A stretch of 64,000 bases of DNA, taken from positions 1-64,000 of the forward strand of contig NZ_VANI01000002.1 in assembly GCF_005771435.1 (NCBI RefSeq), in the 5' to 3' direction. The notes under the pieces were generated by a model, which saw nothing but the letters and a program-made list of their open reading frames with translations, was not told the origin of the DNA and did not search any database. This DNA is from Microbulbifer harenosus (GTDB taxonomy: Bacteria; Pseudomonadota; Gammaproteobacteria; Pseudomonadales; Cellvibrionaceae). Shown here piece after piece: positions 1 through 64,000 of this stretch (position 1 is its first letter; each line of letters opens with the position of its first letter). Both the position numbers and the translations under genes were made by a program.

Positions 1-1110
1 GTAGCCGCTGTTGGTTTTGATTTTGTCGCGCACGACGAAGTAGCCGGCAACCAGTGTCGCAGCACTCCAGCCCAGGGTTTCGGCATTCACCGCCTGAGTG
101 AAACTCTTCAGGATATCGTCGGCGCCTAAGGTGCCTGCAGCACCGCTAAGGGTAATAGCGCCGATGACCGCGCCGCCTTTGCCGAACGTCGCGCTGCGGG
201 CATCGGGATTGTGGAATACATCGCCGGGATTGATGTTGGTGCCAAGGTAGTCGAAGCCCACTTTTTTGCTCAGTGCTTCCAGTGTGTTTTTGCCGGTTTC
301 TTTGCCGCGGGGATTGGAGAAGTAGACGGTTTGCAGTTTCAGGTTTTCACGTAATTCCTTTTCCCGCGCGGGTGCGACGGGTGCGGGAGAAAGACGGTTT
401 TCTAGCGCTTGCATGGCGCGCACAAAGGTGGTTGCTCCTTCACCGTGCACTAGCCAGTTTACTCGGGCGCCGCTGGCGACGGCTTGCTGTATCAGGGAAA
501 CCAGGTGGTCCCGCTGTTTATCGCTTTTGTGGTTGCCGTTTTGCCAGTAGAGGGAGTAGTGATTGCCCTGTCGGTTAATGTCATGTTCTTTTACTCCGGC
601 TCGGTAGGCTTTGCTGATGTGATTGATCAGCATACTGCCGGCATCTTCCTTGCTCTCAAACTTGCCGCTTACGGCGGCATAGTGGGAATTGTTCCAGCGG
701 TGGGACAGGGGCATTCTCGATTCATAATCTTGGGCCGTGGTCCATTTGTGAGGACGACCTTGGACTTCTTCGCACTGAACCTGATAGAGCCCGGTGGCTT
801 GTCGGCCGCCTTTCGGTTTGTAGTCACTGTTGACTTCGAGTCCCATGATCAGCACATCGCCATCGCCGTCCAGCTGGTAGTGAATAGCGGCGCCATCGAA
901 GATAATTTTTTCACTCCGGAACATGCGGCCAACGGCGGAACTTCTGAGAGCGTGTATAGCTCTGACAACGCTGGTTAAGTAGTAGTTGTCCTGATGACCG
1001 CGTACGATCTGTTGCCAGGCACTTTGCTGGGTATGCAGGATGTATATGTTGCGACCTATGCGGTCGCTGCTACCGCTTATCAGTTTCCAGGTATTGCTTT
1101 CGCCTTGCAT
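1..1110 (-). CDS. Hypothetical protein, copy B of duplicated pair (3' end cut by window edge)
   Basis: The reading frame is open from an ATG at 1110 down to base 1, so about 22 C-terminal codons lie outside the window. It closely matches the complete paralogue at 4130-5308: same start (MQGE), same HTQ and RQGNHYSLYWQ segments, same net frame. The main divergence is around 720-800. The middle holds a VHGEGATTF segment, and the C-terminal part has two hydrophobic glycine/alanine-rich stretches that could be membrane segments. It follows its partner gene (1150-2070) with a 39-base gap, so the two are probably cotranscribed. I do not recognise the family. The duplicated two-gene arrangement recalls effector/immunity arrays, but nothing in the sequence proves that. 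Confidence 0.75.
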   Translation of the reverse strand, partial: MQGESNTWKLISGSSDRIGRNIYILHTQQSAWQQIVRGHQDNYYLTSVVRAIHALRSSAVGRMFRSEKIIFDGAAIHYQLDGDGDVLIMGLEVNSDYKPKGGRQATGLYQVQCEEVQGRPHKWTTAQDYESRMPLSHRWNNSHYAAVSGKFESKEDAGSMLINHISKAYRAGVKEHDINRQGNHYSLYWQNGNHKSDKQRDHLVSLIQQAVASGARVNWLVHGEGATTFVRAMQALENRLSPAPVAPAREKELRENLKLQTVYFSNPRGKETGKNTLEALSKKVGFDYLGTNINPGDVFHNPDARSATFGKGGAVIGAITLSGAAGTLGADDILKSFTQAVNAETLGWSAATLVAGYFVVRDKIKTNSGY

Positions 1111-1149
1111 GACAGCTCCTTGTCTTGAAAGTAGGGGAAAAATAAATGC

Positions 1150-2070
1150 TCAGGGAGTCAAAACCGGCGGGGGGCTGCCGGGCTTGAGGATTACAACGTT
1201 GTCTTCGCCTTTACGATCATCTCCACGACGCCATTCCGGATAGATCCAGGGCTCCGGCTCGCGGTGCTTGGTGGCGCGGGCGTCTGGCCATTTGCGCTTT
1301 GCTTCCGCCAGTCGTTGTTTTGCCGTAGATCCCAGTTCTAGGCGTACCGAACGGAGCACTTTACTGGTCAGTGCATTCATGTGCTTCAGGCAGGTTTCGA
1401 CGGGTGCGTAGCCGAGGTAGCTGTACCCCATATTCAGGTAATAGCGATCATCCAGCGGGGTGCGTAGGCAGCCGCCCCTATAGGTATGCATAAATTCCGG
1501 TGGCGGTTCCGGATCGTTAGAATAGTCGGGCTGATATTCATAATAGAGCCAGGGTGAGCCGGATTCTCTATTTCGCAAATCCCAGTTGATCGGGGAGCAG
1601 AATCTGCCTAAGTCGGGATGTGCCGGCCCGGTGAACCAGAGGGTTCGAATGGCCATCTGCTCAAAGTGATTAGGATTGAAACTGCTCATCCCTTCCGGCA
1701 AGGCGTCGTAGCGCGAGATGCTGGCGCCAAACTGGATGTTGCCATACGGGCGAGTGCGCCAGGGGGGGCCGTAAAGTTCCCACCTGCGACTGAACAGGTT
1801 GAGATGTGATTTTCCCTCGCGCTGCCAATCTGGAAGGAGACTGTCATCGCTATATTGCTTGTCATCGTAAATATTCACCCGCTCCGGTGGCTCCTTACCG
1901 GCAAATCCCTGGTAATTGGAATGTGGCGGCATCAGCATGGTCAACGTGCTGCCAGATAAATCTATCTCCACCTTTTCTGGGCGGTTAATGCCGGGAATAT
2001 AGGGGTACTTGTGGGAGGCGAATAGTCGTTTCAGCATGGGTTTCCGGGGCCGTCCATGGGCCCTGTTCAT
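1150..2070 (-). CDS. Hypothetical protein, partner gene, copy B
   Basis: A 306-residue protein if started at the conserved MNRAHG; an upstream ATG at 2208 and a downstream MLKRLF start at 2037 are also possible. I chose MNRAHG because both copies share it and give the same length. The protein is soluble-looking and rich in Trp, Tyr, Pro and charged residues, with no signal peptide or membrane segment. Well-conserved segments include PHSNYQGFAGKEPP, WLYYEYQ and FMHTYRGGCLRTPLDD. It ends in an acidic stretch and a proline-rich tail (LKPGSPPP). It precedes its partner (1-1110) and is the paralogue of 5351-6271. The family is not recognised; an immunity or adaptor role would be a guess based only on the pairing. 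Confidence 0.7.
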   Translation of the reverse strand: MNRAHGRPRKPMLKRLFASHKYPYIPGINRPEKVEIDLSGSTLTMLMPPHSNYQGFAGKEPPERVNIYDDKQYSDDSLLPDWQREGKSHLNLFSRRWELYGPPWRTRPYGNIQFGASISRYDALPEGMSSFNPNHFEQMAIRTLWFTGPAHPDLGRFCSPINWDLRNRESGSPWLYYEYQPDYSNDPEPPPEFMHTYRGGCLRTPLDDRYYLNMGYSYLGYAPVETCLKHMNALTSKVLRSVRLELGSTAKQRLAEAKRKWPDARATKHREPEPWIYPEWRRGDDRKGEDNVVILKPGSPPPVLTP

Positions 2071-2435
2071 TCCTGTAGGTGTGTTCTGAATGCTACCGGG
2101 GAGGCTACATGGATTCAACGGAACACGGCACGATATTGCGCATTTTCTGCAAGAAATGCAGGCACTTTCGTACAAGTTAAATGGTAGGAGGCTGGCCCTG
2201 TGTGTCACTCTGCGGCGGCTTTCTGGATATCGCGGTACCAGATTTTCCTCTGGGCCACATTAGCCACCATGGTGTCGCCATTGGGCTGAAAGAATCATTC
2301 TGACTGCATGGAAAACGGGTTTAGAAATTGACGCCCTGAATACAGAAGGAAAAGTTCACCAGCAACCCGCTGCAATCAGATATCCATGGCTGGGGCAATG
2401 CCTCTGTAGAATGAACGATTACGATTTAACGGCGC

Positions 2436-3347
2436 TTACATTTGGTTTAACGCTGCTCCCAAGGTGGCCCGCAGCCGATCCACGACAGTGGGTAAGGGTT
2501 CAAGAGTTAGTTCATTTTTCTTTATGAAGGCGTGCCACAGGGCCTGCCGCGAGGGATCGTGTGCAAACTCATTCTTCAGGCCAATCGGTAACTCCTCGGG
2601 CAGCGCCATGCCGCGCCGTTCGAAGGTGGCTTTGAGCGCTTGGGCCAATAGGGGGGTGTTCAGAGTTTCGCGTTCCAGCAACACCGACAGATCGAAGTAA
2701 TCTTTCATCCGACTGTTTGTCATACCCAATACCGCAATGGCGTGGAGCTTTTCCGCGATTACGGTGTAAACGGGATAGGCGCGCAAGCGAGGCGCAGGCT
2801 GGTCGGCCAGCAGCACCGGGTAGGTCGCATCAATGGGACCGGGTGTCACGGCATCACCGAAACCGATGTCGATCTGTGTCTTGCAACGTGCGTTGGCAAG
2901 CTCGCTACTGATGAGGACGCGCGCCCCGGTGTATCCGGCGTCCTTGCGGATTTCCTCGGCGGCGACCGAGGTCGGGTCGAACATGATGCCGTCGGCCACG
3001 GAGACGCTGGCGATGTCGCGGAAGGTTTGGGCTACGGATTCCAAATCGCTTGCGCCGAAGCCGAGTAGGTCGGCGTCACGCGTGGCCCGGTGTGGCATGT
3101 CGTACCAGAGCGTGAACAGCAGCGCGCCCTTGAGCAGAAAGTGATCCGCGTGCTTGGATTGGCTCAGGCGGTAGAGAATGCGTTCCAGTGCGTAGCGTAC
3201 CAGTATCTGGTTGAAGTCCACACCCTGCGCCTTGGCTACGTTGAGCAGACGGGCTCGCACGGAGGCGGCAACGTTACTGTTTGGTGCATCCTTGCGTCTC
3301 GCCCCTTTGGGTTTGGCGCGAAAGTTTTCTCCCGAAAAATTTTTCAC
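2436..3347 (-). CDS. abiEii: AbiEii-type nucleotidyltransferase toxin
   Basis: A 303-residue protein of the nucleotidyl transferase AbiEii/AbiGii toxin family (type IV toxin-antitoxin and abortive phage infection). The N-terminal half has the family signature LLKGALLFTLWYD followed by RATRDADLL, where the Asp-x-Asp pair is the expected metal-binding centre. A later segment (EKLHAIAVLG, then SRMKDYFDL) matches the conserved helical part of the family. It overlaps the upstream antitoxin gene by 4 bases (3344-3347), the usual translational coupling of AbiE operons. Known members transfer nucleotides to tRNA or other targets. The pair lies between the two copies of the duplicated unknown unit, which may mark an insertion hot spot. 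Confidence 0.85.
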   Translation of the reverse strand: MKNFSGENFRAKPKGARRKDAPNSNVAASVRARLLNVAKAQGVDFNQILVRYALERILYRLSQSKHADHFLLKGALLFTLWYDMPHRATRDADLLGFGASDLESVAQTFRDIASVSVADGIMFDPTSVAAEEIRKDAGYTGARVLISSELANARCKTQIDIGFGDAVTPGPIDATYPVLLADQPAPRLRAYPVYTVIAEKLHAIAVLGMTNSRMKDYFDLSVLLERETLNTPLLAQALKATFERRGMALPEELPIGLKNEFAHDPSRQALWHAFIKKNELTLEPLPTVVDRLRATLGAALNQM

Positions 3348-3949
3348 TCAATGGCCTCCAGATAGGGGCGCATCACGTTGGTTACGCGGCAGATCTTCGC
3401 GTAGCGCCACAGGTCGTCTGCCGTTGCCTTGCGTTGGGCGCGTGCGTCCTTCAATGCCTCCAGCGCGACGTCCAGACCGATTTTGTTGCGGTGCTTGAAG
3501 CAGTCCACGACTGTCTTTGCTACACCATAGACTCGCAGCTTCACGCCATCACGTAGGTGCTCCTCAATGCCTGCGTTGTAAACCTCACCGCTCATCTGAA
3601 CCATCTTGATTGGTGGGTAGTCGATGCGCGGCACGTGGCTGCCGCGGGGCATGGCGATCCAGATCTGGCGTGGCAGCTGGGTAGTCAGTTCGTGGAATTG
3701 CAGTGAGCTCAGCAGGCAAAATACGGCTTGCGGTACCTTCGTGGCGATGGTCACAAGCCCTTCGTGTTCTGACCCCGGATAGTTGGGGAGGCGGTAGAGG
3801 CCGCGCCCGACCTTGTCCAACAGACCAGCCGCGGTCAGGCGCGTCAGAACGACCCGAGGCGCATCAATGGCGTCCAGGTCGCTGGTGCGGAGTAGCCCTT
3901 TCTGGCGAGCCAGATCAAGGACGCGTTGATTATGGGTGTCGGAGGGCAT
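3344..3949 (-). CDS. abiEi: AbiEi-type antitoxin / transcriptional regulator
   Basis: A 201-residue protein of the AbiEi antitoxin family. The first 60 residues form a winged-helix region (ARQKGLLRTSDLDAIDAPR, then TAAGLLDKVGRGLYRLP), which in this family binds inverted repeats in the promoter and represses the operon. The remainder (FCLLSSLQFHELTTQLP, then VYGVAKTVVDCFKHRNKIG) matches the C-terminal antitoxin domain. It is the first gene of the pair and overlaps the toxin gene by 4 bases. The 180-base gap upstream (3950-4129) should contain the promoter; I did not find a convincing inverted-repeat operator in it. Confidence 0.85.
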   Translation of the reverse strand: MPSDTHNQRVLDLARQKGLLRTSDLDAIDAPRVVLTRLTAAGLLDKVGRGLYRLPNYPGSEHEGLVTIATKVPQAVFCLLSSLQFHELTTQLPRQIWIAMPRGSHVPRIDYPPIKMVQMSGEVYNAGIEEHLRDGVKLRVYGVAKTVVDCFKHRNKIGLDVALEALKDARAQRKATADDLWRYAKICRVTNVMRPYLEAIE

Positions 3950-4129
3950 GCTGGAAGTATGTTCCTTTTTTTCGCTTATTGAAACAATTTGACGAAATAA
4001 CGGAACCCTCCCCTGTCATCTGCATGTGCGCTGATTCCGCCGGCTTCAGGTTGTAGCCATATGTAATCACTATGTGGCAATGCAGCCGCATTACATCCGG
4101 TAGCACTAAAGGGGCAGATAACCTGGGTA

Positions 4130-5308
4130 TCACCCTACCCAGCGCTGGTTTCCATCCCCGAAGGTGCTGCTGATGAATCCCGGCAGGTTGCGCGCATAGC
4201 CGCTGTTGGTTTTGATTTTGTCGCGCACGACGAAGTAGCCGGCAACCAGTGTCGCAGCACTCCAGCCCAGGGTTTCGGCATTCACCGCCTGAGTGAAACT
4301 CTTAAGGATATCGTCGGCACCGAGGGTGCCGGCAGCACCGCTCAGGGTGATAGCGCCGATGACCGCGCCGCCTTTGCCGAACGCCGCACTGCGGGCATCG
4401 GGATTGTGGAATACATCGCCGGGATTGATGTTGGTGCCAAGGTAGTCGAAGCCCACTTTTTTGCTCAGTGCTTCCAGCGTGTTTTTGCCGGTTTCCTTGC
4501 CGCGAGGATTGGAGAAGTAGACGGTTTGCAGCTTGAGGTTTTCACGCAATTCCTTTTCCCGCGCGGGTGCGACGGGTGCGGGAGAAAGACGCTTTTCCAG
4601 CGCGTGCATGGCGCGCACAAAGGTGGTAGCGCCTTCGCCGTGCACCAGCCAGTTTACCCGGGCGCCGCTGGCGACGGCTTGCTGTATCAGGGAAACCAGG
4701 TGATCCCGCTGCTTGTCGCTTTTGTGGTTGCCGTTTTGCCAGTAGAGAGAGTAGTGATTGCCCTGTCGGTTGATGTCGTGTTCTTTTATTCCGGCTTTGT
4801 AGGCATTGCTGATGTGATTGATCAGCATACTGCCGGCATCTTCCTTGCTCTCAAACTTGCCGCTTACGGCGGCATAGTGGGATTTGTTCCAGCGGTGGGA
4901 TAGGGTCATCTTGGTTTTTGCTTTGTCTCGTGTGGACCACTCGAAATCGCGATCCCGAGCTGCTGAACAATCTACCTGATAGAGTCCGGTGGTTTGTTGG
5001 CCGCGTTTGGGGTTGTAGCTGCTGTTGACTTCAAGGCCCATGATCAGCACGTCGCCGTCAGTGTCCAACTCGTAATGGATGGCGGCACCATCAAAGATCA
5101 GCTTTTCCCGCCGGAGCTTGCGCCCTACAGCAATGCCACCGAGAGCGTAAACGGCTCTGGCAATACTGGCCAAATAGTAACTGTTGTGTTGATTGCGCAA
5201 AATCTGTTGCCAGTTTTTTTCTTGGGTATGCAGGATATATACGCTGCGACTGACGTTATGCTGGCCGCGACCGATAATCAGCTTCCATGTTTTTGTTTCG
5301 CCTTGCAT
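4130..5308 (-). CDS. Hypothetical protein, copy A of duplicated pair
   Basis: A complete 392-residue paralogue of the gene cut at base 1. Landmarks are an N-terminal domain of about 120 residues (HTQEKNW, DGDVLIMGLEVNS), a central region with RQGNHYSLYWQNGNHKS, a VHGEGATTFVRAM segment near residue 225, and a C-terminal region with two candidate hydrophobic segments (GGAVIGAITLSGAAG and GWSAATLVAGYFVV). There is no signal peptide. It follows 5351-6271 by 42 bases, so the two are likely one transcript. The VHGEG segment superficially resembles a hydrolase nucleophile elbow but is not a true GxSxG. The membrane-like tail would fit a membrane-acting effector, but I recognise no family and assign no function. 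Confidence 0.75.
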   Translation of the reverse strand: MQGETKTWKLIIGRGQHNVSRSVYILHTQEKNWQQILRNQHNSYYLASIARAVYALGGIAVGRKLRREKLIFDGAAIHYELDTDGDVLIMGLEVNSSYNPKRGQQTTGLYQVDCSAARDRDFEWSTRDKAKTKMTLSHRWNKSHYAAVSGKFESKEDAGSMLINHISNAYKAGIKEHDINRQGNHYSLYWQNGNHKSDKQRDHLVSLIQQAVASGARVNWLVHGEGATTFVRAMHALEKRLSPAPVAPAREKELRENLKLQTVYFSNPRGKETGKNTLEALSKKVGFDYLGTNINPGDVFHNPDARSAAFGKGGAVIGAITLSGAAGTLGADDILKSFTQAVNAETLGWSAATLVAGYFVVRDKIKTNSGYARNLPGFISSTFGDGNQRWVG

Positions 5309-5350
5309 GACAGTTCCTTGTCTTGGAAATGGGAAAAAAAGAATAAATGA

Positions 5351-6271
5351 TCAGGGGATCAAAGCCGGTGGGGGGCTGCCGGGCTTGAGGATCACGACAT
5401 GATCCTCGCCCTTATCTTCGTCACCGTCACGCCATTCAGGGTAAACCCAGGGTTCCGGTTCGCGGTGCCGGGTGGCCCGGGCGTCAGGCCATTTGCGCTT
5501 TGCTTCCGCCAATCGTTCTTTGGCCGTGGATCCCAGCTCCAGGTGTACGGAGTCGAGCACCTTTCGGGTCAACGCATTCATATGTTCCAGGCAGATATCC
5601 ACCGGCGCGTAGCCGAGATAGCCGTATCCCATATTCAGGTAATAGTGATCGTCCAAGGGGGTACGGAGGCAGCCCCCCCGGTAGGTGTGCATAAATTCCG
5701 GCGGCGGCTCGGGATCGTGGGAATAGTCGCGCTGATATTCATAGTAAAGCCACGGTGCGCCGGGCTCTCTGGTGTTCATATCCCAGTTGATCGGCGCGCG
5801 GGATCTTCCCGTGTAGGGTTGTGCCGGCCCGGTAAACCAGAGGCTGCGCATGGCCATCTGCTCAAAGTGCCGAGGATTGAACGCGCTCATGCCCTCCGGC
5901 AGGGTATCGTAACGCAGGATGTTGATGCCAAACCGGATATTGCCGAGCGGCCGTTCGCGCCAGAGCGGGCCGTATAGCTCCCACCGGCGTTTGAGCAGGG
6001 TGAGATGGGATACCCCTTCGCGCTGCCATTCGGGTAGCGAACTGTCATCGACATACTGCCCGTCATTGTAAATATTCGCCTGCGCCGGTGGCTCCTTGCC
6101 GGCAAATCCCTGGTAGTTGGAATGCGGTGGCATCAGCATGGTGAGCTTACTGCCGGATAGATCGATCTCGATCTTTTCGGGGCGGTTGAGGCCGGGAATA
6201 TAGGGGTGCTTGCGGGAGGCGAAGAGTCGTTTCAGCATGGGCTTCGGGGGCCATCCATGGGCCCTGTTCAT
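5351..6271 (-). CDS. Hypothetical protein, partner gene, copy A
   Basis: A 306-residue paralogue of 1150-2070, of identical length from the shared MNRAHG start; alternatives are 6319 (longer) and 6238 (MLKRLF). It shares PHSNYQGFAGKEPP, WLYYEYQ, TYRGGCLRTPLDD and the LKPGSPPP tail. Differences are scattered substitutions, so both copies look intact and under constraint rather than one being decayed. Sequence similarity to copy B continues into the DNA upstream of the start (to about 6370), so the whole unit including its promoter region was duplicated. It is transcribed divergently from the nuclease gene at 6470. Function unknown. Confidence 0.7.
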   Translation of the reverse strand: MNRAHGWPPKPMLKRLFASRKHPYIPGLNRPEKIEIDLSGSKLTMLMPPHSNYQGFAGKEPPAQANIYNDGQYVDDSSLPEWQREGVSHLTLLKRRWELYGPLWRERPLGNIRFGINILRYDTLPEGMSAFNPRHFEQMAMRSLWFTGPAQPYTGRSRAPINWDMNTREPGAPWLYYEYQRDYSHDPEPPPEFMHTYRGGCLRTPLDDHYYLNMGYGYLGYAPVDICLEHMNALTRKVLDSVHLELGSTAKERLAEAKRKWPDARATRHREPEPWVYPEWRDGDEDKGEDHVVILKPGSPPPALIP

Positions 6272-6469
6272 TCCGATGAGTGTGTTTGGAATGCTACCGG
6301 GGCGGTTGTCATGTTTCAATTAAATCCGGCACGATGTTGCACGTTTCTTGCAGGATCATCAGGCACTTGCGTACAAATTACGTGGCCTGAGATCGCTAGG
6401 AAGGCTGCGGGTGAGTCTGGTACGCTGCTGTGCCCAATTGCGCTCTTAATGGATCAAAAGGAATTGATC

Positions 6470-7963
6470 ATGATTGAAACGGGAACTCCTCCTCTTATCC
6501 CGGCTGCCGACTATGTCCAGCCAGCTGGGGCTATGGAAATTTCACCGGGCCATGTCGCCCATCACGGTGCGGTCTCAGGCGTCACCGGCTCCTGCCATGA
6601 ATTGTTTGCGGACCAACACAACTCCATCCTGATCGACTGCGGCCTGTTTCAGGGCGCGGAGACGTCCCCCGGTGGGCGCGGTGGCAGCAGTCTGGAAATT
6701 GAATTTGATATCCGCTCGGTGCGCGCGCTGGTGGTGACCCATGTGCACATCGATCATGTGGGGCGAATTCCCTATCTGATTGCCGCTGGTTTCCGCGGCC
6801 CCATTTACTGTTCCGAGCCCTCTGCCGAGCTGTTGCCGCTGGTGCTGGAAGATGCGGTGAAAATCGGTATCAGCCGGGATGCGGCGCTGATTGAAAAGTT
6901 CATCGGTTATATCAAAAAGCAGTTGCGGCCTCTGCCCTATAACGGCTGGCAGCCGGTGATCGCGGAGGAGGGCTGCAGGCTCGATATCCGCCTGCAGCGC
7001 GCGGGCCATATTCTCGGGTCTGCTTATGTTGAGTGTGAGGTGCGATGTCCACAGGTTTCCGGGGAGGTTGGCAAGCGCCGCATTATTTTCTCTGGCGATT
7101 TGGGCGCGTCGAATACACCACTGCTGTATGCACCTAAAGCGCCTTGGGGTTGTGACGAGCTGGTAATCGAGAGTACCTACGGTGACCGCCTGCATCAGAA
7201 CCGCGAGCAGCGAGTGCGCATTCTGCAGGGGGCGATTGAGCGCGCGCTGGCGGATGGTGGCAGTGTGCTGATCCCGGCGTTCAGTATCGGCCGCACCCAG
7301 GAACTCCTGTACGAGCTGGAAGGCATAATCCACAGCCAGGCCAGCCGCAAACATGTGCCCAATCCATGGCGGGACCTGCCGGTGATTGTGGACTCGCCGC
7401 TGGCGAGCCGCTTTACAGACGTCTACCGCCGCCTGCGGACCTATTGGGACGCGGAAGCCAGGCGTCTGCTAAGCCGCGGTCGCCACCCGCTGAGTTTTGA
7501 GCAGCTGATTACGGTGGACGATCACGGAGCGCATGACAAGTTGGTGGCGGAACTCGCCAACAGCCGGCGCCCGGCCATTGTGATTGCCGCCAGCGGCATG
7601 TGCAGTGGTGGCCGGATCGTGAATTATCTGAAGGCGATGCTCGAAGACAAGCGCCACAATATTCTGTTTGTGGGCTATCAGGCACAGGGCACACCGGGGC
7701 GGGATATTCAGACCTATGGGCCGGACAATGGCTATGTGGATCTCGACGGCCAGCGCTACCACATCGCTGCGGGAGTGGAGACCATCAGCGGTTACTCCGC
7801 CCACGGGGATCAGGATGATCTATTGGGTTTTATCCGCAAGATGAAGAAGCGCCCGCAGCTTGTGCGGGTGGTGCATGGGGATGACCGGGCCAAGGCCGCA
7901 CTGAAGGCAAAGATCGAGCGGGAGGGGCTGGCGGGGAGCGTGGTGATCCCGGATTTGGCATAA
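6470..7963 (+). CDS. Beta-CASP metallo-beta-lactamase RNase-like protein
   Basis: A 497-residue protein of the metallo-beta-lactamase/beta-CASP family with a C-terminal RNA-specificity (RMMBL) motif, related to archaeal and bacterial CPSF-like nucleases. The zinc motif is THVHIDHVGR, an HxHxDH; the lactamase core continues with RAGHILGSAYVE and FSGDLG. The beta-CASP part contains VLIPAFSIGRTQELLYELE and IVIAASGMCSGGRIVNYL, and the RMMBL end is SGYSAHGDQDDLL. I chose the ATG at 6470 because AAAAGGA lies seven bases upstream (6456-6462). The frame stays open further upstream, but that part reads as intergenic sequence. It stands alone between the duplicated unit and the capsule genes. Probable RNA processing; the target is unknown. 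Confidence 0.85.
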   Translation: MIETGTPPLIPAADYVQPAGAMEISPGHVAHHGAVSGVTGSCHELFADQHNSILIDCGLFQGAETSPGGRGGSSLEIEFDIRSVRALVVTHVHIDHVGRIPYLIAAGFRGPIYCSEPSAELLPLVLEDAVKIGISRDAALIEKFIGYIKKQLRPLPYNGWQPVIAEEGCRLDIRLQRAGHILGSAYVECEVRCPQVSGEVGKRRIIFSGDLGASNTPLLYAPKAPWGCDELVIESTYGDRLHQNREQRVRILQGAIERALADGGSVLIPAFSIGRTQELLYELEGIIHSQASRKHVPNPWRDLPVIVDSPLASRFTDVYRRLRTYWDAEARRLLSRGRHPLSFEQLITVDDHGAHDKLVAELANSRRPAIVIAASGMCSGGRIVNYLKAMLEDKRHNILFVGYQAQGTPGRDIQTYGPDNGYVDLDGQRYHIAAGVETISGYSAHGDQDDLLGFIRKMKKRPQLVRVVHGDDRAKAALKAKIEREGLAGSVVIPDLA

Positions 7964-8036
7964 TGGCGCCCGCCAATCCCCGACCAGAAGATATTCCTAA
8001 TTGATTGCCACTGAAAACGCATTGACCGCTTCGGCC

Positions 8037-8996
8037 ATGTCCTCATCAGGAGGACACTGGATTGTGGTGGAGGAAAACGCGAACCCCTCCTCTGACTACT
8101 TTGTGCTGCCGTTTCTGAACGCGCAGGGGCTGGAAGTTGAGCGGGTTGGTTTTGCGGATCTGCCGCCGCGGGAGCGGCTGCGCGGCGCCCATGTGTTGTT
8201 CGTGCGCTATATCCCGGCCGCCTGGCGGCGCTTGATCAGCGCCTGCCGCGATGCGCTGGCCGGGGTGCATTTTTTTATGGACGACGATCTGCTGCGCTGG
8301 TCGTCTTTTGCGCGCATGCCCCTACGCTATCAGTGGAAGTTGCTGCGCCTGAGCCGGCGGCACCGGCACTGGCTGCGCGCGGTGAATGCGCAGCTGCTGG
8401 TATCCACCCCGTATCTTCAGCAGCGCTATAACGACTGGCAGCCGCAACTATTGGCGCCGCAGGTACCGGTGGCACTGCTGCCTCTGCTGAAGCGAGAGGA
8501 TGCCGGGCAATCGACGGAGGAGATGATCACGCTGTTCTATCACGGCTCGGCTTCGCACGGTGCGGATCTTAAATGGCTGCGGCCGGTGGTCGAGCGGGTG
8601 CTCGCGGCGGATGCGCGCCTGGTGTTTGAGGTGATCGGCAATGCTTCCGTCAATCGCTTGTTCCGGGGATTGCCGCGGGTGCATGTGTTGCACCCGATGA
8701 AGTGGGGCGCCTATCAGGCGCTGTTGCGCCGGCCCGGCCGCTGTATCGGATTGGCGCCGCTGCTGGATTCGCCGTTCAACCGGGCCCGCGCTCACACCAA
8801 ATTTCTGGATATCACTCTCGCCGGCGCGGTGGGGGTTTATGCGGCGGGGCCGGTATACGGGAGTGTGGTTCGCCATGAACAAAATGGTTTGTTGCTGCCG
8901 ATGGCGGAAGATGCCTGGGTCGAGGGAATCCTGCGGCTCGCGGCCGATACACAATGGCGTCAGGCATTGTTGAGCGAGGCGCGGTTGTGTCTGTAA
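8037..8996 (+). CDS. Glycosyltransferase-like protein of capsule block
   Basis: About 319 residues, GT-B-like. Visible features are an N-terminal strand (WIVVEENANPSSDYF), an FFMDDDL segment, a C-terminal Rossmann-like half starting LFYHGSASHGADLKWL, and a donor-site-like region (ARAHTKFLDITLAGAVGVYA, then GSVVRHEQNGLLL) typical of family 1 glycosyltransferases. The start is uncertain. ATG 8037 keeps the first strand but has no clear ribosome site, whereas a GTG at 8064 has AGGAGG ten bases upstream (8048-8053). The 3' end overlaps the kpsC homologue by up to 43 bases, so translation is probably coupled. Likely role: transfer of a sugar during surface polysaccharide assembly; donor and acceptor are unknown. 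Confidence 0.7.
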   Translation: MSSSGGHWIVVEENANPSSDYFVLPFLNAQGLEVERVGFADLPPRERLRGAHVLFVRYIPAAWRRLISACRDALAGVHFFMDDDLLRWSSFARMPLRYQWKLLRLSRRHRHWLRAVNAQLLVSTPYLQQRYNDWQPQLLAPQVPVALLPLLKREDAGQSTEEMITLFYHGSASHGADLKWLRPVVERVLAADARLVFEVIGNASVNRLFRGLPRVHVLHPMKWGAYQALLRRPGRCIGLAPLLDSPFNRARAHTKFLDITLAGAVGVYAAGPVYGSVVRHEQNGLLLPMAEDAWVEGILRLAADTQWRQALLSEARLCL

Positions 8997-11071
8997 TTGG
9001 ATTTTGTTCCCGCGGCCTGCGCCGCATTGCCTTTCTCGATGCGCTCACGGAGGCGCGCTGCGAATTTTTTGCGCTGCGCCCGCGCAAGGGCACCACGCAT
9101 ATCGCCGGTTGGGGGCACAAGCCCACCGCGGCGCGGGCGCGCAGGCTGGCGGCGCAAACCGGGCTGCCCTATGTGAGCCTGGAAGATGGATTCCTGCGCT
9201 CGTTTGGTCTCGGGGTGAACGGCGCACCGTTGCACAGCCTGGTGGTGGACCACGCCGGAATCTACTACGACGCCAGCGCGCCGAGCGATCTCGAAACGCT
9301 AATCGCGCAGGCGGACTTTGATGACGCGACGCTTGATCGCGCTCGCGCGGCAATGGATCTGTTGCGCCAGCACCGCCTGTCGAAATACAACGCCGCTCCA
9401 GACAGAAACATAACCTGGGAGGATGCGCGCCCGCGGGTGCTGGTGGTGGATCAGACCTTTGGTGATGCGTCTGTCTCCCTTGGCGGTGCCGATGCCACGG
9501 ATTTTACGCGCATGCTGGACGCGGCGATTGCAGAGAACCCGGACGCCGAGGTGGTCGTCAAGGTGCATCCGGATGTGATTGCCGGCAAAAAGCGCGGCTA
9601 CCTGCTGGTTGCCGCAAAAAACAGGCGCTGCCGCTTGTGGTCCGAGGATATCAATCCCTGGGCGTTGCTGGATGCCGTAGAGAAGGTCTACGTGGTGACC
9701 AGCCAGATGGGGTTTGACGCGCTGCTGGCAGGCAAGGCCGTGCACTGTTTTGGCATGCCGTTCTATGCGGGATGGGGGCTGACGCAAGATGCACAGACTT
9801 GTTCGCGCCGCGGACAACCCCGTTCGCTTGTGCAGCTGTTTGCGGCGGCTTATCTGCGCTATTGCCGCTATATCAATCCCTATACCGGTGAGCGCTGCTC
9901 GCTGGAAGACACCATTGACCTGATTGCGGAGCAGAAGCGCCAGGCACAGCGCCTGCGCGGCCCTTGGCTCGCGCTGGGTTTTTCTCCCTGGAAGCGCGGA
10001 TTCGTGCCGGATTTTCTCGCGCGCCCGGCGCGATTGCGGTTCGCCGACAAAACACCGGCGGGTGTTTCCCGCGCGCAGCCGGGTGCGCGGGTGGCGGTGT
10101 GGGCCAGCAGCTTGCCGGCAAGTGTGGCATCAGCCTGTGACAGGCGCGATCTGGAGCTTTGGCGGATTGAGGACGGTTTTTTGCGCTCGGTAGGGCTGGG
10201 TTCGGACTTGGTACGCCCGCTGTCTCTGGTGCTGGATCGGCAGGGAATTTACTACGATGCATCGCGGCCCTCGGACCTTGAAACGATTTTGCGCAATACC
10301 GAGTTCAGCCCGGCGCTGCGCGCGCGCGCCGGACGCCTGCGGGAGCGGCTGGTGGCGGGGCAACTGAGCAAGTACAACGTAGGGACGGCGAACTCCGGTG
10401 CGCCGCCGGTACTATCTGCCGCGCACCTGAATATCCTGGTGCCTGGGCAAGTGGAGAGCGATGCGTCCATCGCCTTCGGATCGCCGTGGCTCAAGACCAA
10501 TCGCCAGTTGCTGGCGGAGGTGCGCCGCGCCAACCCCGATGCCCACATCATCTACAAGCCGCATCCGGATGTGCTCGCCGGTGGGCGCGTGGGGGCGCTG
10601 GCTGAGGACGCCGGGGATTTGTTTGATCAGCTGGTCACCGATGTGCCGATGCCGGAATTGTTGGCGCAGGTGGATGAAGTGCACACTCTCAGCTCACTGA
10701 GCGGGTTTGAAGCGCTGCTGCGCGGTGTGCGGGTGGTGACCTACGGCCTGCCGTTTTACGCTGGCTGGGGGCTGACCGAAGACCGTTTGCTTGACCGCGG
10801 TGAGCCAGGGGAAAAAGGCGCGCCGGATGCGCTGCACGAACTGGCTGCCGTGCGCCGCTGTCTCAAGACCCGCGGCCGGTCGCTGGCGGTGGATGAGCTG
10901 GTGGCGGCAACACTGATCCTTTATCCCACCTATGTGGATCCACAAAGTGGCGATATCGTCGATGTTGAGACGGCGGTACAAATACTGCAGTTGCAGCGCG
11001 ACAAGCCCGCGGGTGGCGGGCTGCGTCGGCGCTTCTATCGCGCGGTGCGCAATCAATTTTTTCGGAAATAA
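8954..11071 (+). CDS. kpsC: KpsC-like capsule beta-Kdo transferase (two-domain)
   Basis: A 705-residue protein built of two similar halves, as in KpsC/LipA. Each half has the signature LEDGFLRSxGLG or IEDGFLRSVGLG (near residues 80 and 395), then LVxDxxGIYYDASxPSDLE, LSKYN, a KVHPDV or KPHPDV motif, and an LPFYAGWGLT motif. In studied homologues the halves add alternating beta-linked Kdo residues that form the phospholipid linker of group 2 capsules in the inner membrane or cytoplasm. The start may be the GTG at 8987, which gives the family-like VSVIGFCSRG. It pairs functionally with the KpsS homologue at 12665. The kpsMTED exporter genes and kpsF/kpsU are not in the window. Confidence 0.92.
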   Translation: MASGIVERGAVVSVIGFCSRGLRRIAFLDALTEARCEFFALRPRKGTTHIAGWGHKPTAARARRLAAQTGLPYVSLEDGFLRSFGLGVNGAPLHSLVVDHAGIYYDASAPSDLETLIAQADFDDATLDRARAAMDLLRQHRLSKYNAAPDRNITWEDARPRVLVVDQTFGDASVSLGGADATDFTRMLDAAIAENPDAEVVVKVHPDVIAGKKRGYLLVAAKNRRCRLWSEDINPWALLDAVEKVYVVTSQMGFDALLAGKAVHCFGMPFYAGWGLTQDAQTCSRRGQPRSLVQLFAAAYLRYCRYINPYTGERCSLEDTIDLIAEQKRQAQRLRGPWLALGFSPWKRGFVPDFLARPARLRFADKTPAGVSRAQPGARVAVWASSLPASVASACDRRDLELWRIEDGFLRSVGLGSDLVRPLSLVLDRQGIYYDASRPSDLETILRNTEFSPALRARAGRLRERLVAGQLSKYNVGTANSGAPPVLSAAHLNILVPGQVESDASIAFGSPWLKTNRQLLAEVRRANPDAHIIYKPHPDVLAGGRVGALAEDAGDLFDQLVTDVPMPELLAQVDEVHTLSSLSGFEALLRGVRVVTYGLPFYAGWGLTEDRLLDRGEPGEKGAPDALHELAAVRRCLKTRGRSLAVDELVAATLILYPTYVDPQSGDIVDVETAVQILQLQRDKPAGGGLRRRFYRAVRNQFFRK

Positions 11072-11091
11072 TGGTCCCTCGCCCGGATTCT

Positions 11092-11307
11092 CGTCATCCC
11101 GGACTTGATCCAGCTACGGACCCCGTCATCCCGGGCTCGACCCAGGATCCAGCTGAGGACCCGTCATCCCGCACTCGACCCAGGATCCAGCTGCGGACCC
11201 CGTCATCCCGGACTCGACCCGGGATCCAGCTGCGGACCCCGTCATCCCGGACTTGATCCGGGATCCAGCTGCGGACCTCGTCATCCCGGACTCGATCCGG
11301 GATCCAG
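11092..11307. repeat. Six tandem copies of a 39-bp repeat
   Basis: Units begin CGTCATCCCGG and continue through a (G)GATCCAGCTGCGGACC segment, starting at 11092, 11124, 11162, 11201, 11240 and 11279, a spacing of 32, 38, 39, 39 and 39 bases. Each unit has an internal imperfect palindrome around CTCGATCCGGGATCC. The array fills the gap between kpsC and the next gene and has no coding potential of its own. Confidence 0.9.
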
Positions 11308-11392
11308 AGAACAGAGCTCCGCAGCAACGAATACCAAACCAAGTCCCGTCTAACGGAGCTTTAAAAAAACACAAATCACAGCCGACAAATAC

Positions 11393-12424
11393 GTGAACAC
11401 CCGATTTTTCAAGAAAATCTACCTGTTGCCCAAGTGGCTGCTGGAACTCTTCTCCTGGGGCAAGAGCTTCAGGAACAACCCCATCATCGGCAGCTACTGG
11501 CTGAACCGTTGCGGGCTTCATGTGGCGCGGGTGGTGATCGCCCACGGGCTGTTCCGCTTTCGGTTGCTGCTGCTGTCGCCGCTGGTGCCGGCGGAAGACC
11601 GCCGGCAGTTCCGCGAGCAGGGGTTCGTGCTCAAGCACAACTTCCTTCCTCGGGCCGACTTCGAAAAACTGGCTCAGGAATTGCAGTCCTATCAGGGGGA
11701 TGTGCGGGAGTTCGTGGAGGGCACCACCCTGACCCAGCGCGTGTTCATTACTGCGGATGAGCGTGCCCGTATGCCGGCCATGAAAGCGCTGATCGAGAAT
11801 CCGCACCTGGACAGGTTGACGCGTTACTGCTCGTCAAAGAATCGTCGACCTCTGTATTACGTGGAAAACCTGTGCAACCATGCCAACGTTGCGCCGCGCC
11901 CCGATCCCCAGCGGGATATGCATGCGGATACTTTCCACCCCTGTGTTAAGGGATGGCTGTACCTCGACGATGTGGACGATGGCAACGGCCCATTCATTTA
12001 TGTGCCCAAGTCTCACCGGTTGAGCTGGCGTCGCCTGAAGTGGGAGTACCGCCAGAGTCTGGAAGCGTGCAAACACGGCGATAAGCGTCAGTCGGGACGT
12101 TACTGGGACGGCTCCTTCCGGGTGAGCGACTGCGAGCTCGCAGCCATGGGGTTTGTGCCGAAGATCTTCCGTGTGCCGGCAAACACCCTGGTGGTGGCTA
12201 ATGTGCACGGCTTCCACTGCCGCGGCGAGGCGAAACAACAATCCCATCGCATGACGGTGTGGATGCAGGCGAGAGACAACCCCTTCAATCCGCTGTTTAC
12301 ATTTTGGCCAGAATCCACGGCACGGTTATTTGAATGGGGTTGGGGAAAAGTGTTGCGCAGGTTGGACGGCGCGAGACTGGCGAGCGGAGAACAGCGAAAT
12401 TTCGGTGGAAAATTTTCCCGATAG
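11393..12424 (+). CDS. PhyH-family Fe(II)/2-oxoglutarate oxygenase in capsule block
   Basis: A 343-residue protein of the phytanoyl-CoA dioxygenase (PhyH) superfamily. The iron-binding HxD is in DMHADTFHP (about residue 178), the distal His and 2-oxoglutarate Arg fit NVHGFHCRGEA (about residue 270), and KGWLYLDDVDDGNGPFIYVPKSH matches the conserved core. The first 60 residues are basic and hydrophobic and could associate with the membrane. The start is a GTG at 11393. It sits between kpsC and kpsS on the same strand, so a role in modifying the capsule glycan or its lipid anchor is a reasonable inference. The substrate cannot be read from the sequence. Confidence 0.8.
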   Translation: MNTRFFKKIYLLPKWLLELFSWGKSFRNNPIIGSYWLNRCGLHVARVVIAHGLFRFRLLLLSPLVPAEDRRQFREQGFVLKHNFLPRADFEKLAQELQSYQGDVREFVEGTTLTQRVFITADERARMPAMKALIENPHLDRLTRYCSSKNRRPLYYVENLCNHANVAPRPDPQRDMHADTFHPCVKGWLYLDDVDDGNGPFIYVPKSHRLSWRRLKWEYRQSLEACKHGDKRQSGRYWDGSFRVSDCELAAMGFVPKIFRVPANTLVVANVHGFHCRGEAKQQSHRMTVWMQARDNPFNPLFTFWPESTARLFEWGWGKVLRRLDGARLASGEQRNFGGKFSR

Positions 12425-12664
12425 CGGGAAATGGCGAACTGTGTACAAGACATTTCCGCGCCATATAAGTATAGTTTTGCGTCAAATTTGTGTTGTCATC
12501 CGCTTTTCGGAGTTTTGACTGTTTTTTATCCGGCTTCTTGTTCGGTAAGTTAGTTAGTGGTCGCTTGCGGCTGTTGAAATTTCCTTGGTTGTGCGGCTTT
12601 TCCGCACAGTGGTTATGTCCCGTGGTCGGCAATAAAAATAATGCCGTGGGGCGTGTGGGGGTTC

Positions 12665-13915
12665 ATGTCAGGGGTCTTGTTTTTACAGGGGCCGCTCGGG
12701 CCTTTTTTTGCCCGCTGCGCGCGCCATTTCTCTGCCCAGGGGGTAGAGACTCACAAAATCAACTTCAATGGTGGCGACCGCTACTACGGTTGGGCGGACC
12801 ACTGTGTGGATTATACCGGCGGCCCTGCGGGCTGGCCGGAGTACCTCTACGGCTACCTGCGGCGGAACCATATTCGTGCGGTCGTGGTGTATGGTGATTG
12901 CCGCTATTACCACCGCGAGGCCCGCGCGGTATGCAAGCAGCTGGGCATTGTGTTCTGGGCGTTCGAAGAGGGTTACCTGCGGCCGGATTTCGTCACCCTG
13001 GAGCAGGGTGGCGTCAACGCGTTTTCCGGCGTGGACTGGACGCGCGATGCGATCGAACAATACCGGCCTCACGGGCGCAAATCGCCGCTTAAAGTGGGCA
13101 TGACCTTCTGGCAGCGGGCGTGGTTTGCTATCTGTTATTACGTGGCCGCGCGAATCCTTAGCTACCGCTTTCCCAATTACCGTCACCACCGCCCCAGAAC
13201 CTGGTGGCAGGAAGCGGGGTGCTGGCTGCGGAGTTTTTACCGCAAAGGTTTGTATCGCATCAGCGAGCGCCGGTTTACCGAGGCGCTGTTGCGCAATCAC
13301 AGTGGCAAGTACTTCCTATATCCATTGCAGACCGCGGACGATTTCCAGATTCGCGAGCACTCTGATGTGGATTCTCTGCAGGCATCGATTGGTGAAGTGA
13401 TTGCCTCTTTTGCCGGCCACGCCGCGGAAACAGACGTCCTGGTGATCAAACACCACCCCATGGACCGGGGTTTCTGCCACTACGGCAAGCTGATCCGGCG
13501 CAAGGCCCGCGAACACGGTGTGGGGGAGCGGGTGGTGTACTGCCACGATCTGCATCTGCCGACGTTGCTGGATCACGCCAAGGGGCTGGTGACCGTCAAC
13601 AGCACTGTGGGCATTTCTGCGCTGTTGCACGGCGTTCCCACGATTACTCTGGGGCGGGCGCTTTACGACATCGCCGGCCTGACCCATCAGGGGGAGCTGG
13701 CGGATTTCTGGCAGCATCCACAGCCGGTGGATATCGAGCTGTTCCGCGCTTTCCGCACCTATCTGTACGAGCTCACCCAGCTGGATGGCAGTTTCTTCAG
13801 GCGCATGGATTTCACCGTGGAGCAGGTTTTTGCGCGCATGATGCCGGTACTCGAATCTCAGGCTGCGCCCGGGGAAGATGCAGCGGCCGGCGAGAGCGAA
13901 CCGCTGGCAGCCTGA
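12665..13915 (+). CDS. kpsS: KpsS-like capsule Kdo transferase
   Basis: About 416 residues from the ATG at 12665, which begins MSGVLFLQGPLGPFF, the usual KpsS opening; an in-frame ATG lies at 12641. Family features are VVVYGDCRYYHREA, FEEGYLRPDFVTLE (near residue 110), a KHHPMDRG motif and VTVNSTVGISALLHGVPTITLG, the Kdo-transferase core shared with KpsC. In studied systems KpsS adds the first Kdo to the phosphatidylglycerol anchor and KpsC extends it. It lies downstream of the KpsC homologue with one oxygenase between. The acidic tail is followed by a repeat array that may end the transcript. Confidence 0.9.
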   Translation: MSGVLFLQGPLGPFFARCARHFSAQGVETHKINFNGGDRYYGWADHCVDYTGGPAGWPEYLYGYLRRNHIRAVVVYGDCRYYHREARAVCKQLGIVFWAFEEGYLRPDFVTLEQGGVNAFSGVDWTRDAIEQYRPHGRKSPLKVGMTFWQRAWFAICYYVAARILSYRFPNYRHHRPRTWWQEAGCWLRSFYRKGLYRISERRFTEALLRNHSGKYFLYPLQTADDFQIREHSDVDSLQASIGEVIASFAGHAAETDVLVIKHHPMDRGFCHYGKLIRRKAREHGVGERVVYCHDLHLPTLLDHAKGLVTVNSTVGISALLHGVPTITLGRALYDIAGLTHQGELADFWQHPQPVDIELFRAFRTYLYELTQLDGSFFRRMDFTVEQVFARMMPVLESQAAPGEDAAAGESEPLAA

Positions 13916-13944
13916 CCCCGCATTCACCGATCAGCACACTCCCA

Positions 13945-14266
13945 TGTAGGAGCCTGCCTGCAGGCGAATGACCCGCACTCCACAACCATTCGCCTGCAAG
14001 GCAGGCTCCTACATAGAGCACCGCCACTCCCTGTAGGAGCCTGCCTGCAGGCGAACGGCCCGCACTCCACAACCATTCGCCTGCAAGGCAGGCTCCTACA
14101 CAGAACACCACCGCTCCCTGTAGGAGCCTGCCTGCAGGCGAACGGCCCCCACTCCACAACCAATTCGCCTGCAAGGCAGGCTCCTACATGGCCCCCCCTC
14201 TGTAGGAGCCTGCTTGCAGGCGAACAATACACTCCACACCCATTCGTCCGCAGGCAGGCTTCTGCA
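13945..14266. repeat. Four hairpin repeats (TGTAGGAGCCTGC family)
   Basis: Each unit pairs TGTAGGAGCCTGC(C)TGCAGGCGAA with its near-complement TTCGCCTGCAAGGCAGGCTCCTACA across a short loop. Units span 13945-14013, 14032-14100, 14119-14187 and 14201-14266, an 87-base period. This is a REP-like element. It lies between kpsS and deaD and recurs at 16329, 23758 and 61196. Confidence 0.92.
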
Positions 14267-14558
14267 GCTCAAAAATTAAGCTGGCACTCTCGCGCCAAAC
14301 TGGTAGACTGCGCAGCCTCTTGCCCCGGCCCATACAGCGGCGCTATCGGGAGCACGAGCCATCTTGGGTAACAGACCTCCTTGCCACAGGCTCCTGTCTC
14401 AGAGTTGAAAAAGCTTGAAATAGCCGGTGCTATTAATGGGCTTCTTCGCCTTGCCCAGCAATTCTCCGCTGTGAGCTATGGTTATCCCAGTGGGGCCTAT
14501 CCGGTCCCTGTTGGAACTATCGCTCCGGCCCGGCCTTATTTATTCAAGTGAACTCAAA
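14267..14558 (+). other. Leader region upstream of deaD
   Basis: About 290 bases without a gene. The frame of deaD is open back to 14478, but no ribosome site supports a start there. Long structured leaders are known for deaD/csdA mRNAs in other bacteria. I see no clear hairpin-terminator or promoter here. Confidence 0.3.
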
Positions 14559-16322
14559 ATGACCGATTACTCCGAAGCCACTGGTTTTGACCAGTTGGGC
14601 CTGCCGACCGAAATTCTCCAAGCTGTAACCAAACTCGGCTACGAAACCCCGAGCCCGATCCAGGCACAGACTATCCCGTCGCTGCTGCAAGGCCGCGATG
14701 TACTGGGCCAAGCCCAGACTGGTACCGGCAAGACCGCCGCGTTCGCGCTGCCACTGCTGGCAGGGCTCGATCTCCGCGACAAGCGCCCACAAGCGCTGGT
14801 GCTGGCGCCAACCCGCGAACTGGCCATCCAGGTGGCCGAGGCCTGCCAATCTTACGCGGCCAACCTCAAGGGTTTCCACGTTGCGCCTATTTATGGCGGC
14901 GCGGACTACCGCGGCCAGATCCAGCAACTGAAGCGCGGTGTGCAGCTGATTGTGGGTACCCCGGGCCGGGTGATGGACCACATGCGCAAGGGCACCCTGG
15001 ACCTGTCCTCGCTGAAAATGCTGGTACTGGATGAAGCCGACGAAATGCTGCGCATGGGCTTTATCGACGATGTGAAGTGGGTACTGGAGCAGATTCCGGA
15101 AGAGCGCCAAATTGCGCTGTTCTCCGCCACTATGCCGCGAGAGGTCGCGTCGATTGCCCGTGAGCACCTGCGCAATCCGGTGGAAGTGAAGATCAAGGTC
15201 AAGACCGAAACCGCCGAGACTATCCGCCAGCGTTACTGGCCGGTAGGCGGCCTGCACAAGATGGACGCGCTGACCCGCATTCTCGAAGCCGAGCCGGTGG
15301 ATGCCACCATCATCTTCGTGCGCACCAAAAACGCTACCGTGGAAGTGGCCGACAAGCTCGCCGCGCGCGGCTTTGCCAGCGCCGCCCTGAACGGGGACAT
15401 GGCCCAGGGCATGCGCGAACAGGTAATTGAAAAGCTGAAGGCGGGCAAGCTCGACATCGTGGTGGCCACCGATGTGGCTGCGCGTGGTCTGGATGTGAAG
15501 CGCATCAGCCACGTAATCAACTACGACATTCCCTACGATACGGAAGCCTATATCCACCGTATCGGCCGTACCGGCCGCGCCGGGCGCGAAGGCGATGCGA
15601 TCCTGTTTGTGGCACCGCGCGAGCAGCGCATGCTGCGCACCATCGAGCGCGCCACCAAGAAGCCGATCGAGCGCCTGGACCTGCCCACCGCGGCCGCGGT
15701 AAATGCTTCGCGCATGGAAAAATTCCGCCAGAAGATCACCTACACCATGGCTGGCCGCCGCGACCTGGCGCCGTTCCGCGACCTGGTGGAAAAGTATCTG
15801 GAAGAAAACGATATCGATCCGTTGGATGTCGCCGCGGCACTGGCGGCCATGGCACAGGGCGACCAGCCGCTGCTGCTGGACGAGCGCGAGCCGAAGCGTC
15901 AGGAATTCAATGACCGACGGGATCGCGATGGCGATTTCGAAGACCGCAAACGCAACAAGTTTGACAAGCGGGGCGGGTTCGACAAAGACAGCAAGCGGAT
16001 TCCGGCGCCCGACGAGGGTAAAGAGCGCTACCGCATTGAAGTGGGGCGCGAACACGGCGTGCGCCCGGGTAGTATTGTCGGCGCTATTGCCAACGAAGTG
16101 GATCTCGACAGTTCCTATATCGGGCGCATTGAGATTTATCCCGATTACACCACCGTTGACCTGCCGGAAGGCATGCCGCAGGAAATTTTCCAGCACCTGA
16201 AAAAAGTGCGGGTAAATGGCCGGCCAATGAACATCGCCCGCTTTGATGAAGCGCGGGTGAAATCCGGTGGCAAGACCGCGCCTGCGTTCAAGAAGCGCAA
16301 GCCGAAACCCGCGCGGGATTGA
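14559..16322 (+). CDS. deaD: DEAD-box ATP-dependent RNA helicase DeaD/CsdA
   Basis: A 587-residue helicase that unwinds RNA in ribosome assembly and cold adaptation. All core motifs are visible: Q motif with PSPIQAQTIP, motif I AQTGTGKT, Ia APTRELA, Ib TPGRV, II DEAD, III SAT, IV IIFVRTK, V ATDVAARGLD and VI HRIGRTGRAGR. After the core comes a basic, low-complexity stretch rich in Arg, Asp and Lys (about residues 450-490), then the DbpA-like RNA-binding domain (YRIEVGREHGVRPGSIVGAIANE), then a basic tail. That order is the DeaD layout. The ATG at 14559 was chosen because MTDYSEATGFDQLGL is the usual N-terminus. Hairpin repeats flank the gene on both sides. Confidence 0.95.
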   Translation: MTDYSEATGFDQLGLPTEILQAVTKLGYETPSPIQAQTIPSLLQGRDVLGQAQTGTGKTAAFALPLLAGLDLRDKRPQALVLAPTRELAIQVAEACQSYAANLKGFHVAPIYGGADYRGQIQQLKRGVQLIVGTPGRVMDHMRKGTLDLSSLKMLVLDEADEMLRMGFIDDVKWVLEQIPEERQIALFSATMPREVASIAREHLRNPVEVKIKVKTETAETIRQRYWPVGGLHKMDALTRILEAEPVDATIIFVRTKNATVEVADKLAARGFASAALNGDMAQGMREQVIEKLKAGKLDIVVATDVAARGLDVKRISHVINYDIPYDTEAYIHRIGRTGRAGREGDAILFVAPREQRMLRTIERATKKPIERLDLPTAAAVNASRMEKFRQKITYTMAGRRDLAPFRDLVEKYLEENDIDPLDVAAALAAMAQGDQPLLLDEREPKRQEFNDRRDRDGDFEDRKRNKFDKRGGFDKDSKRIPAPDEGKERYRIEVGREHGVRPGSIVGAIANEVDLDSSYIGRIEIYPDYTTVDLPEGMPQEIFQHLKKVRVNGRPMNIARFDEARVKSGGKTAPAFKKRKPKPARD

Positions 16323-16328
16323 TGCCCC

Positions 16329-16434
16329 TGTAGGAGCCTGCCTTGCAGGCGAACAATCCCGCGCTTTGGACTGTTCGCCTGCAAGCAGGCCCCTACAGCG
16401 TATCCCACCGTAGGAGCCTGCTTGCAGGCGAACA
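16329..16434. repeat. Hairpin repeat pair plus a half unit
   Basis: A full TGTAGGAGCCTGC hairpin (16329-16397) is followed by a lone half unit (16409-16434). It sits between the convergent ends of deaD (16322) and the cytochrome b561 gene (16448), where it could serve as a bidirectional terminator. Confidence 0.85.
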
Positions 16435-16447
16435 AATTTTCAAACGC

Positions 16448-16996
16448 TTATTTCACTTTCCCAAACGGCAACATCTGCCGCAGCGTATTGTCTTTGATAA
16501 TCAGGTGGTGCCACAGCGCGCCCCCGATATGCAGCACCAGTAATACCAGCAGCGCATTCCACAAAAGCTCTTTGTGCATGAAACCCAGCTGTTTCGCCAG
16601 ATCGATATTCTTGGTCACGAAGGGTGGCAGGTCGAACAGCCAGAACAGGGTGATTTCGCGCCCCGCGAATTGCCGCATCAGCAGCCCGGTTAAGGGCATT
16701 CCCAGCATGATCACATACATCAGACTCTGCACCAGCAGGGACAGCGGCCTCTGCAGTTTGCTGCCATACAGTGTCGGGCGACCATGGGTGGCGCGCCAGT
16801 AAAAGCGCAGCATCACCAGCAACAGTACCGAAAAGCCGAGTGAAAAGTGCAACACCATCCACCAGTGGCGCATGGGGTCGTCTTTTGCGTAGAACTCATG
16901 CAGTTCCACCGAGCCCCAGGCGAACAGGATAAACAGTGCGATCAGCCAGTGCAGGCCCTTTTGAATCGGGTTCCAGCCATTGGTAGTTTTGCTCAT
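16448..16996 (-). CDS. Cytochrome b561 family membrane protein
   Basis: A 182-residue integral membrane protein with four hydrophobic helices, matching the YodB/CybB-type cytochrome b561 family. Candidate heme-ligating histidines are in QKGLHWLIALFI (helix 1), MVLHFSLGFS (helix 2) and VLLVLHIGGALWHHLI (helix 4). Such proteins move electrons between quinols and periplasmic partners. It is transcribed away from the TonB receptor at 17198; the 201-base gap between them carries a Fur box near the receptor. No partner gene adjoins it, so its electron acceptor is unknown. Confidence 0.88.
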   Translation of the reverse strand: MSKTTNGWNPIQKGLHWLIALFILFAWGSVELHEFYAKDDPMRHWWMVLHFSLGFSVLLLVMLRFYWRATHGRPTLYGSKLQRPLSLLVQSLMYVIMLGMPLTGLLMRQFAGREITLFWLFDLPPFVTKNIDLAKQLGFMHKELLWNALLVLLVLHIGGALWHHLIIKDNTLRQMLPFGKVK

Positions 16997-17121
16997 GGAA
17001 AATTCCCTTCCGTTTTTTTGAGCCCAAGCTTAACGACTTTTCACTTCTCCCGCTGCCGTTGCAGTGCAGAATTTCACGCCGATGTCACAACTGACAAGTT
17101 GCTTAAAAGAAGGATCTAAAT

Positions 17122-17140
17122 GATAATGCTTCGCATTGTC
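17122..17140 (+). promoter_or_regulatory. Fur box upstream of TonB receptor
   Basis: GATAATGCTTCGCATTGTC matches the 19-base Fur consensus (GATAATGATAATCATTATC) at 14 of 19 positions and lies 58 bases before the receptor ATG at 17198. It implies iron repression of the receptor and probably of the following oxygenase. Confidence 0.7.
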
Positions 17141-17197
17141 CTGCTAATCGGACGATTACATAACTTCTATTAAGAGCTGACATTTTGGGGTGACTGC

Positions 17198-19417
17198 ATG
17201 ACCAAGCTGACGAGTACAACGGATAAACTCGCCACTCTCACGACGATGGACCCGTTCCGGAAGAAACCACTCGCAGGCCATTTCCGTTTCTCCGGACTTT
17301 CCCTGGCGGCCGCCGTGGCCGGCGGCCTGATGAGCGCCGCCCACGCCGAGGAGCCCGTTAGCGCGGATACGCGCGCGCCGGAAATTGTGGAGGTCACCGA
17401 TCGCCTTGAGGAGCGCCAGCCCAGTTCCGTCAAGTTCGCCCGTCCGTTGCTGGACACGGCGCAGACCATCAATGTGATTTCCGAAGAGGTGATACAGCAG
17501 CGCGCTGCCACCACCCTGCGCGATGTGCTGCGCAACGTTTCTGGTATCAGCATGCAGGCCGGTGAAGGCGGTGCACCTCCCGGAGACCAGTTCTCCATCC
17601 GCGGCTACAGCGCGCGTACCGATATCTTCGTGGACAACGTGCGCGATTTTGGCGGCTACACCCGCGATCCTTTCAACCTGGAACAGGTGGAAGTGGTGAA
17701 GGGGCCGTCTTCCGACTACTCCGGTCGCGGCTCCACCGGCGGCTCCGTCAATTTGGTAAGCAAGACGGCGAACCTGACCGACAGCAGCAACGGCAGCCTG
17801 TTTGCCGGTACCGACAGTTATGGCCGCGCGACGCTGGATGTGAATCGCACACTGGACGGGGTCGACAACGCCGCCGCGCGTATCAATATCATGACCCACG
17901 AGCAGGATGTTGCCGGCCGCGACGGCGTAAGCAATTCCCGCTGGGGTGTGGCGCCGTCTCTGGCGTTCGGCATAGATACCGATACCGAGGTCAACCTGAG
18001 CCTGTTCCACCTGTCTCAAGACAATACGCCGGATTACGGTATTCCCTGGGTGCCGGCCAGCAACGTGCCGCTGGCGGACTACGCGGATGAGGCACCGCCG
18101 GTGGATTTTGACAACTGGTACGGTCTCAAATCCCGCGACTACGAAAAAGTAGACACTACCATCGGTACCGCGCAGGTGACCCAGCGCCTGGGCGACAACG
18201 CGAGCCTGAATAACACGACTCGCTGGGGGGTAACTGGCCGCGACAATATGGTGACCGCGCCGCGTTTTGTCAGTAACGACAGCACCGATATTCGCCGCAG
18301 CGACGAAAAATACCGGGATCAGGAAAACACCATTTTCAGCAACATGACGGACTACTCGCTCACGATTAACCCGGGCAGTAGCTGGGAGCACCGTATTATT
18401 GCCGGTGCGGAAGTGAGCCTGGAGAGTGAAAAGCGTTACACGCGGGAACTGACCGGAGAGGACTCACCGGCGACGGATCTGTTCAACCCGAATCCCAATG
18501 ATCCGTACCTGGAAAATTACGTGAGCACCGGCACCTATAGTCTTGGTGAGTCCACCACGCTGGCGGCCTATCTGTCGGACTCCATACAGATCAACGAGTA
18601 CTGGCAGATCAATGGCGGCCTGCGGTATGACCATTTTGAACTGGAGTACACCCCGGACGGCGATCCGCTGGTGGAGCGCACCGATACCATGTTGAGCTAT
18701 CGCGCCGGTGTGGTCTTCAAACCTGTGTCTCAGGGCAGTATCTACTTCGGTTACGGTACTTCCTTCAACCCTTCGGCTGAGGGCTTGAGCCTGACCGAAA
18801 GCAGCCGCAACCCGGGGTTGACGAAGCTGGAGCCGGAGGAAAACCGCAGCCTGGAGCTTGGTACCAAATGGGAGTTGGTGGATGGCCGGGTGCTTGCAAG
18901 TGCTGCGCTGTTCCGCACCGACAAGACCAATGCCCGCACCCAGGATCCGGATGATCCCAACGATGTGCTGGTACTGGATGGCGAGCAGAGGGTGCAGGGG
19001 CTCGAGCTGGGTATTTCCGGAGCAATCACGGACAGCCTGAGTGTCAACACCGGGTACGTGTATCTGGATTCCGAAGTGCTTGAAAGTAAGAACGCAGACG
19101 AACTGGGTAACGAGCTGTCCAACTCTCCGCAGCATACCTTCAATCTCTGGGCCAACTATCAGGCCTCTGAGCGCTTGCAGCTGGGGCTCGGTACGCAATT
19201 TGTCGATGATCGCTACAACAGCACAACCAATACTCGCGTGGCTCCCGATTACTGGATTTTTGAGGCCTCCGGCGTTTACGCTTTCAGCAACAACATCAGC
19301 GCGCAGTTGAACCTGCAGAACCTGACCAACGAAGAGTACATCGACTTTGTGGGCGGTGGTCACTTCATCCCGGGGCTCGGCCGCACCGCGCTGCTGTCGC
19401 TGAACTTCAATTACTGA
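17198..19417 (+). CDS. TonB-dependent siderophore receptor (Fiu-like)
   Basis: A 739-residue outer-membrane receptor. A long N-terminus leads into a signal segment (LSLAAAVAGGLMSAAHA, cleavage likely after AHA near residue 51). The plug domain holds TAQTINVISEEVIQQRAATTLRDVLRNVSG and EQVEVVKGPSSDYSGRGSTGGSVNLVSK; the beta-barrel ends in LLSLNFNY. The pattern, including QDNTPDYGIPWVP and the SVNTGYVYL region, resembles the catecholate receptor Fiu. Iron repression is suggested by the Fur box at 17122. The PiuC/YbiX-type oxygenase gene follows 22 bases downstream, the same partnership as in E. coli fiu-ybiX and Pseudomonas piuA-piuC. The ligand is therefore probably a catecholate-type ferric siderophore. 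Confidence 0.92.
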   Translation: MTKLTSTTDKLATLTTMDPFRKKPLAGHFRFSGLSLAAAVAGGLMSAAHAEEPVSADTRAPEIVEVTDRLEERQPSSVKFARPLLDTAQTINVISEEVIQQRAATTLRDVLRNVSGISMQAGEGGAPPGDQFSIRGYSARTDIFVDNVRDFGGYTRDPFNLEQVEVVKGPSSDYSGRGSTGGSVNLVSKTANLTDSSNGSLFAGTDSYGRATLDVNRTLDGVDNAAARINIMTHEQDVAGRDGVSNSRWGVAPSLAFGIDTDTEVNLSLFHLSQDNTPDYGIPWVPASNVPLADYADEAPPVDFDNWYGLKSRDYEKVDTTIGTAQVTQRLGDNASLNNTTRWGVTGRDNMVTAPRFVSNDSTDIRRSDEKYRDQENTIFSNMTDYSLTINPGSSWEHRIIAGAEVSLESEKRYTRELTGEDSPATDLFNPNPNDPYLENYVSTGTYSLGESTTLAAYLSDSIQINEYWQINGGLRYDHFELEYTPDGDPLVERTDTMLSYRAGVVFKPVSQGSIYFGYGTSFNPSAEGLSLTESSRNPGLTKLEPEENRSLELGTKWELVDGRVLASAALFRTDKTNARTQDPDDPNDVLVLDGEQRVQGLELGISGAITDSLSVNTGYVYLDSEVLESKNADELGNELSNSPQHTFNLWANYQASERLQLGLGTQFVDDRYNSTTNTRVAPDYWIFEASGVYAFSNNISAQLNLQNLTNEEYIDFVGGGHFIPGLGRTALLSLNFNY

Positions 19418-19439
19418 TCTGATTTACAGGTAAATAAAC

Positions 19440-20117
19440 GTGCTGTTGGAAATCCCCGAAATCCTCAGCCCGCAGCAGGCCGCCGAGATTAAGGCGGCAC
19501 TGTTGCAGGCGGAGTGGGTGGATGGCCGGGTAACCGCCGGGCACCAATCCGCGCAGGCGAAGAAAAACCGGCAATTGCCTGAAAATTCTCCGCTGGCGCG
19601 GGAGCTGGGTGACGTGATTCTGCGGGCGCTGCCCGCGAGTGCGCTGTTCATGTCGGCGGCTCTGCCGCAGCGGGTATTCCCGCCGCTGTTCAACCGCTAT
19701 GAGGGCGGGGAGCATTTCCACAACCATGTGGACAACGCTATCCGGCGCTTGCCTACGGGAGGGCAGATCCGCACGGATCTGTCCTGCACGCTGTTTCTTT
19801 CGGAACCGGATGAATACGATGGCGGCGAACTGCTAATCGACGATACCTACGGTGCCCACTCGGTGAAACTGCCGGCGGGATCCATGGTGTTGTATCCGTC
19901 CACCAGCCTGCATCGGGTGACACCGGTTACCCGTGGCAGCCGTATTTGTTCATTTTTCTGGATACAGAGCCTGGTACGCGATGACGGCCAGCGTACCCTG
20001 TTGTTTGATCTGGATATGTCTATCAACCGTCTGCGGCAGGAGCTGGGTGATCACGAAGCCATCGTGGCGCAGACCGGGGTCTATCACAATCTGCTGCGGC
20101 GCTGGGCCGAACCTTAG
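19440..20117 (+). CDS. piuC: PKHD-type Fe(II)/2-oxoglutarate hydroxylase, PiuC/YbiX family
   Basis: A 225-residue protein of the PiuC/YbiX family, recognised by the opening [16 protein letters not shown], the [14 protein letters not shown] segment and the jelly-roll core [19 protein letters not shown], whose HVD is the iron-binding HxD. The distal His and the 2-oxoglutarate Arg fit [12 protein letters not shown]. The start is a GTG at 19440. These proteins are linked to siderophore receptors and iron starvation, but their substrate is not established. It follows the Fiu-like receptor by 22 bases and should share its Fur-controlled promoter. Simple palindromic repeats follow the stop codon. 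Confidence 0.92.
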
Positions 20118-20190
20118 ACTTTTTCTCGTCATGCCGGGGCAGCTCCCGCCCCGTCATGACAGCGGATCCGGGAATCCAGATCCCCACTCC

Positions 20191-20330
20191 GTCATTCCGG
20201 CGAATGCCGGAATCCAGCCCTCAGCCTCGTCATTCCGGCGAATGCCGGAATCCAGCCCCCGCCCCGTCATTCCGGCGAATGCCGGAATCCAGCCCTCAGC
20301 CTCGTCATTCCGGCGAATGCCGGAATCCAG
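20191..20330. repeat. Four tandem 37-bp palindromic repeats
   Basis: Units start at 20191, 20229, 20266 and 20304 with GTCATTCCGGCGAATGCCGG and contain the perfect inverted pair CATTCCGG/CCGGAATCC around CGAATG. A diverged unit precedes them at about 20150-20182. They separate the convergent piuC and metR genes. Confidence 0.9.
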
Positions 20331-20347
20331 ATCCCCGCAACCAGCAA

Positions 20348-21265
20348 TCACGCCGAACGAATTCCATTCAAATTCGCGAAACAGGTGTCTTTTGCGGTGA
20401 CAAAAAAGTCCCGCAAAAATGCCTGTTCCAACATTTCCTCCCGCACCGCGGCATATAGCGTGCTCCAAAGGCCGCTTTTACCCAACCGCAACTGGCTGAC
20501 AAAACCTTTCTGCAAATACTCGTGCAGCGCCCAGTTCGGCAGTGCACATACGCCGCGACCGCTCACCACCAATTGCACCATCATCACCGTCAGCTCCGCG
20601 GTGCGCACTGCGGCGGGCTCTATGCCGGCGGGGTCGAGAAAGTGCTGGAAGATATCCAGCCGCTCTCGCTCCACCGGATAAGTGATTTGCACTTCGCCTG
20701 CCAGATCCTGCGGCTCCACCCATTTCCTGTCTGCCAGCGGATGCTTGCGATTGACCGCGAGGCACATTTCAAAACTGAACAGCGGTTCATAGTGAATGCC
20801 TTTCAGAGACTGGTCCGGGTTGCTGGTGACCACGAGATCCAGGTCGCCGCGTACCAGCGCCGGCAGCGGCGCGAAATGGAAGCCGCTTGAGAGATCCAGC
20901 TCCACTTCGGGCCAGTCGTCGCGGTAGGCGTCGAGGGTGGGCATCAGCCACTGGTAGCAGCTGTGGCATTCGATGGCGATATTCAGCCGCCCCGCCTGTC
21001 CGGAAGCGAGCCGCGCCAGGTCCCGCTGTGCCACTGCCACCCGGGGAAGTACATCGTCCGCCAGTTGCAATAGGCGCAACCCCGCGCTGGTAAAACGCAG
21101 AGGGCGGGATTTGCGCACGAACAGTGGCTGCTCGTGGCGGTCTTCCATTTCCCGGAACAGGTGGGAGAGGGCGGATTGCGTCAGGCACAGGCGCTCCGCG
21201 GCACGCACCATACTGCCGGTTTCCCGCAATGTGGTGAGGGCCTTCAGGTGTCGCAGCTCAATCAT
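20348..21265 (-). CDS. metR: LysR-type regulator MetR
   Basis: A 305-residue LysR-family regulator. The N-terminal winged helix (LKALTTLRETGSMVRAAERLCLTQSALSHLFREMED) is the MetR type. The effector domain contains IAIECHSCYQWLMPTLDAYR and DLDLVVTSNPDQSLKGIHYEPLF, which in MetR senses homocysteine. The gene is divergent from metE (21520), the classic arrangement in which MetR activates metE and controls itself. Two MetR-like sites lie in the gap. Methionine-pathway regulation is therefore well supported. Confidence 0.93.
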   Translation of the reverse strand: MIELRHLKALTTLRETGSMVRAAERLCLTQSALSHLFREMEDRHEQPLFVRKSRPLRFTSAGLRLLQLADDVLPRVAVAQRDLARLASGQAGRLNIAIECHSCYQWLMPTLDAYRDDWPEVELDLSSGFHFAPLPALVRGDLDLVVTSNPDQSLKGIHYEPLFSFEMCLAVNRKHPLADRKWVEPQDLAGEVQITYPVERERLDIFQHFLDPAGIEPAAVRTAELTVMMVQLVVSGRGVCALPNWALHEYLQKGFVSQLRLGKSGLWSTLYAAVREEMLEQAFLRDFFVTAKDTCFANLNGIRSA

Positions 21266-21267
21266 GT

Positions 21268-21311
21268 TTAAAAATATTCATGTTTAAGTAAAAAAATATG
21301 AAATTGATTGA
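21268..21311. promoter_or_regulatory. Two MetR-like operator sites between metR and metE
   Basis: TTAAAAATATTCA (21268-21280) and TGAAATTGATTGA (21299-21311) each match the MetR consensus TGAA-N5-TTCA with one mismatch. They start 31 bases apart, about three helical turns, in an AT-rich stretch directly upstream of metR. The first site overlaps the region just before the metR start codon (21265), fitting autoregulation. Confidence 0.55.
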
Positions 21312-21373
21312 ACATCAGGCTGCCCGCAGAATCAACCCCGAACATAAGCAACCCTGTGTCATACCGGCCCCAT

Positions 21374-21480
21374 CGTCATACCGGCGAATACCGGTATCCA
21401 GAGATTCGGAGCTTTGAACTCCGTTACCTCTGGATCCCGGATCACACGTCACTCCGGACTCGATCCGGGGCCGGGATGAC
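21374..21480. repeat. Large imperfect inverted repeat upstream of metE
   Basis: CGTCATACCGGCGAATACCGGTATCC at the left is answered by GGATCCCGG... and CCGGGATGACG at the right, with a smaller palindrome (TTCGGAGCTTTGAACTCCG) in the middle. It mixes two of the palindrome families in this window and sits 39 bases before metE, so it is probably transcribed in the leader. Confidence 0.65.
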
Positions 21481-21519
21481 GTTATCGCGGCAATCACCAA
21501 GTCACTGGAAGGACTGAAC

Positions 21520-23754
21520 ATGGCTCAAACACACATCCTCGGCTATCCGCGCATCGGTGCCCGACGCGAACTAAAGCGCGCTCAGGAAGCCTATTGGAAA
21601 GGTGAAATCGACCAGCGGGCATTGCTGGCGGTGGGCGCTCAGGTGCGCGCGCAAAACTGGCAGGCGCAGCAGGCCGCCGGGCTGGCTTTCACTACCGTCG
21701 GCGATTTTGCCTGGTACGACCAGGTGCTCAATCACTCGCTGATGTTTGGCGTGGTTCCTGAGCGTTTCACGGCCGGCGCCGCGGACAACCAATTGGACCA
21801 GTATTTCCGTCTCGCCCGCGGCCGCGCGCCCTCCGGTGAGCCGGTAGCCGCCAGTGCGATGACCAAATGGTTCGATACCAACTACCACTATCTGGTGCCG
21901 GAGTTCACCGCCGACCAGCAATTCGAGCTCGATGCGGAATGGCTGCTGGCGGAAGTGAAGGAAGCCCAGAGCCTGGGCCACAGCGTAAAGCCGGTCATTA
22001 TTGGTCCTTTGACCTACCTGTGGCTCGGCCGCGGTGTGGAGAATGCGCTGGACCTGCTGCCGCGCCTACTGCCGTGCTACGTGGAATTGCTGAAGCAATT
22101 GGCCAACGCCGCGGCGCAGTGGGTGCAGATCGACGAGCCGATCCTCGGGCTGGATTTACAAGAAAACTGGCGCGAAGCGTTCGCGCCGACCTATGAAATC
22201 CTCGCCGAAGCCAGCGGCAGCAAACTGCTGCTCACCACCTATTTCTCACCGCTGCGGGAAAATCTAGAGACCGCGTTCGCATTGCCGGTAGACGGGGTTC
22301 ATATCGACGCGGTGCGCGCCCCGGAAGAAATTATGCCGGCGGCAGCCGTGCTCAGAAAGGACCAGGTGCTGTCGGTGGGGGTGATCAACGGTCGCAACGT
22401 GTGGCGAACAGATCTTGCGCACTGGCAGGCGGAACTGCTGCCGGTGGCGAAGCATCTCGGTGAGCGCCTTTGGCTTTCCGCCAGCTGTTCACTGCTGCAT
22501 ACGCCGGTTGACCTGGAAACGGAAGCCGCGCTTGCGAACGCAGACAAGCAGAAGCTTGCCTACAGCCGTCAGAAACTCGACGAGCTGCAATTACTTCAGC
22601 GGGCACTGAAACCCGGCGCACCGGCACTAGCGGCAATCGCCAAAACGGAGAGCCGCAGCGAAGCCGACGTGCGCGAGGAGCTGGTCAGTACCTGGCGCGC
22701 GCAGACTTACCCCGAGCGCGCCGCGGTGCAGAGCGCCCGCTGGCAACTGCCGCTGCTGCCGACGACGACCATTGGTTCCTTTCCGCAGACCGACGCATTG
22801 CGTGAGGTGCGCCGGCAGTTTCGTAATCAGGAGATCAGCCAAAGCGATTACGACGCACATTTACGCGCGGAAATTGCCGAAGTTATCCGCCGTCAGGAAA
22901 TTCTCGGGCTCGATGTTCTAGTGCACGGGGAGGCCGAGCGCAACGACATGGTGGAGTATTTCGGCGAACAACTGGATGGCTTTATCCACACCGGCAACGG
23001 GTGGGTACAGAGTTACGGTTCCCGCTGCGTAAAGCCGCCGATTATTGCCGGCGATATTTCACGGCCGAGCGCAATGACCGTGCGCTGGAGCGAGTACGCG
23101 CAGAGTCTCAGCAAAAAACCGGTAAAAGGCATGCTGACCGGTCCTGTGACCATTCTCAACTGGTCCTTCCCGCGCGAGGATGTCCCCCGTGCAGTGAGTT
23201 GCCTGCAGATCGCCAAGGCGCTGCGTCAGGAAGTGCAGGATCTGGAGGCGGCGGGGATCGGCATTATCCAGATCGACGAACCCGCACTGCGCGAAGGTGT
23301 GCCACTGCGCGAGTCGGGGCACAAGGACTATTTCGACTGGGCCGTGGGGTGTTTCCGCTACACTTGCAGCAGGGTCCAACCGGAAACGCAGATTCACACC
23401 CACATGTGCTATTCCAATTTCAACGCAATTATGGATGCGATTGTGGCGCTGGACGCGGATGTTATCACCATCGAATCGGCCCGTTCCGACCTTCGCCTAC
23501 TGCAGGCATTTGCCGGTGAAGGCGGCGGCTACCCGAATGAAATCGGCCCGGGTATTTACGACATCCACTCGCCCAATGTGCCGGAGCGTGCGGAATTGGT
23601 GAACCGTTTATACCAGTTGCTGGAAGTGATTCCGGTGGAGAAGCTCTGGGTGAACCCGGACTGCGGACTCAAAACCCGCAATTGGGCGGAGGTGGGTTCG
23701 GCACTGCTGAATATGGTGGAGGCTACCCGCACCGTGCGCGCGGAGATCGCCTGA
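21520..23754 (+). CDS. metE: Cobalamin-independent methionine synthase MetE
   Basis: A 744-residue enzyme that transfers the methyl group of 5-methyltetrahydrofolate (triglutamate) to homocysteine in the last step of methionine synthesis. Both barrel halves are present: the N-terminal half begins ILGYPRIGARRELKRAQEAYWKG, and the catalytic half begins LLPTTTIGSFPQT. Zinc and homocysteine residues are in IHTHMCYSNF (His and Cys) and WVNPDCGLKTR (Cys). Length and sequence are normal for the family. AAGGA lies just before the ATG. MetR encoded divergently, with sites at 21268-21311, should activate it. A five-unit repeat array starts within 4 bases of the stop codon. Confidence 0.97.
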   Translation: MAQTHILGYPRIGARRELKRAQEAYWKGEIDQRALLAVGAQVRAQNWQAQQAAGLAFTTVGDFAWYDQVLNHSLMFGVVPERFTAGAADNQLDQYFRLARGRAPSGEPVAASAMTKWFDTNYHYLVPEFTADQQFELDAEWLLAEVKEAQSLGHSVKPVIIGPLTYLWLGRGVENALDLLPRLLPCYVELLKQLANAAAQWVQIDEPILGLDLQENWREAFAPTYEILAEASGSKLLLTTYFSPLRENLETAFALPVDGVHIDAVRAPEEIMPAAAVLRKDQVLSVGVINGRNVWRTDLAHWQAELLPVAKHLGERLWLSASCSLLHTPVDLETEAALANADKQKLAYSRQKLDELQLLQRALKPGAPALAAIAKTESRSEADVREELVSTWRAQTYPERAAVQSARWQLPLLPTTTIGSFPQTDALREVRRQFRNQEISQSDYDAHLRAEIAEVIRRQEILGLDVLVHGEAERNDMVEYFGEQLDGFIHTGNGWVQSYGSRCVKPPIIAGDISRPSAMTVRWSEYAQSLSKKPVKGMLTGPVTILNWSFPREDVPRAVSCLQIAKALRQEVQDLEAAGIGIIQIDEPALREGVPLRESGHKDYFDWAVGCFRYTCSRVQPETQIHTHMCYSNFNAIMDAIVALDADVITIESARSDLRLLQAFAGEGGGYPNEIGPGIYDIHSPNVPERAELVNRLYQLLEVIPVEKLWVNPDCGLKTRNWAEVGSALLNMVEATRTVRAEIA

Positions 23755-23757
23755 TCT

Positions 23758-24255
23758 TGTAGGAGCCTGCTTGCAGGCGAACGATTCAGCGCCCCGGCCA
23801 ATTCGCCTGCAGGCAGGCTCCTACAAATGGGAGAAGTATTTATCGTGCGGTACCCGCACGACCTGTAGGAGCCTGCCTTGCAGGCGAACGACTCAGCGCT
23901 CCGGCCAATTCGCCTGCAGGCAGGCTCCTACAAAAGGGAGAAGTATTTACTGTGCGGTACCCGCACGACCCTGTAGGAGCCTGCCTTGCAGGCGAACGAT
24001 TCACCGCTCCGGCCAATTCGCCTGCAGGCAGGCTCCTACAAATGGGAGAAGTATTTACCGTGCGGTACCCGCACGCCCTTGTAGGAGCCTGCTTGCAGGC
24101 GAACGATTCACCGCTCCGGCCAATTCGCCTGCAGGCAGGCTCCTACAAATGGGAGAAGTATTTACCGTGCGGTACCCGCACGACCTTGTAGGAGCCTGCC
24201 TTGCAGGCGAACGACTCAGCGCTCCGGACCGTTCGCCTGCAGGCAGGCTCCTACA
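23758..24255. repeat. Five tandem copies of a 107-bp composite two-palindrome repeat
   Basis: Each unit contains the TGTAGGAGCCTGC hairpin (starts 23758, 23864, 23972, 24080, 24187; spacing 106-108 bases). A conserved spacer then reads AATGGGAGAAGTATTTACC and ends in a second palindrome, GTGCGGTACCCGCAC. Spacers are nearly identical, so the array grew by recent tandem duplication. It lies between the convergent ends of metE and pepQ. Confidence 0.93.
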
Positions 24256-24292
24256 AGTGTGGATCTCCAACGAACCGCTCCGCGGTATTGGT

Positions 24293-25597
24293 TCAATAAC
24301 AATCCCGCGTCATATTCTCCACGCGGTCCGCGTGCACAATCACGTTATCCTCGATTCGCACGCCGCCGAACGGACGCAGTTTTTCCACCTTGTCCCAGTT
24401 CACCTCATCCGCGAGCCGGGACTCTTTCAGATCCGCCAGCAGGCTGTCGATAAAGTAGAGACCGGGCTCAATGGTGAAGACCTGATTCTCCTCAATGGTG
24501 CGCGTGGTGCGCAGGAAGGGGTATTCGCTGGGGGGCGGTGTTTTGCCGCCTTCCGGCGCGGTCTGGTGGCCACCCACGTCATGCACCTGCAGGCCGAGAA
24601 AGTGGCCGAGGCCGTGGGGCATGAAAGTGCCGGTGAGGCCGGATTCCACGGCGCTTTCCGGGGAGGTTTTGATCACACCGAACTGCTGCAGCAGTTGGCC
24701 GACCTTGTGGTGGCAGGCCCGGTGCAGGTCCACGTAAGACGCACCCGGGTTCAGGCCCGCGACCAGCTCCTGTTCCTTTTCGTGCATTGCGCTTACCAGG
24801 TCTGCGAATTCTCCATCGCGGTAAGCGTAACTGCGGGTGATGTCGGCGGCGTAGCCATTGCAGTCGGCACCGGCGTCGATGAGGAAACTGCGGCGCTCAC
24901 TTTCGGGGAGCGGCTGGGTGCCGAGATGGGTGTAGTGTAGGATTGCACCGTGTTCGTTCAGCGCGACGATATTGCCGTAGGGCATACGCCCCTCGCCCTG
25001 GCCGGCGGCCTTCATATACGCGAGGTTGATCTCGAACTCACTGGCACCCGCGCGGAAGGCGTCTTCCGCGGCTTTGTGCGCGCGCACCGCGATGCGGTTG
25101 GCTTCCCGCAGGCATTCCATTTCGTAGGGGGTCTTGTAGGCGCGCGCCCAGTGCAGGCGGTCGATCAGGTGCTGGGGATTGCGTTCGCCGATCTCCCAGC
25201 CTTCGAGCTTGGTGGTCTCGCCGATGAACGCGGCGTTTTCACCGGTAAGGAACACCTTAGCTTCATCCGGCTTTGCCAATAGCTCGATGTCATATTCGTC
25301 ACTCCAGAACGTCTGGGGCGCAGGCGGCACATAGTGCCAGAAATCCACCGGGCGGTAGAACAGCAGCTTGGGCTTCTGCCCGCGGCGATAGATCACCCAA
25401 CAATTGGGGTTGTCGGTCACCGGAACCAGGGCCTTGAACTGGGGATTTACCCGGAAAGGGTAGTAGTTGTCGTCCAGAAACTGTACCGAGGGTGCACCGC
25501 TGAAGACGTTGAGGGTCTCGAAGCCGCACTGGTCGAGGGTCTCATCGTAGCGCTTGCGCAGGGTGGCCATGTGTTCACTGAAGAGTTGCTTGTCCAT
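24293..25597 (-). CDS. pepQ: Xaa-Pro dipeptidase PepQ
   Basis: A 434-residue M24-family metallopeptidase that cleaves dipeptides with C-terminal proline. The N-terminal domain carries the PepQ segment YYPFRVNPQFKALVPV. The pita-bread catalytic domain shows the five metal ligands in order: DAGADCNGYAADITR (two Asp), GLGHFLGLQVHD (His), TIEPGLYF (Glu) and GVRIEDN (Glu). Length matches E. coli PepQ (443). It is divergent from purU with 98 bases between the starts; no partner gene adjoins it. Confidence 0.95.
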   Translation of the reverse strand: MDKQLFSEHMATLRKRYDETLDQCGFETLNVFSGAPSVQFLDDNYYPFRVNPQFKALVPVTDNPNCWVIYRRGQKPKLLFYRPVDFWHYVPPAPQTFWSDEYDIELLAKPDEAKVFLTGENAAFIGETTKLEGWEIGERNPQHLIDRLHWARAYKTPYEMECLREANRIAVRAHKAAEDAFRAGASEFEINLAYMKAAGQGEGRMPYGNIVALNEHGAILHYTHLGTQPLPESERRSFLIDAGADCNGYAADITRSYAYRDGEFADLVSAMHEKEQELVAGLNPGASYVDLHRACHHKVGQLLQQFGVIKTSPESAVESGLTGTFMPHGLGHFLGLQVHDVGGHQTAPEGGKTPPPSEYPFLRTTRTIEENQVFTIEPGLYFIDSLLADLKESRLADEVNWDKVEKLRPFGGVRIEDNVIVHADRVENMTRDCY

Positions 25598-25695
25598 AAA
25601 GCCCCTGAATTGGTCAATTATCGGTCTGCGTGACGGGTAGAATCACGCACATAGTGTATAGTCAGCCCTCTGAACATTAAGTCTGATTTTTACCC

Positions 25696-26532
25696 ATGGA
25701 AAAGAAGATACTGCTAACAGATTGCCCGGATGCCAAAGGGCTGATCGCCCGGATCACCAACATCTGTTACAAACACCAGCTCAACATTATCAAGAACGAC
25801 GAGTTCGTAGATCGGGAGCAGGGGCGCTTCTTCATGCGCACCGCGCTGGAAGGCATCTTCAACGATGCCACCCTGCTGGAAGACCTGGATATGACGCTGC
25901 CGGAGGGCGCCGAGCGCAGGCTGGTGGCGAGCGGCCGCAAGCGGCTCGTGTTGATGGTGACCAAAGAAGCTCACTGTCTCGGCGACATCCTGATGAAGTG
26001 CTACTCCGGTGCGCTGGATGTGGAGATTGCCGCGGTTATCGGCAACCACCGAAACCTGCAATCCCTGGTGGAAAAGTTCGATATTCCCTTCCACTGGCTA
26101 CCGGCGGAAGGACTTACCCGCGCGCAGCACGAAGAGCAGGTGATGCAGCAGGTAGACGCCTACCAGCCGGATTATCTGGTCCTCGCCAAATACATGCGCG
26201 TGCTGACCCCGGAATTCGTGGCCCGCTACCGCAGGCGCATCATTAATATCCATCACTCTTTCCTGCCGGCGTTTATCGGGGCCAAGCCCTATCAGCAGGC
26301 GTTTGAGCGCGGGGTAAAAATCATCGGTGCCACTGCGCATTTTGTTACCGATGATCTCGACGAAGGTCCAATCATTGAGCAGGATGTGATCCACGTCGAT
26401 CACGGCTACTCCGCGGAAAGCATGGCTGCCGCCGGGCGCGATGTGGAAAAGCAGGTGCTGAGCCGGGCGCTGCAGCTGGTGCTGGAAGAGCGCGTGTTCA
26501 TTCACGGCAACCGCACTGTGGTATTCAAATAA
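25696..26532 (+). CDS. purU: Formyltetrahydrofolate deformylase PurU
   Basis: A 278-residue enzyme that hydrolyses 10-formyltetrahydrofolate to formate and tetrahydrofolate, balancing one-carbon units and feeding purine synthesis. Residues 1-80 form the regulatory ACT domain (LLTDCPDAKGLIARITNICYKHQLNI). The formyltransferase fold follows, with the catalytic INIHHSFLPAFIGAKPY and ATAHFVTDDLDEGPII (Asn, His, Asp triad). Length is normal. In this genome it sits close to metE and gcvP, which also serve one-carbon metabolism, but they are separate transcripts. Confidence 0.96.
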   Translation: MEKKILLTDCPDAKGLIARITNICYKHQLNIIKNDEFVDREQGRFFMRTALEGIFNDATLLEDLDMTLPEGAERRLVASGRKRLVLMVTKEAHCLGDILMKCYSGALDVEIAAVIGNHRNLQSLVEKFDIPFHWLPAEGLTRAQHEEQVMQQVDAYQPDYLVLAKYMRVLTPEFVARYRRRIINIHHSFLPAFIGAKPYQQAFERGVKIIGATAHFVTDDLDEGPIIEQDVIHVDHGYSAESMAAAGRDVEKQVLSRALQLVLEERVFIHGNRTVVFK

Positions 26533-26538
26533 CTTCAC

Positions 26539-26592
26539 CGTCATTCCCGCGCAGGAACGTCATGCCGGGCTTGATCCGGGGCGGGATGACGA
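26539..26592. repeat. Palindromic repeat after purU
   Basis: The pattern CGTCATTCCCGCGCAGGAA, then GTCATGCCGGGCTTGATCC, then GGGGCGGGATGACG gives an imperfect inverted repeat of the same family as 11092-11307. It lies between purU and the lipoprotein gene. Confidence 0.65.
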
Positions 26593-26623
26593 CCATGGGA
26601 TCAATTTGCTGGTTGGGGAAACT

Positions 26624-27022
26624 ATGTTTGGTAGAAATTTCGTTCTGTTTTCAGTCGCCTGTGTTTTAACGGCTTGCGCCAGTGAACCCACCGCGCCCAA
26701 CCCGGGCCTGAAGGAATCCTTCCATACTGAAATTTCCGCCAACGGTTCCAAGCGCTTTACTTATGCGCTGGAAATGGCGGTGCCAGAACTCCGCGGCCCC
26801 TATACCGAAAATCCGAACATGCGTGGCGGCATGACGCGCACCGATGGTATGCGCAGAGCGTCGCGGGGGCAGCGTATGGATATCAATTACGCGCTGGATT
26901 TGAAACTGAAGGAGACCCGCTTTTGCCGAGACGGGTATTTTGTAATTGATCGCGTGGTTTCCCAGCACGGTGGGGAAATTCGCGGTGAGTGCAGAGACGG
27001 CGCGGAACAAAGGGTGAACTGA
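26624..27022 (+). CDS. Small putative lipoprotein
   Basis: 132 residues starting MFGRNFVLFSVACVLTACAS. The VLTAC lipobox predicts lipidation of Cys19 and anchoring in an outer or inner membrane. The mature part of about 114 residues has no domain I recognise; it contains two further cysteines (RFCRDGYFV, GECRDG) that could form a disulfide in the periplasm. An ATG six codons upstream (26606) is less likely because it would lengthen the signal peptide. A strong hairpin follows at 27110. Confidence 0.72.
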   Translation: MFGRNFVLFSVACVLTACASEPTAPNPGLKESFHTEISANGSKRFTYALEMAVPELRGPYTENPNMRGGMTRTDGMRRASRGQRMDINYALDLKLKETRFCRDGYFVIDRVVSQHGGEIRGECRDGAEQRVN

Positions 27023-27109
27023 TCCTGGTTTCTGATCTGCAAGCGATTTGGATGTAGTAGTTCAAACGGTCGGTTTTCTCCCACTGCTCCGACCTTCATT
27101 CCCCTCCCC

Positions 27110-27186
27110 AAAAAAGCCGGTGTTGTACTGCGATTATTGATTTACACGCTTGTGTAATTTTTCGCTGCTGCCACCGGCTTCTTTTT
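27110..27186 (+). terminator. Long double-stem hairpin with poly-T tail (terminator or small RNA 3' end)
   Basis: An outer stem, AAAAGCCGGTG with CACCGGCTTCTTTT, encloses about 49 bases that contain a second perfect hairpin, TTACAC-GCTT-GTGTAA (27142-27157). It ends in T-rich sequence 88 bases after the lipoprotein stop. The nested structure is larger than an ordinary terminator. Confidence 0.6.
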
Positions 27187-27797
27187 AGTCATTTTCTGGC
27201 ATCTCAATACTGATCTTTTTGTGACGCCCTTTTGGATTGTCGCTTCTTCACTTTTTCCTACCATAGGTTTTACCTATCAAGGCCATTGGCGTATTTTTTC
27301 ATTTCACTCTGGTTGAGTTTTTCATATCGAAATTTAAGAGCTTTTGCGGATGATTAAATCTTTAAGTGTGAAATTTCAAAAGAAATTTTGCTAATGACGT
27401 GTTTTTCTCTGAGCATCAAAGTTGCTTGTTTTGCGAACTGTGTGGTTGTTATTCGCACAAAAATGACGTTTTTTTTTATGCTTGAAAGTCATGTGAGGTT
27501 ATTTGTTCATATCTACGCTATGGCGCTTTGGGTCTAACGACCGGCGTGAAAATCGACTAATTTGACGAATGATCAGTTCAGGACTAAAAACTGAGGGGAG
27601 CGGAAATAACGCCAAAAAGGATTCCGAGAGCGGTTCCGCAATATTCCCAAATAATTTGCCCAACTAGTTTACTCAAACCAAAGGGGCTGGATTCAAACTA
27701 GCTTGCAGGTGCCGATTTTTCCGTTTTCAAACGGTGGACATCGGCATCGGATCAATTGCTTTGTCTGGCGAAAAAGAATTAAGAACAGGGAACCAGT
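27187..27797 (+). other. AT-rich gene-free region
   Basis: About 610 bases with many T runs, visibly poorer in GC than the flanking genes, and without a supported gene. It must contain the promoter of the V4R-like gene at 27798. I could not pick out a reliable -35/-10 pair, operator or RNA structure in it. A regulatory role or a foreign origin are both possible. Confidence 0.4.
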
Positions 27798-28625
27798 ATG
27801 GAAGTGGAAGTTACGGTTTATTCAGACCGGAAGGATGGACTGCTGAGGGCAATGGGTACCGTGGTGATCGGCTGTGGATTTACCCTGCTGCGCCAGCGCA
27901 TGCTTCCCACTCCCAACGGCATTGAGCTGTGGCTGAATTTGAAAGGCGAGCAGGGGCGGCTGTTGGAACTGGAAGATCAGCTCAGCTCCCACCCCCTGGT
28001 GACCGGATTCGAGGCCAATCATTTACCAACCGCTTCTGCACATACCCCGGCTGCGCGACCGACAGGCGCACTATCACATACCACACCCGGAAACACGCAG
28101 GCTTATCGCAAGGCGGGCTCCACGCCGCCATCTCCGAAAATCACTTCCACTGGAAACGGTAAGAGAAACACCGTCGCTGTTCCCGCGACCGACATCATAG
28201 AAGCGGCTCTTCCCTCGCTGGCGAGAAGCTATCCCAGGATTTTTCCTCAGTTGCTGGATCTGCGGGATCAGATTGCCGAGGATCAGTGGGGTGTGAGTCT
28301 CAAGTTTATAGGAATTCGCGTCGGCGCTTGGGTGTACAAGCGAGATTACGCTTTGGGCGGGCAGTTGGATCTCAAAAGCGCAATGCGCCATATCGCACTG
28401 CCGGCGATGAAAACCCTGTTGCCGACAGAGGCCCATGACTACGCCATTCATGTAAAAAACAACCCGTTTTGCATGCCGGGTAGCCGGTGTCGGAATGGTG
28501 AGTTTTTTTGCGGCTTTCTGCAGGGGCTGTTGCAGGACTCTGGCGGCAGCGGCCGCGTGGTTGTGCGGGAAATTGAATGCCGCAGTGAAGGGCAAAAGGA
28601 GTGTGTGTTCGAGGTAGTGGATTAG
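27798..28625 (+). CDS. V4R-like sensor/binding protein with N-terminal ACT-like segment
   Basis: A 275-residue cytoplasmic protein. Residues 1-75 look ACT-like (beta-strand-rich, FTLLRQRMLPTPNGIELWLNLKG). A disordered Thr/Pro/Ser linker covers about residues 78-125. The C-terminal 150 residues resemble the V4R (4-vinyl reductase) family: a helical part (LPSLARSYPRIFPQLLDL), then a cysteine-rich core FCMPGSRCRNGEFFCGFLQGLLQ and the typical ending VREIECRSEGQKECVFEV. V4R domains bind small hydrophobic ligands, often with cysteine-bound metal. The MHYT protein gene follows 70 bases downstream on the same strand, so the two may act together in sensing. Family assignment is moderate; the ligand is unknown. 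Confidence 0.65.
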   Translation: MEVEVTVYSDRKDGLLRAMGTVVIGCGFTLLRQRMLPTPNGIELWLNLKGEQGRLLELEDQLSSHPLVTGFEANHLPTASAHTPAARPTGALSHTTPGNTQAYRKAGSTPPSPKITSTGNGKRNTVAVPATDIIEAALPSLARSYPRIFPQLLDLRDQIAEDQWGVSLKFIGIRVGAWVYKRDYALGGQLDLKSAMRHIALPAMKTLLPTEAHDYAIHVKNNPFCMPGSRCRNGEFFCGFLQGLLQDSGGSGRVVVREIECRSEGQKECVFEVVD

Positions 28626-28695
28626 GTTCCTGACGCGGGTCGTCTTGAGTCCGCACAGAAAACCAAAGGATAAATATAAATAACGAGGAACGTTT

Positions 28696-29433
28696 ATGAT
28701 TGCTGAATACAATCCTGTGCTGGTGGTTCTGTCTTTTGTGGTATCGGTTCTGGGGTCATTTACCGCCTTACAGATGGCGGTAGCCATTCCTCTCGCCCGC
28801 GACGGAGACGAAAAAAGAAATGCCATTCTCAAGGCCGGAATCGCGATGGGCGGTGGCGCCATCTGGTCGATGCATTTTATTGCCATGCTCGCCTTCGACA
28901 TGGGGATGCCAGTAGCTTATGACACCTTCCTTACGATTCTGTCGGCGATGATCGCAATGGCGGCGTGTTCGGTTGGCCTGGCAATCGCCGGCATCGGTCT
29001 GTTCACCTTTGAAAAACTGTTGCCCGCCGGAGTATTTATGGGGTGCGGCGTAGCCGGTATGCATTATATGGGCATGGCGGCCATGATCATGCCGATGGAA
29101 GTCAGCTACAACCTCAACATTCTGATTATTTCCGTGGTGATAGGTGTAGTCGCCTCTTGCGCGGCGCTGTGGATGGCTTTCCATATGCGAGGCAAGTGGC
29201 AGATGTTCGGCAGTTCTCTACTTATGGGCGTGGCGGTTTGCGGCATGCACTACACCGGTATGGCGGCGGCAAAATATCAGCACACGGATGCGGTGCAGAA
29301 TGTTGGATTCATGGGCGTGATGCAGGGCGAATACCTGGGGCTCAGTATCTTCATGGTAATGTCCAGCCTGCTGTTGCTGACACTGGCGATCAGTAGCCAT
29401 CGCCGTAAGCAGCGCGAACAGCTCGCGATCTGA
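28696..29433 (+). CDS. MHYT-domain integral membrane sensor, stand-alone
   Basis: A 245-residue membrane protein with seven predicted helices. The three diagnostic MHYT motifs are WSMHFIAMLAF (helix 2), GMHYMGMAAM (helix 4) and GMHYTGMAAA (helix 6). The family is proposed to bind copper at these Met/His residues and to sense O2, CO or NO. Usually MHYT is fused to GGDEF/EAL or kinase outputs; here there is no output domain, only a short basic tail. Its partner could be the V4R-like protein encoded 70 bases upstream. A hairpin terminator follows at 29466. Confidence 0.88.
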   Translation: MIAEYNPVLVVLSFVVSVLGSFTALQMAVAIPLARDGDEKRNAILKAGIAMGGGAIWSMHFIAMLAFDMGMPVAYDTFLTILSAMIAMAACSVGLAIAGIGLFTFEKLLPAGVFMGCGVAGMHYMGMAAMIMPMEVSYNLNILIISVVIGVVASCAALWMAFHMRGKWQMFGSSLLMGVAVCGMHYTGMAAAKYQHTDAVQNVGFMGVMQGEYLGLSIFMVMSSLLLLTLAISSHRRKQREQLAI

Positions 29434-29465
29434 GCGCTACAAATAGGCTCTGGAATTTCCTTAAT

Positions 29466-29502
29466 GCCAGTCGGTTAAGACAACTGACTGGCGTTTTCTT
29501 TT
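29466..29502 (+). terminator. Rho-independent terminator after MHYT gene
   Basis: GCCAGTCGGTT, loop AAGAC, AACTGACTGGC, then GTTTTCTTTT. It lies 33 bases after the MHYT stop and matches an intrinsic terminator. Confidence 0.8.
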
Positions 29503-29601
29503 GCGGCGACGCATTTCTGCGGCTGCTTGTAGACAACGAACATGGAGTCACTCTGTCTACTGCTATGGTTTATAGGACCGGCAGACTGGGAGAGCAGATT
29601 A

Positions 29602-30978
29602 ATGTTCGTCGAGCGCATCAAGACAGAGGGGCTGGCCCAGCTCTCCTACCTGATTGGTGATGGCAGTGAAGCGGCGGTGATTGATCCACGTCGCGACTGT
29701 GAGGTCTATGCACAGATGGCGCGAGAGCGCGGCTGCCGTATCACGCACATCTTTGAAACCCACCGCAACGAAGATCTGGTCTCCGGCGCGCCGATCCTGG
29801 CGACCATGACCGGTGCATCGGTCCACCATGGCCCCAATGCCGCGGGGACTGTGGTGTATGCGGATATTGTTTGCGAAGGCGACCAGTTCGCCATTGGAAA
29901 TCTGTGCCTGAAGGTACTGGAAACCCCGGGGCACACCGACGACAGCCTGTCGTTTGCGATCTACGACGGCGGTTATGGCGACGGGGCGGTGGGGGTGTTC
30001 ACCGGCGATGCGCTGTTTGTGGGCGACGTGGGGCGCACGGATTTCTACCCTGAGCGCGCCGAAGAGGTTGCCGGCAAGCTGTACGACAGCCTGCAAAAGA
30101 TCGTCGCGCTCGGTGATCAGACCAACCTCTACCCGGCGCACGGTGCGGGGTCAGTGTGTGGCAACAAGATGGCCGACCGGGATTTTTCCACCATCGGTTA
30201 CGAGCGCCACAATAATCCCATGCTGCAGTTCGACCGGCGCGAAGCCTTCATACAGGCGAAGCTGGAGGAGCACCACAACCAACCCCCGTATTTCCACGTT
30301 ATGGAGCGCATCAATCTGGTGGGGGCGGCACCGGCTTCGCCGCTGCTGACGCCGCGGGTGCTGGACATACCGTCGTTCGATGGCGTGGCGGGCCGCGCGG
30401 TGCTGGTGGACGTACGCGGGATTTCTGCATTTCTCGGCGCCCATGTCCCGGGTAGCCTGGCGCTGCCGGTGGGCATGATTGCGGCGTTTGCGGGCTGGTA
30501 TCTGGATGAGCACGAGGAGCTAATACTGATTGCCGACAGCGCCACCCAGGCCGAGGCGGCGGCGCGCAATCTCACGCGCATTGGTTATGACCACCTGTTG
30601 GGCTACCTGAACACGGCGATGCCCGGCTGGGCCGCGGCGGGCAGGCCCTTCCGTTCTGTACCGGTGATCGATGCGCAGGAGGTGAAAACACGGATCGGCA
30701 ATAAGAGAGAAAACTGGGTTCTGCTGGACGTGCGCGATCGGGGGGAAATAAGCGAGGGCATTATCAAAGGGGCGGAAACCATCTATGTCGGCAAGCTGCC
30801 GGAGCAGCTCGACAGACTGGCGAAAGACCGCAACTACACGGTGATGTGTGCCAGCGGCGCCCGTGCGACCATCGCCGCGTCGGTGCTGCTGCGCGCGGGA
30901 TTCCACAATGTCGACGTGTTCCTGGGGTCCATGGGTGCTTGGCGCGCTGCCGGTGGCGAGGTGGTCGAGCCTTCCTGA
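29602..30978 (+). CDS. Metallo-beta-lactamase/double-rhodanese sulfur enzyme (persulfide dioxygenase-like)
   Basis: A 458-residue fusion. The N-terminal lactamase domain of about 250 residues is of the ETHE1 type (LAQLSYLIGDGSEAAVIDPRRD, FTGDALFVGDVGRTDFYP, LYPAHGAGSVCG). Two rhodanese domains follow. The first lacks a cysteine in its active loop (IADSATQAEAA); the second has one (VMCASGARATIAAS). The usual THxHxDH motif is altered to ETHRNEDLVSG, so the second metal His is missing; I recall this variant in a clade of such fusions. ETHE1-type enzymes oxidise glutathione persulfide to sulfite, and rhodaneses move sulfane sulfur. The ATG at 29602 follows a GGGAGAG ribosome site. Confidence 0.8.
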   Translation: MFVERIKTEGLAQLSYLIGDGSEAAVIDPRRDCEVYAQMARERGCRITHIFETHRNEDLVSGAPILATMTGASVHHGPNAAGTVVYADIVCEGDQFAIGNLCLKVLETPGHTDDSLSFAIYDGGYGDGAVGVFTGDALFVGDVGRTDFYPERAEEVAGKLYDSLQKIVALGDQTNLYPAHGAGSVCGNKMADRDFSTIGYERHNNPMLQFDRREAFIQAKLEEHHNQPPYFHVMERINLVGAAPASPLLTPRVLDIPSFDGVAGRAVLVDVRGISAFLGAHVPGSLALPVGMIAAFAGWYLDEHEELILIADSATQAEAAARNLTRIGYDHLLGYLNTAMPGWAAAGRPFRSVPVIDAQEVKTRIGNKRENWVLLDVRDRGEISEGIIKGAETIYVGKLPEQLDRLAKDRNYTVMCASGARATIAASVLLRAGFHNVDVFLGSMGAWRAAGGEVVEPS

Positions 30979-31000
30979 GGGGCTGGACCGGATGCGCACC

Positions 31001-31038
31001 AACAAAAAAGCCGGAGGGGTGCTCCGGCTTTTTTGTTT
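31001..31038. terminator. Bidirectional rho-independent terminator
   Basis: AAAAAAGCCGGAG, loop GGGTG, CTCCGGCTTTTTT: a GC stem flanked by A and T runs on both sides. It lies between the convergent ends of the rhodanese fusion and gcvP and works for both. Confidence 0.92.
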
Positions 31039-31052
31039 CTAGCGACGAAACG

Positions 31053-33944
<2,892 letters not shown>

Positions 33945-34389
33945 GGTGGGTGGATTCCTGTAAACACTATGTGCTGCCGGCGCGCGGGTGCCGGAGTTCC
34001 GGCGATTCCTGACGTGGAAGGTACCGGTAAAAATAGCAAAGTGAGCCGAAAGCAACGGCCCGTTTCAATAAAGGACGGACAGAACCGTGTCCCCGATTAT
34101 CCGGGGGCCGGACGGCGCGCATCTTAGCAATCGCGGTGATTCCGGGCAATTCGTGCTCAATCAGGTTAAATATGTGCTGGATCCGGGGCGCTTTTGTGAC
34201 ATATATCCTGTCTTTGTGTATGTGGCGTTATTTTGTTCTGCCAGTTGTGGCGTGTACCGGCAAAGTGGGGGGAACTGAACCATACTGACTGGATAAAAAA
34301 AGTGGCGGACGTGTGCCGTCTTGCTTGCACTCGGTGGCCGATAGTCGCCGGGCTTGCAGCATCAATCCCAAGGATTCGGGGGTTCCACC
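33945..34389. other. Intergenic region between gcvP and cyclase gene
   Basis: This gap of about 445 bases between divergent genes should hold both promoters. I found no gene, riboswitch fold, strong hairpin or repeat in it. The cyclase frame is open back to a TTG at 34354. Confidence 0.4.
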
Positions 34390-36117
34390 GTGGTGCGATT
34401 GACCAGCCTCAACACTTTGCGATTTAAGGCGAGCGTGTTTTCGCTTCTGCTGGTGGTGGCCATGTGCCTGTTCTTTATTCTGCTCGGCAATGGCAACCTT
34501 CAGTCCCTGCTGGCGAAAAGCCGCGAGCATCGCTATCTCAATTTCCAGTTCCAGATATCCGGACTCTTGCAGGAATCCCGCCAGGAGCTTGCGCGCCTGG
34601 CGGAGCTGATTGCGCTCAGCGAGCGCGGACGGATTTCCTCGCGCGAGGAGCTGCGCCAAAGCCTTGAGCGCCAGTGGCCGATCCTGCAGCAGAGCTGGGA
34701 TCTCCACGCCGTGACCATTTACGACGCCGGCGACAGGCCGCCGTTGGGTTGGGGGGCATCCCACTACCGCCTGAACGCGGAGCAGGTGCAGCGGGTACTG
34801 CGGGGAGCACAACCCCTGGAGCAGGTGCGGTGTGCGCCGACCTGTGTACAGGCACTGGTGGTGCCCATGCGTGCCCGCGATGGTGACTACCTGCTACAGC
34901 TGGAGCGGCCGCTGACGGAGCAATTGCGGCGTTTCCGGGAAATGACCGGTACCGACATCGGCATATTGTCGGCGGTGCACCAGCAGCCGTCACCGCACGC
35001 GGGTGGCCGGTACCTGGCCGGCTTGCAACGCGAGGTGCTCTCGCTCACGTCGCGCGAGCGGATACTGCCCGTGCTGAACCGGGCGGCAGCCGAAGTGAGT
35101 AGCCTGAACGGTTTGCAACGGGTGTATGCGCTGGAGCAGCGTCAGTTTGATATCCGCACCATGAGTGTGGATGTGGACCCCAATGGTGCGCAGTTTGTGT
35201 TTATCGAGGACATCTCCTCGCAGATGGTGCACATCGACGAATCGCTTAAGTTACTGCTGCTGTTTTCTGTGCTCGGCGTGTTGATTTTCTGCGCCGCGGT
35301 AGCGGGTACTTTGTGGCGCCCGATCGAGCGCTTGCGACGGTTGGCTGAGGCGCTGCCACTGCTTACAAATGGCCGCTTCAACGACGCGCGCCAGCTGATC
35401 CGGCCGGTGCGCAAATCGCCGGGCAGGTACGATGAGCTGGATGTGCTGGACGATACCGGGCTCACGGTGTGCGACCAGTTGGAAGACATGAACGAGATGG
35501 TCACCCGCAAGACGGCGCAGCTGGAGCAGATCGCCATGCACGACAGTCTCACCGGGCTCAATAACCGTTTCAGTCTGATGGAGCAGCTGGAGTTTCATCT
35601 GGAGCTGGCGCGCCATCAACCGGACTTTCTGAATGAACGCGGCTATCTGTTTTTTATCGACCTGGACGATTTCAAACAGGTGAATGATACCCTGGGCCAT
35701 CAGGGCGGTGATGAGCTGCTGAGCGTGATTGCGCGACGTCTGCTCAGCGTGATGCGCTGCGGCGATATCGTCGCGCGCTTGGGCGGCGATGAATTCTGTG
35801 TGTTCGTACGTGCGATTCGCGAGCCTGACGCCCACCGGGTTCTAGCGGAGAAACTGCTCAATACGGTGGCGCAGCCGGTAAAAATCAACGGCAACCTGGT
35901 CGCCGTCACCATGAGCGTGGGTGTGGTGGCGGTGGAAAACAGAGACGACACGCTGGAGTCCATTCTGCAGAAGGCAGACATGGCGATGTACCACGCCAAA
36001 CGTCACGGAAAAAACAAGTATCAGTTGTACTCCCCCAGCCTGCCGGGGCTGTCGGTGCCTGATTCCAGTGATGTCATCCCGCCGCTGGAACTGGTGGTGT
36101 CAAAACCGCGCGGGTAA
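34390..36117 (+). CDS. Membrane diguanylate cyclase with periplasmic sensor
   Basis: About 575 residues from a GTG at 34390 (a TTG at 34354 is also possible). Transmembrane helix 1 (ASVFSLLLVVAMCLFFILLG) is followed by a periplasmic sensor region of roughly 240 residues, helix 2 (LLLLFSVLGVLIFCAAVAG), a HAMP-like linker with coiled coil (DQLEDMNEMVTRKTAQLEQ), and a C-terminal GGDEF domain. The active site RLGGDEFC is intact, with DSLTGLNNR and FFIDLDDFKQVNDTLGH, so cyclic di-GMP synthesis is likely. There is no EAL domain. The sensor has a Cys pair (RCAPTC) that might form a disulfide. The ligand is unknown. Confidence 0.92.
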   Translation: MVRLTSLNTLRFKASVFSLLLVVAMCLFFILLGNGNLQSLLAKSREHRYLNFQFQISGLLQESRQELARLAELIALSERGRISSREELRQSLERQWPILQQSWDLHAVTIYDAGDRPPLGWGASHYRLNAEQVQRVLRGAQPLEQVRCAPTCVQALVVPMRARDGDYLLQLERPLTEQLRRFREMTGTDIGILSAVHQQPSPHAGGRYLAGLQREVLSLTSRERILPVLNRAAAEVSSLNGLQRVYALEQRQFDIRTMSVDVDPNGAQFVFIEDISSQMVHIDESLKLLLLFSVLGVLIFCAAVAGTLWRPIERLRRLAEALPLLTNGRFNDARQLIRPVRKSPGRYDELDVLDDTGLTVCDQLEDMNEMVTRKTAQLEQIAMHDSLTGLNNRFSLMEQLEFHLELARHQPDFLNERGYLFFIDLDDFKQVNDTLGHQGGDELLSVIARRLLSVMRCGDIVARLGGDEFCVFVRAIREPDAHRVLAEKLLNTVAQPVKINGNLVAVTMSVGVVAVENRDDTLESILQKADMAMYHAKRHGKNKYQLYSPSLPGLSVPDSSDVIPPLELVVSKPRG

Positions 36118-36277
36118 GTTGGCCGCCCGGCAACCCTGCACCCTTTTCCACCCTTATTTCCGGCGCCTTTTCCTGCACTGGTCTATGTTTAATTTAGCGG
36201 GCTGTTAAAAGCAGCATATTAAGCGGGGCCAAAAGCCCGGCGCTAAGAGACTTGAAGGGCCAACCAGTCGCACTGTC

Positions 36278-36514
36278 ATGGCGAGCAAGATTTTCACCAC
36301 CAACGACCAGCTGCTCGGCAGCTACCTGCGCAATCTGATGGAGTCTGCCGGTTACTCGGTGCTCACCCAGAAAACCCGCATAGAGACGTCGCAGGAACCG
36401 CAGCAAAGCTTTGGCAATATCGATTGGCACTCCGAGCTGTGGCTGATCCACGACGCGGATCTCGCCAAGGCCCAGCAGTTCCTGCAGCAGGCGCTTTCCC
36501 GGGAGAGCGCCTGA
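36278..36514 (+). CDS. Small DUF2007-like protein
   Basis: 78 residues, cytoplasmic. The pattern (FTTNDQLLGSYLRNLMESAGYSVLTQ, then a Gly/Trp-containing turn and ELWLIHDADLAKAQQFL) resembles the DUF2007 putative signal-transducing family, whose members fold like a small ACT/PII-type domain. The ribosome site is weak (GAAGGG, about 20 bases upstream). It stands between the diguanylate cyclase and argS; a link to either is unproven. Confidence 0.65.
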   Translation: MASKIFTTNDQLLGSYLRNLMESAGYSVLTQKTRIETSQEPQQSFGNIDWHSELWLIHDADLAKAQQFLQQALSRESA

Positions 36515-36580
36515 GCCGATAAACTCCCTCTGTCACTCCGGCTCATTCGAGTCGCCGGAAGGACGTTACCCGGAAATTCC

Positions 36581-38494
<1,914 letters not shown>

Positions 38495-38505
38495 TCAGAT
38501 TTACC

Positions 38506-38533
38506 TTGATAATAGAGTCTCGTAGTGTACAAT
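38506..38533 (+). promoter_or_regulatory. Sigma-70-type promoter of the AraC regulator
   Basis: TTGATA (38506-38511) and TACAAT (38528-38533) are 16 bases apart. Transcription would start near 38540, directly before the Fur box at 38541 and about 40 bases before the regulator's ATG. Confidence 0.65.
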
Positions 38534-38540
38534 CATTGCT

Positions 38541-38559
38541 AATGATAATTGTTATCATT
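38541..38559 (+). promoter_or_regulatory. Near-perfect Fur box controlling the cluster regulator
   Basis: AATGATAATTGTTATCATT contains TGATAAT-T-GTTATCA, differing from the 7-1-7 Fur motif (TGATAAT-N-ATTATCA) at one base. It lies at the expected transcription start, so Fur-Fe(II) would block the promoter. It is the strongest iron-control signal in the window. Confidence 0.88.
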
Positions 38560-38578
38560 AAGGCTAAGGATCAAGAAA

Positions 38579-39580
38579 ATGGATTTGTCAGGTCTCGAGC
38601 CCGCTAACTGCAGACCGTTCAGTGTTGCAGATCACTATCTGATGGAAAGGGGGAGTGAACAGGGAAAGTGGCACCGGGTGTCGCTGCCGCCGGAAAAGGG
38701 GGCGACGGAATTTATCACCTGCCGTATCTGTGAGGATATCTCGCTTACGCGCAGTCTCTGCACCTTTGTCAGTCCCTTCCTGTCGCGCGTGTGTTACCCG
38801 ATGGACACAACCCTGCTGGTTTTTGGCTTCCGGGGGCGCAGCGCCATTGGTTTTTCCGAGGACGATCTCTCCCACGTGGTCAGGCCCGGCGACGTCTGGA
38901 TGGTCAATACCGGAGGCGAGGCTTTGTACCGTTACACGCCGGCGCACGATCTGAATGAAATGGTGGTGATCAAGTATGCCACCCGTCGAATCGGCTTCGT
39001 GTTCCCGCAACAGACGCGAGCCGTGCTTCGCGGCGACCGCCCGTGGATTGTGCGGCTGGGCTATCAGGAGTCCAACGACTCATGGATATCCGATCTGCTG
39101 AACAATGGCTTTACCTCCTCACTGGACTGCCTGCGGGCGGAAGCCCGCGCCCTGGATGTGCTGGCGCGCTGGCTGCGACCGCTGACAGATACGGTGGACG
39201 AAGCCCGTGTGGCTCCGGGCATCGATGGCGATCCGCATCTGGAGCAGGCCATCCGCCTGCTCACCAGGGACCTCGCGGCCACTCCATCGCTGGAGGAGCT
39301 GTCCCGGGTTTTGGGGATGAGTCACACCCGCCTGAATCGCGCCTTCAAGCGCGCGTTTGGCAAAACCGTGTTCAGCTGGCTACGGGATTATCGTCTCGCA
39401 CGCGCGCGCGCAGCGTTGAAAGACGGTCATCGCAGCATCACGGATATCGCCTTTCAGTGCGGTTTCAGCAGTGCCAGCCATTTTTCCCAGTCGTTCAAAC
39501 AGTGTTATGGCTGCACACCGGTGGAATTCCGCAGCAGCCACAAATTGCAGGAAGTCTATTGTGAATACGGAACCCGTTGA
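38579..39580 (+). CDS. AraC-family activator of the cluster (PchR/PdtC-like role)
   Basis: A 333-residue regulator with an N-terminal effector-binding region of about 220 residues and a C-terminal double helix-turn-helix (LEELSRVLGMSHTRLNRAFKR, then ITDIAFQCGFSSASHFSQSFKQCYGCTPVEFR). Siderophore loci often encode such a regulator, repressed by Fur and activated by the ferri-siderophore (PchR for pyochelin). The promoter and Fur box at 38506-38559 support this. AAGGA precedes the ATG at 38579. The exporter gene starts inside its 3' end (39561), so the two are translationally coupled. It probably activates the minus-strand operon and the receptor gene, neither of which has an obvious Fur box. 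Confidence 0.88.
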   Translation: MDLSGLEPANCRPFSVADHYLMERGSEQGKWHRVSLPPEKGATEFITCRICEDISLTRSLCTFVSPFLSRVCYPMDTTLLVFGFRGRSAIGFSEDDLSHVVRPGDVWMVNTGGEALYRYTPAHDLNEMVVIKYATRRIGFVFPQQTRAVLRGDRPWIVRLGYQESNDSWISDLLNNGFTSSLDCLRAEARALDVLARWLRPLTDTVDEARVAPGIDGDPHLEQAIRLLTRDLAATPSLEELSRVLGMSHTRLNRAFKRAFGKTVFSWLRDYRLARARAALKDGHRSITDIAFQCGFSSASHFSQSFKQCYGCTPVEFRSSHKLQEVYCEYGTR

Positions 39581-40805
39581 GCGCCCGGCGCGCAATGTCG
39601 GTCTGGGCCTGTTGCTCGCCATCCTGGTGGCCAATGGTGTCGCCCACAGTGTATTTGTCATTGCGATGCCGATTATCGGCCGCCAACTGGGCCTGGCCGA
39701 CGTGCAGACCGGGGTGATCCTCACCGTTTCCGCCGTTGTCATGATGCTCGCCGCACCCTCCTGGGGGCGCTACAGCGAACGGGCAGGGCGGCGCGCGGTG
39801 GTGGCGGCCGGCATTCTCGCGAGCGGGATTTTCCTGTTGGCGGTTGCCGGTGTGGTATTTCTGCGCCAGAGCCTGCTGCTCACGCTGCCGCTCACCTTTT
39901 GTCTGCTGTTCGGCTTGCGCCTTCTGCAAGCGGTTGGTGTTGGCGGGGTGATGCCGGCTTCCCAGGCCTACGTCGCGGATGCCACCGGGCGCGCAGCGCG
40001 GACACGTGGAATGGGCCTGATGGGGGCGGCGTTCGGGGCCGGAACCATTCTCGGAGGGGCTGCGGCAGCGATACTCGGCCAGTGGGTGGCCGTACAGGGG
40101 CTGCTGGGGCTGGGAGCACTGTTGCTGCTGGTATGGTGGGGGCTGTGTCGCCGTCTGCCGGAAATCCGACAACCCGTGCCGGGTCGCATAGCGGAGCGGG
40201 GCGCGCTGCCCTACGCAACACTGTGGCCCATGCTGTTGCTGACATTTTGCGCACTGCTGATATACGGCATGTTGCAACAGGTGATCGGGTTGCGCCTGCA
40301 GGATCAGTTCGGCTATAGCAGCGCCGAAGCGCTGCGCGCAACCGGAATCGCGATGATGTTGACCATGGCGGTGATGGTGATTGTGCAACTTGGGTTCCTG
40401 CGCTTCGTCGACTGGCCAGCGGCGCGCGTGCTGCGATGGGGTTGCGGCCTGTTGGTACTGGCACTGACGTTAGCCACACTCAGCACCGGTTACGGTCAGT
40501 TGCTGATGAGTATGGTATTGGTGGGGGGCGCGATGGGATTGGTGTTCCCGGGTAATCTCGCCCTCTTGAGCCTGGCGGTGGGCGCGAATGCCCAGGGGCG
40601 CATTGCCGGTGTCAACGGCGTGAGCAAGGGGTTGGGCTTGGCGCTGGGGCCGGTGAGCGGCGCAGCGCTGCACCAGTTTTCTGTGTCGGCGCCGTTCGTG
40701 TTGGGAATAGTGCTGGCACTGGTCATGGTGCTGCTGGCCTTCTGGGGCTCCCAGCCCGAGAAGGCGGACACTCTACTGGAATGCGACGGGGCAGGGCAGA
40801 TCTGA
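39561..40805 (+). CDS. MFS transporter, probable metallophore exporter
   Basis: 414 residues with 12 hydrophobic helices. The MFS loop 2-3 motif appears as APSWGRYSERAGRRAVV, and helix 5 carries the GAAFGAGTILGGA segment of drug:proton antiporters. The start is a GTG at 39561, overlapping the regulator stop by 20 bases. Coupling to the Fur-controlled regulator points to export of the cluster product. Its 3' end overlaps the convergent acyl-CoA dehydrogenase gene by 33 bases (40773-40805), leaving no room for separate terminators. Confidence 0.87.
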   Translation: MNTEPVERPARNVGLGLLLAILVANGVAHSVFVIAMPIIGRQLGLADVQTGVILTVSAVVMMLAAPSWGRYSERAGRRAVVAAGILASGIFLLAVAGVVFLRQSLLLTLPLTFCLLFGLRLLQAVGVGGVMPASQAYVADATGRAARTRGMGLMGAAFGAGTILGGAAAAILGQWVAVQGLLGLGALLLLVWWGLCRRLPEIRQPVPGRIAERGALPYATLWPMLLLTFCALLIYGMLQQVIGLRLQDQFGYSSAEALRATGIAMMLTMAVMVIVQLGFLRFVDWPAARVLRWGCGLLVLALTLATLSTGYGQLLMSMVLVGGAMGLVFPGNLALLSLAVGANAQGRIAGVNGVSKGLGLALGPVSGAALHQFSVSAPFVLGIVLALVMVLLAFWGSQPEKADTLLECDGAGQI

Positions 40806-41957
40806 CTTGTAAACGCTCTGCGCCACAATATCGCGGTGGATTTCGGAGGTGCCGTCAATGATGCGATACAGACGCGCATCCCGGTAGAAACTCTCCACCA
40901 GGCTGTCCTCATGGCAGCCGCTGCCGCCGAATATCTGCAGTGCGCGATCGGCGACCCGTCCCAGGGTTTCCGTAGTAAACACCTTCACCGCGGAGATATC
41001 CGCGCGGATTGCCCGGTCTGTTGCACCCGCAGCGGCATCTATGTTTGCGGCTGTCTGCATCAACAACGCGCGCGCCGCGGCGATTTCGATGGCGCTGTCG
41101 GCGATCATCTGTCGCACCGGGCCAAACTCTCCGATGGTTTTGCCGAACTGCCGGCGGTTTGTCGCATGTTGTTTCATCAGGTGCAACAGCCGCTGGCACT
41201 TGCCCACCGCGCGCGCGCCGACCTTGGCCAGACGCGCTTTTCCCAGTGTATCGCCGAGCATCCTGAAACCGTTGTTCAGTTCTCCGAGCAGGGCTCCATG
41301 GGGTAGTTTGATATCGTGAAACAGTAACTCCCGGTGGCTGGTCCCGCGGAATCCCATCATTTGAAACGTTTTTCCCAGCTCGAACCCGGGTAGATCCCTG
41401 TCGACGAGAAACAGGGAAATACCGCGGGCCCCCAGGCCGGGCTCTGTGACCGCCGCAACGATAAAGAAATCGCAGAATTCCGCATCACTGGTGAAATGTT
41501 TGATGCCGGAGAGGCGCCAGCCATTCGTGGTTTTCTCGGCGCGGGTGCGGATGGCAGCGGCATCAGAGCCCGCTTCCGGTTCCGATACCGCGAGGCCGCA
41601 GAAACGCTCACCGCGTGCGCTGGGAAGCAGGTAGCGTTCAATCTGTTCCCCGCTCCCCGACGCCAGGCACTCGTAAACGTTTCCTCCCGCGCGGCGGGCG
41701 AGAATTTCCTTGGTGGCTCCCAGTTGCTCCTGCAGCAATATATTTTCCACCGTGGAAAACCCCTGGCCGCCAAACTGTTTGCTGATATTGCCGGCAAACA
41801 AGCCTGCGGCGCGGGCTTTTTCCACAATGGTGTTTGAGACACCAAGCGATAACCCGCGCGCCGTTTCAAGGTCTGCTTCCAGTGGCAGGAGTTCTGTATC
41901 GACAAACAGACGTGCCCGCTCGACCAGTTCCTGCTGCGATTGGCTGATTGGATTCAT
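40773..41957 (-). CDS. Acyl-CoA dehydrogenase family flavoenzyme
   Basis: A 394-residue FAD enzyme of the acyl-CoA dehydrogenase superfamily. Substrate and FAD segments visible are CGLAVSEPEAGSDAAAIRTRA, WRLSGIKHFTSDAEFCDFFIV, RRQFGKTIGEFGPVRQM and LQIFGGSGCHEDSLVE. In the C-terminal motif the residue aligned with the medium-chain enzyme's catalytic Glu (YEGT) is Asp (IIDGTSEIH), so the base may differ or lie elsewhere, as in isovaleryl-CoA and prolyl-carrier dehydrogenases. It is the last gene of the minus-strand operon, 19 bases after the PigE-like gene. Related enzymes desaturate the fatty chain of tambjamine and the prolyl unit of prodigiosin; here it may make the enoyl substrate for the PigD/PigE-like pair. 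Confidence 0.88.
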   Translation of the reverse strand: MNPISQSQQELVERARLFVDTELLPLEADLETARGLSLGVSNTIVEKARAAGLFAGNISKQFGGQGFSTVENILLQEQLGATKEILARRAGGNVYECLASGSGEQIERYLLPSARGERFCGLAVSEPEAGSDAAAIRTRAEKTTNGWRLSGIKHFTSDAEFCDFFIVAAVTEPGLGARGISLFLVDRDLPGFELGKTFQMMGFRGTSHRELLFHDIKLPHGALLGELNNGFRMLGDTLGKARLAKVGARAVGKCQRLLHLMKQHATNRRQFGKTIGEFGPVRQMIADSAIEIAAARALLMQTAANIDAAAGATDRAIRADISAVKVFTTETLGRVADRALQIFGGSGCHEDSLVESFYRDARLYRIIDGTSEIHRDIVAQSVYKSDLPCPVAFQ

Positions 41958-41976
41958 TGAGATTTGCTCCGTTCAA

Positions 41977-44487
41977 TTAATCCAGAAACGTCGACATGTC
42001 CCTACAGACACTGTCGAAAGCGAGAATGAACTGGGAGGCCTCCGCTTCGGTCAGCACCAACGGCGGCTGGATACGCATAATGCGGTTACTGTTTGCGGTC
42101 AGGAAGGTGAGGATGCCGTGCTCTTGGGACAACTTGCTGACGAAGCGCAGTACAAACATGTCCTGCATACTGGATTCCAGTTCCGCAATGGCCTTGTCCA
42201 GATGACGCTTGGCACTGTCCGGTAGCATGCGATAGCTGCTGCGGGGATTCCACGGAAGGCGGTGGGCGAGTTCCTGTACCGTGGATTCGATACTGCCCTC
42301 GAAAGACTGGCAGAATTCGATGGCCAGCATCAGCCCGCGCCCGCGCACCGCGCGTATGAAGGGGTACTGGGCGGCGATTTCACGCAGCGCGTCGAGCAGT
42401 CGGGCTCCGACAAGCCGCGCGTTTTCCGCCAGGTTTTCCTCCTCGATAACATCCAGTGTTGCCAGTGCCGTTGCCGCTGCCAGGTTGCCGCCACCAAATG
42501 TGGAGGTGTGCAGAATACAGCGGTCGATGCTTCCGTAGGCCGTGTCCCAGAGTGTTGGCGAACACAGCGTTGCGCCGATGGGTATCGCGCCGCCGGACAG
42601 GGATTTCGACAGCACCAGAATATCCGGTACAACGTTTTCCCATTCGCAGCAGAACAGTTTGCCGGTGCGTCCCAGGCCCGTTTGCACTTCGTCGAGAATC
42701 AGCAGGGCGCCGTAGTGTGTGCACAGCCTGCGCACCTCACCCAGATAACCGTCTGCCGGGACGATAGCGCCGCCTTCCCCCTGAATGGGTTCGATCACCA
42801 GTGCCCGCACATCGCCCTTGCGCAGTTCGGCCTCCAGAGACTCGAGACAACCAAACGGAATTTCGCTGCACTGGGGCAGCAGTGGCTCGAAAGCGTTGCG
42901 GTGCCGCTGGCGTCCGGTTACCGAGAGCGCGCCGAGCGTCTTGCCGTGGTAGCCGTTCTCGCAGTAAAGCAGGCGTCCGCTGTCGGTAGCCGCCAATGCG
43001 AGTTTGATGGCGGCCTCCACGGCCTCGGTGCCCGAGTTGCTGAAAAACACCCGCGACAGGTCGCCGGGAGCCAGTTGGCTCAAGCGCTCGGCCAGCAGAG
43101 CGGTGTGGTAGGGAACGGAAACATACTGCACAAACGTCGGGTGTTCCGCCGCCAGGTATTCCCGGATTGCCGCGGTGATTTTGGGGTGATTGTGGCCGGT
43201 GTTCAGGCAGCCGTAGCCGGCGACAAAATCCAGGTAGCGGGTACCGTCCAGATCTGTCAGTGTGCAGCCACTGCCTGATTGAAAGACGCGCTCGCAGTGG
43301 TTGAACTGATAGAAGTCCGCAAGTAGTGGATTGATGTGGCGGCGGAAGCGCGCCAGACTTGCCTCGCGCTGCTCCCCATGGCTCGACGCCGTGGCACCTT
43401 GGCTACTGCTGCGGTGGTGTGGCTGCAGGTCGCGGTAGTGTTCGTCGCCGATACGCTCGCCAGCGCTGGCCATGGGATGGGTGGTAAATCCGTGCCTCTG
43501 TGCCAGCTCTCCGATTTCCAGAACTTTTTCCAGAGGCAAAACCCGGCCCAGGGAATAACTGTCGCGGCGGCCCTCCAGCGACAGAATCAGGGTTTCCGCC
43601 AGGCAGCCGTTCATGAACATTTTCGGGGCGAAGTTGCCGGCCGCGTCACCAAAACTGACTTCCGGCCCCGCCGATATCAGGCCACCGTCGATCAGCAGAA
43701 TGTCGCTGCGGACAGTGTGTGCCGGCATCACATCCCGCGGCAGGGCAGCATCCACCACCACACTCCCGGGGCGCAGCCTGGCCGGGTCGATTACACCGCC
43801 GGTGGAAGTGGCGGCGACGTAGAAGCGGAGGTTTTCGTAGCAGTCTTCCATGCGATTGCTCAGCCGGATGGCGGAGTGAAACGCCTGCGGGATATAGCCG
43901 AGAAGTTGCTCGCGTTTTTCATCTCCTCCCCGGTGTACCAGCGTCAGGCGGCAACCCTGTTCGAGAAGGAGCAGGGCAATTGCCAGAGCGATGGAACCCG
44001 GATAACCAACCACCGCAACTTCCGTATCCACCGGGGAAACGTCGAGTTTTTCCATGGCCTGCAACAGGTTTTGGTAAGCGGCATAGGCGGTTAGTGAATT
44101 GCCGGTGGTCACAGGAATCTTGACCTTTTCCGCAGTATGTATGCCGCGGTTGCCGACAATGCCGGTAAAACCGCCGAGACCGACAATCTCTGCCCCGCGC
44201 GCTTTCAGGTCTTCAATTCCAGCCTCCACGCGCCGCGCCACGGTGCGGGGGTCGGCCAGCATTTCCTCGGCGGTCAGTGGCATGTAGTCAACGATGCCGC
44301 TGCAGCGGGCGCCGGTGCTGCTCACCACTTCATCCAGTGCGAAAAAGGGCACAAGGTTGCGCCACTGCCACAGCTCCGGAGAAAAACCCCGGTCCTGTTC
44401 GCGAAAGCTGCGCTCGGTCAGGTCGATCAATTTGGCGTGGCGTTTGAGGCCCACCGAAGTGGGGTGTGCGATAAATCCGAATTTCAT
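41977..44487 (-). CDS. PigE/TamH-like bifunctional thioester reductase-aminotransferase
   Basis: An 836-residue fusion. Residues 1-345 resemble long-chain acyl-ACP reductase (AAR): LGGFTGIVGNRG, TTGNSLTAY, an NAD(P) loop VVGYPGSIALAIA and a Cys (MNGCLAETLILSLEG, about residue 295) aligned with the AAR catalytic Cys. Residues 385-836 form a class III PLP aminotransferase with NSGTEAVEAAIKLA, LILDEVQTGLGRTG and the PLP lysine in VLSKSLSGG (about residue 628). This is the layout of PigE (prodigiosin) and TamH (tambjamine): a thioester becomes an aldehyde, then an amine. The ATG at 44487 gives the PigE-like MKFGFIAHPTS. It directly follows the PigD-like gene, as expected for partners. Confidence 0.88.
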   Translation of the reverse strand: MKFGFIAHPTSVGLKRHAKLIDLTERSFREQDRGFSPELWQWRNLVPFFALDEVVSSTGARCSGIVDYMPLTAEEMLADPRTVARRVEAGIEDLKARGAEIVGLGGFTGIVGNRGIHTAEKVKIPVTTGNSLTAYAAYQNLLQAMEKLDVSPVDTEVAVVGYPGSIALAIALLLLEQGCRLTLVHRGGDEKREQLLGYIPQAFHSAIRLSNRMEDCYENLRFYVAATSTGGVIDPARLRPGSVVVDAALPRDVMPAHTVRSDILLIDGGLISAGPEVSFGDAAGNFAPKMFMNGCLAETLILSLEGRRDSYSLGRVLPLEKVLEIGELAQRHGFTTHPMASAGERIGDEHYRDLQPHHRSSSQGATASSHGEQREASLARFRRHINPLLADFYQFNHCERVFQSGSGCTLTDLDGTRYLDFVAGYGCLNTGHNHPKITAAIREYLAAEHPTFVQYVSVPYHTALLAERLSQLAPGDLSRVFFSNSGTEAVEAAIKLALAATDSGRLLYCENGYHGKTLGALSVTGRQRHRNAFEPLLPQCSEIPFGCLESLEAELRKGDVRALVIEPIQGEGGAIVPADGYLGEVRRLCTHYGALLILDEVQTGLGRTGKLFCCEWENVVPDILVLSKSLSGGAIPIGATLCSPTLWDTAYGSIDRCILHTSTFGGGNLAAATALATLDVIEEENLAENARLVGARLLDALREIAAQYPFIRAVRGRGLMLAIEFCQSFEGSIESTVQELAHRLPWNPRSSYRMLPDSAKRHLDKAIAELESSMQDMFVLRFVSKLSQEHGILTFLTANSNRIMRIQPPLVLTEAEASQFILAFDSVCRDMSTFLD

Positions 44488-44522
44488 GATGCTTCCCGGT
44501 TGTGTATCTGTTGTGGGCCGTT

Positions 44523-46988
44523 TTATCCGCACTCGGCTCGGTGCCAGGCGGATTCCGACAGCAGGCTGAGGCCGTCTCCATCTGAATCGTGTGCGATCAG
44601 CACTTCGGCGATGTTCACCGCGCCGCGCTGTGTGAGCATGGTGTGCAACCGACGTCCGTCATAGATATTGAGGCGATGGCAGTAAACCGGCACATTGCCG
44701 GCGTGATGTGCCACATCAACGGTGTTCAGTCGCGTTGGTACCACTACCTGGCTGCCGTCTTTGCTCGAACTGCGCGCGTCCAGATAGGTTCGAATCATCG
44801 ACAGAACACCATTGCACAGATAAAAGAGGTTCACGCTGATGTGGTCGCGTTGCGGATTGTTAGCCAGCGCCTCCGCCAGCCGGTGGTGCATGTCAGGGAC
44901 CAGGGCGCGGGCACCGTCGCCGATAAACGCAAGTACATGGTGCCGGCTGGTGCGGGCGATGTAGGGCAGCGCTGACAGTGCATCGCCCATTAGCGCGCGC
45001 CCGTACCAGCCGGAAAACCCGGGATCCGTGCGCGGAATATTGCGCAGTGCGGAAAGGCCGCCGCGCCCCACGTCATATACCCCGGTGTAGCGATAGTTTT
45101 CCTCTTGTATCAGGCGGTGAACCAGTTTTCCCATGTGCATGGTGAAATAGCTGGCAGACATTGGCAGGGTGTCGAGGTAGTCCACGGGCACCCCTTCTTC
45201 CATTTGCTGTACCTCGCGTAGCGCCGCTCGACGGAGTGTCAGCACCTGTGGGTCCACGTCCAACCGCTCCAGCACCGCATCGAGAAATTCGTTGAGGGGA
45301 AGCGGTAACGCGATATCCGTGAACGGCGAAAGATGCGCAGTGTTTTTATTGACCTGCACAATCCGCAGGTTGCGCGCCAGTTTGCTGTCGGAAAATGGCG
45401 TGGCTGCCTGATCAATTTTGCTTTTCAGGAAAAAGAGACACTGGGATTCGACGTCGTGCAGCTTTCCGTTCTGATGCAGAAAGTGATAGAGCCTGCGACT
45501 GAAGGCGTAGACGCCGCAGGCACCCAGATAGTTCGGATTGGGGGTGCCGTCTTCGTAGGCAGAGACTGATCCCGGGTGAGTTAGCGCATCTGCCAGGCCG
45601 ATCCCCGCGCGCTCGGCGATCTGGTAAACGCGCGTTCGCTGTGCGGCGGAGAGTGGGCCGCAGTACCACAGCAGGCGGGCGCGCGAGCGGTTGATGATTT
45701 CCATCGCCGCATCGATCAGTGCGTTCCGTCGCGAATCGCTGTTCGCATCCGCTATAGCGGCGATACGCGGAGCGGGTATTTCCAGAGCCACCTGTTCCCT
45801 GCTCTCGAGTACACCGGGCGTAGCGAAAATGAATACCGGCCCCGGTTCGTCCCGCAGCCGGGCCAGGGCGCGTCCCAGTTGCGTGGCGATGTCTTGGCGT
45901 TCGTGGATATAGAAATGGGGAATACCGCGCGCCGCGATCACCTGGCGTCCATCGGTCTCGGGATCAAGCGTGCTTTGAAAAGCGTACCAGGAGTGTTCGG
46001 GGCTGTCGGCGCAGATGATCAATCCCGGTGCACGGGCTCGCTGGAGATTGGAAAGGGTGCCGCGAAACTCATCGATCATGCCCGAAGTCACGGTGATGAC
46101 GTAGGCCCTTTGGTATAGCTGCCATCCCGCCAGTGCGCCTGCCGCGAGGCTGTGTTCATTGTTGCCCGTCAGGCAGCGGGGTGCCTGCGCAACGGCGTCG
46201 TCTTCGCTGAGGCGGTGCATGGAGCGGATGAAGTTGGCCACCATGGAGCCGGTGTAATAGTGAAAATCCCAGTGCGCCGGCCAGTTACTCTGCATAAAAC
46301 CGTAGATGCCGGCGGCGAGTGCCACGGGATCGTCAGCGGCTTTCAGAGCGCGCGCCAGTATCTTGTTCAGATAGCAGAAATCGAGATGGTCCAACAGCAG
46401 TTTGAGCAGGCCGGCGCGGTCCGTTTCCGGCATATTCCGATGAACCCGCAGCTTGATGCTGCCGTCCACATAGCCCAGAGCATCATCCAGTTCGCGCATG
46501 GGAATCAGCAGGTTTTTCGAGTGGGGTGACAGGCGGCTGATGCGGCAGTGACGACTGAGGACGGTGAAGGGATCCGGCGCGTCGTCGCGATTGGTATGGG
46601 GGAAGGGTACGCATTCGGTATCCACAAAGAAAATATCGAATGTCGCCGGGTTGGCGGCAAGCGCGCCCACGGCATCGTCCAGGCTGGTGTATTGCCGCAG
46701 GGAAAACGCGAAGCGGGTTTTTCTGCCGGTATGCGAGAAAAACTGTCGGGCCTGGCGGCTGGTCGCGGAGAATAATTCCTCCTGACTGCAGCTGCTGTAA
46801 CCGGTATTCGCGTTCACGGCGTACCGTGTGTGCACTTCCGCGACTTCGCCTGCCGATGAGACGCCAGCCGTTTCACCTGGATCTTGGATGGCGTGCAGAA
46901 ACGTCATCACCTGGTCCAGATCTTCGCGCAATAGCAATTTGTCCGAGACTACACAAATTCCGATTTCGTGGTTTTCGGTCCTGTTCAT
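44523..46988 (-). CDS. PigD-like thiamine diphosphate-dependent enzyme
   Basis: An 821-residue ThDP enzyme. The ThDP/Mg motif is FIGDGARAL, continuing to LFYLCNG (about residues 690-725), the GDG-x(25-28)-N signature. The pyrimidine-binding half has TGNNEHSLAAGALAGW, whose Glu is the likely activator. An N-terminal extension of about 220 residues precedes it, as in PigD. PigD condenses decarboxylated pyruvate with an unsaturated aldehyde or thioester in a Stetter-type addition to give a 1,4-dicarbonyl, which PigE aminates and cyclises to a pyrroline. The adjacency to a PigE homologue makes this identity likely; acetolactate-synthase-like chemistry cannot be excluded. Confidence 0.82.
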   Translation of the reverse strand: MNRTENHEIGICVVSDKLLLREDLDQVMTFLHAIQDPGETAGVSSAGEVAEVHTRYAVNANTGYSSCSQEELFSATSRQARQFFSHTGRKTRFAFSLRQYTSLDDAVGALAANPATFDIFFVDTECVPFPHTNRDDAPDPFTVLSRHCRISRLSPHSKNLLIPMRELDDALGYVDGSIKLRVHRNMPETDRAGLLKLLLDHLDFCYLNKILARALKAADDPVALAAGIYGFMQSNWPAHWDFHYYTGSMVANFIRSMHRLSEDDAVAQAPRCLTGNNEHSLAAGALAGWQLYQRAYVITVTSGMIDEFRGTLSNLQRARAPGLIICADSPEHSWYAFQSTLDPETDGRQVIAARGIPHFYIHERQDIATQLGRALARLRDEPGPVFIFATPGVLESREQVALEIPAPRIAAIADANSDSRRNALIDAAMEIINRSRARLLWYCGPLSAAQRTRVYQIAERAGIGLADALTHPGSVSAYEDGTPNPNYLGACGVYAFSRRLYHFLHQNGKLHDVESQCLFFLKSKIDQAATPFSDSKLARNLRIVQVNKNTAHLSPFTDIALPLPLNEFLDAVLERLDVDPQVLTLRRAALREVQQMEEGVPVDYLDTLPMSASYFTMHMGKLVHRLIQEENYRYTGVYDVGRGGLSALRNIPRTDPGFSGWYGRALMGDALSALPYIARTSRHHVLAFIGDGARALVPDMHHRLAEALANNPQRDHISVNLFYLCNGVLSMIRTYLDARSSSKDGSQVVVPTRLNTVDVAHHAGNVPVYCHRLNIYDGRRLHTMLTQRGAVNIAEVLIAHDSDGDGLSLLSESAWHRAECG

Positions 46989-47009
46989 GATTTCCCTTGT
47001 GACCGTTCG

Positions 47010-48098
47010 TTAGATAGTGTCTGGATCGATGGCGCCACCGGCAATTAATAGCGCCTGCAATAGGAAAAAATATCCCCACACTGTTTCACCCAGCGTTTCC
47101 CCGCCGGTGGTTCCGCGAAAGCTGCAACCGAGAAAGCGGGCTTCGTCGCTGGACGTATTCCGGGTGAAGAAAGGGGAATCGAGTAACTGTTGCAAAAGTC
47201 GGTTTGCGCGCTTGCGCCAGTGGCTGTCCCCCGCATCGAGTTTGTACATTGCGATGGCGGCAATCAGCGTGGCGGATGGGTCCGGTAGCGCCGGATCGGC
47301 GTCTTGCTGGCTGGGAGGAAAATCCTGCCCGTGGCACTGCCACCAAAGGTCGCAGTGGCGCTCGGCCAGGTCGCGGTACTGCGAATCCCACAGCCGCGCC
47401 GCGGAGGCCAGGCCCAGCAGTCCCCAGCTGTTCCCCCGCGCCCACTGACCGGCGCGCCCCAGAGGGTGTGCGCCGGACGAGTCGATACTGGCATTGGCGT
47501 AGAAGTTGCCGTCATCCGCCAGCAGGTGTTGGGTGACACTGCGGGCATGGCGGCGCGCACTGTCGCGCGTGTTTTCGTCGCCGTACTGGAGCAGGCGCAG
47601 AAGTGCGGCAAAGGCGTCGACGTTGAGTGTTCGGGGGCCGTTTGGCCCGCCGCCGAGCGCGCTTCCCAGGGGGTAGAAGGACTGCTGCTCATTGAAACTC
47701 TGGGCCAGGGTGCGGGCTGCGGCGGTGGCCAGTTCCCTGCACGATGGATGGTTGAACAGGGCGATACCCGGCGCCGTCGCATACCAGAAGATCATGCTGC
47801 GAAACTGGGTGTCCTGGTGCAGTTTGGCGGCTAGTTGTCTGCAGATGGACAGCGCCCGCGCGCGGTCAGCGGCGCGCCCGCTCAGGTGTGCCTGTAGCCA
47901 CCAGCATCCGCTCCAGAAACCTCCCATCCAGGAGCCGCCGGCAGACAGTTGCCACTGCGGATTTTGCTGTTCGCGGAAAAGTGGCACCGCGTCGCCGCAG
48001 TCCCCGGCCAGGCGCGACAGGTAGCGCCCGATGGCGCGGGCGCAAGAGAGGGGCGCGGTTGCGGGTTTGGTGGCGGTGGCTTGTTCGGAAGTCGTCAT
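47010..48098 (-). CDS. GH88-like six-hairpin glycosidase fold protein
   Basis: A 362-residue protein with the alpha/alpha-barrel pattern of unsaturated glucuronyl hydrolases (GH88/GH105): GGFWSGCWWLQAHLSG, TLNVDAFAALLRLLQYG, ARGNSWGLLGLASAA, PDPSATLIAAIAMYKL and GETVWGYFFLLQALL. The Asp in TLNVD aligns with the second catalytic Asp of UGL. The first catalytic Asp region (normally HDxGF) is replaced by FRSMIFWYATAPG, so glycosidase activity is doubtful. There is no signal peptide, so it acts in the cytoplasm. Its start overlaps the preceding MFS gene by 4 bases, tying it firmly to the biosynthetic operon. A sugar-handling or unrelated tailoring role is possible; the function is not known. Confidence 0.72.
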   Translation of the reverse strand: MTTSEQATATKPATAPLSCARAIGRYLSRLAGDCGDAVPLFREQQNPQWQLSAGGSWMGGFWSGCWWLQAHLSGRAADRARALSICRQLAAKLHQDTQFRSMIFWYATAPGIALFNHPSCRELATAAARTLAQSFNEQQSFYPLGSALGGGPNGPRTLNVDAFAALLRLLQYGDENTRDSARRHARSVTQHLLADDGNFYANASIDSSGAHPLGRAGQWARGNSWGLLGLASAARLWDSQYRDLAERHCDLWWQCHGQDFPPSQQDADPALPDPSATLIAAIAMYKLDAGDSHWRKRANRLLQQLLDSPFFTRNTSSDEARFLGCSFRGTTGGETLGETVWGYFFLLQALLIAGGAIDPDTI

Positions 48099-49330
48099 TG
48101 CTGCGGCGCCTCCTCGGACAAGTTTCGGCGCAGGTAATCAGCCAGCAGGCCGCAAAGCATGCCGCTGAGCATGAGGACGGCCAGCAGCCCGATCCAGCCG
48201 CTGCGATAGCCGCCGGTGCTGGCCGCCAGTTGTCCAAACAGCAGCGAACCGCACGCGAGGCCGGAGAAAAAGGCCGCGGATACCATCCCGGAGGCCTGGG
48301 TGACAGGGCCGAATTCCGGGCCTTTCACCAGCATGCCCATGGCGATGGCGTTGCTGGCGACGATGCTGAGGCCGATACCCGCGACGCCGGTGTAGAGAAA
48401 CCAGAGATGGTCCGCTGCGGCGGAGGCGGTGACGCAGACCGCTGCGATTGCGACGGCGACCAGAACGAGCAGGCACAGCGCCTGGTTATCGAAACGGGCG
48501 GCGATGGGAGTGAGGGCAATGCGGGACAACATGCCTGTTACCCCGAACAGAGTAACGAGCTGCGCCGCTTCCCGTGGGCCCAGCCCCAGGCTGATGCCGA
48601 ACGCCGGCACGGCGGTGACATAGGCTGACAGCACCGCACCGATACAACCCTGGGCGAGCATCAGTAGCACCAGCGGCCGATTGGGCGGCGCCAGGCTCAG
48701 CCGTGCGCGGCGCGCGACGCGCGGCGGGGCGAGTGCGGCCGCCGCCAGTGCCCCCAGCAGTGCTGCGGGCACCAGGGACAGAAAGGCCGTCCGCCAACCC
48801 CAGCCAGCGGCAATTACCGGCAGCACCAGCCCTGCGAACAGGGCTGCCAGTTGCACGCCGGATTGCTTCAGCCCCACCATGCCCGCCCGTTTTGCCGGGG
48901 GGATCCGCAGGGCGATCAACTGGTTGGTGACTGGATTGGCGGTGGCCTGGGAGAGACCGCAGATCGCTACGCTGGCGGCGAGCAGTGGCAGCGAGTTGGC
49001 CCTGCTTATCAACAGAAAAGACAGTGCCACGGCACAGAAATGCAATGCGAAGCTGATCCTGAGGCCGAGCCGGTCGACAATGCTTCCCGCAAACAGCGAT
49101 AGCAGTGCCGCGAGCCCGAACGAGGCCAGCACCAGATAACCGAGGGATTCGGCCGCAACGCCGAGATCCGCGGACACGTAGGCGCCGAGGCTGCCGGTAG
49201 CGTAGAGAATCAGCATCGGCAGGGCCATGGCCAGCAGCAATACCGCACCAGTGGCGGACTTCGCAAGCCCCTCTACGGGCCTTATTGCCGGTGACTCCGC
49301 CCGGGCCGACGGCGATGGCGATGGGGGCAT
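48095..49330 (-). CDS. MFS transporter, CynX/NimT-like
   Basis: 411 residues with 12 hydrophobic helices. The family pattern is LFAGSIVDRLGLRISFALHF for the loop 2-3 motif, SQATANPVTNQLIALRIPPAKRAGMVGLKQSGVQLAA in the middle, typical of CynX/NimT-type permeases. A cytoplasmic loop of about 20 residues rich in Arg and Pro separates the halves. It lies between the ligase gene and the GH88-like gene and overlaps the latter by 4 bases. It could export the product or an intermediate, import a precursor, or bring the apo- or metal-bound compound across the inner membrane. The direction is not readable from sequence. Confidence 0.85.
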   Translation of the reverse strand: MPPSPSPSARAESPAIRPVEGLAKSATGAVLLLAMALPMLILYATGSLGAYVSADLGVAAESLGYLVLASFGLAALLSLFAGSIVDRLGLRISFALHFCAVALSFLLISRANSLPLLAASVAICGLSQATANPVTNQLIALRIPPAKRAGMVGLKQSGVQLAALFAGLVLPVIAAGWGWRTAFLSLVPAALLGALAAAALAPPRVARRARLSLAPPNRPLVLLMLAQGCIGAVLSAYVTAVPAFGISLGLGPREAAQLVTLFGVTGMLSRIALTPIAARFDNQALCLLVLVAVAIAAVCVTASAAADHLWFLYTGVAGIGLSIVASNAIAMGMLVKGPEFGPVTQASGMVSAAFFSGLACGSLLFGQLAASTGGYRSGWIGLLAVLMLSGMLCGLLADYLRRNLSEEAPQQ

Positions 49331-49358
49331 GGTGGATTCCTCACTTCTCCGCGCTGTG

Positions 49359-51020
49359 TCAGATCGCCAGCTTTAGGGGTTCGTCGGCGGTGTCGCCGAG
49401 GGAGGCGGCGCCCGCCGCCAGCGCGCGTTTGTCCACTTTGCCTGCCGGCGTCATCGGTAACTGGCGGTGGAACTGCAGATACTCAGGAAGCTTGTTAACT
49501 TCCAGCCCGCGGGATTTGAGGAACTCGCCCAGCTCGCGCAGTGACATGCGCTCCGCCCCCTCGCGCAGGGTCAGGCAAATGCACACGCGCTGCCCCATTT
49601 CCGCATCCGGCACCGGTACGCAGGCGGCGCTGACGACGTCGGGATGCGCGGTGGCAGTCTGCTCAATCTGCAGCGGGCTGATATTGGAGCCACCGCGGAT
49701 GATGACGTCCTTTTTGCGCCCCAACAGGACCAGATTGCCCGCATCGTCGATGCGACCGAGATCGCCGGTATAGACCCAGCCCTGTTCGTCGCGGTGACTG
49801 CGGTCCAGCTCTGGTGCATTCACGTATTGCATGGGTGAGAGTGGGCCGCGGCCGGCTATCTCGCCGATCTCGCCTCGGGGCAGGGGCTGGCGCTCGTCAT
49901 CAACGATGCGGATGTCACAGACACTGGGGTTGGGCCTGCCGATAGACGCGCTCAGCGTTTCCGGCGGGTCGTCCAGGGTGTGATGACAGTTGATACCGTC
50001 GGCGGAGCCATACAGGCCGATCAGCGGACAGCCGAAAGCCCGCACACAGCGGTTGCGGGTGGCGGTGTCCATGGCTGCACCGCCGCTTACCAGCGCGGTG
50101 AGGCACGACAGGTCCAGCTGCTGAAGTTCCGGCGCGACGGCCATGCGCTGAAACATGGTGGGTACGCCGAGAATATGGGTGGGTTTGTGCTGTGCAATGG
50201 CGTCGATGGCCGCTTCCGCGTTGAATTCCGGCAACACCACAATGGAGCCGCCCAGCCATGCGAGCACACCGCAGGTGGCGCTGGAGCCGAACGCGGTGCC
50301 CAGGGGCATCAGGTAGAGGGCGCGAAATTCCTGTTCCGGCAGTTTCATCCGCTCCAGGAAGCGGCCGCGTCCTCCGAGCAGGGCGTTGTGGGAATACGCC
50401 ACCAATTTGGGTTCGGATTCGGTGCCGGATGAAATGAGGAAGCGCGCCGGAGCGTCTGCGTTTACCGCTTCGGGTTCGGTGAGGGGGGCAGCCTGCAGTA
50501 GATCGTCGAAGCTGCGCCAGGGGCCTGAATCCGGCTTTTCGCCGTGTACCACCAGCACTCGCAGGGAGAGCGCCACGCGGCGCACTTCGTCGACAATCTC
50601 ACAGTAGTCGATGTCCCGGTGACGCCGGTCTACGATTACCGCACGGGCGTCGGTGCGTTTCAGCACCGCTTCCATATCCAGCCGACCGCGACCCGCAGGC
50701 ATGGGGCAGGCTATGGCGCCGAGGGCCGCGCACGCCAGGTCGATCGCGCACGACCGCCAGCTGTTGGCCATCTGATAGACCACGACATCGCCGTTAACGA
50801 TGCCAAGCGCCTTAAAACTGCTGGCGATCCTTTCCGCGGCATCCCGCAACTGCGCGTAGCTGGTGACGCCGTCGGGCTCCAGCACCGCCGGGGTATCCGG
50901 TAGGTCTCCCGCTTTGCTGCAGAACATTTGATACACGCTGCGGTTGGGGTAGTAGCCCGCTTTTTTCCATTCTTCCCGAAGGGTAGCGGGAACGAGATCC
51001 AAAAGGCCGGTATGGTTCAT
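49359..51020 (-). CDS. AMP-forming carboxylate ligase
   Basis: A 553-residue member of the acyl-CoA synthetase/adenylation superfamily. The core motifs are FLISSGTESEPKL (phosphate loop), IGLYGSADG, GWVYTGDLGRID, LLGRKKDVIIRGG, and the terminal catalytic lysine in MTPAGKVDKRAL. No carrier-protein or methyltransferase domain is fused. Its start overlaps the CaiB-like gene by 4 bases. In the PDTC and thioquinolobactin pathways a ligase of this class activates a carboxylic acid so that a protein thiocarboxylate can deliver sulfur. The CysO/MoeZ genes upstream in the operon suggest the same job here. The acid substrate is unknown. Confidence 0.88.
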   Translation of the reverse strand: MNHTGLLDLVPATLREEWKKAGYYPNRSVYQMFCSKAGDLPDTPAVLEPDGVTSYAQLRDAAERIASSFKALGIVNGDVVVYQMANSWRSCAIDLACAALGAIACPMPAGRGRLDMEAVLKRTDARAVIVDRRHRDIDYCEIVDEVRRVALSLRVLVVHGEKPDSGPWRSFDDLLQAAPLTEPEAVNADAPARFLISSGTESEPKLVAYSHNALLGGRGRFLERMKLPEQEFRALYLMPLGTAFGSSATCGVLAWLGGSIVVLPEFNAEAAIDAIAQHKPTHILGVPTMFQRMAVAPELQQLDLSCLTALVSGGAAMDTATRNRCVRAFGCPLIGLYGSADGINCHHTLDDPPETLSASIGRPNPSVCDIRIVDDERQPLPRGEIGEIAGRGPLSPMQYVNAPELDRSHRDEQGWVYTGDLGRIDDAGNLVLLGRKKDVIIRGGSNISPLQIEQTATAHPDVVSAACVPVPDAEMGQRVCICLTLREGAERMSLRELGEFLKSRGLEVNKLPEYLQFHRQLPMTPAGKVDKRALAAGAASLGDTADEPLKLAI

Positions 51021-52768
51021 GAGAATCTCCAGGGTGGGGTGACACGAGTGTAGGAATCCGTATGCAGGTCGCCGTTAAAGTGCGATTGCTGCGGCAGATC
51101 GCGCAGATTTTCGATGACAAGGTTTTTGCATGCGTCTGCCAGCGCCGGTTCCAGCAGCGCTGTACCCATGCGGCAGGCGTGCAAGTGGGACTGGCTAAGC
51201 AGTGTGGCTGCGCCCAATAGCGAGGTGTTTGCCTGACCGCCGCGGTGGCAGAAACTCCTGCTCAACAAGCCCAGCAGAACGCCCTGGGCCGCGAGGATGC
51301 CGCCGAGCAGATCCAACGCGGTGAACAGGGTGCCGCCGCCGTGGCCTCCGGCGCGACCGATCAGATCGGCCAGGCCAGAGTAGGCCTGCACAGTGAAATC
51401 TGTGCCGGGGATATCCAGTGCGCCGTCCAGCTGTCCCCAGGCTCCGGCGTGGGTGTACACAAGGCCGGGACTGGCCGCGGCCAGCTGCCGGTAATCCAGC
51501 CCCAATTCTTCTGCTTTGCCCGGGGCCCAGTTGTGCAGGAACACCTGCGCATCAGAAACCAGCTCCACCAGTTGCGCGCGCCCGGCTGCGCTCTTGATGT
51601 CGATCTCGATCACTTCTTTGTGGTGATTGAGGGCGTCGAAGCGCGCCGAGCAATCAGCCACCAGCGGCGGCATGCCCCGCAGAGGATCCCCACCCGGGGG
51701 TTCTATGCGGACGACCCGCGCGCCGAGCAGGGACAACAGGTGTCCAGCCATCGGGCCCTGAATACGGCGGCAGGATTCCACCACCGTCAGTCCGCTCAGG
51801 GGCTGATCCTGTTCGCGGGGCGGCGGCAGTGGTGTGTCGGTCGGTATTGCCGGATGCAGCTGCCAGGGGCCCGCTCGCAGCAGTTCCTCAACATCACTGT
51901 CGCGCGCGCGCTCTTCAATGGTGCGCTGTCGGCACAGGGCGACACCGGCCTCGCCGCAGATGCGTGTGACTTGAGCGAAGCTCAACTTGGCCAAGCGCTT
52001 GTGCAGGCGTTCGGGCAGCGGACAGATGCCTTTGGCATAGCGCTGCAGGAAGGACTGCCAGCCCCTGCCTGCTTCCACGGGTTCCAGCCCCAGCGCGTCG
52101 CACAGCCGGCGCCAGGGATCGGCGGAAAGCGTTTCCAGTTCGAAGCGCACGCCGTCCGCGGATCGGAACGGCGGCCGCAGCCCCGCGTCGTGGTGCCCGG
52201 GCAGGATTTCCTCCGCGTCTTCCCGGGTGGTCGCACCGGCGAGGTACTGACCGGCGCAGAGCAGCCCGGCGGACGCCATGGATACCCGGCTGCGGGAAAT
52301 GCCCAGTCCGCGGCGGCGTGCCAGGGCCGTTGCCAGGCAGGCCTGGAGTGCCAGTGTCGCGGAGACGGTAGACAGGTAGGGCAGTGGAATCGGCTGCGCC
52401 CTACCTGTTGCCCGGCCGTGCACCGACATCAGTCCGGTGGCCGCCTGCAGGGTAGCTTCACAACCGGCGCGCTGTTCCGAATCGGACCAGAAGCTAAAAC
52501 GGCATTCGACCGATTCAAAATCCGGTGTGATAAAGGTAAGGGGCAGGTTGGTGCCGGCATCCATCAGGGAGTGATTTTCCACCTGGATACCCAGTGCCCG
52601 ACATTGGAAGAGCAGCGCCTTGACCACCGGCTGCAATGCGGGTGAGGCGTGCTGGAAATTGCCGACGATTGCGCAGTTGGAGAAAAAATTATTGATATCC
52701 ACGATGGCTGAGACCGGTTGAATCTGTGCCAGTGAAAATACGCTGGGAAGACGCTCCCCTGCTGTCAT
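51017..52768 (-). CDS. CaiB/BaiF-related protein with halves in swapped order
   Basis: A 583-residue protein with two segments of family III CoA-transferase character. Residues 320-520 match the family's N-terminal half: GLTVVESCRRIQGPMAGHLLSLLGARVVRIEPPGGDP, EVIEIDIKSAAGR, FLHNWAPGKAEELGLDY, and LFTALDLLGGILAAQ with Asp486 near the expected catalytic Asp. Residues 125-290 instead look like the family's C-terminal half: ATLALQACLATALARRRGLG, FRSADGVRFELETLS and WRRLCDALGL. The order is therefore C-half then N-half, like a circular permutation. Residues 1-120 are unassigned. I recall CaiB-like proteins in thioquinolobactin/PDTC loci. It may transfer or hold an activated acyl group; the true reaction is unknown. 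Confidence 0.72.
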   Translation of the reverse strand: MTAGERLPSVFSLAQIQPVSAIVDINNFFSNCAIVGNFQHASPALQPVVKALLFQCRALGIQVENHSLMDAGTNLPLTFITPDFESVECRFSFWSDSEQRAGCEATLQAATGLMSVHGRATGRAQPIPLPYLSTVSATLALQACLATALARRRGLGISRSRVSMASAGLLCAGQYLAGATTREDAEEILPGHHDAGLRPPFRSADGVRFELETLSADPWRRLCDALGLEPVEAGRGWQSFLQRYAKGICPLPERLHKRLAKLSFAQVTRICGEAGVALCRQRTIEERARDSDVEELLRAGPWQLHPAIPTDTPLPPPREQDQPLSGLTVVESCRRIQGPMAGHLLSLLGARVVRIEPPGGDPLRGMPPLVADCSARFDALNHHKEVIEIDIKSAAGRAQLVELVSDAQVFLHNWAPGKAEELGLDYRQLAAASPGLVYTHAGAWGQLDGALDIPGTDFTVQAYSGLADLIGRAGGHGGGTLFTALDLLGGILAAQGVLLGLLSRSFCHRGGQANTSLLGAATLLSQSHLHACRMGTALLEPALADACKNLVIENLRDLPQQSHFNGDLHTDSYTRVTPPWRFS

Positions 52769-52963
52769 TTCCCCAACGAAAAAATGTCATTTGATGAGCC
52801 TTCCTCTGTGGCCGATAGAGAAGGAAAATGCGGGCGCTTGGCTGGATGCCCGTGGTATAGCGATGTCGGCGTATTGGGAAGCGGGAAAACGGGACGCGGG
52901 AAAACGGGGAGCGGGAGGTGACGGAGAAGGGAAGTGGCGGGGCATTTCAGCCCCGCGCTGCGC

Positions 52964-53236
52964 TCAACCGCCGGCAACGGCCGGCAGAATAGTGATGGTG
53001 TCACTGGGGGAGACAGCGGTGGCAAGCCTCTCCCGAAAACGGATGTCATCCTCATTGACGTAAATATTCATGAATTTGTGAACCTCATCGCCACTCATCA
53101 GACGCTCCCTGATCCCGGGGTATTGTTGCTCCAGGCTTTCAATAATCTCCCCGATGGTTCCCCCGGTTGTTTCCACTTCTTTCTGGTCTCCGGTAAGCGC
53201 GCGCAGAAGTGTCGGGATTTTGACTTTAATGGTCAT
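52964..53236 (-). CDS. CysO-like sulfur-carrier protein (MoaD/ThiS fold)
   Basis: A 90-residue ubiquitin-fold sulfur carrier ending in TILPAVAGG, the same ending as mycobacterial CysO. The body (KVKIPTLLRALTG, FMNIYVNEDDIRF, LATAVSPSD) is also very CysO-like. The terminal Gly-Gly is adenylated by an E1 such as MoeZ and converted to a thiocarboxylate. No residues follow the Gly-Gly, unlike QbsE of thioquinolobactin, which needs trimming. It lies directly after the JAMM gene. A repeat-like 195-base gap separates it from the CaiB-like gene. In this cluster it most likely donates sulfur to the product rather than to cysteine, since no cysM-like gene is nearby. Confidence 0.92.
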   Translation of the reverse strand: MTIKVKIPTLLRALTGDQKEVETTGGTIGEIIESLEQQYPGIRERLMSGDEVHKFMNIYVNEDDIRFRERLATAVSPSDTITILPAVAGG

Positions 53237-53308
53237 GCTTATTTCCTTTTTTCAGTGTGCGTTGCAATAAGGGCTGGGATAAACACGTGTTCGCAACGGC
53301 TGCGTTGT

Positions 53309-53719
53309 TCAGGTTCCGCGAAGGACGCGAGTGGCTTCCTCACTGACGCGCCCGTCGATGATGCGGTAACTGCGAAGTTCACCGCGGCTCTGGCTGTCTG
53401 TGGATACCAGCAGGTAGTGGACCTGGGGGTCCCACGCATGCTGGATATCTTCGCGGCTGGGGAATGCCCTGCTGTGTGTGTGGGAGTGGTAAAACACCAG
53501 CGGGGTTTCCTCGCGGTCTTCCATTTCCTGCCAGACGCGGAGCTGCTGCCGGGGATCGAACTGGAAGAAGGTTTCCGAGCGCGCGGCGTTGTCCATATGA
53601 ATCAGGCGGTGTTGGCTGCCGTCGCGACCGGTGGCGATGATGCCGCAGGCTTCCAGCGGGTGCTCGCGATATGCGTGTTCGAGGATGGCCTGAACATGGG
53701 ATTCCTGAATCTTCAACAT
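53309..53719 (-). CDS. Mec-like JAMM/MPN+ metalloprotease
   Basis: A 136-residue zinc protease. The JAMM motif is complete: Glu in HPLEACGII, then HSHTHSRAFPSREDI, which fits HxHx(7)SxxD. It closely resembles mycobacterial Mec (VWQEMEDREETPLVFYHSHT, HYLLVSTDSQSRGELRSYRI). Mec releases cysteine from CysO-cysteine, while QbsD trims the thioquinolobactin carrier. Because the carrier here already ends in Gly-Gly, release of a product or adduct from the carrier is the better guess. It lies 37 bases after the MoeZ-like gene and 72 bases before the carrier gene. That short gap holds the repeated text GGTGTCCTAAA. Confidence 0.92.
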   Translation of the reverse strand: MLKIQESHVQAILEHAYREHPLEACGIIATGRDGSQHRLIHMDNAARSETFFQFDPRQQLRVWQEMEDREETPLVFYHSHTHSRAFPSREDIQHAWDPQVHYLLVSTDSQSRGELRSYRIIDGRVSEEATRVLRGT

Positions 53720-53756
53720 AATGGTGTCCTAAACGGTGTCCTAAATGTAAGCAAGA

Positions 53757-54926
53757 TCAGTAAGCGGCTAGCTCGGAATCGACTTCCCGTATCCAGGACA
53801 GGATGCCACCCTCCAGGTTGTGCAGTTTGGTAAACCCCTTTTCCTGCAGTGCGAGCAGAGCCTGGCGTGAACGCCCTCCCGCCTTGCAGTGCAGTATTAG
53901 CGGAATTTCCTTGTCGAGCCGTTCGAGACCGCGTCCGGCGAGCAGCTCCCCCAGAGGAATCGACACTGAACCGTCGATTTGGCAGATTTCCCGTTCGCGC
54001 TGTTCGCGCACATCCACCAGAAGGTGCGGATGTCCTTCGTGGCGCAGTTGCTTAAACGCTTGCACGCTGATGCCGGGCACCTCCGGCGCAGCTTCCGGCT
54101 CGCGACGGAGTCCACAGAAGAATTCATAATCTTCCAGTTGGGTAATGGTTTGGCGTTCCGGATTGCGGCGGATAGGGAGTGTGCGGTAGCTCATATCCAG
54201 CGCGTCATACACCATCAGCCGACCCAGCAGCGGCGTGCCGATACCGGTGAGAAGTTTGATGGCTTCGGTCGCCATAATGGAACCGATTGAGGCGCACAGG
54301 ATGCCCAACACACCGCCTTCGGAGCAGGATGGCGCGTGTTCGGGCGGCGGCGGTTCCGGGTACAGGTCGCGATAGTTGAGGCCGAGGCCCCCCGGGGCTT
54401 TTTCCCAGAACACGGATGCCTGGCCCTCAAAGCGAAATATGGAGCCCCATACGTAGGGCTTTTCCGCCAGGACACACGCGTCGTTGACCAGATAGCGCGT
54501 GGCGAAATTATCAGTGCCGTCAACCACCAGGTCATAGCGGGAAATAATGCTTTCAGCATTGTCCGCTTCGAGACGCTGATTGTGGATCTCGACGTTAACA
54601 AACGGATTGATCTCGCTAATCTTATCCCGCGCACTTTCCGATTTTTTGCGGCCGACGTCGGACTCGCCGTGAATCACCTGGCGCTGCAAATTGGAAACAT
54701 CCACCCGGTCAAATTCCACAATGCCGAGTGTGCCGACACCGGCGGCAGCCAGATAGAGCAGTGTCGGGGAACCTAGCCCACCGGCGCCGATCACCAGCAC
54801 GCGACTGTTCTTGAGGCGTTTCTGCCCCTGTAAACCGATATCGGGGAGTAGCAGATGTCGGCTGTAGCGTTCGAGTTCCCGCTTGCTCAACTCTGCATTG
54901 GCCTCAACGAGGGGGGGTATTTTCAT
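53757..54926 (-). CDS. moeZ: MoeZ-like sulfurtransferase: E1 adenylyltransferase plus rhodanese
   Basis: 389 residues. The N-terminal ThiF/MoeB domain has the nucleotide loop VLVIGAGGLGSPTLLYLAAAG, the QRQVIHG region, DGTDNFATRYLVNDA and the Cys of PSCSEGGVLGI. The C-terminal rhodanese domain has the loop LHCKAGGRSRQA with its persulfide Cys. The similarity to mycobacterial MoeZ is striking over the whole length. It adenylates the Gly-Gly end of the carrier and transfers sulfur to make a thiocarboxylate. The ATG at 54926 has GGAAGG upstream and gives the MoeZ-like start; an ATG 12 codons earlier (54962) is in frame. It is the first gene of the ten-gene operon. Confidence 0.92.
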   Translation of the reverse strand: MKIPPLVEANAELSKRELERYSRHLLLPDIGLQGQKRLKNSRVLVIGAGGLGSPTLLYLAAAGVGTLGIVEFDRVDVSNLQRQVIHGESDVGRKKSESARDKISEINPFVNVEIHNQRLEADNAESIISRYDLVVDGTDNFATRYLVNDACVLAEKPYVWGSIFRFEGQASVFWEKAPGGLGLNYRDLYPEPPPPEHAPSCSEGGVLGILCASIGSIMATEAIKLLTGIGTPLLGRLMVYDALDMSYRTLPIRRNPERQTITQLEDYEFFCGLRREPEAAPEVPGISVQAFKQLRHEGHPHLLVDVREQREREICQIDGSVSIPLGELLAGRGLERLDKEIPLILHCKAGGRSRQALLALQEKGFTKLHNLEGGILSWIREVDSELAAY

Positions 54927-55141
54927 GGTGTCGCCTTCCTTCGCCAGAATTTTCGCCATCAAACCGGCTTTATTTCTTTGGCGCTATCAAGCGTTGCGCG
55001 CTCAATTGTCATTTTGCGAACGCCCATCAAAAAAGCTGTACATAGCGCTCTTGAGGTGAAAGTGCAGCGTTCTTCAGCTTGTAGGTTCCAGGGTGCCGAC
55101 TTCCTATCATCGTCCACCGTGTGAAATTTCAGGAAGACACT
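54927..55141. promoter_or_regulatory. Divergent promoter region between moeZ-like and receptor genes
   Basis: This gap of about 215 bases must carry the promoters of the long operon and of the receptor/methyltransferase pair. I found no Fur box here (best partial match near 55000). AraC-type control from the regulator at 38579 is therefore expected. AGGAAG at 55133-55138 is the receptor's ribosome site. Confidence 0.4.
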
Positions 55142-57160
55142 ATGAAAGTACGGCGACTCTGCGCGTGGCTTGTGGTCATCATTCAGTTTCCAGGCGCTGG
55201 TGTGGCGCTCGCGCAGGAAGATGATCGCGGCGCTCTGGAACAGGTGGAAGTTTCGGCCCGTGCAGAGACGGAGGCGGTACAGGCGCAACGGACACGCGGC
55301 GTTGTCGCGCTGCATCCGGCACAGCTTGCCGGGGGCAGTCTCGGCGCGCTGGAAGCGCGCGCAGCCAATGTGGCGGTCGAAGAGTCCTCGGTGAAAACCC
55401 GGTTGGTGATACGCGGTATGTCGTCGATCGATACGGGACTGCGGGACCCGGTGGGCTATGTACTCGATGGGGTTTCCCTGCCTCTCGGCGTCACTCAGGC
55501 GCCCTACCGCTTGAATGTGGAAACGATACAAGTGGAAAAAGGCGCTGCACAAAACCAGCGCAGTGGCAATGCGCCGGCGGGAAGTATCCGGATCGAATCG
55601 CGTCTCCCCAGCGACGCTCTTGCCGCCGGCACAGGGTATTCTCACCTGTGGCGCGAGGGGGCGGCAGGCCGGGAACCGTCGCGGGCACTGCAGGTCTCCG
55701 CCGGTGGTCCCGTGTCGGAACCCATGGCGCTGGCCGTCGCACTCCGGCACGAAGACGGCAATCCACCGTTCGACAATCTAATGGCCGCGCGCAAACCCCA
55801 GTGGCGCGCGGAACGGGACACAGCCCATGTGGCCTGGTCCTACCGCACCGACAGTCAGACCGATATCCGTGTGGACAGCCACTGGGAACAATGGGAGCGC
55901 GGTCGCGCCACTATGCGCTATCTGGAAGGCCCTTTGGCGACGGAGCGCTTTTCGGTTAACTACAACACCAAAACCCGCGATGAACAGAAAAAAACCGTTC
56001 ACTCCCTGCGGCTGGAGCGCGACATCGGCGGGCTGCAACTGGCATCGACCACTGGTGTCACCGGTTATCGGCAGGATTTTGTCATGGACCTGGATGCCGG
56101 GCCGATGAACACACCCCCGACGCTGTCTTCTCTTGAGGACCGGATGGTGTCGCAGGAATTCCAGCTGATGTCCGACAGGGAGGATTCCGCGTGGGCGTGG
56201 TCGCTGGGCGCCTATCTATCCCGGGAGGATACCGACGTGGATATGACGATAGGTCTCCAGCGGTTGCGGCGACAAACTTCGCTGGAAAACGAAAATGCAG
56301 CGGCGTTGGCGCGCGTGGATTTTTTCCCGCTCGACTCGCTGGAGCTGGGTGTAGGAGTGCGCATCGAGCGCAACCGCCAGTCGGGCAGGCAGCAGCTCAC
56401 GGGACTTTTTAATGGCGTCGACGGCGGTTACAGCATGGACGAGATGCACACCGCGACTTTGCCCGGCCTCTCTGCAGCGTATAGCTGGAGCGAGAAGGAA
56501 TCCGTCTACGCGAGTTATTACCGTGGTTATTTGCCCGGTGGCTACAATTACGCCGCCGCTAGCAGTCCGGAAACTTTTTCCTATGGCCCGGAAAAAAATC
56601 ACAGCGCGGAGGCTGGCTACCACGGCACCCTGTGGGGCGGGCGAGCGGATCATTCGATTGCCCTGTTTTACACCCGCTTTCGGAATAAACAACTGGTGGA
56701 TTTTCTGCCCGGAGCTTTGCAGACGATCTCCAATACCGGTGTGGCGGATATACGCGGCCTCGAGTACAGCCTGAACGCGCCGCTGAGCGATCACCTGACA
56801 CTGCAGGCGAACGTCGGTTACCAGCACTCGGAACTCGACGGTGGTCGTATGACCTATACACCGGAACACACTTCGTCTCTGCTGCTGGATTACCGCTATT
56901 CCGCCGCGTGGGCGGCGGAAATATCCGCGCATCATTCCAGTGGTTTTTATTTCGATCGACAGAACACCCTGGAACAGCCGGAATACACCGCGGTAAATCT
57001 CCGGCTGCGCTATGCCCTCGGGGATATCCACGGTGTGGTCTCTATTGGCAATCTTTTCGATGAGGTTATTTACAGCCGCGCGTTACGGACGGCGGCCGGT
57101 GTGCTGGTGGAAGACAGCAGACCGCGCACGCTCGCTTTTACCATCGGATACAGGATATAG
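55142..57160 (+). CDS. TonB-dependent outer membrane receptor of the cluster
   Basis: 672 residues. The signal peptide is MKVRRLCAWLVVIIQFPG...ALA, with cleavage near residue 24, followed by a TonB-box-like LEQVEVSA. The plug contains RLVIRGMSS, GYVLDGVSLP, LNVETIQVEKGAAQNQRSGNAPAGSIRIES; the barrel ends RTLAFTIGYRI, without the usual final Phe. It differs clearly from the Fiu-like receptor at 17198, so it should have its own ligand, most simply the metal complex made by this cluster. The ATG at 55142 follows AGGAAG. The methyltransferase gene starts 6 bases after its stop, so they form one transcript. Confidence 0.9.
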   Translation: MKVRRLCAWLVVIIQFPGAGVALAQEDDRGALEQVEVSARAETEAVQAQRTRGVVALHPAQLAGGSLGALEARAANVAVEESSVKTRLVIRGMSSIDTGLRDPVGYVLDGVSLPLGVTQAPYRLNVETIQVEKGAAQNQRSGNAPAGSIRIESRLPSDALAAGTGYSHLWREGAAGREPSRALQVSAGGPVSEPMALAVALRHEDGNPPFDNLMAARKPQWRAERDTAHVAWSYRTDSQTDIRVDSHWEQWERGRATMRYLEGPLATERFSVNYNTKTRDEQKKTVHSLRLERDIGGLQLASTTGVTGYRQDFVMDLDAGPMNTPPTLSSLEDRMVSQEFQLMSDREDSAWAWSLGAYLSREDTDVDMTIGLQRLRRQTSLENENAAALARVDFFPLDSLELGVGVRIERNRQSGRQQLTGLFNGVDGGYSMDEMHTATLPGLSAAYSWSEKESVYASYYRGYLPGGYNYAAASSPETFSYGPEKNHSAEAGYHGTLWGGRADHSIALFYTRFRNKQLVDFLPGALQTISNTGVADIRGLEYSLNAPLSDHLTLQANVGYQHSELDGGRMTYTPEHTSSLLLDYRYSAAWAAEISAHHSSGFYFDRQNTLEQPEYTAVNLRLRYALGDIHGVVSIGNLFDEVIYSRALRTAAGVLVEDSRPRTLAFTIGYRI

Positions 57161-57166
57161 CCCGCC

Positions 57167-58186
57167 ATGCCTACCGCTATTTCCCCGGCTGCCCGTTATG
57201 GCAGCGACGCCCAGTATCGCCTCTTCGATTTGTTGACCGCTCCGCTGCGCTGGGAAGTGCTGGCTGTTGCACTGGAACTGGGTATTTTTGATGACCTTAC
57301 GCTGCCACGTGCCGCTGGCGAGCTTGCGCAGCAATATGGGCTCGACGGCGAGGGAACCGAGCTGCTGCTCAATGCGCTGGTGTCGCTCGGCGTAGTCGGT
57401 AAACACGAGGACAGCTATTGTGTCGACGGCGGTTTTGCGCCGCTGCTCACATCCACTTCCGACATTTCCATGTCCAACTTGCTGAGTTATCTGGGCGAGG
57501 TCCGGCACGTGAGTGCCGACAACATCATCGCGCTCCTTCGCGATAAACAGCAGGTACAGACTGGGCCGGAAATGGTCCGGCCGGAATATTGGTCCCGGGC
57601 AGTGGGCGGTCTGCGTTCCTTTCACCGCTCGGTGAGGAACCCGATTGTGATGGATATCTTAAGCGGGTTGCCCTGCTGGCCGGGTGTCAAAAAGATGCTT
57701 GATCTGGGGGCCGGGTCGGAGAGCCTGGCGCTGGATATCTGTGCCGCCCGGCCGGATATCGACACCGTGATATTCGACCTGCCCGGGGTAGTGGCCAGTC
57801 TCGGGTCGCGGGTTACCGACAAGACTCGGATACAGCTGCGTGGGGGAGACATGAACTGTGATGACCTGGGGACAGGTTATGACCTGATCTGGGCTTCCAT
57901 GGTTTTTTACTACGCCCGCGATTTGACGTCGGTCATGGGGCGGATGCGGCGGGCGCTGCGACCGGGGGGGATGTTGATCAGTTTTCACGAAGAACTCAAC
58001 GACGACCGCACCGAACCCGAGTTTCACATATTGGGACGATTGCATGCGGAATTGAAATCCGGCCCCCTGTCTGTTGCCCGGGGTCGTGTTCGCGCCGCGG
58101 CGGCAGAGGCCGGCTTTCACAATGTGCAGTCGTTTAGTCTGCAAACGCCGTTCGGGCAGATGGAGCTGGTAACCGGCACCGCCTGA
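57167..58186 (+). CDS. SAM-dependent methyltransferase of the O-methyltransferase 2 family
   Basis: A 339-residue class I methyltransferase with an N-terminal dimerisation winged helix (YRLFDLLTAPLRWEVLAVALELGIFDDL) and a Rossmann domain. The SAM loop is MLDLGAGSESLALDI (about residue 174); the acidic loop is VIFDLPGVVASL, and a later segment is ALRPGGMLISFHEEL. Relatives methylate O, N or S of small aromatic metabolites. The PDTC locus also has a methyltransferase that caps a thiol group, so methylation of the cluster product, for tailoring or self-protection, is a fair inference. It is cotranscribed with the receptor and is the last cluster gene. Confidence 0.88.
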   Translation: MPTAISPAARYGSDAQYRLFDLLTAPLRWEVLAVALELGIFDDLTLPRAAGELAQQYGLDGEGTELLLNALVSLGVVGKHEDSYCVDGGFAPLLTSTSDISMSNLLSYLGEVRHVSADNIIALLRDKQQVQTGPEMVRPEYWSRAVGGLRSFHRSVRNPIVMDILSGLPCWPGVKKMLDLGAGSESLALDICAARPDIDTVIFDLPGVVASLGSRVTDKTRIQLRGGDMNCDDLGTGYDLIWASMVFYYARDLTSVMGRMRRALRPGGMLISFHEELNDDRTEPEFHILGRLHAELKSGPLSVARGRVRAAAAEAGFHNVQSFSLQTPFGQMELVTGTA

Positions 58187-58223
58187 TGGGCGTCCACAAG
58201 CGGGGAATTGGGGCGCGACTTGG

Positions 58224-58361
58224 TTAATCCGGGATCGCCCCGCTATGGCTTCTCGCAGGGGGAGTGTCAGGACAATAAAAGTCGGTGGCGGCGGCAGCAC
58301 CTTTCACGCACAGGTAGGGGGTGACGGTGTTCATGCCTTCGGGGATGGGTTTTACGGCCAT
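58224..58361 (-). pseudogene. Truncated VOC/PhnB-like (glyoxalase family) gene start
   Basis: An AAGGAG ribosome site and an ATG at 58361 open a 45-codon frame. Its first 30 residues, MAVKPIPEGMNTVTPYLCVK and then GAAAATDFY, match the start of PhnB-type VOC proteins of about 150 residues. Similarity stops after TDFY, and the frame ends at 58224. The rest of the gene is missing, replaced by sequence leading into the methyltransferase. This marks a deletion or insertion junction at the right edge of the cluster. Confidence 0.72.
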
Positions 58362-58495
58362 GGGGTCTCCTTTTTGAAGTTCTCACTTTCCAGCGATCGA
58401 AGCTTGCTGCCGCTGCGAGGGACTGTCCAGACAGCAATTGCGCCATTTGCGTTAATATGACGGTTTTCTCGAATTGGACAGACGGGCGTTGATCT

Positions 58496-59932
58496 ATGGC
58501 TACCACACTTTACTGGCACGACTACGAAACTTGGGGCACCAACCCCGGTGCAGACAAGCCCTCCCAGTTTGCTGGTATCCGCACTGACGAAGATCTCAAT
58601 ATCGTCGGCGAGCCCCTGATGATCTACGCGAAGCCGGCGAGCGACTGCCTGCCGCAGCCGATGGCGGCGCTGGTGACCGGGCTTGCGCCACAGAAGGCGC
58701 TGGCTGAGGGATTGCCGGAGATCGACTTTATCCAGCGCATCCTCGATGAACTCGGTGCACCCGGAACCTGTGGTGTGGGCTACAACAGCCTGCGCTTTGA
58801 CGATGAGGTCACCCGCCACACCCTCTACCGTAATCTGCTGGACCCCTACGAGCGCGAATGGCGCTCCGGCAACAGCCGCTGGGACATTATCGATATGGTC
58901 CGCCTTACCTACGCGCTGCGTCCAGAGGGCATCGTGTGGCCGGAAAAGGCGCCGGTGGACGGAAAAAGGGTACCGTCGTTCCGCCTGGAAGAGCTCACCG
59001 CCGCCAACGGCATCAGCCACGAAGGCGCCCACGATGCGCTGTCTGATGTGCGCGCCACCATCGATATGGCGCGCCTGATCCGGGAGAAGCAGCCGAAGCT
59101 CTATGACTACGTCTACAAGCTGCGCCGCAAGCAGGAAGTGGCGAAACTGCTGGACCCGCGTGCGCGCAAGCCGCTGCTGCACGTGTCCGGCAAGGTGCCG
59201 GCGAGTCAGGGGCATCTCACTTACGTGTTGCCGCTCGCCATGCACCCGGTCAACCGCAACGCGGTGATCTGTGTAAACCTCGCCATGGACCCCGAGCCGA
59301 TTCTGCAACTCGATGCCGACGCCCTGCGCGAGCGCCTCTACACTGCCCGCGACAAGCTCAACGAGGGCGAACTGCCGGTAGGGCTGAAACTGATCCACAT
59401 GAACCGCTGCCCGGTATTGGCGCCGGCGAATATGCTGTCGGACCAGCGTGCGGCGGAACTCGGCATCGACAAGTCCGCCTGTGAGGCCAACTGGCAGACG
59501 CTGCAGGCCCTCGACTTGACGGAGAAACTGCACAAGGTGTTTCTCGACGGCGAGTTTCCAGCAAAGGACGTGGAAGCCCGGCTGTACGACGGTTTTATGA
59601 ACGACGCCGACCGCGACCTCTGCCGCCAGGTGCACGCCGCACTGGCGACCCGCGGTCCGGAAGCGCTGGCGGAGTCGTTTCCGTTTTCCGATCCGCGTCT
59701 GCCGGAACTACTCTTTCGCCTGCGCGCGCGCAACTTCCCCGAGACCCTGAGTGAGGACGAGCAGGAGCGCTGGGAGGAGTGGCGCTACCAGCGCCTGACG
59801 GATCCGGCGTTCGGGGCGAGTATTACCATGGAGGCGTATTTCGAGGAAATTGCGGAACTGCGCGAGTCCTTCCCGGAGCGCAGCGACCTGCTGGATCAGC
59901 TGGAAGCCTGGGGTGATGCCTTGCTTGGCTGA
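58496..59932 (+). CDS. sbcB: Exodeoxyribonuclease I
   Basis: A 478-residue DEDD-family 3'-to-5' single-strand DNA exonuclease acting in recombination and mismatch repair. Exonuclease motif I is LYWHDYETWG (Asp and Glu), motif II lies near VGYNSLRFDDEVTRHTLYRN, and motif III is SHEGAHDALSDVRATIDMA. The C-terminal SH3-like and helical domains specific for ExoI follow (KPLLHVSGKVPASQGH). Length matches E. coli SbcB (475). It starts ordinary chromosome on the right side of the biosynthetic cluster. Confidence 0.96.
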   Translation: MATTLYWHDYETWGTNPGADKPSQFAGIRTDEDLNIVGEPLMIYAKPASDCLPQPMAALVTGLAPQKALAEGLPEIDFIQRILDELGAPGTCGVGYNSLRFDDEVTRHTLYRNLLDPYEREWRSGNSRWDIIDMVRLTYALRPEGIVWPEKAPVDGKRVPSFRLEELTAANGISHEGAHDALSDVRATIDMARLIREKQPKLYDYVYKLRRKQEVAKLLDPRARKPLLHVSGKVPASQGHLTYVLPLAMHPVNRNAVICVNLAMDPEPILQLDADALRERLYTARDKLNEGELPVGLKLIHMNRCPVLAPANMLSDQRAAELGIDKSACEANWQTLQALDLTEKLHKVFLDGEFPAKDVEARLYDGFMNDADRDLCRQVHAALATRGPEALAESFPFSDPRLPELLFRLRARNFPETLSEDEQERWEEWRYQRLTDPAFGASITMEAYFEEIAELRESFPERSDLLDQLEAWGDALLG

Positions 59933-59940
59933 GCCCGTGG

Positions 59941-60022
59941 ACTGGATTCCCGCCTGTGCGGGAATGACAGGGCTAGAAATTTTTCCCTATCACTCGTCAT
60001 CCCGGCGCAGGCCGGGATCCCG
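59941..60022. repeat. Two palindromic repeats after sbcB
   Basis: GGATTCCCGCCTGTGCGGGAATGAC (from about 59944) and CGTCATCCCGGCGCAGGCCGGGATCCC (to about 60022) are palindromic elements of the CGTCAT family, in opposite orientation. Confidence 0.7.
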
Positions 60023-60154
60023 TTTCGAGCAGAACTCCACCGCGGAATTGAAAGGGAGTCTCTGTTCGGTGGCCCTGCGCGCGCGTAGAATACGCGCCCG
60101 ATAAAGCCGCCGGCGATCCCGGCGCAGCCTCTTGGCACACACAGTGGAGAAACA

Positions 60155-61171
60155 ATGGACTTTATCGGCGCCAACATCCTTTCGGTAAGCCAGTTTGAAC
60201 GCGGCGACATCGACCGCATCTTTGCCGTGGCAGACACCATGGTTCCCTACGCCCGCCGGGAAAAAGTCACCCGGGTTCTCGAGGGTGCGATCCTCGGCAA
60301 TATGTTTTTCGAGCCCAGCACCCGCACCCGGGTAAGCTTCGGCTGTGCCTTCAACCTGCTCGGCGGCACTGTGCGCGAGACGGTGGGCGTTTCCGCGAGT
60401 TCCCTGGCCAAGGGTGAATCCCTGTATGACACCGCGCGGGTGCTTTCCGGCTACTCCGATGTGATCTGCATGCGCCACCCGCAGTCCGGTTCCGTGGCCG
60501 AATTCGCCGCGGCGAGCCGGGTACCGGTGGTGAACGGCGGCGACGGAGCCAACGAGCATCCGACCCAGGCGTTGCTTGACCTGTACACCATCCGCAAGGA
60601 GCTGGAAGGCAAGGGCCGCTCGCTGGATAACTTCCGCATCGCCATGATCGGCGACCTGAAACACGGCCGCACGGTGCACTCCCTGTGCAAGCTGCTGTGC
60701 CTGTTTGAAAAAGTGCAGCTGGTACTGGTGTCGCCGGGGGAACTGGCGATGCCGCAGGCGGTGGTGGAGAAGCTGCGCGAGTGGGGGCACCAGGTGACGA
60801 TTACCGATCAGCTGGAACCGTCGATAAAAAATGTGGATATCGTCTACTCCACCCGCATTCAGGAAGAGCGCTTCGCATCCCAGGCCGAGGCCGACCGCTA
60901 TCGCGGTCGTTTCCGCCTGAATCGGGATATTTTCACCCGCCATGCGGAGCCTAACACGGTCATCATGCACCCGCTGCCGCGGGATTCCCGCGCCGAGGCC
61001 AATGAGCTGGATTCGGACCTGAACGAGCACCCGAGCCTCGCGATCTTCCGCCAGACCGACAACGGCCTGCTGGTGCGGATGGCGCTGTTTGCGATGCTGC
61101 TGGGGGTGGAAGACAAAGTGGCGCAGTACGCGCGGCCGATCACCTGGCAGACGCGGCGCAACGAGGTCTGA
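60155..61171 (+). CDS. pyrB: Aspartate carbamoyltransferase catalytic chain
   Basis: A 338-residue enzyme that joins carbamoyl phosphate and aspartate in the second step of pyrimidine synthesis. The carbamoyl-phosphate loop is FFEPSTRTRVSF; HPTQALLDLYTI and MHPLPRDSRAEAN are the other diagnostic segments. Slightly longer than the E. coli chain (311), with extra residues at the C-terminus. No regulatory pyrI gene follows. The start at 60155 is preceded by GTGGAGAA. Confidence 0.95.
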   Translation: MDFIGANILSVSQFERGDIDRIFAVADTMVPYARREKVTRVLEGAILGNMFFEPSTRTRVSFGCAFNLLGGTVRETVGVSASSLAKGESLYDTARVLSGYSDVICMRHPQSGSVAEFAAASRVPVVNGGDGANEHPTQALLDLYTIRKELEGKGRSLDNFRIAMIGDLKHGRTVHSLCKLLCLFEKVQLVLVSPGELAMPQAVVEKLREWGHQVTITDQLEPSIKNVDIVYSTRIQEERFASQAEADRYRGRFRLNRDIFTRHAEPNTVIMHPLPRDSRAEANELDSDLNEHPSLAIFRQTDNGLLVRMALFAMLLGVEDKVAQYARPITWQTRRNEV

Positions 61172-61195
61172 GAATTTCCTGGCTGACGCTTTCCC

Positions 61196-61349
61196 TGTAG
61201 GAGCCTGCTTGCAGGCGAATGGGAGCTTTAACGCAAGCAGCCATCCTTGGATACAGTGTCCGGCCCGGCCATCCTTGGCCGGGCGCCCGTGAGAGCAGCG
61301 AGCAGTGCTCGCTCTGCACTCTCCCGGGCCCTGCAAGCAGGCTCCTACA
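61196..61349. repeat. Split hairpin repeat after pyrB
   Basis: TGTAGGAGCCTGCTTGCAGGCGAA (from 61196) and the complement CTGCAAGCAGGCTCCTACA (to 61349) are about 110 bases apart instead of about 20. The DNA between them contains its own short palindromes (GCGAGCAGTGCTCGC, CCGGCCATCCTTGGCCGG). Confidence 0.8.
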
Positions 61350-61368
61350 AAGCGCGCTGATCGAGCGC

Positions 61369-61399
61369 AAAAAAACCGGCAGTTAGCCGGTTTTTTTGT
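61369..61399. terminator. Bidirectional rho-independent terminator
   Basis: AAAAAAACCGGC, loop AGTTA, GCCGGTTTTTTT. It lies between the convergent pyrB and aminotransferase genes and fits both strands. Confidence 0.9.
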
Positions 61400-61418
61400 T
61401 TCTGGCGCGGCGAATAAA

Positions 61419-62711
61419 TCAGGCCGCTTCCAGCGCCTTGCGCACAGTGGCGAGTTTCACGCACAGCACGAACACAGACATGGCGGTGTCCAGCTCTTCC
61501 AGTGGCGGGAAGCTGGGGGCGATGCGGATGTTACTGTTTTCCGGGTCCTTGCCGTAGGGGAAGGTGGCACCGGCGGGGGTGAGTTTCACCCCGGCCTCCG
61601 CGGACAGACGGATCACTTCCTGGGCGCAACCGGGGCGGGTGTTGAAGGAAACGAAATAGCCACCCTGCGGTTTTTCCCACTCGCCCATGTCGGTATCGGC
61701 GAAATTCTTTTCGAGGTGCTCAAGCACGCAGGCAAATTTCGGGCGCAGGATTTCTGCGTGCTTCTGCATGTGTTCCTTCAACTGGGTCAGCTCCGGGAAC
61801 AGGCGCGCGTGGCGCAACTGGTTCACCTTGTCCGGACCAATGGTCATCGCAGACATCTGCTTTTTCAGTGACGCCAGGTTGGCGGGGCTCGCACTCACGA
61901 AGGCGACACCGGAACCGGCGTGGGTCACTTTGGAAGTGGAGGCGAACTGCAGCACGGAGTCGGCGGTGTCGTTACCCAGCGCGGCTTCGCGGATATTCGG
62001 CAGTTTCACCTGGTGGTCCAGGTCGTGAATCGCGTAGGCGTTGTCCCAGAAAATGCGGAAGCCGGGGTTGGCAATCTTGGCCAGCTGCGCCAGTCGGTCC
62101 ACGGTGTCGGCATCGTAGGTGACACCGGTGGGGTTGGAAAACTTCGGCACGCACCACATGCCGATGATGTCCTGGTCTTCGCGGATTTTTTGCTCCACGG
62201 CATCCATGTCCGGGCCAGTGGCGGTCATGGGTACGGTTTCCAGGGCGATGCCGAGCTGCTCGCAGATGGCGAAGTGGCGGTCGTAGCCCGGCACCGGGCA
62301 CAGGAATTTCGGCGCCTTCAGGTCTTTCCATGGCTGGTTGCCGGCGAAGCCGAACAGGTAGCCGGTGAGTACCGCGTGGTACATCAGGGTCAGCGAGCTG
62401 CTGCCGCCAGCGAGCACTTCTTCAAAAGGTACCTGCAGGATATCCGCGCCCAGTTCGCGCGCCGCGGCGATACCTTCGAGGCCGCCGTAGTTGCGGGTGT
62501 CGGTGCCGTCGGGCGCGCGGTAATCGCCATTCAGGATGCCATCCAGGCTGTCGGACAGTGCCAGTTGATCCGCCGCCGGTTTACCGCGGGTCAGGTCCAG
62601 GCTCAGGTTGTGCTGGCAAATACGCTGGTATTGCTGCTCCAGCTCTTTTTCCCACTGTTGCAGCTGCTCGCGTTGGGCGGTCTCGATACGCACGGAAATT
62701 CCTCTCCTCAA
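61419..62711 (-). CDS. Class Ic aspartate-type aminotransferase
   Basis: A 430-residue PLP enzyme of the class I fold, of the clade called class Ic aspartate aminotransferases. Diagnostic segments are LDLTRGKPAADQL near the N-terminus, NYGGLEGIAAARELGA, FLCPVPGYDRHFA, PKFSNPTGVTY, IFWDNAYAIHDL, the PLP lysine in FASTSKVTHAGSG, and the Arg in NSNIRIAPSFPP. It likely interconverts aspartate and oxaloacetate with 2-oxoglutarate/glutamate. A GTG start at 62693 would remove six residues and is equally possible. It is a single gene, ended by the terminator at 61369. Confidence 0.88.
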   Translation of the reverse strand: MRRGISVRIETAQREQLQQWEKELEQQYQRICQHNLSLDLTRGKPAADQLALSDSLDGILNGDYRAPDGTDTRNYGGLEGIAAARELGADILQVPFEEVLAGGSSSLTLMYHAVLTGYLFGFAGNQPWKDLKAPKFLCPVPGYDRHFAICEQLGIALETVPMTATGPDMDAVEQKIREDQDIIGMWCVPKFSNPTGVTYDADTVDRLAQLAKIANPGFRIFWDNAYAIHDLDHQVKLPNIREAALGNDTADSVLQFASTSKVTHAGSGVAFVSASPANLASLKKQMSAMTIGPDKVNQLRHARLFPELTQLKEHMQKHAEILRPKFACVLEHLEKNFADTDMGEWEKPQGGYFVSFNTRPGCAQEVIRLSAEAGVKLTPAGATFPYGKDPENSNIRIAPSFPPLEELDTAMSVFVLCVKLATVRKALEAA

Positions 62712-62891
62712 TGACAGGTAGTTGGCGGTTGAAATTGCGGAGGGGAGCTTATCAGCAGCGGGCGGAGTGCGTCATGTTTTCTGGCAATTTTTTGCGGGAA
62801 AACCCGATAAATACAGGTGTTTTCGGCGGAAAATTTGTTGCAACTGAAACCGACTGGGATCGGCCGGAGAGTCTGTGTGTCTGCCCGCCGT

Positions 62892-63752
62892 CTAGGGCTT
62901 CTGTGCTGCCAGGAGGCGGAAGTCGGTGGCGTACTCCTGCAGGGTGGATTTCAGGTGCTGACGTTGCTCCGCTGTGGAACTTTGCAGAATTTCGCTGCCG
63001 AGATTCCGCGCCTGGACGCGCAGTTGCTCCTGCATCTGGCGATAGTCCTCCGACCACAGTGACTGCGGGTTGGTCAGAAGATCCCGCAGGGTCTTTTCGT
63101 AGCCCGTCGGCTTGTCTTTCAGGGTGCGGATAAAGGCATTGGTCCAGCGTTCGCGCTGGGCATTGCGAAGCTTGGGGTCGAAGGTGGTGCTGGCCAGCTC
63201 GCGCTCAACCATGGCGTCCTGCTGCGGTGTCAGGTCGCCGAGCCAGCGCTCCGCTTGTTTGCGGAATTCCTTTTCCCGCTTGTTGCGCTCCTTTTGCCAT
63301 TTTTTCAGCGACTTTTCCCGCTCTTCACGGGCGTTTTCCGCGAGGGTATTGATTTGTGTAGCGTCCAGCTGGAGCAGCACCGGCAACAGCAGGTCGCTTA
63401 GCATACTGATGGAGCTGTTCCAGAACGCCTCCGCCTGGTTTTCGATTTCGATCAGTCGCGCGGGACTGATGTCCGGGGAGTCCACTTCCGCGCTGAGCTG
63501 CTCCAGGTAGTCGGCGTAGCGGGGCAATTGGGTCTGGCGATGCCAGCGGTGGAATTCGTCCACCCGCTGGGAGAGCAGATTTTTCTGGGGGCCCTTGAGG
63601 TCCAGATATTTATTGAGTGTGCGGTCCATCCACCAGTCGAGGTGCCCGTAGACGAGACGGACACTGGAGCAACCGCCCGCCAATAACAGGGTGAGCGCCA
63701 GCAGCAGCGCGGTTGCACGGGTAACCCAGGGATGGAATTTCGCGGTGGTCAT
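62892..63752 (-). CDS. DUF6279 family lipoprotein
   Basis: A 286-residue lipoprotein. The signal peptide TRATALLLALTLLLAGGCSS has a lipobox (LAGGC) with Cys28 as the lipid site. The mature part is mainly helical and rich in Trp, Arg and Glu; VRLVYGHLDWWMDRTLNKYLDL is the family's characteristic opening (DUF6279). Function unknown. It faces the same way as the OmpA-like gene 32 bases upstream, and the two may be cotranscribed. Confidence 0.82.
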   Translation of the reverse strand: MTTAKFHPWVTRATALLLALTLLLAGGCSSVRLVYGHLDWWMDRTLNKYLDLKGPQKNLLSQRVDEFHRWHRQTQLPRYADYLEQLSAEVDSPDISPARLIEIENQAEAFWNSSISMLSDLLLPVLLQLDATQINTLAENAREEREKSLKKWQKERNKREKEFRKQAERWLGDLTPQQDAMVERELASTTFDPKLRNAQRERWTNAFIRTLKDKPTGYEKTLRDLLTNPQSLWSEDYRQMQEQLRVQARNLGSEILQSSTAEQRQHLKSTLQEYATDFRLLAAQKP

Positions 63753-63784
63753 GGCGGTAAATATAGTTGCTTACCGCAGAGGCA

Positions 63785-64000
63785 TCAGTTAATCCAGACT
63801 TCCACCCGGCTGTTCTTTACCGGTCCCTGCTCGCTGTTGGCGGTTAGTGGCGCGAAGGCGCCTACCGACATGATCTGACTGTCGCCCATCTGGTGATCCC
63901 GCAGTAGAGCTCCCTGCACCTTGAGGGCACGGAAGCGGGATATCAGGTCGGAGATATTGGCGTTGGTCATGCGATCGGAAAAGCCCACCAGTGTCAGATT
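63785..64000 (-). CDS. OmpA-like domain protein (5' part outside window)
   Basis: The last 71 codons of a gene that runs off the right edge. The visible part (NLTLVGFSDRMTN, then DSQIMSVGAFAPLTANSEQGPVKNSRVEVWIN) matches the end of an OmpA C-terminal-like domain, with LVGFSD at the usual beta-strand/helix position and NSRVEVW as the conserved end. Such domains bind peptidoglycan or act in substrate-binding proteins. The full architecture cannot be seen. Confidence 0.65.
   Translation of the reverse strand, partial: NLTLVGFSDRMTNANISDLISRFRALKVQGALLRDHQMGDSQIMSVGAFAPLTANSEQGPVKNSRVEVWIN

Follow-up and report, generated by a model that had tools for sequence, protein, structure and literature searches.

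A locus of the marine bacterium Microbulbifer harenosus, lying as an insert between argS and sbcB, carries genes for thiocarboxylate sulfur transfer together with homologs of the prodigiosin enzymes PigD and PigE, which raises the question of whether it encodes a new pathway to one hybrid molecule or a variant of a known cluster. A preliminary description of the 64-kb window (the whole stretch of DNA analyzed, from NZ_VANI01000002.1) favored the former, stating that no known pathway has both halves. Judged by its gene content, the locus is a PDTC-type (pdt) cluster, with an architecture that makes it a second type of this known cluster. It probably directs the synthesis of two small molecules, fatty alkylpyrrolines and a thiocarboxylate chelator that is likely to be PDTC, and a single Fur/AraC switch likely governs both. 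The gene content and order, the parallel divergence of the two halves, the PigD clade and the retained active-site residues are directly established.

Gene content and regulation

Genes were called from Pfam and NCBIfam profile scans of the ORFs in the window (Table 1). These scans bear out the genes named in the preliminary description, namely the AraC regulator, two MFS transporters, TonB receptor, methyltransferase, ligase, sulfur set, PigD- and PigE-like enzymes and acyl-CoA dehydrogenase (ACAD). They also agree with it in detecting no NRPS or PKS among the 14 genes. No other recognizable joining enzyme turned up in the scans. Its gene list lacked the two-domain CoA-transferase and the GH88-like gene. 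The product of the latter has no Pfam match, its GH88 likeness being to unsaturated glucuronyl hydrolase (PDB 2ahf). The PigE-type protein (PdtM) scores 1390 bits with NF053554.1 (cut-off 850) and the PigD-type protein (PdtL) scores 660 bits with NF053552.1, which is below the cut-off of 950.

Table 1. Features of the pdt-type locus in the M. harenosus window.
Feature	Position	Strand	Evidence and remarks
Double Fur box, overlapping 16/19 and 15/19 matches	38538..38562	+	before AraC gene
AraC-family regulator, PdtC position	38579..39580	+	PF12833; ATG at 38579
MFS transporter 1, called PdtE only from its position and domain	39471..40805	+	PF07690; true start probably later than ORF start
ACAD, role of PdtO but other subfamily	40773..41957	-	Asp in DGTSE stretch
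PdtM, PigE-type thioester reductase and aminotransferase	41977..44487	-	NF053554.1; PDB 4ppm
PdtL, PigD-type ThDP enzyme of pdt clade	44523..46988	-	NF053552.1 (below cut-off); tree
GH88/UGL-like protein, 362 aa, PdtN or its unlettered neighbor	47010..48098	-	PDB 2ahf, E 7.7e-9
MFS transporter 2 (MFS2)	48095..49330	-	PF07690
PdtJ, carboxylate AMP/CoA ligase	49359..51020	-	PF00501; 60-62% to Pseudomonas pdt loci
PdtI, two-domain type III CoA-transferase, PtmU4/QbsK type, sulfur transfer predicted	51017..52768	-	PF02515
PdtH, ThiS/MoaD-like sulfur carrier, C-terminus LPAVAGG	52964..53236	-	profile scan
PdtG, JAB peptidase (Prok-JAB), motif HSH...PS..D	53309..53719	-	PF14464
PdtF, E1-like ThiF and rhodanese, MoeZ type	53757..54962	-	profile scan; ORF start TTG, true start probably inner ATG
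TonB-dependent receptor, PdtK position	55121..57160	+	PF00593; TIGR01783 below cut-off
O-methyltransferase with dimerization domain, PdtP position	57167..58186	+	PF00891/PF08100

The Fur box noted earlier ahead of the AraC gene was found again and ends 16 bp upstream of the ATG. Only one other site of at least 15/19 occurs in the whole window, at 17122, and simulated windows, scanned in a single orientation, gave 0.05 matches of 14/19 per window and none higher. The ten genes from ThiF to ACAD share a strand and are spaced by -4 to 72 bp, apart from an interval of 195 bp that separates the carrier gene from that of the CoA-transferase, and from this layout they are likely to form one operon. 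Their grouping goes beyond chance, since other genomes contain this block as well.

Comparison with pdt clusters and other loci

The genes pdtF, G, H, I, and J are defined in PMC1779556, and the order published for the F113 pdt cluster is C-K-P-E-L-M-F-G-H-I-J-O-N. This letter order aligns with that of the Pseudomonas loci compared here (AraC-TonB-OMT-MFS-PigD-PigE-ThiF-JAB-carrier-CoA-transferase-ligase-ACAD, then MFS2 and GH88). The letters pdtL (PigD-like) and pdtM (PigE-like) were taken from this order and from the UniRef name of one Xenorhabdus PigD homolog, 'PdtorfL'. It should be mentioned that the F113 cluster was itself assigned by homology, its table entry for biological evidence being 'No'.

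The whole sulfur core (PdtF, G, H, I, and J) is present in the window, as are the homologs of pdtL and pdtM, and the PDTC-like sulfur set of the preliminary description is upheld by both the profile scans and the Pseudomonas comparison. Types C, E, K, and P (AraC, MFS, TonB, and methyltransferase) are present by domain, their likeness to the Pseudomonas proteins being weak or undetected; the TonB receptor and methyltransferase are only about 21-30% alike, and MFS transporter 1 has no match in the Pseudomonas loci. Judged on the Pseudomonas loci of the same order, the F113 cluster (PSF113_2605-2618; P. ogarae/kilonensis) has types C, E to M, and P in common with the window, as well as MFS2, GH88 and, for type O, an ACAD. 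However, the two differ in gene order and in ACAD subfamily, the window ACAD not being an ortholog of Pseudomonas PdtO, and the receptor, methyltransferase, regulator and MFS transporter 1 are alike by domain and not by close sequence. The Pseudomonas order is absent from the window; gene order was not counted as a functional requirement.

The thioacid CoA-transferase served to sample the genus of Pseudomonas sp. QTF5, and 14 of 298 Pseudomonas genomes matched. PigD and PigE lay inside the locus in 13 of the 14; setting aside the centre genome, which had been chosen by PigD, the count is 12 of 13. Pseudomonas pdt-type loci thus hold PigD/PigE homologs next to sulfur genes, contrary to the earlier statement that no pathway has both.

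The gene order of the window recurs in two other Microbulbifer and in Hahella, Photobacterium, and Xenorhabdus. The pdt-type loci of Hahella ganghwensis, Photobacterium arenosum and Xenorhabdus thuongxuanensis, on which a literature search found no paper, have the same genes in the same order, with ACADs 54-66% identical and MFS transporter 1 58, 37, and 40% identical, respectively. Unlike the window, the Xenorhabdus locus and one Microbulbifer locus (G045) lack a TonB receptor match in the corresponding position. Among the 369 genomes of the class sample, own genome included, a full-length CoA-transferase was found in the own genome only, four others having partial matches (33-38%). Six records of plasmid-borne relatives were retrieved, none covering 80% of PigD.

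As the ACAD is not an ortholog of PdtO and the receptor and methyltransferase are so distant, the chelator may differ from PDTC. A thioacid metallophore with a new core acid, made by the same logic alongside alkylpyrrolines, would fit these features and the altered gene order. Nevertheless, in both types the sulfur genes and those for the ligase, CoA-transferase, GH88-like protein, and MFS2 keep their motifs and diverge in step with PigD, and such a product is considered a minor possibility.

Two actinobacterial loci have the CoA-transferase, ligase, ACAD, GH88, MFS2, PigD, and PigE together. Of the 20 actinobacterial loci with PigD, only 2 have thioacid genes. PDTC2-Fe has been isolated from a marine Streptomyces, according to PMC7374359. 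Pectobacterium, Brenneria, Mitsuaria, and Pelomonas also have PigD and PigE, in loci devoid of sulfur genes.

Like the window, the thioquinolobactin qbs cluster has the sulfur set, ligase, CoA-transferase, receptor, and methyltransferase. However, a second thioacid locus used as a control (G509b, presumed to be of the qbs type) has no PigD, PigE, ACAD, or GH88 match, and no gene of a tryptophan/kynurenine (xanthurenate-pathway) family was found among the 14 genes with Pfam/NCBIfam. A thioquinolobactin-type cluster was rejected on these grounds. The thioacid cassette of thioplatensimycin (PtmA3/PtmU4), as described in PMC6006322, also has the ligase and two-domain type III CoA-transferase in common with the window, but serves a different core acid.

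PigD clade and parallel divergence

In the MAP branch of prodigiosin biosynthesis, a PigE-type two-domain enzyme and a PigD-type ThDP enzyme are encoded side by side, as in the window. However, a quick tree with SH-aLRT support places the window PigD in a separate clade of 39 rows (SH-aLRT 100), containing 28 thioacid loci and no prodigiosin loci, with 21/21 prodigiosin loci outside it. No PigC, PigF or other such gene was found among the window genes with Pfam/NCBIfam, nor does any compared thioacid locus match the Serratia ORFs taken as these. A prodigiosin relict was rejected given this placement, the NF053552.1 score and the lack of other pig genes. The presence of PigD/PigE-type enzymes does not by itself indicate a prodigiosin pathway, and the labeling of PdtM as a prodigiosin enzyme by the NCBIfam PigE model serves as an annotation warning.

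Distances of PigD and the CoA-transferase correlate across 20 loci, incomplete ones being left out, with r 0.96 (0/999 permutations as high), values within the sulfur set being 0.91 and 0.94; PigD and ACAD reach only 0.73. Such parallel distances may derive in part from common host ancestry. The NGC cysteine and KSLSGG lysine of the PigE-type protein are kept in 28/28 rows, the LPAVAGG end of the carrier and the JAB motif each in 27/27, and the GTD stretch of the CoA-transferase in 27/29, the remaining two being gapped.

A place for the ACAD in the pyrroline branch was considered, as its gene follows that of PigE in the window. It was not the first choice, because PigD loci of the pdt clade without thioacid genes have no ACAD match and PdtO adjoins the sulfur genes in Pseudomonas.

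Predicted products

PMC7415375 describes 3,4-dihydro-5-methyl-4-alk(en)yl-2H-pyrroles with C11:0, C13:1, and C15:1 chains from P. ogarae F113 and P. putida DSM 3601, and the first report of such compounds in PDTC producers is cited as Hildebrand and Budzikiewicz (1986). Their 5-methyl-4-alkyl-dihydropyrrole ring is the one that PigE gives in prodigiosin biosynthesis (PMC8341465). The three named pyrrolines are reported as confined to F113 among four strains, and in the gene table F113 alone has a pdt entry. Every one of the four strains, including the three with no pdt entry, also has three additional members of the pyrroline molecular network. Derivatives of PDTC, but not PDTC itself, were detected in F113. 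They are reported as compounds separate from the pyrrolines, and the reported m/z values of 238, 264, and 280 and of 198 and 228 are consistent with computed pyrroline and PDTC-derivative formulae. Wheat extract is reported to raise both families in F113. In biofilm, pyrrolines rose 13.7- to 44.6-fold and the PDTC derivatives did not change relative to planktonic growth, which counts against one common switch. No gene assignment for these alkylpyrrolines was found in the literature, nor, in a search covering few subscription journals, any paper tying pdtL/pdtM or PigD/PigE to PDTC or Pseudomonas pyrrolines; pdtL and pdtM are offered here as candidate genes.

These reports bear on the single thioacid-pyrroline molecule proposed earlier, in which the thiocarboxylic acid would be joined to, or built on, the alkylpyrroline. 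The likely shared operon, the parallel divergence and the two actinobacterial loci with both halves are compatible with it. However, the separate release of the two families reported for F113, the occurrence of PigD/PigE away from sulfur genes and the lack of a joining enzyme recognizable by Pfam or NCBIfam among the 14 genes make such a hybrid very improbable.

Alternatively, PigD and PigE could make the pyridine ring precursor of PDTC and no fatty pyrroline, the ThDP enzyme joining two small acids and the reductase-aminotransferase closing the ring. This would suit the retention of the pair in nearly all matched Pseudomonas genomes, its absence from the locus presumed to be of the thioquinolobactin type, for which such a ring is not required, and the differing biofilm response of the two families. 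Yet according to PMC1779556 the skeleton used for PDTC is that of dipicolinic acid, the pair is also found in genomes that lack the GH88 gene and whose locus has no thioacid genes, and the alkyl-dihydropyrroles reported from two PDTC-type strains need such a pair. This role is thus unlikely.

A metallophore product, as first proposed, is likely from the gene complement, and a chelator and alkylpyrrolines are predicted as two likely products of one Fur/AraC regulon. In the chelator branch, PdtJ would activate a pyridine dicarboxylate, PdtF would charge the carrier PdtH, which PdtG would trim, and PdtI would move sulfur from PdtH to yield thiocarboxylic acids. The methyltransferase may S-methylate, and the MFS and TonB proteins would export and re-import the chelator. 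The GH88-like protein and the ACAD probably help to form the pyridine ring, since across the compared genomes both occur along with the chelator half, and they are candidates for the ring-forming steps of PDTC. In the pyrroline branch, PdtL would place the acetyl unit of pyruvate on C3 of a C14-C18 2-enoyl thioester, and PdtM would reduce the thioester to an aldehyde and then transaminate it. The resulting amino ketone would close to a 5-methyl-4-alk(en)yl-3,4-dihydro-2H-pyrrole, and since Pfam gave no PigB-type oxidase for any of the 14 genes, the product is expected to remain a pyrroline.

More speculatively, and with low confidence, the PDTC clusters of two phyla may encode a putative two-part metallophore, in which an anionic metal-PDTC complex is supplied with its own fatty counter-ion, a protonated alkylpyrroline that would hold the ferric PDTC anion at the membrane. 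If true, this would explain why both halves are kept in one operon, and why the alkylpyrrolines of PDTC producers have had neither a gene nor a role.

Gene content of the locus and its correspondence with pdt

In this Microbulbifer locus, between argS and sbcB, lies a PDTC-type cluster with a second architecture, of which the PigD- and PigE-like genes are regular members. Fourteen genes are bracketed, among them those listed in the preliminary description. The Fur box placed there before the AraC gene is present as a double box 16 bp 5′ of the start. Intergenic distances in the minus-strand run are -4 to 72 bp, except for 195 bp between the carrier and CoA-transferase genes. A promoter-like site was also predicted; as the prediction gave 3 sites against 5.4 expected from shuffles, it is no evidence alone. 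The PigD homologue is 91% identical to a Microbulbifer sp. protein.

Features of the window locus and of related loci
Feature	Position	Strand	Remark
argS	36581-38458		bracketing gene
promoter-like site	38506-38533		
AraC regulator, MFS1		+	one end of cluster
MFS1/ACAD overlap	40773-40805		33 bp, tail to tail
ThiF-rhodanese, JAB, ThiS-like carrier, two-domain type III CoA-transferase, AMP/CoA ligase, MFS2, GH88-like, PigD, PigE, acyl-CoA dehydrogenase (ACAD)		-	single ten-gene run, in this order
PigE-like (PdtM type)	41977-44487	-	
PigD-like	44523-46988	-	
TonB receptor, O-methyltransferase		+	opposite end of cluster
sbcB	58496-59932		bracketing gene
PdtM type, Pseudomonas locus L014	12400-14937		
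PdtM type, locus L017	12391-14928		
PigD/PigE pair, Microbulbifer G015	C88:46980-48839		loci L004, L129

In reading the pdt letters we take pdtC to be the regulator, pdtE the permease and pdtK the receptor. The Pseudomonas locus L014 has the order AraC, TonB, methyltransferase, MFS, PigD, PigE, ThiF, JAB, carrier, CoA-transferase, ligase, ACAD, MFS2 and GH88, and because this lines up with the order pdtCKPELMFGHIJON given for strain F113 in two papers (PMC3570484, PMC7415375), pdtL is by position PigD-like and pdtM PigE-like. PdtF to PdtJ are described in PMC1779556 as E1-rhodanese, JAB, carrier, CaiB and ligase, respectively. The UniRef name 'PdtorfL' is found on a Xenorhabdus PigD homologue.

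Distribution of PigD and PigE with the thioacid genes

The PigD/PigE pair is not foreign to thioacid clusters, as in loci of other genomes it lies beside thioacid genes. Scanning genome contigs with a PigD alignment gave 92 relatives, and among the best 80 tblastn with the window proteins placed thioacid genes within about 10 kb of PigD in 26, with the actinobacterial locus L047 becoming a 27th once its flank was added. The hosts are Pseudomonas, Stutzerimonas kirkiae, Thauera, Advenella, Bisbaumannia, Hahella ganghwensis, Photobacterium arenosum, Xenorhabdus thuongxuanensis and two actinobacteria (2 of 20 actinobacterial loci within the best 80). Further Serratia prodigiosin-locus genes were matched in 21 of the 80, and none of the 80 had both these and thioacid genes.

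Since this sample had been chosen by PigD, a second was drawn by CoA-transferase, matching 14 of 298 genomes (genus of Pseudomonas sp. QTF5). PigD and PigE were present in the locus in 13/14, or 12/13 without the centre genome G416, which had entered through PigD. In the exception, G512, the locus is frame-broken and its 23-kb contig gave no match to PigD, PigE or GH88. One of the 13 (G509) also carries another thioacid locus, presumably of thioquinolobactin type, with no PigD, PigE, ACAD or GH88 match.

In a PigD tree of 84 rows (quick method, SH-aLRT only, long-branch warnings; L047 labelled 'neither'), the pdt clade comprised 39 rows with support of 100, 28 being thioacid loci. Thioacid genes are missing from the locus in the other 11. 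Of these, L020 and L021 sit on short contigs (in the L021 genome the thioacid genes are on a separate contig), and the rest belong to Photorhabdus (two), Pectobacteriaceae (five) and Sphaerotilaceae (two). In the last two families, loci L017, L022, L026, L030, L024 and L031 have PigD-PigE pairs with no thioacid genes nearby, possibly stand-alone alkylpyrroline genes. The Photorhabdus PigD (L019, L037) is solitary, having neither a PigE-type neighbour nor thioacid genes; it is sister to the full Xenorhabdus cluster and looks like a remnant. Actinobacterial loci L047 with L132 (Streptomyces caatingaensis) and L044 with L131/L163 (Micromonospora) possess CoA-transferase, ligase, ACAD, GH88, MFS2, PigD and PigE, with no match to carrier, JAB or ThiF, and are candidate loci for PDTC production in Streptomyces.

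In Microbulbifer the cluster has the appearance of an insertion: argS lies ≤1.5 kb from sbcB in 26/30 loci among the matches listed but the two are split by the cluster in the window and in G007. All 48 Microbulbifer genomes have sbcB. In G045 argS and sbcB are adjacent and the cluster lies about 7 kb past argS. Loci L181 (G031) and L197 (G039) have no argS within 1.5 kb of sbcB, yet both lack PigD, and another element may occupy this place. PigD occurs in 4/48 genomes, three of pdt type and the fourth (G015) of the prodigiosin clade, with no match to other Serratia prodigiosin-locus genes in 19 kb around its pair.

Gene order, ACAD and GH88-like proteins

One gene order is common to the window, Microbulbifer G007 and G045, Hahella, Photobacterium and Xenorhabdus, except that no TonB match was found in the G045 and Xenorhabdus loci, whereas Pseudomonas pdt loci are ordered differently. 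The ACADs of the two types belong to different subfamilies in a tree of 22 pdt rows and 8 others (two of these the same protein), built after removal of six paralogues from the own genome and of five pdt ORFs that were too long. The pdt rows split into groups of 7 and 15, the metagenome-assembled genome G434 joining weakly within the former (80/70). A Glu base is usual in the stretch where both groups have Asp; as the ordinary own-genome paralogue L168 also has Asp, this is no special mark.

Among 21 selected genomes, all 12 with thioacid genes gave a GH88-like match, at E 1e-34 or better; of the 9 with pdt-clade PigD in a thioacid-free locus (judged at locus level only), 8 had no match and one a weak match (E 6e-8). 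ACAD matches were absent from all 9 such loci, and both genes were therefore assigned to the chelator half. The NVDAFA aspartate of the GH88-like protein (Asp in 24/24 rows) aligns with the IIDC aspartate, one of the catalytic residues of glucuronyl hydrolase; the second catalytic residue has no obvious counterpart in the alignment. Action of the GH88-like protein on a dihydropyridine ring is a speculation.

PigD distances correlated at 0.90-0.96 with those of PigE, ligase, CoA-transferase (0.96, 20 loci), ThiF and GH88 over a selection of 16-21 loci, and at only 0.73 with ACAD; ligase-GH88 and ligase-MFS2 gave 0.80 and 0.86. With host ancestry left in the distances, both halves therefore appear to have diverged in parallel.

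Pyrroline chemistry and a predicted second product

The PLP lysine of PigE, the NGC cysteine of its reductase domain and NEH/SEH of PigD are each kept in 28/28 rows. The role of that cysteine has been described (PMC8341465), as has the prodigiosin pathway, in which a 2-enoyl thioester receives an acetyl unit through PigD and is then reduced and transaminated by PigE, giving the dihydropyrrole H2MAP, thioester reduction being obtained with lysate and not with purified PigE alone (PMC8341465). Versions of this ring with long chains (C11:0, C13:1, C15:1), by computation derived from C14, C16 and C18 enoyl chains, have been reported in F113 and, before that, in P. putida DSM 3601 (PMC7415375). The latter strain appears in the title of a paper on PDTC.

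PDTC clusters are predicted to be two-product clusters, a new and testable prediction which, if true, would give the alkylpyrrolines of PDTC producers a genetic origin. In the available sections of the F113 study (PMC7415375), the three named pyrrolines occur only in F113 among four strains, and F113 is the one strain that the gene table names for pdt; three related ions of the same molecular network occur in 4/4 strains. Those sections also report pyrrolines up and PDTC derivatives unchanged in biofilm, PDTC itself undetected, and name no genes for the pyrrolines. Wheat extract is reported to raise m/z 198 (a PDTC derivative) up to 930-fold and m/z 280 (pyrroline side) up to 46-fold.

The prodigiosin PigE model NF053554.1 (cut-off 850) over-calls, since the three tabulated PdtM-type proteins, outside prodigiosin clusters, score 1390-1434. 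Residues 1-190 of the window PigD-like protein lie outside the NCBIfam PigD match and give the impression of a receiver-type fold.
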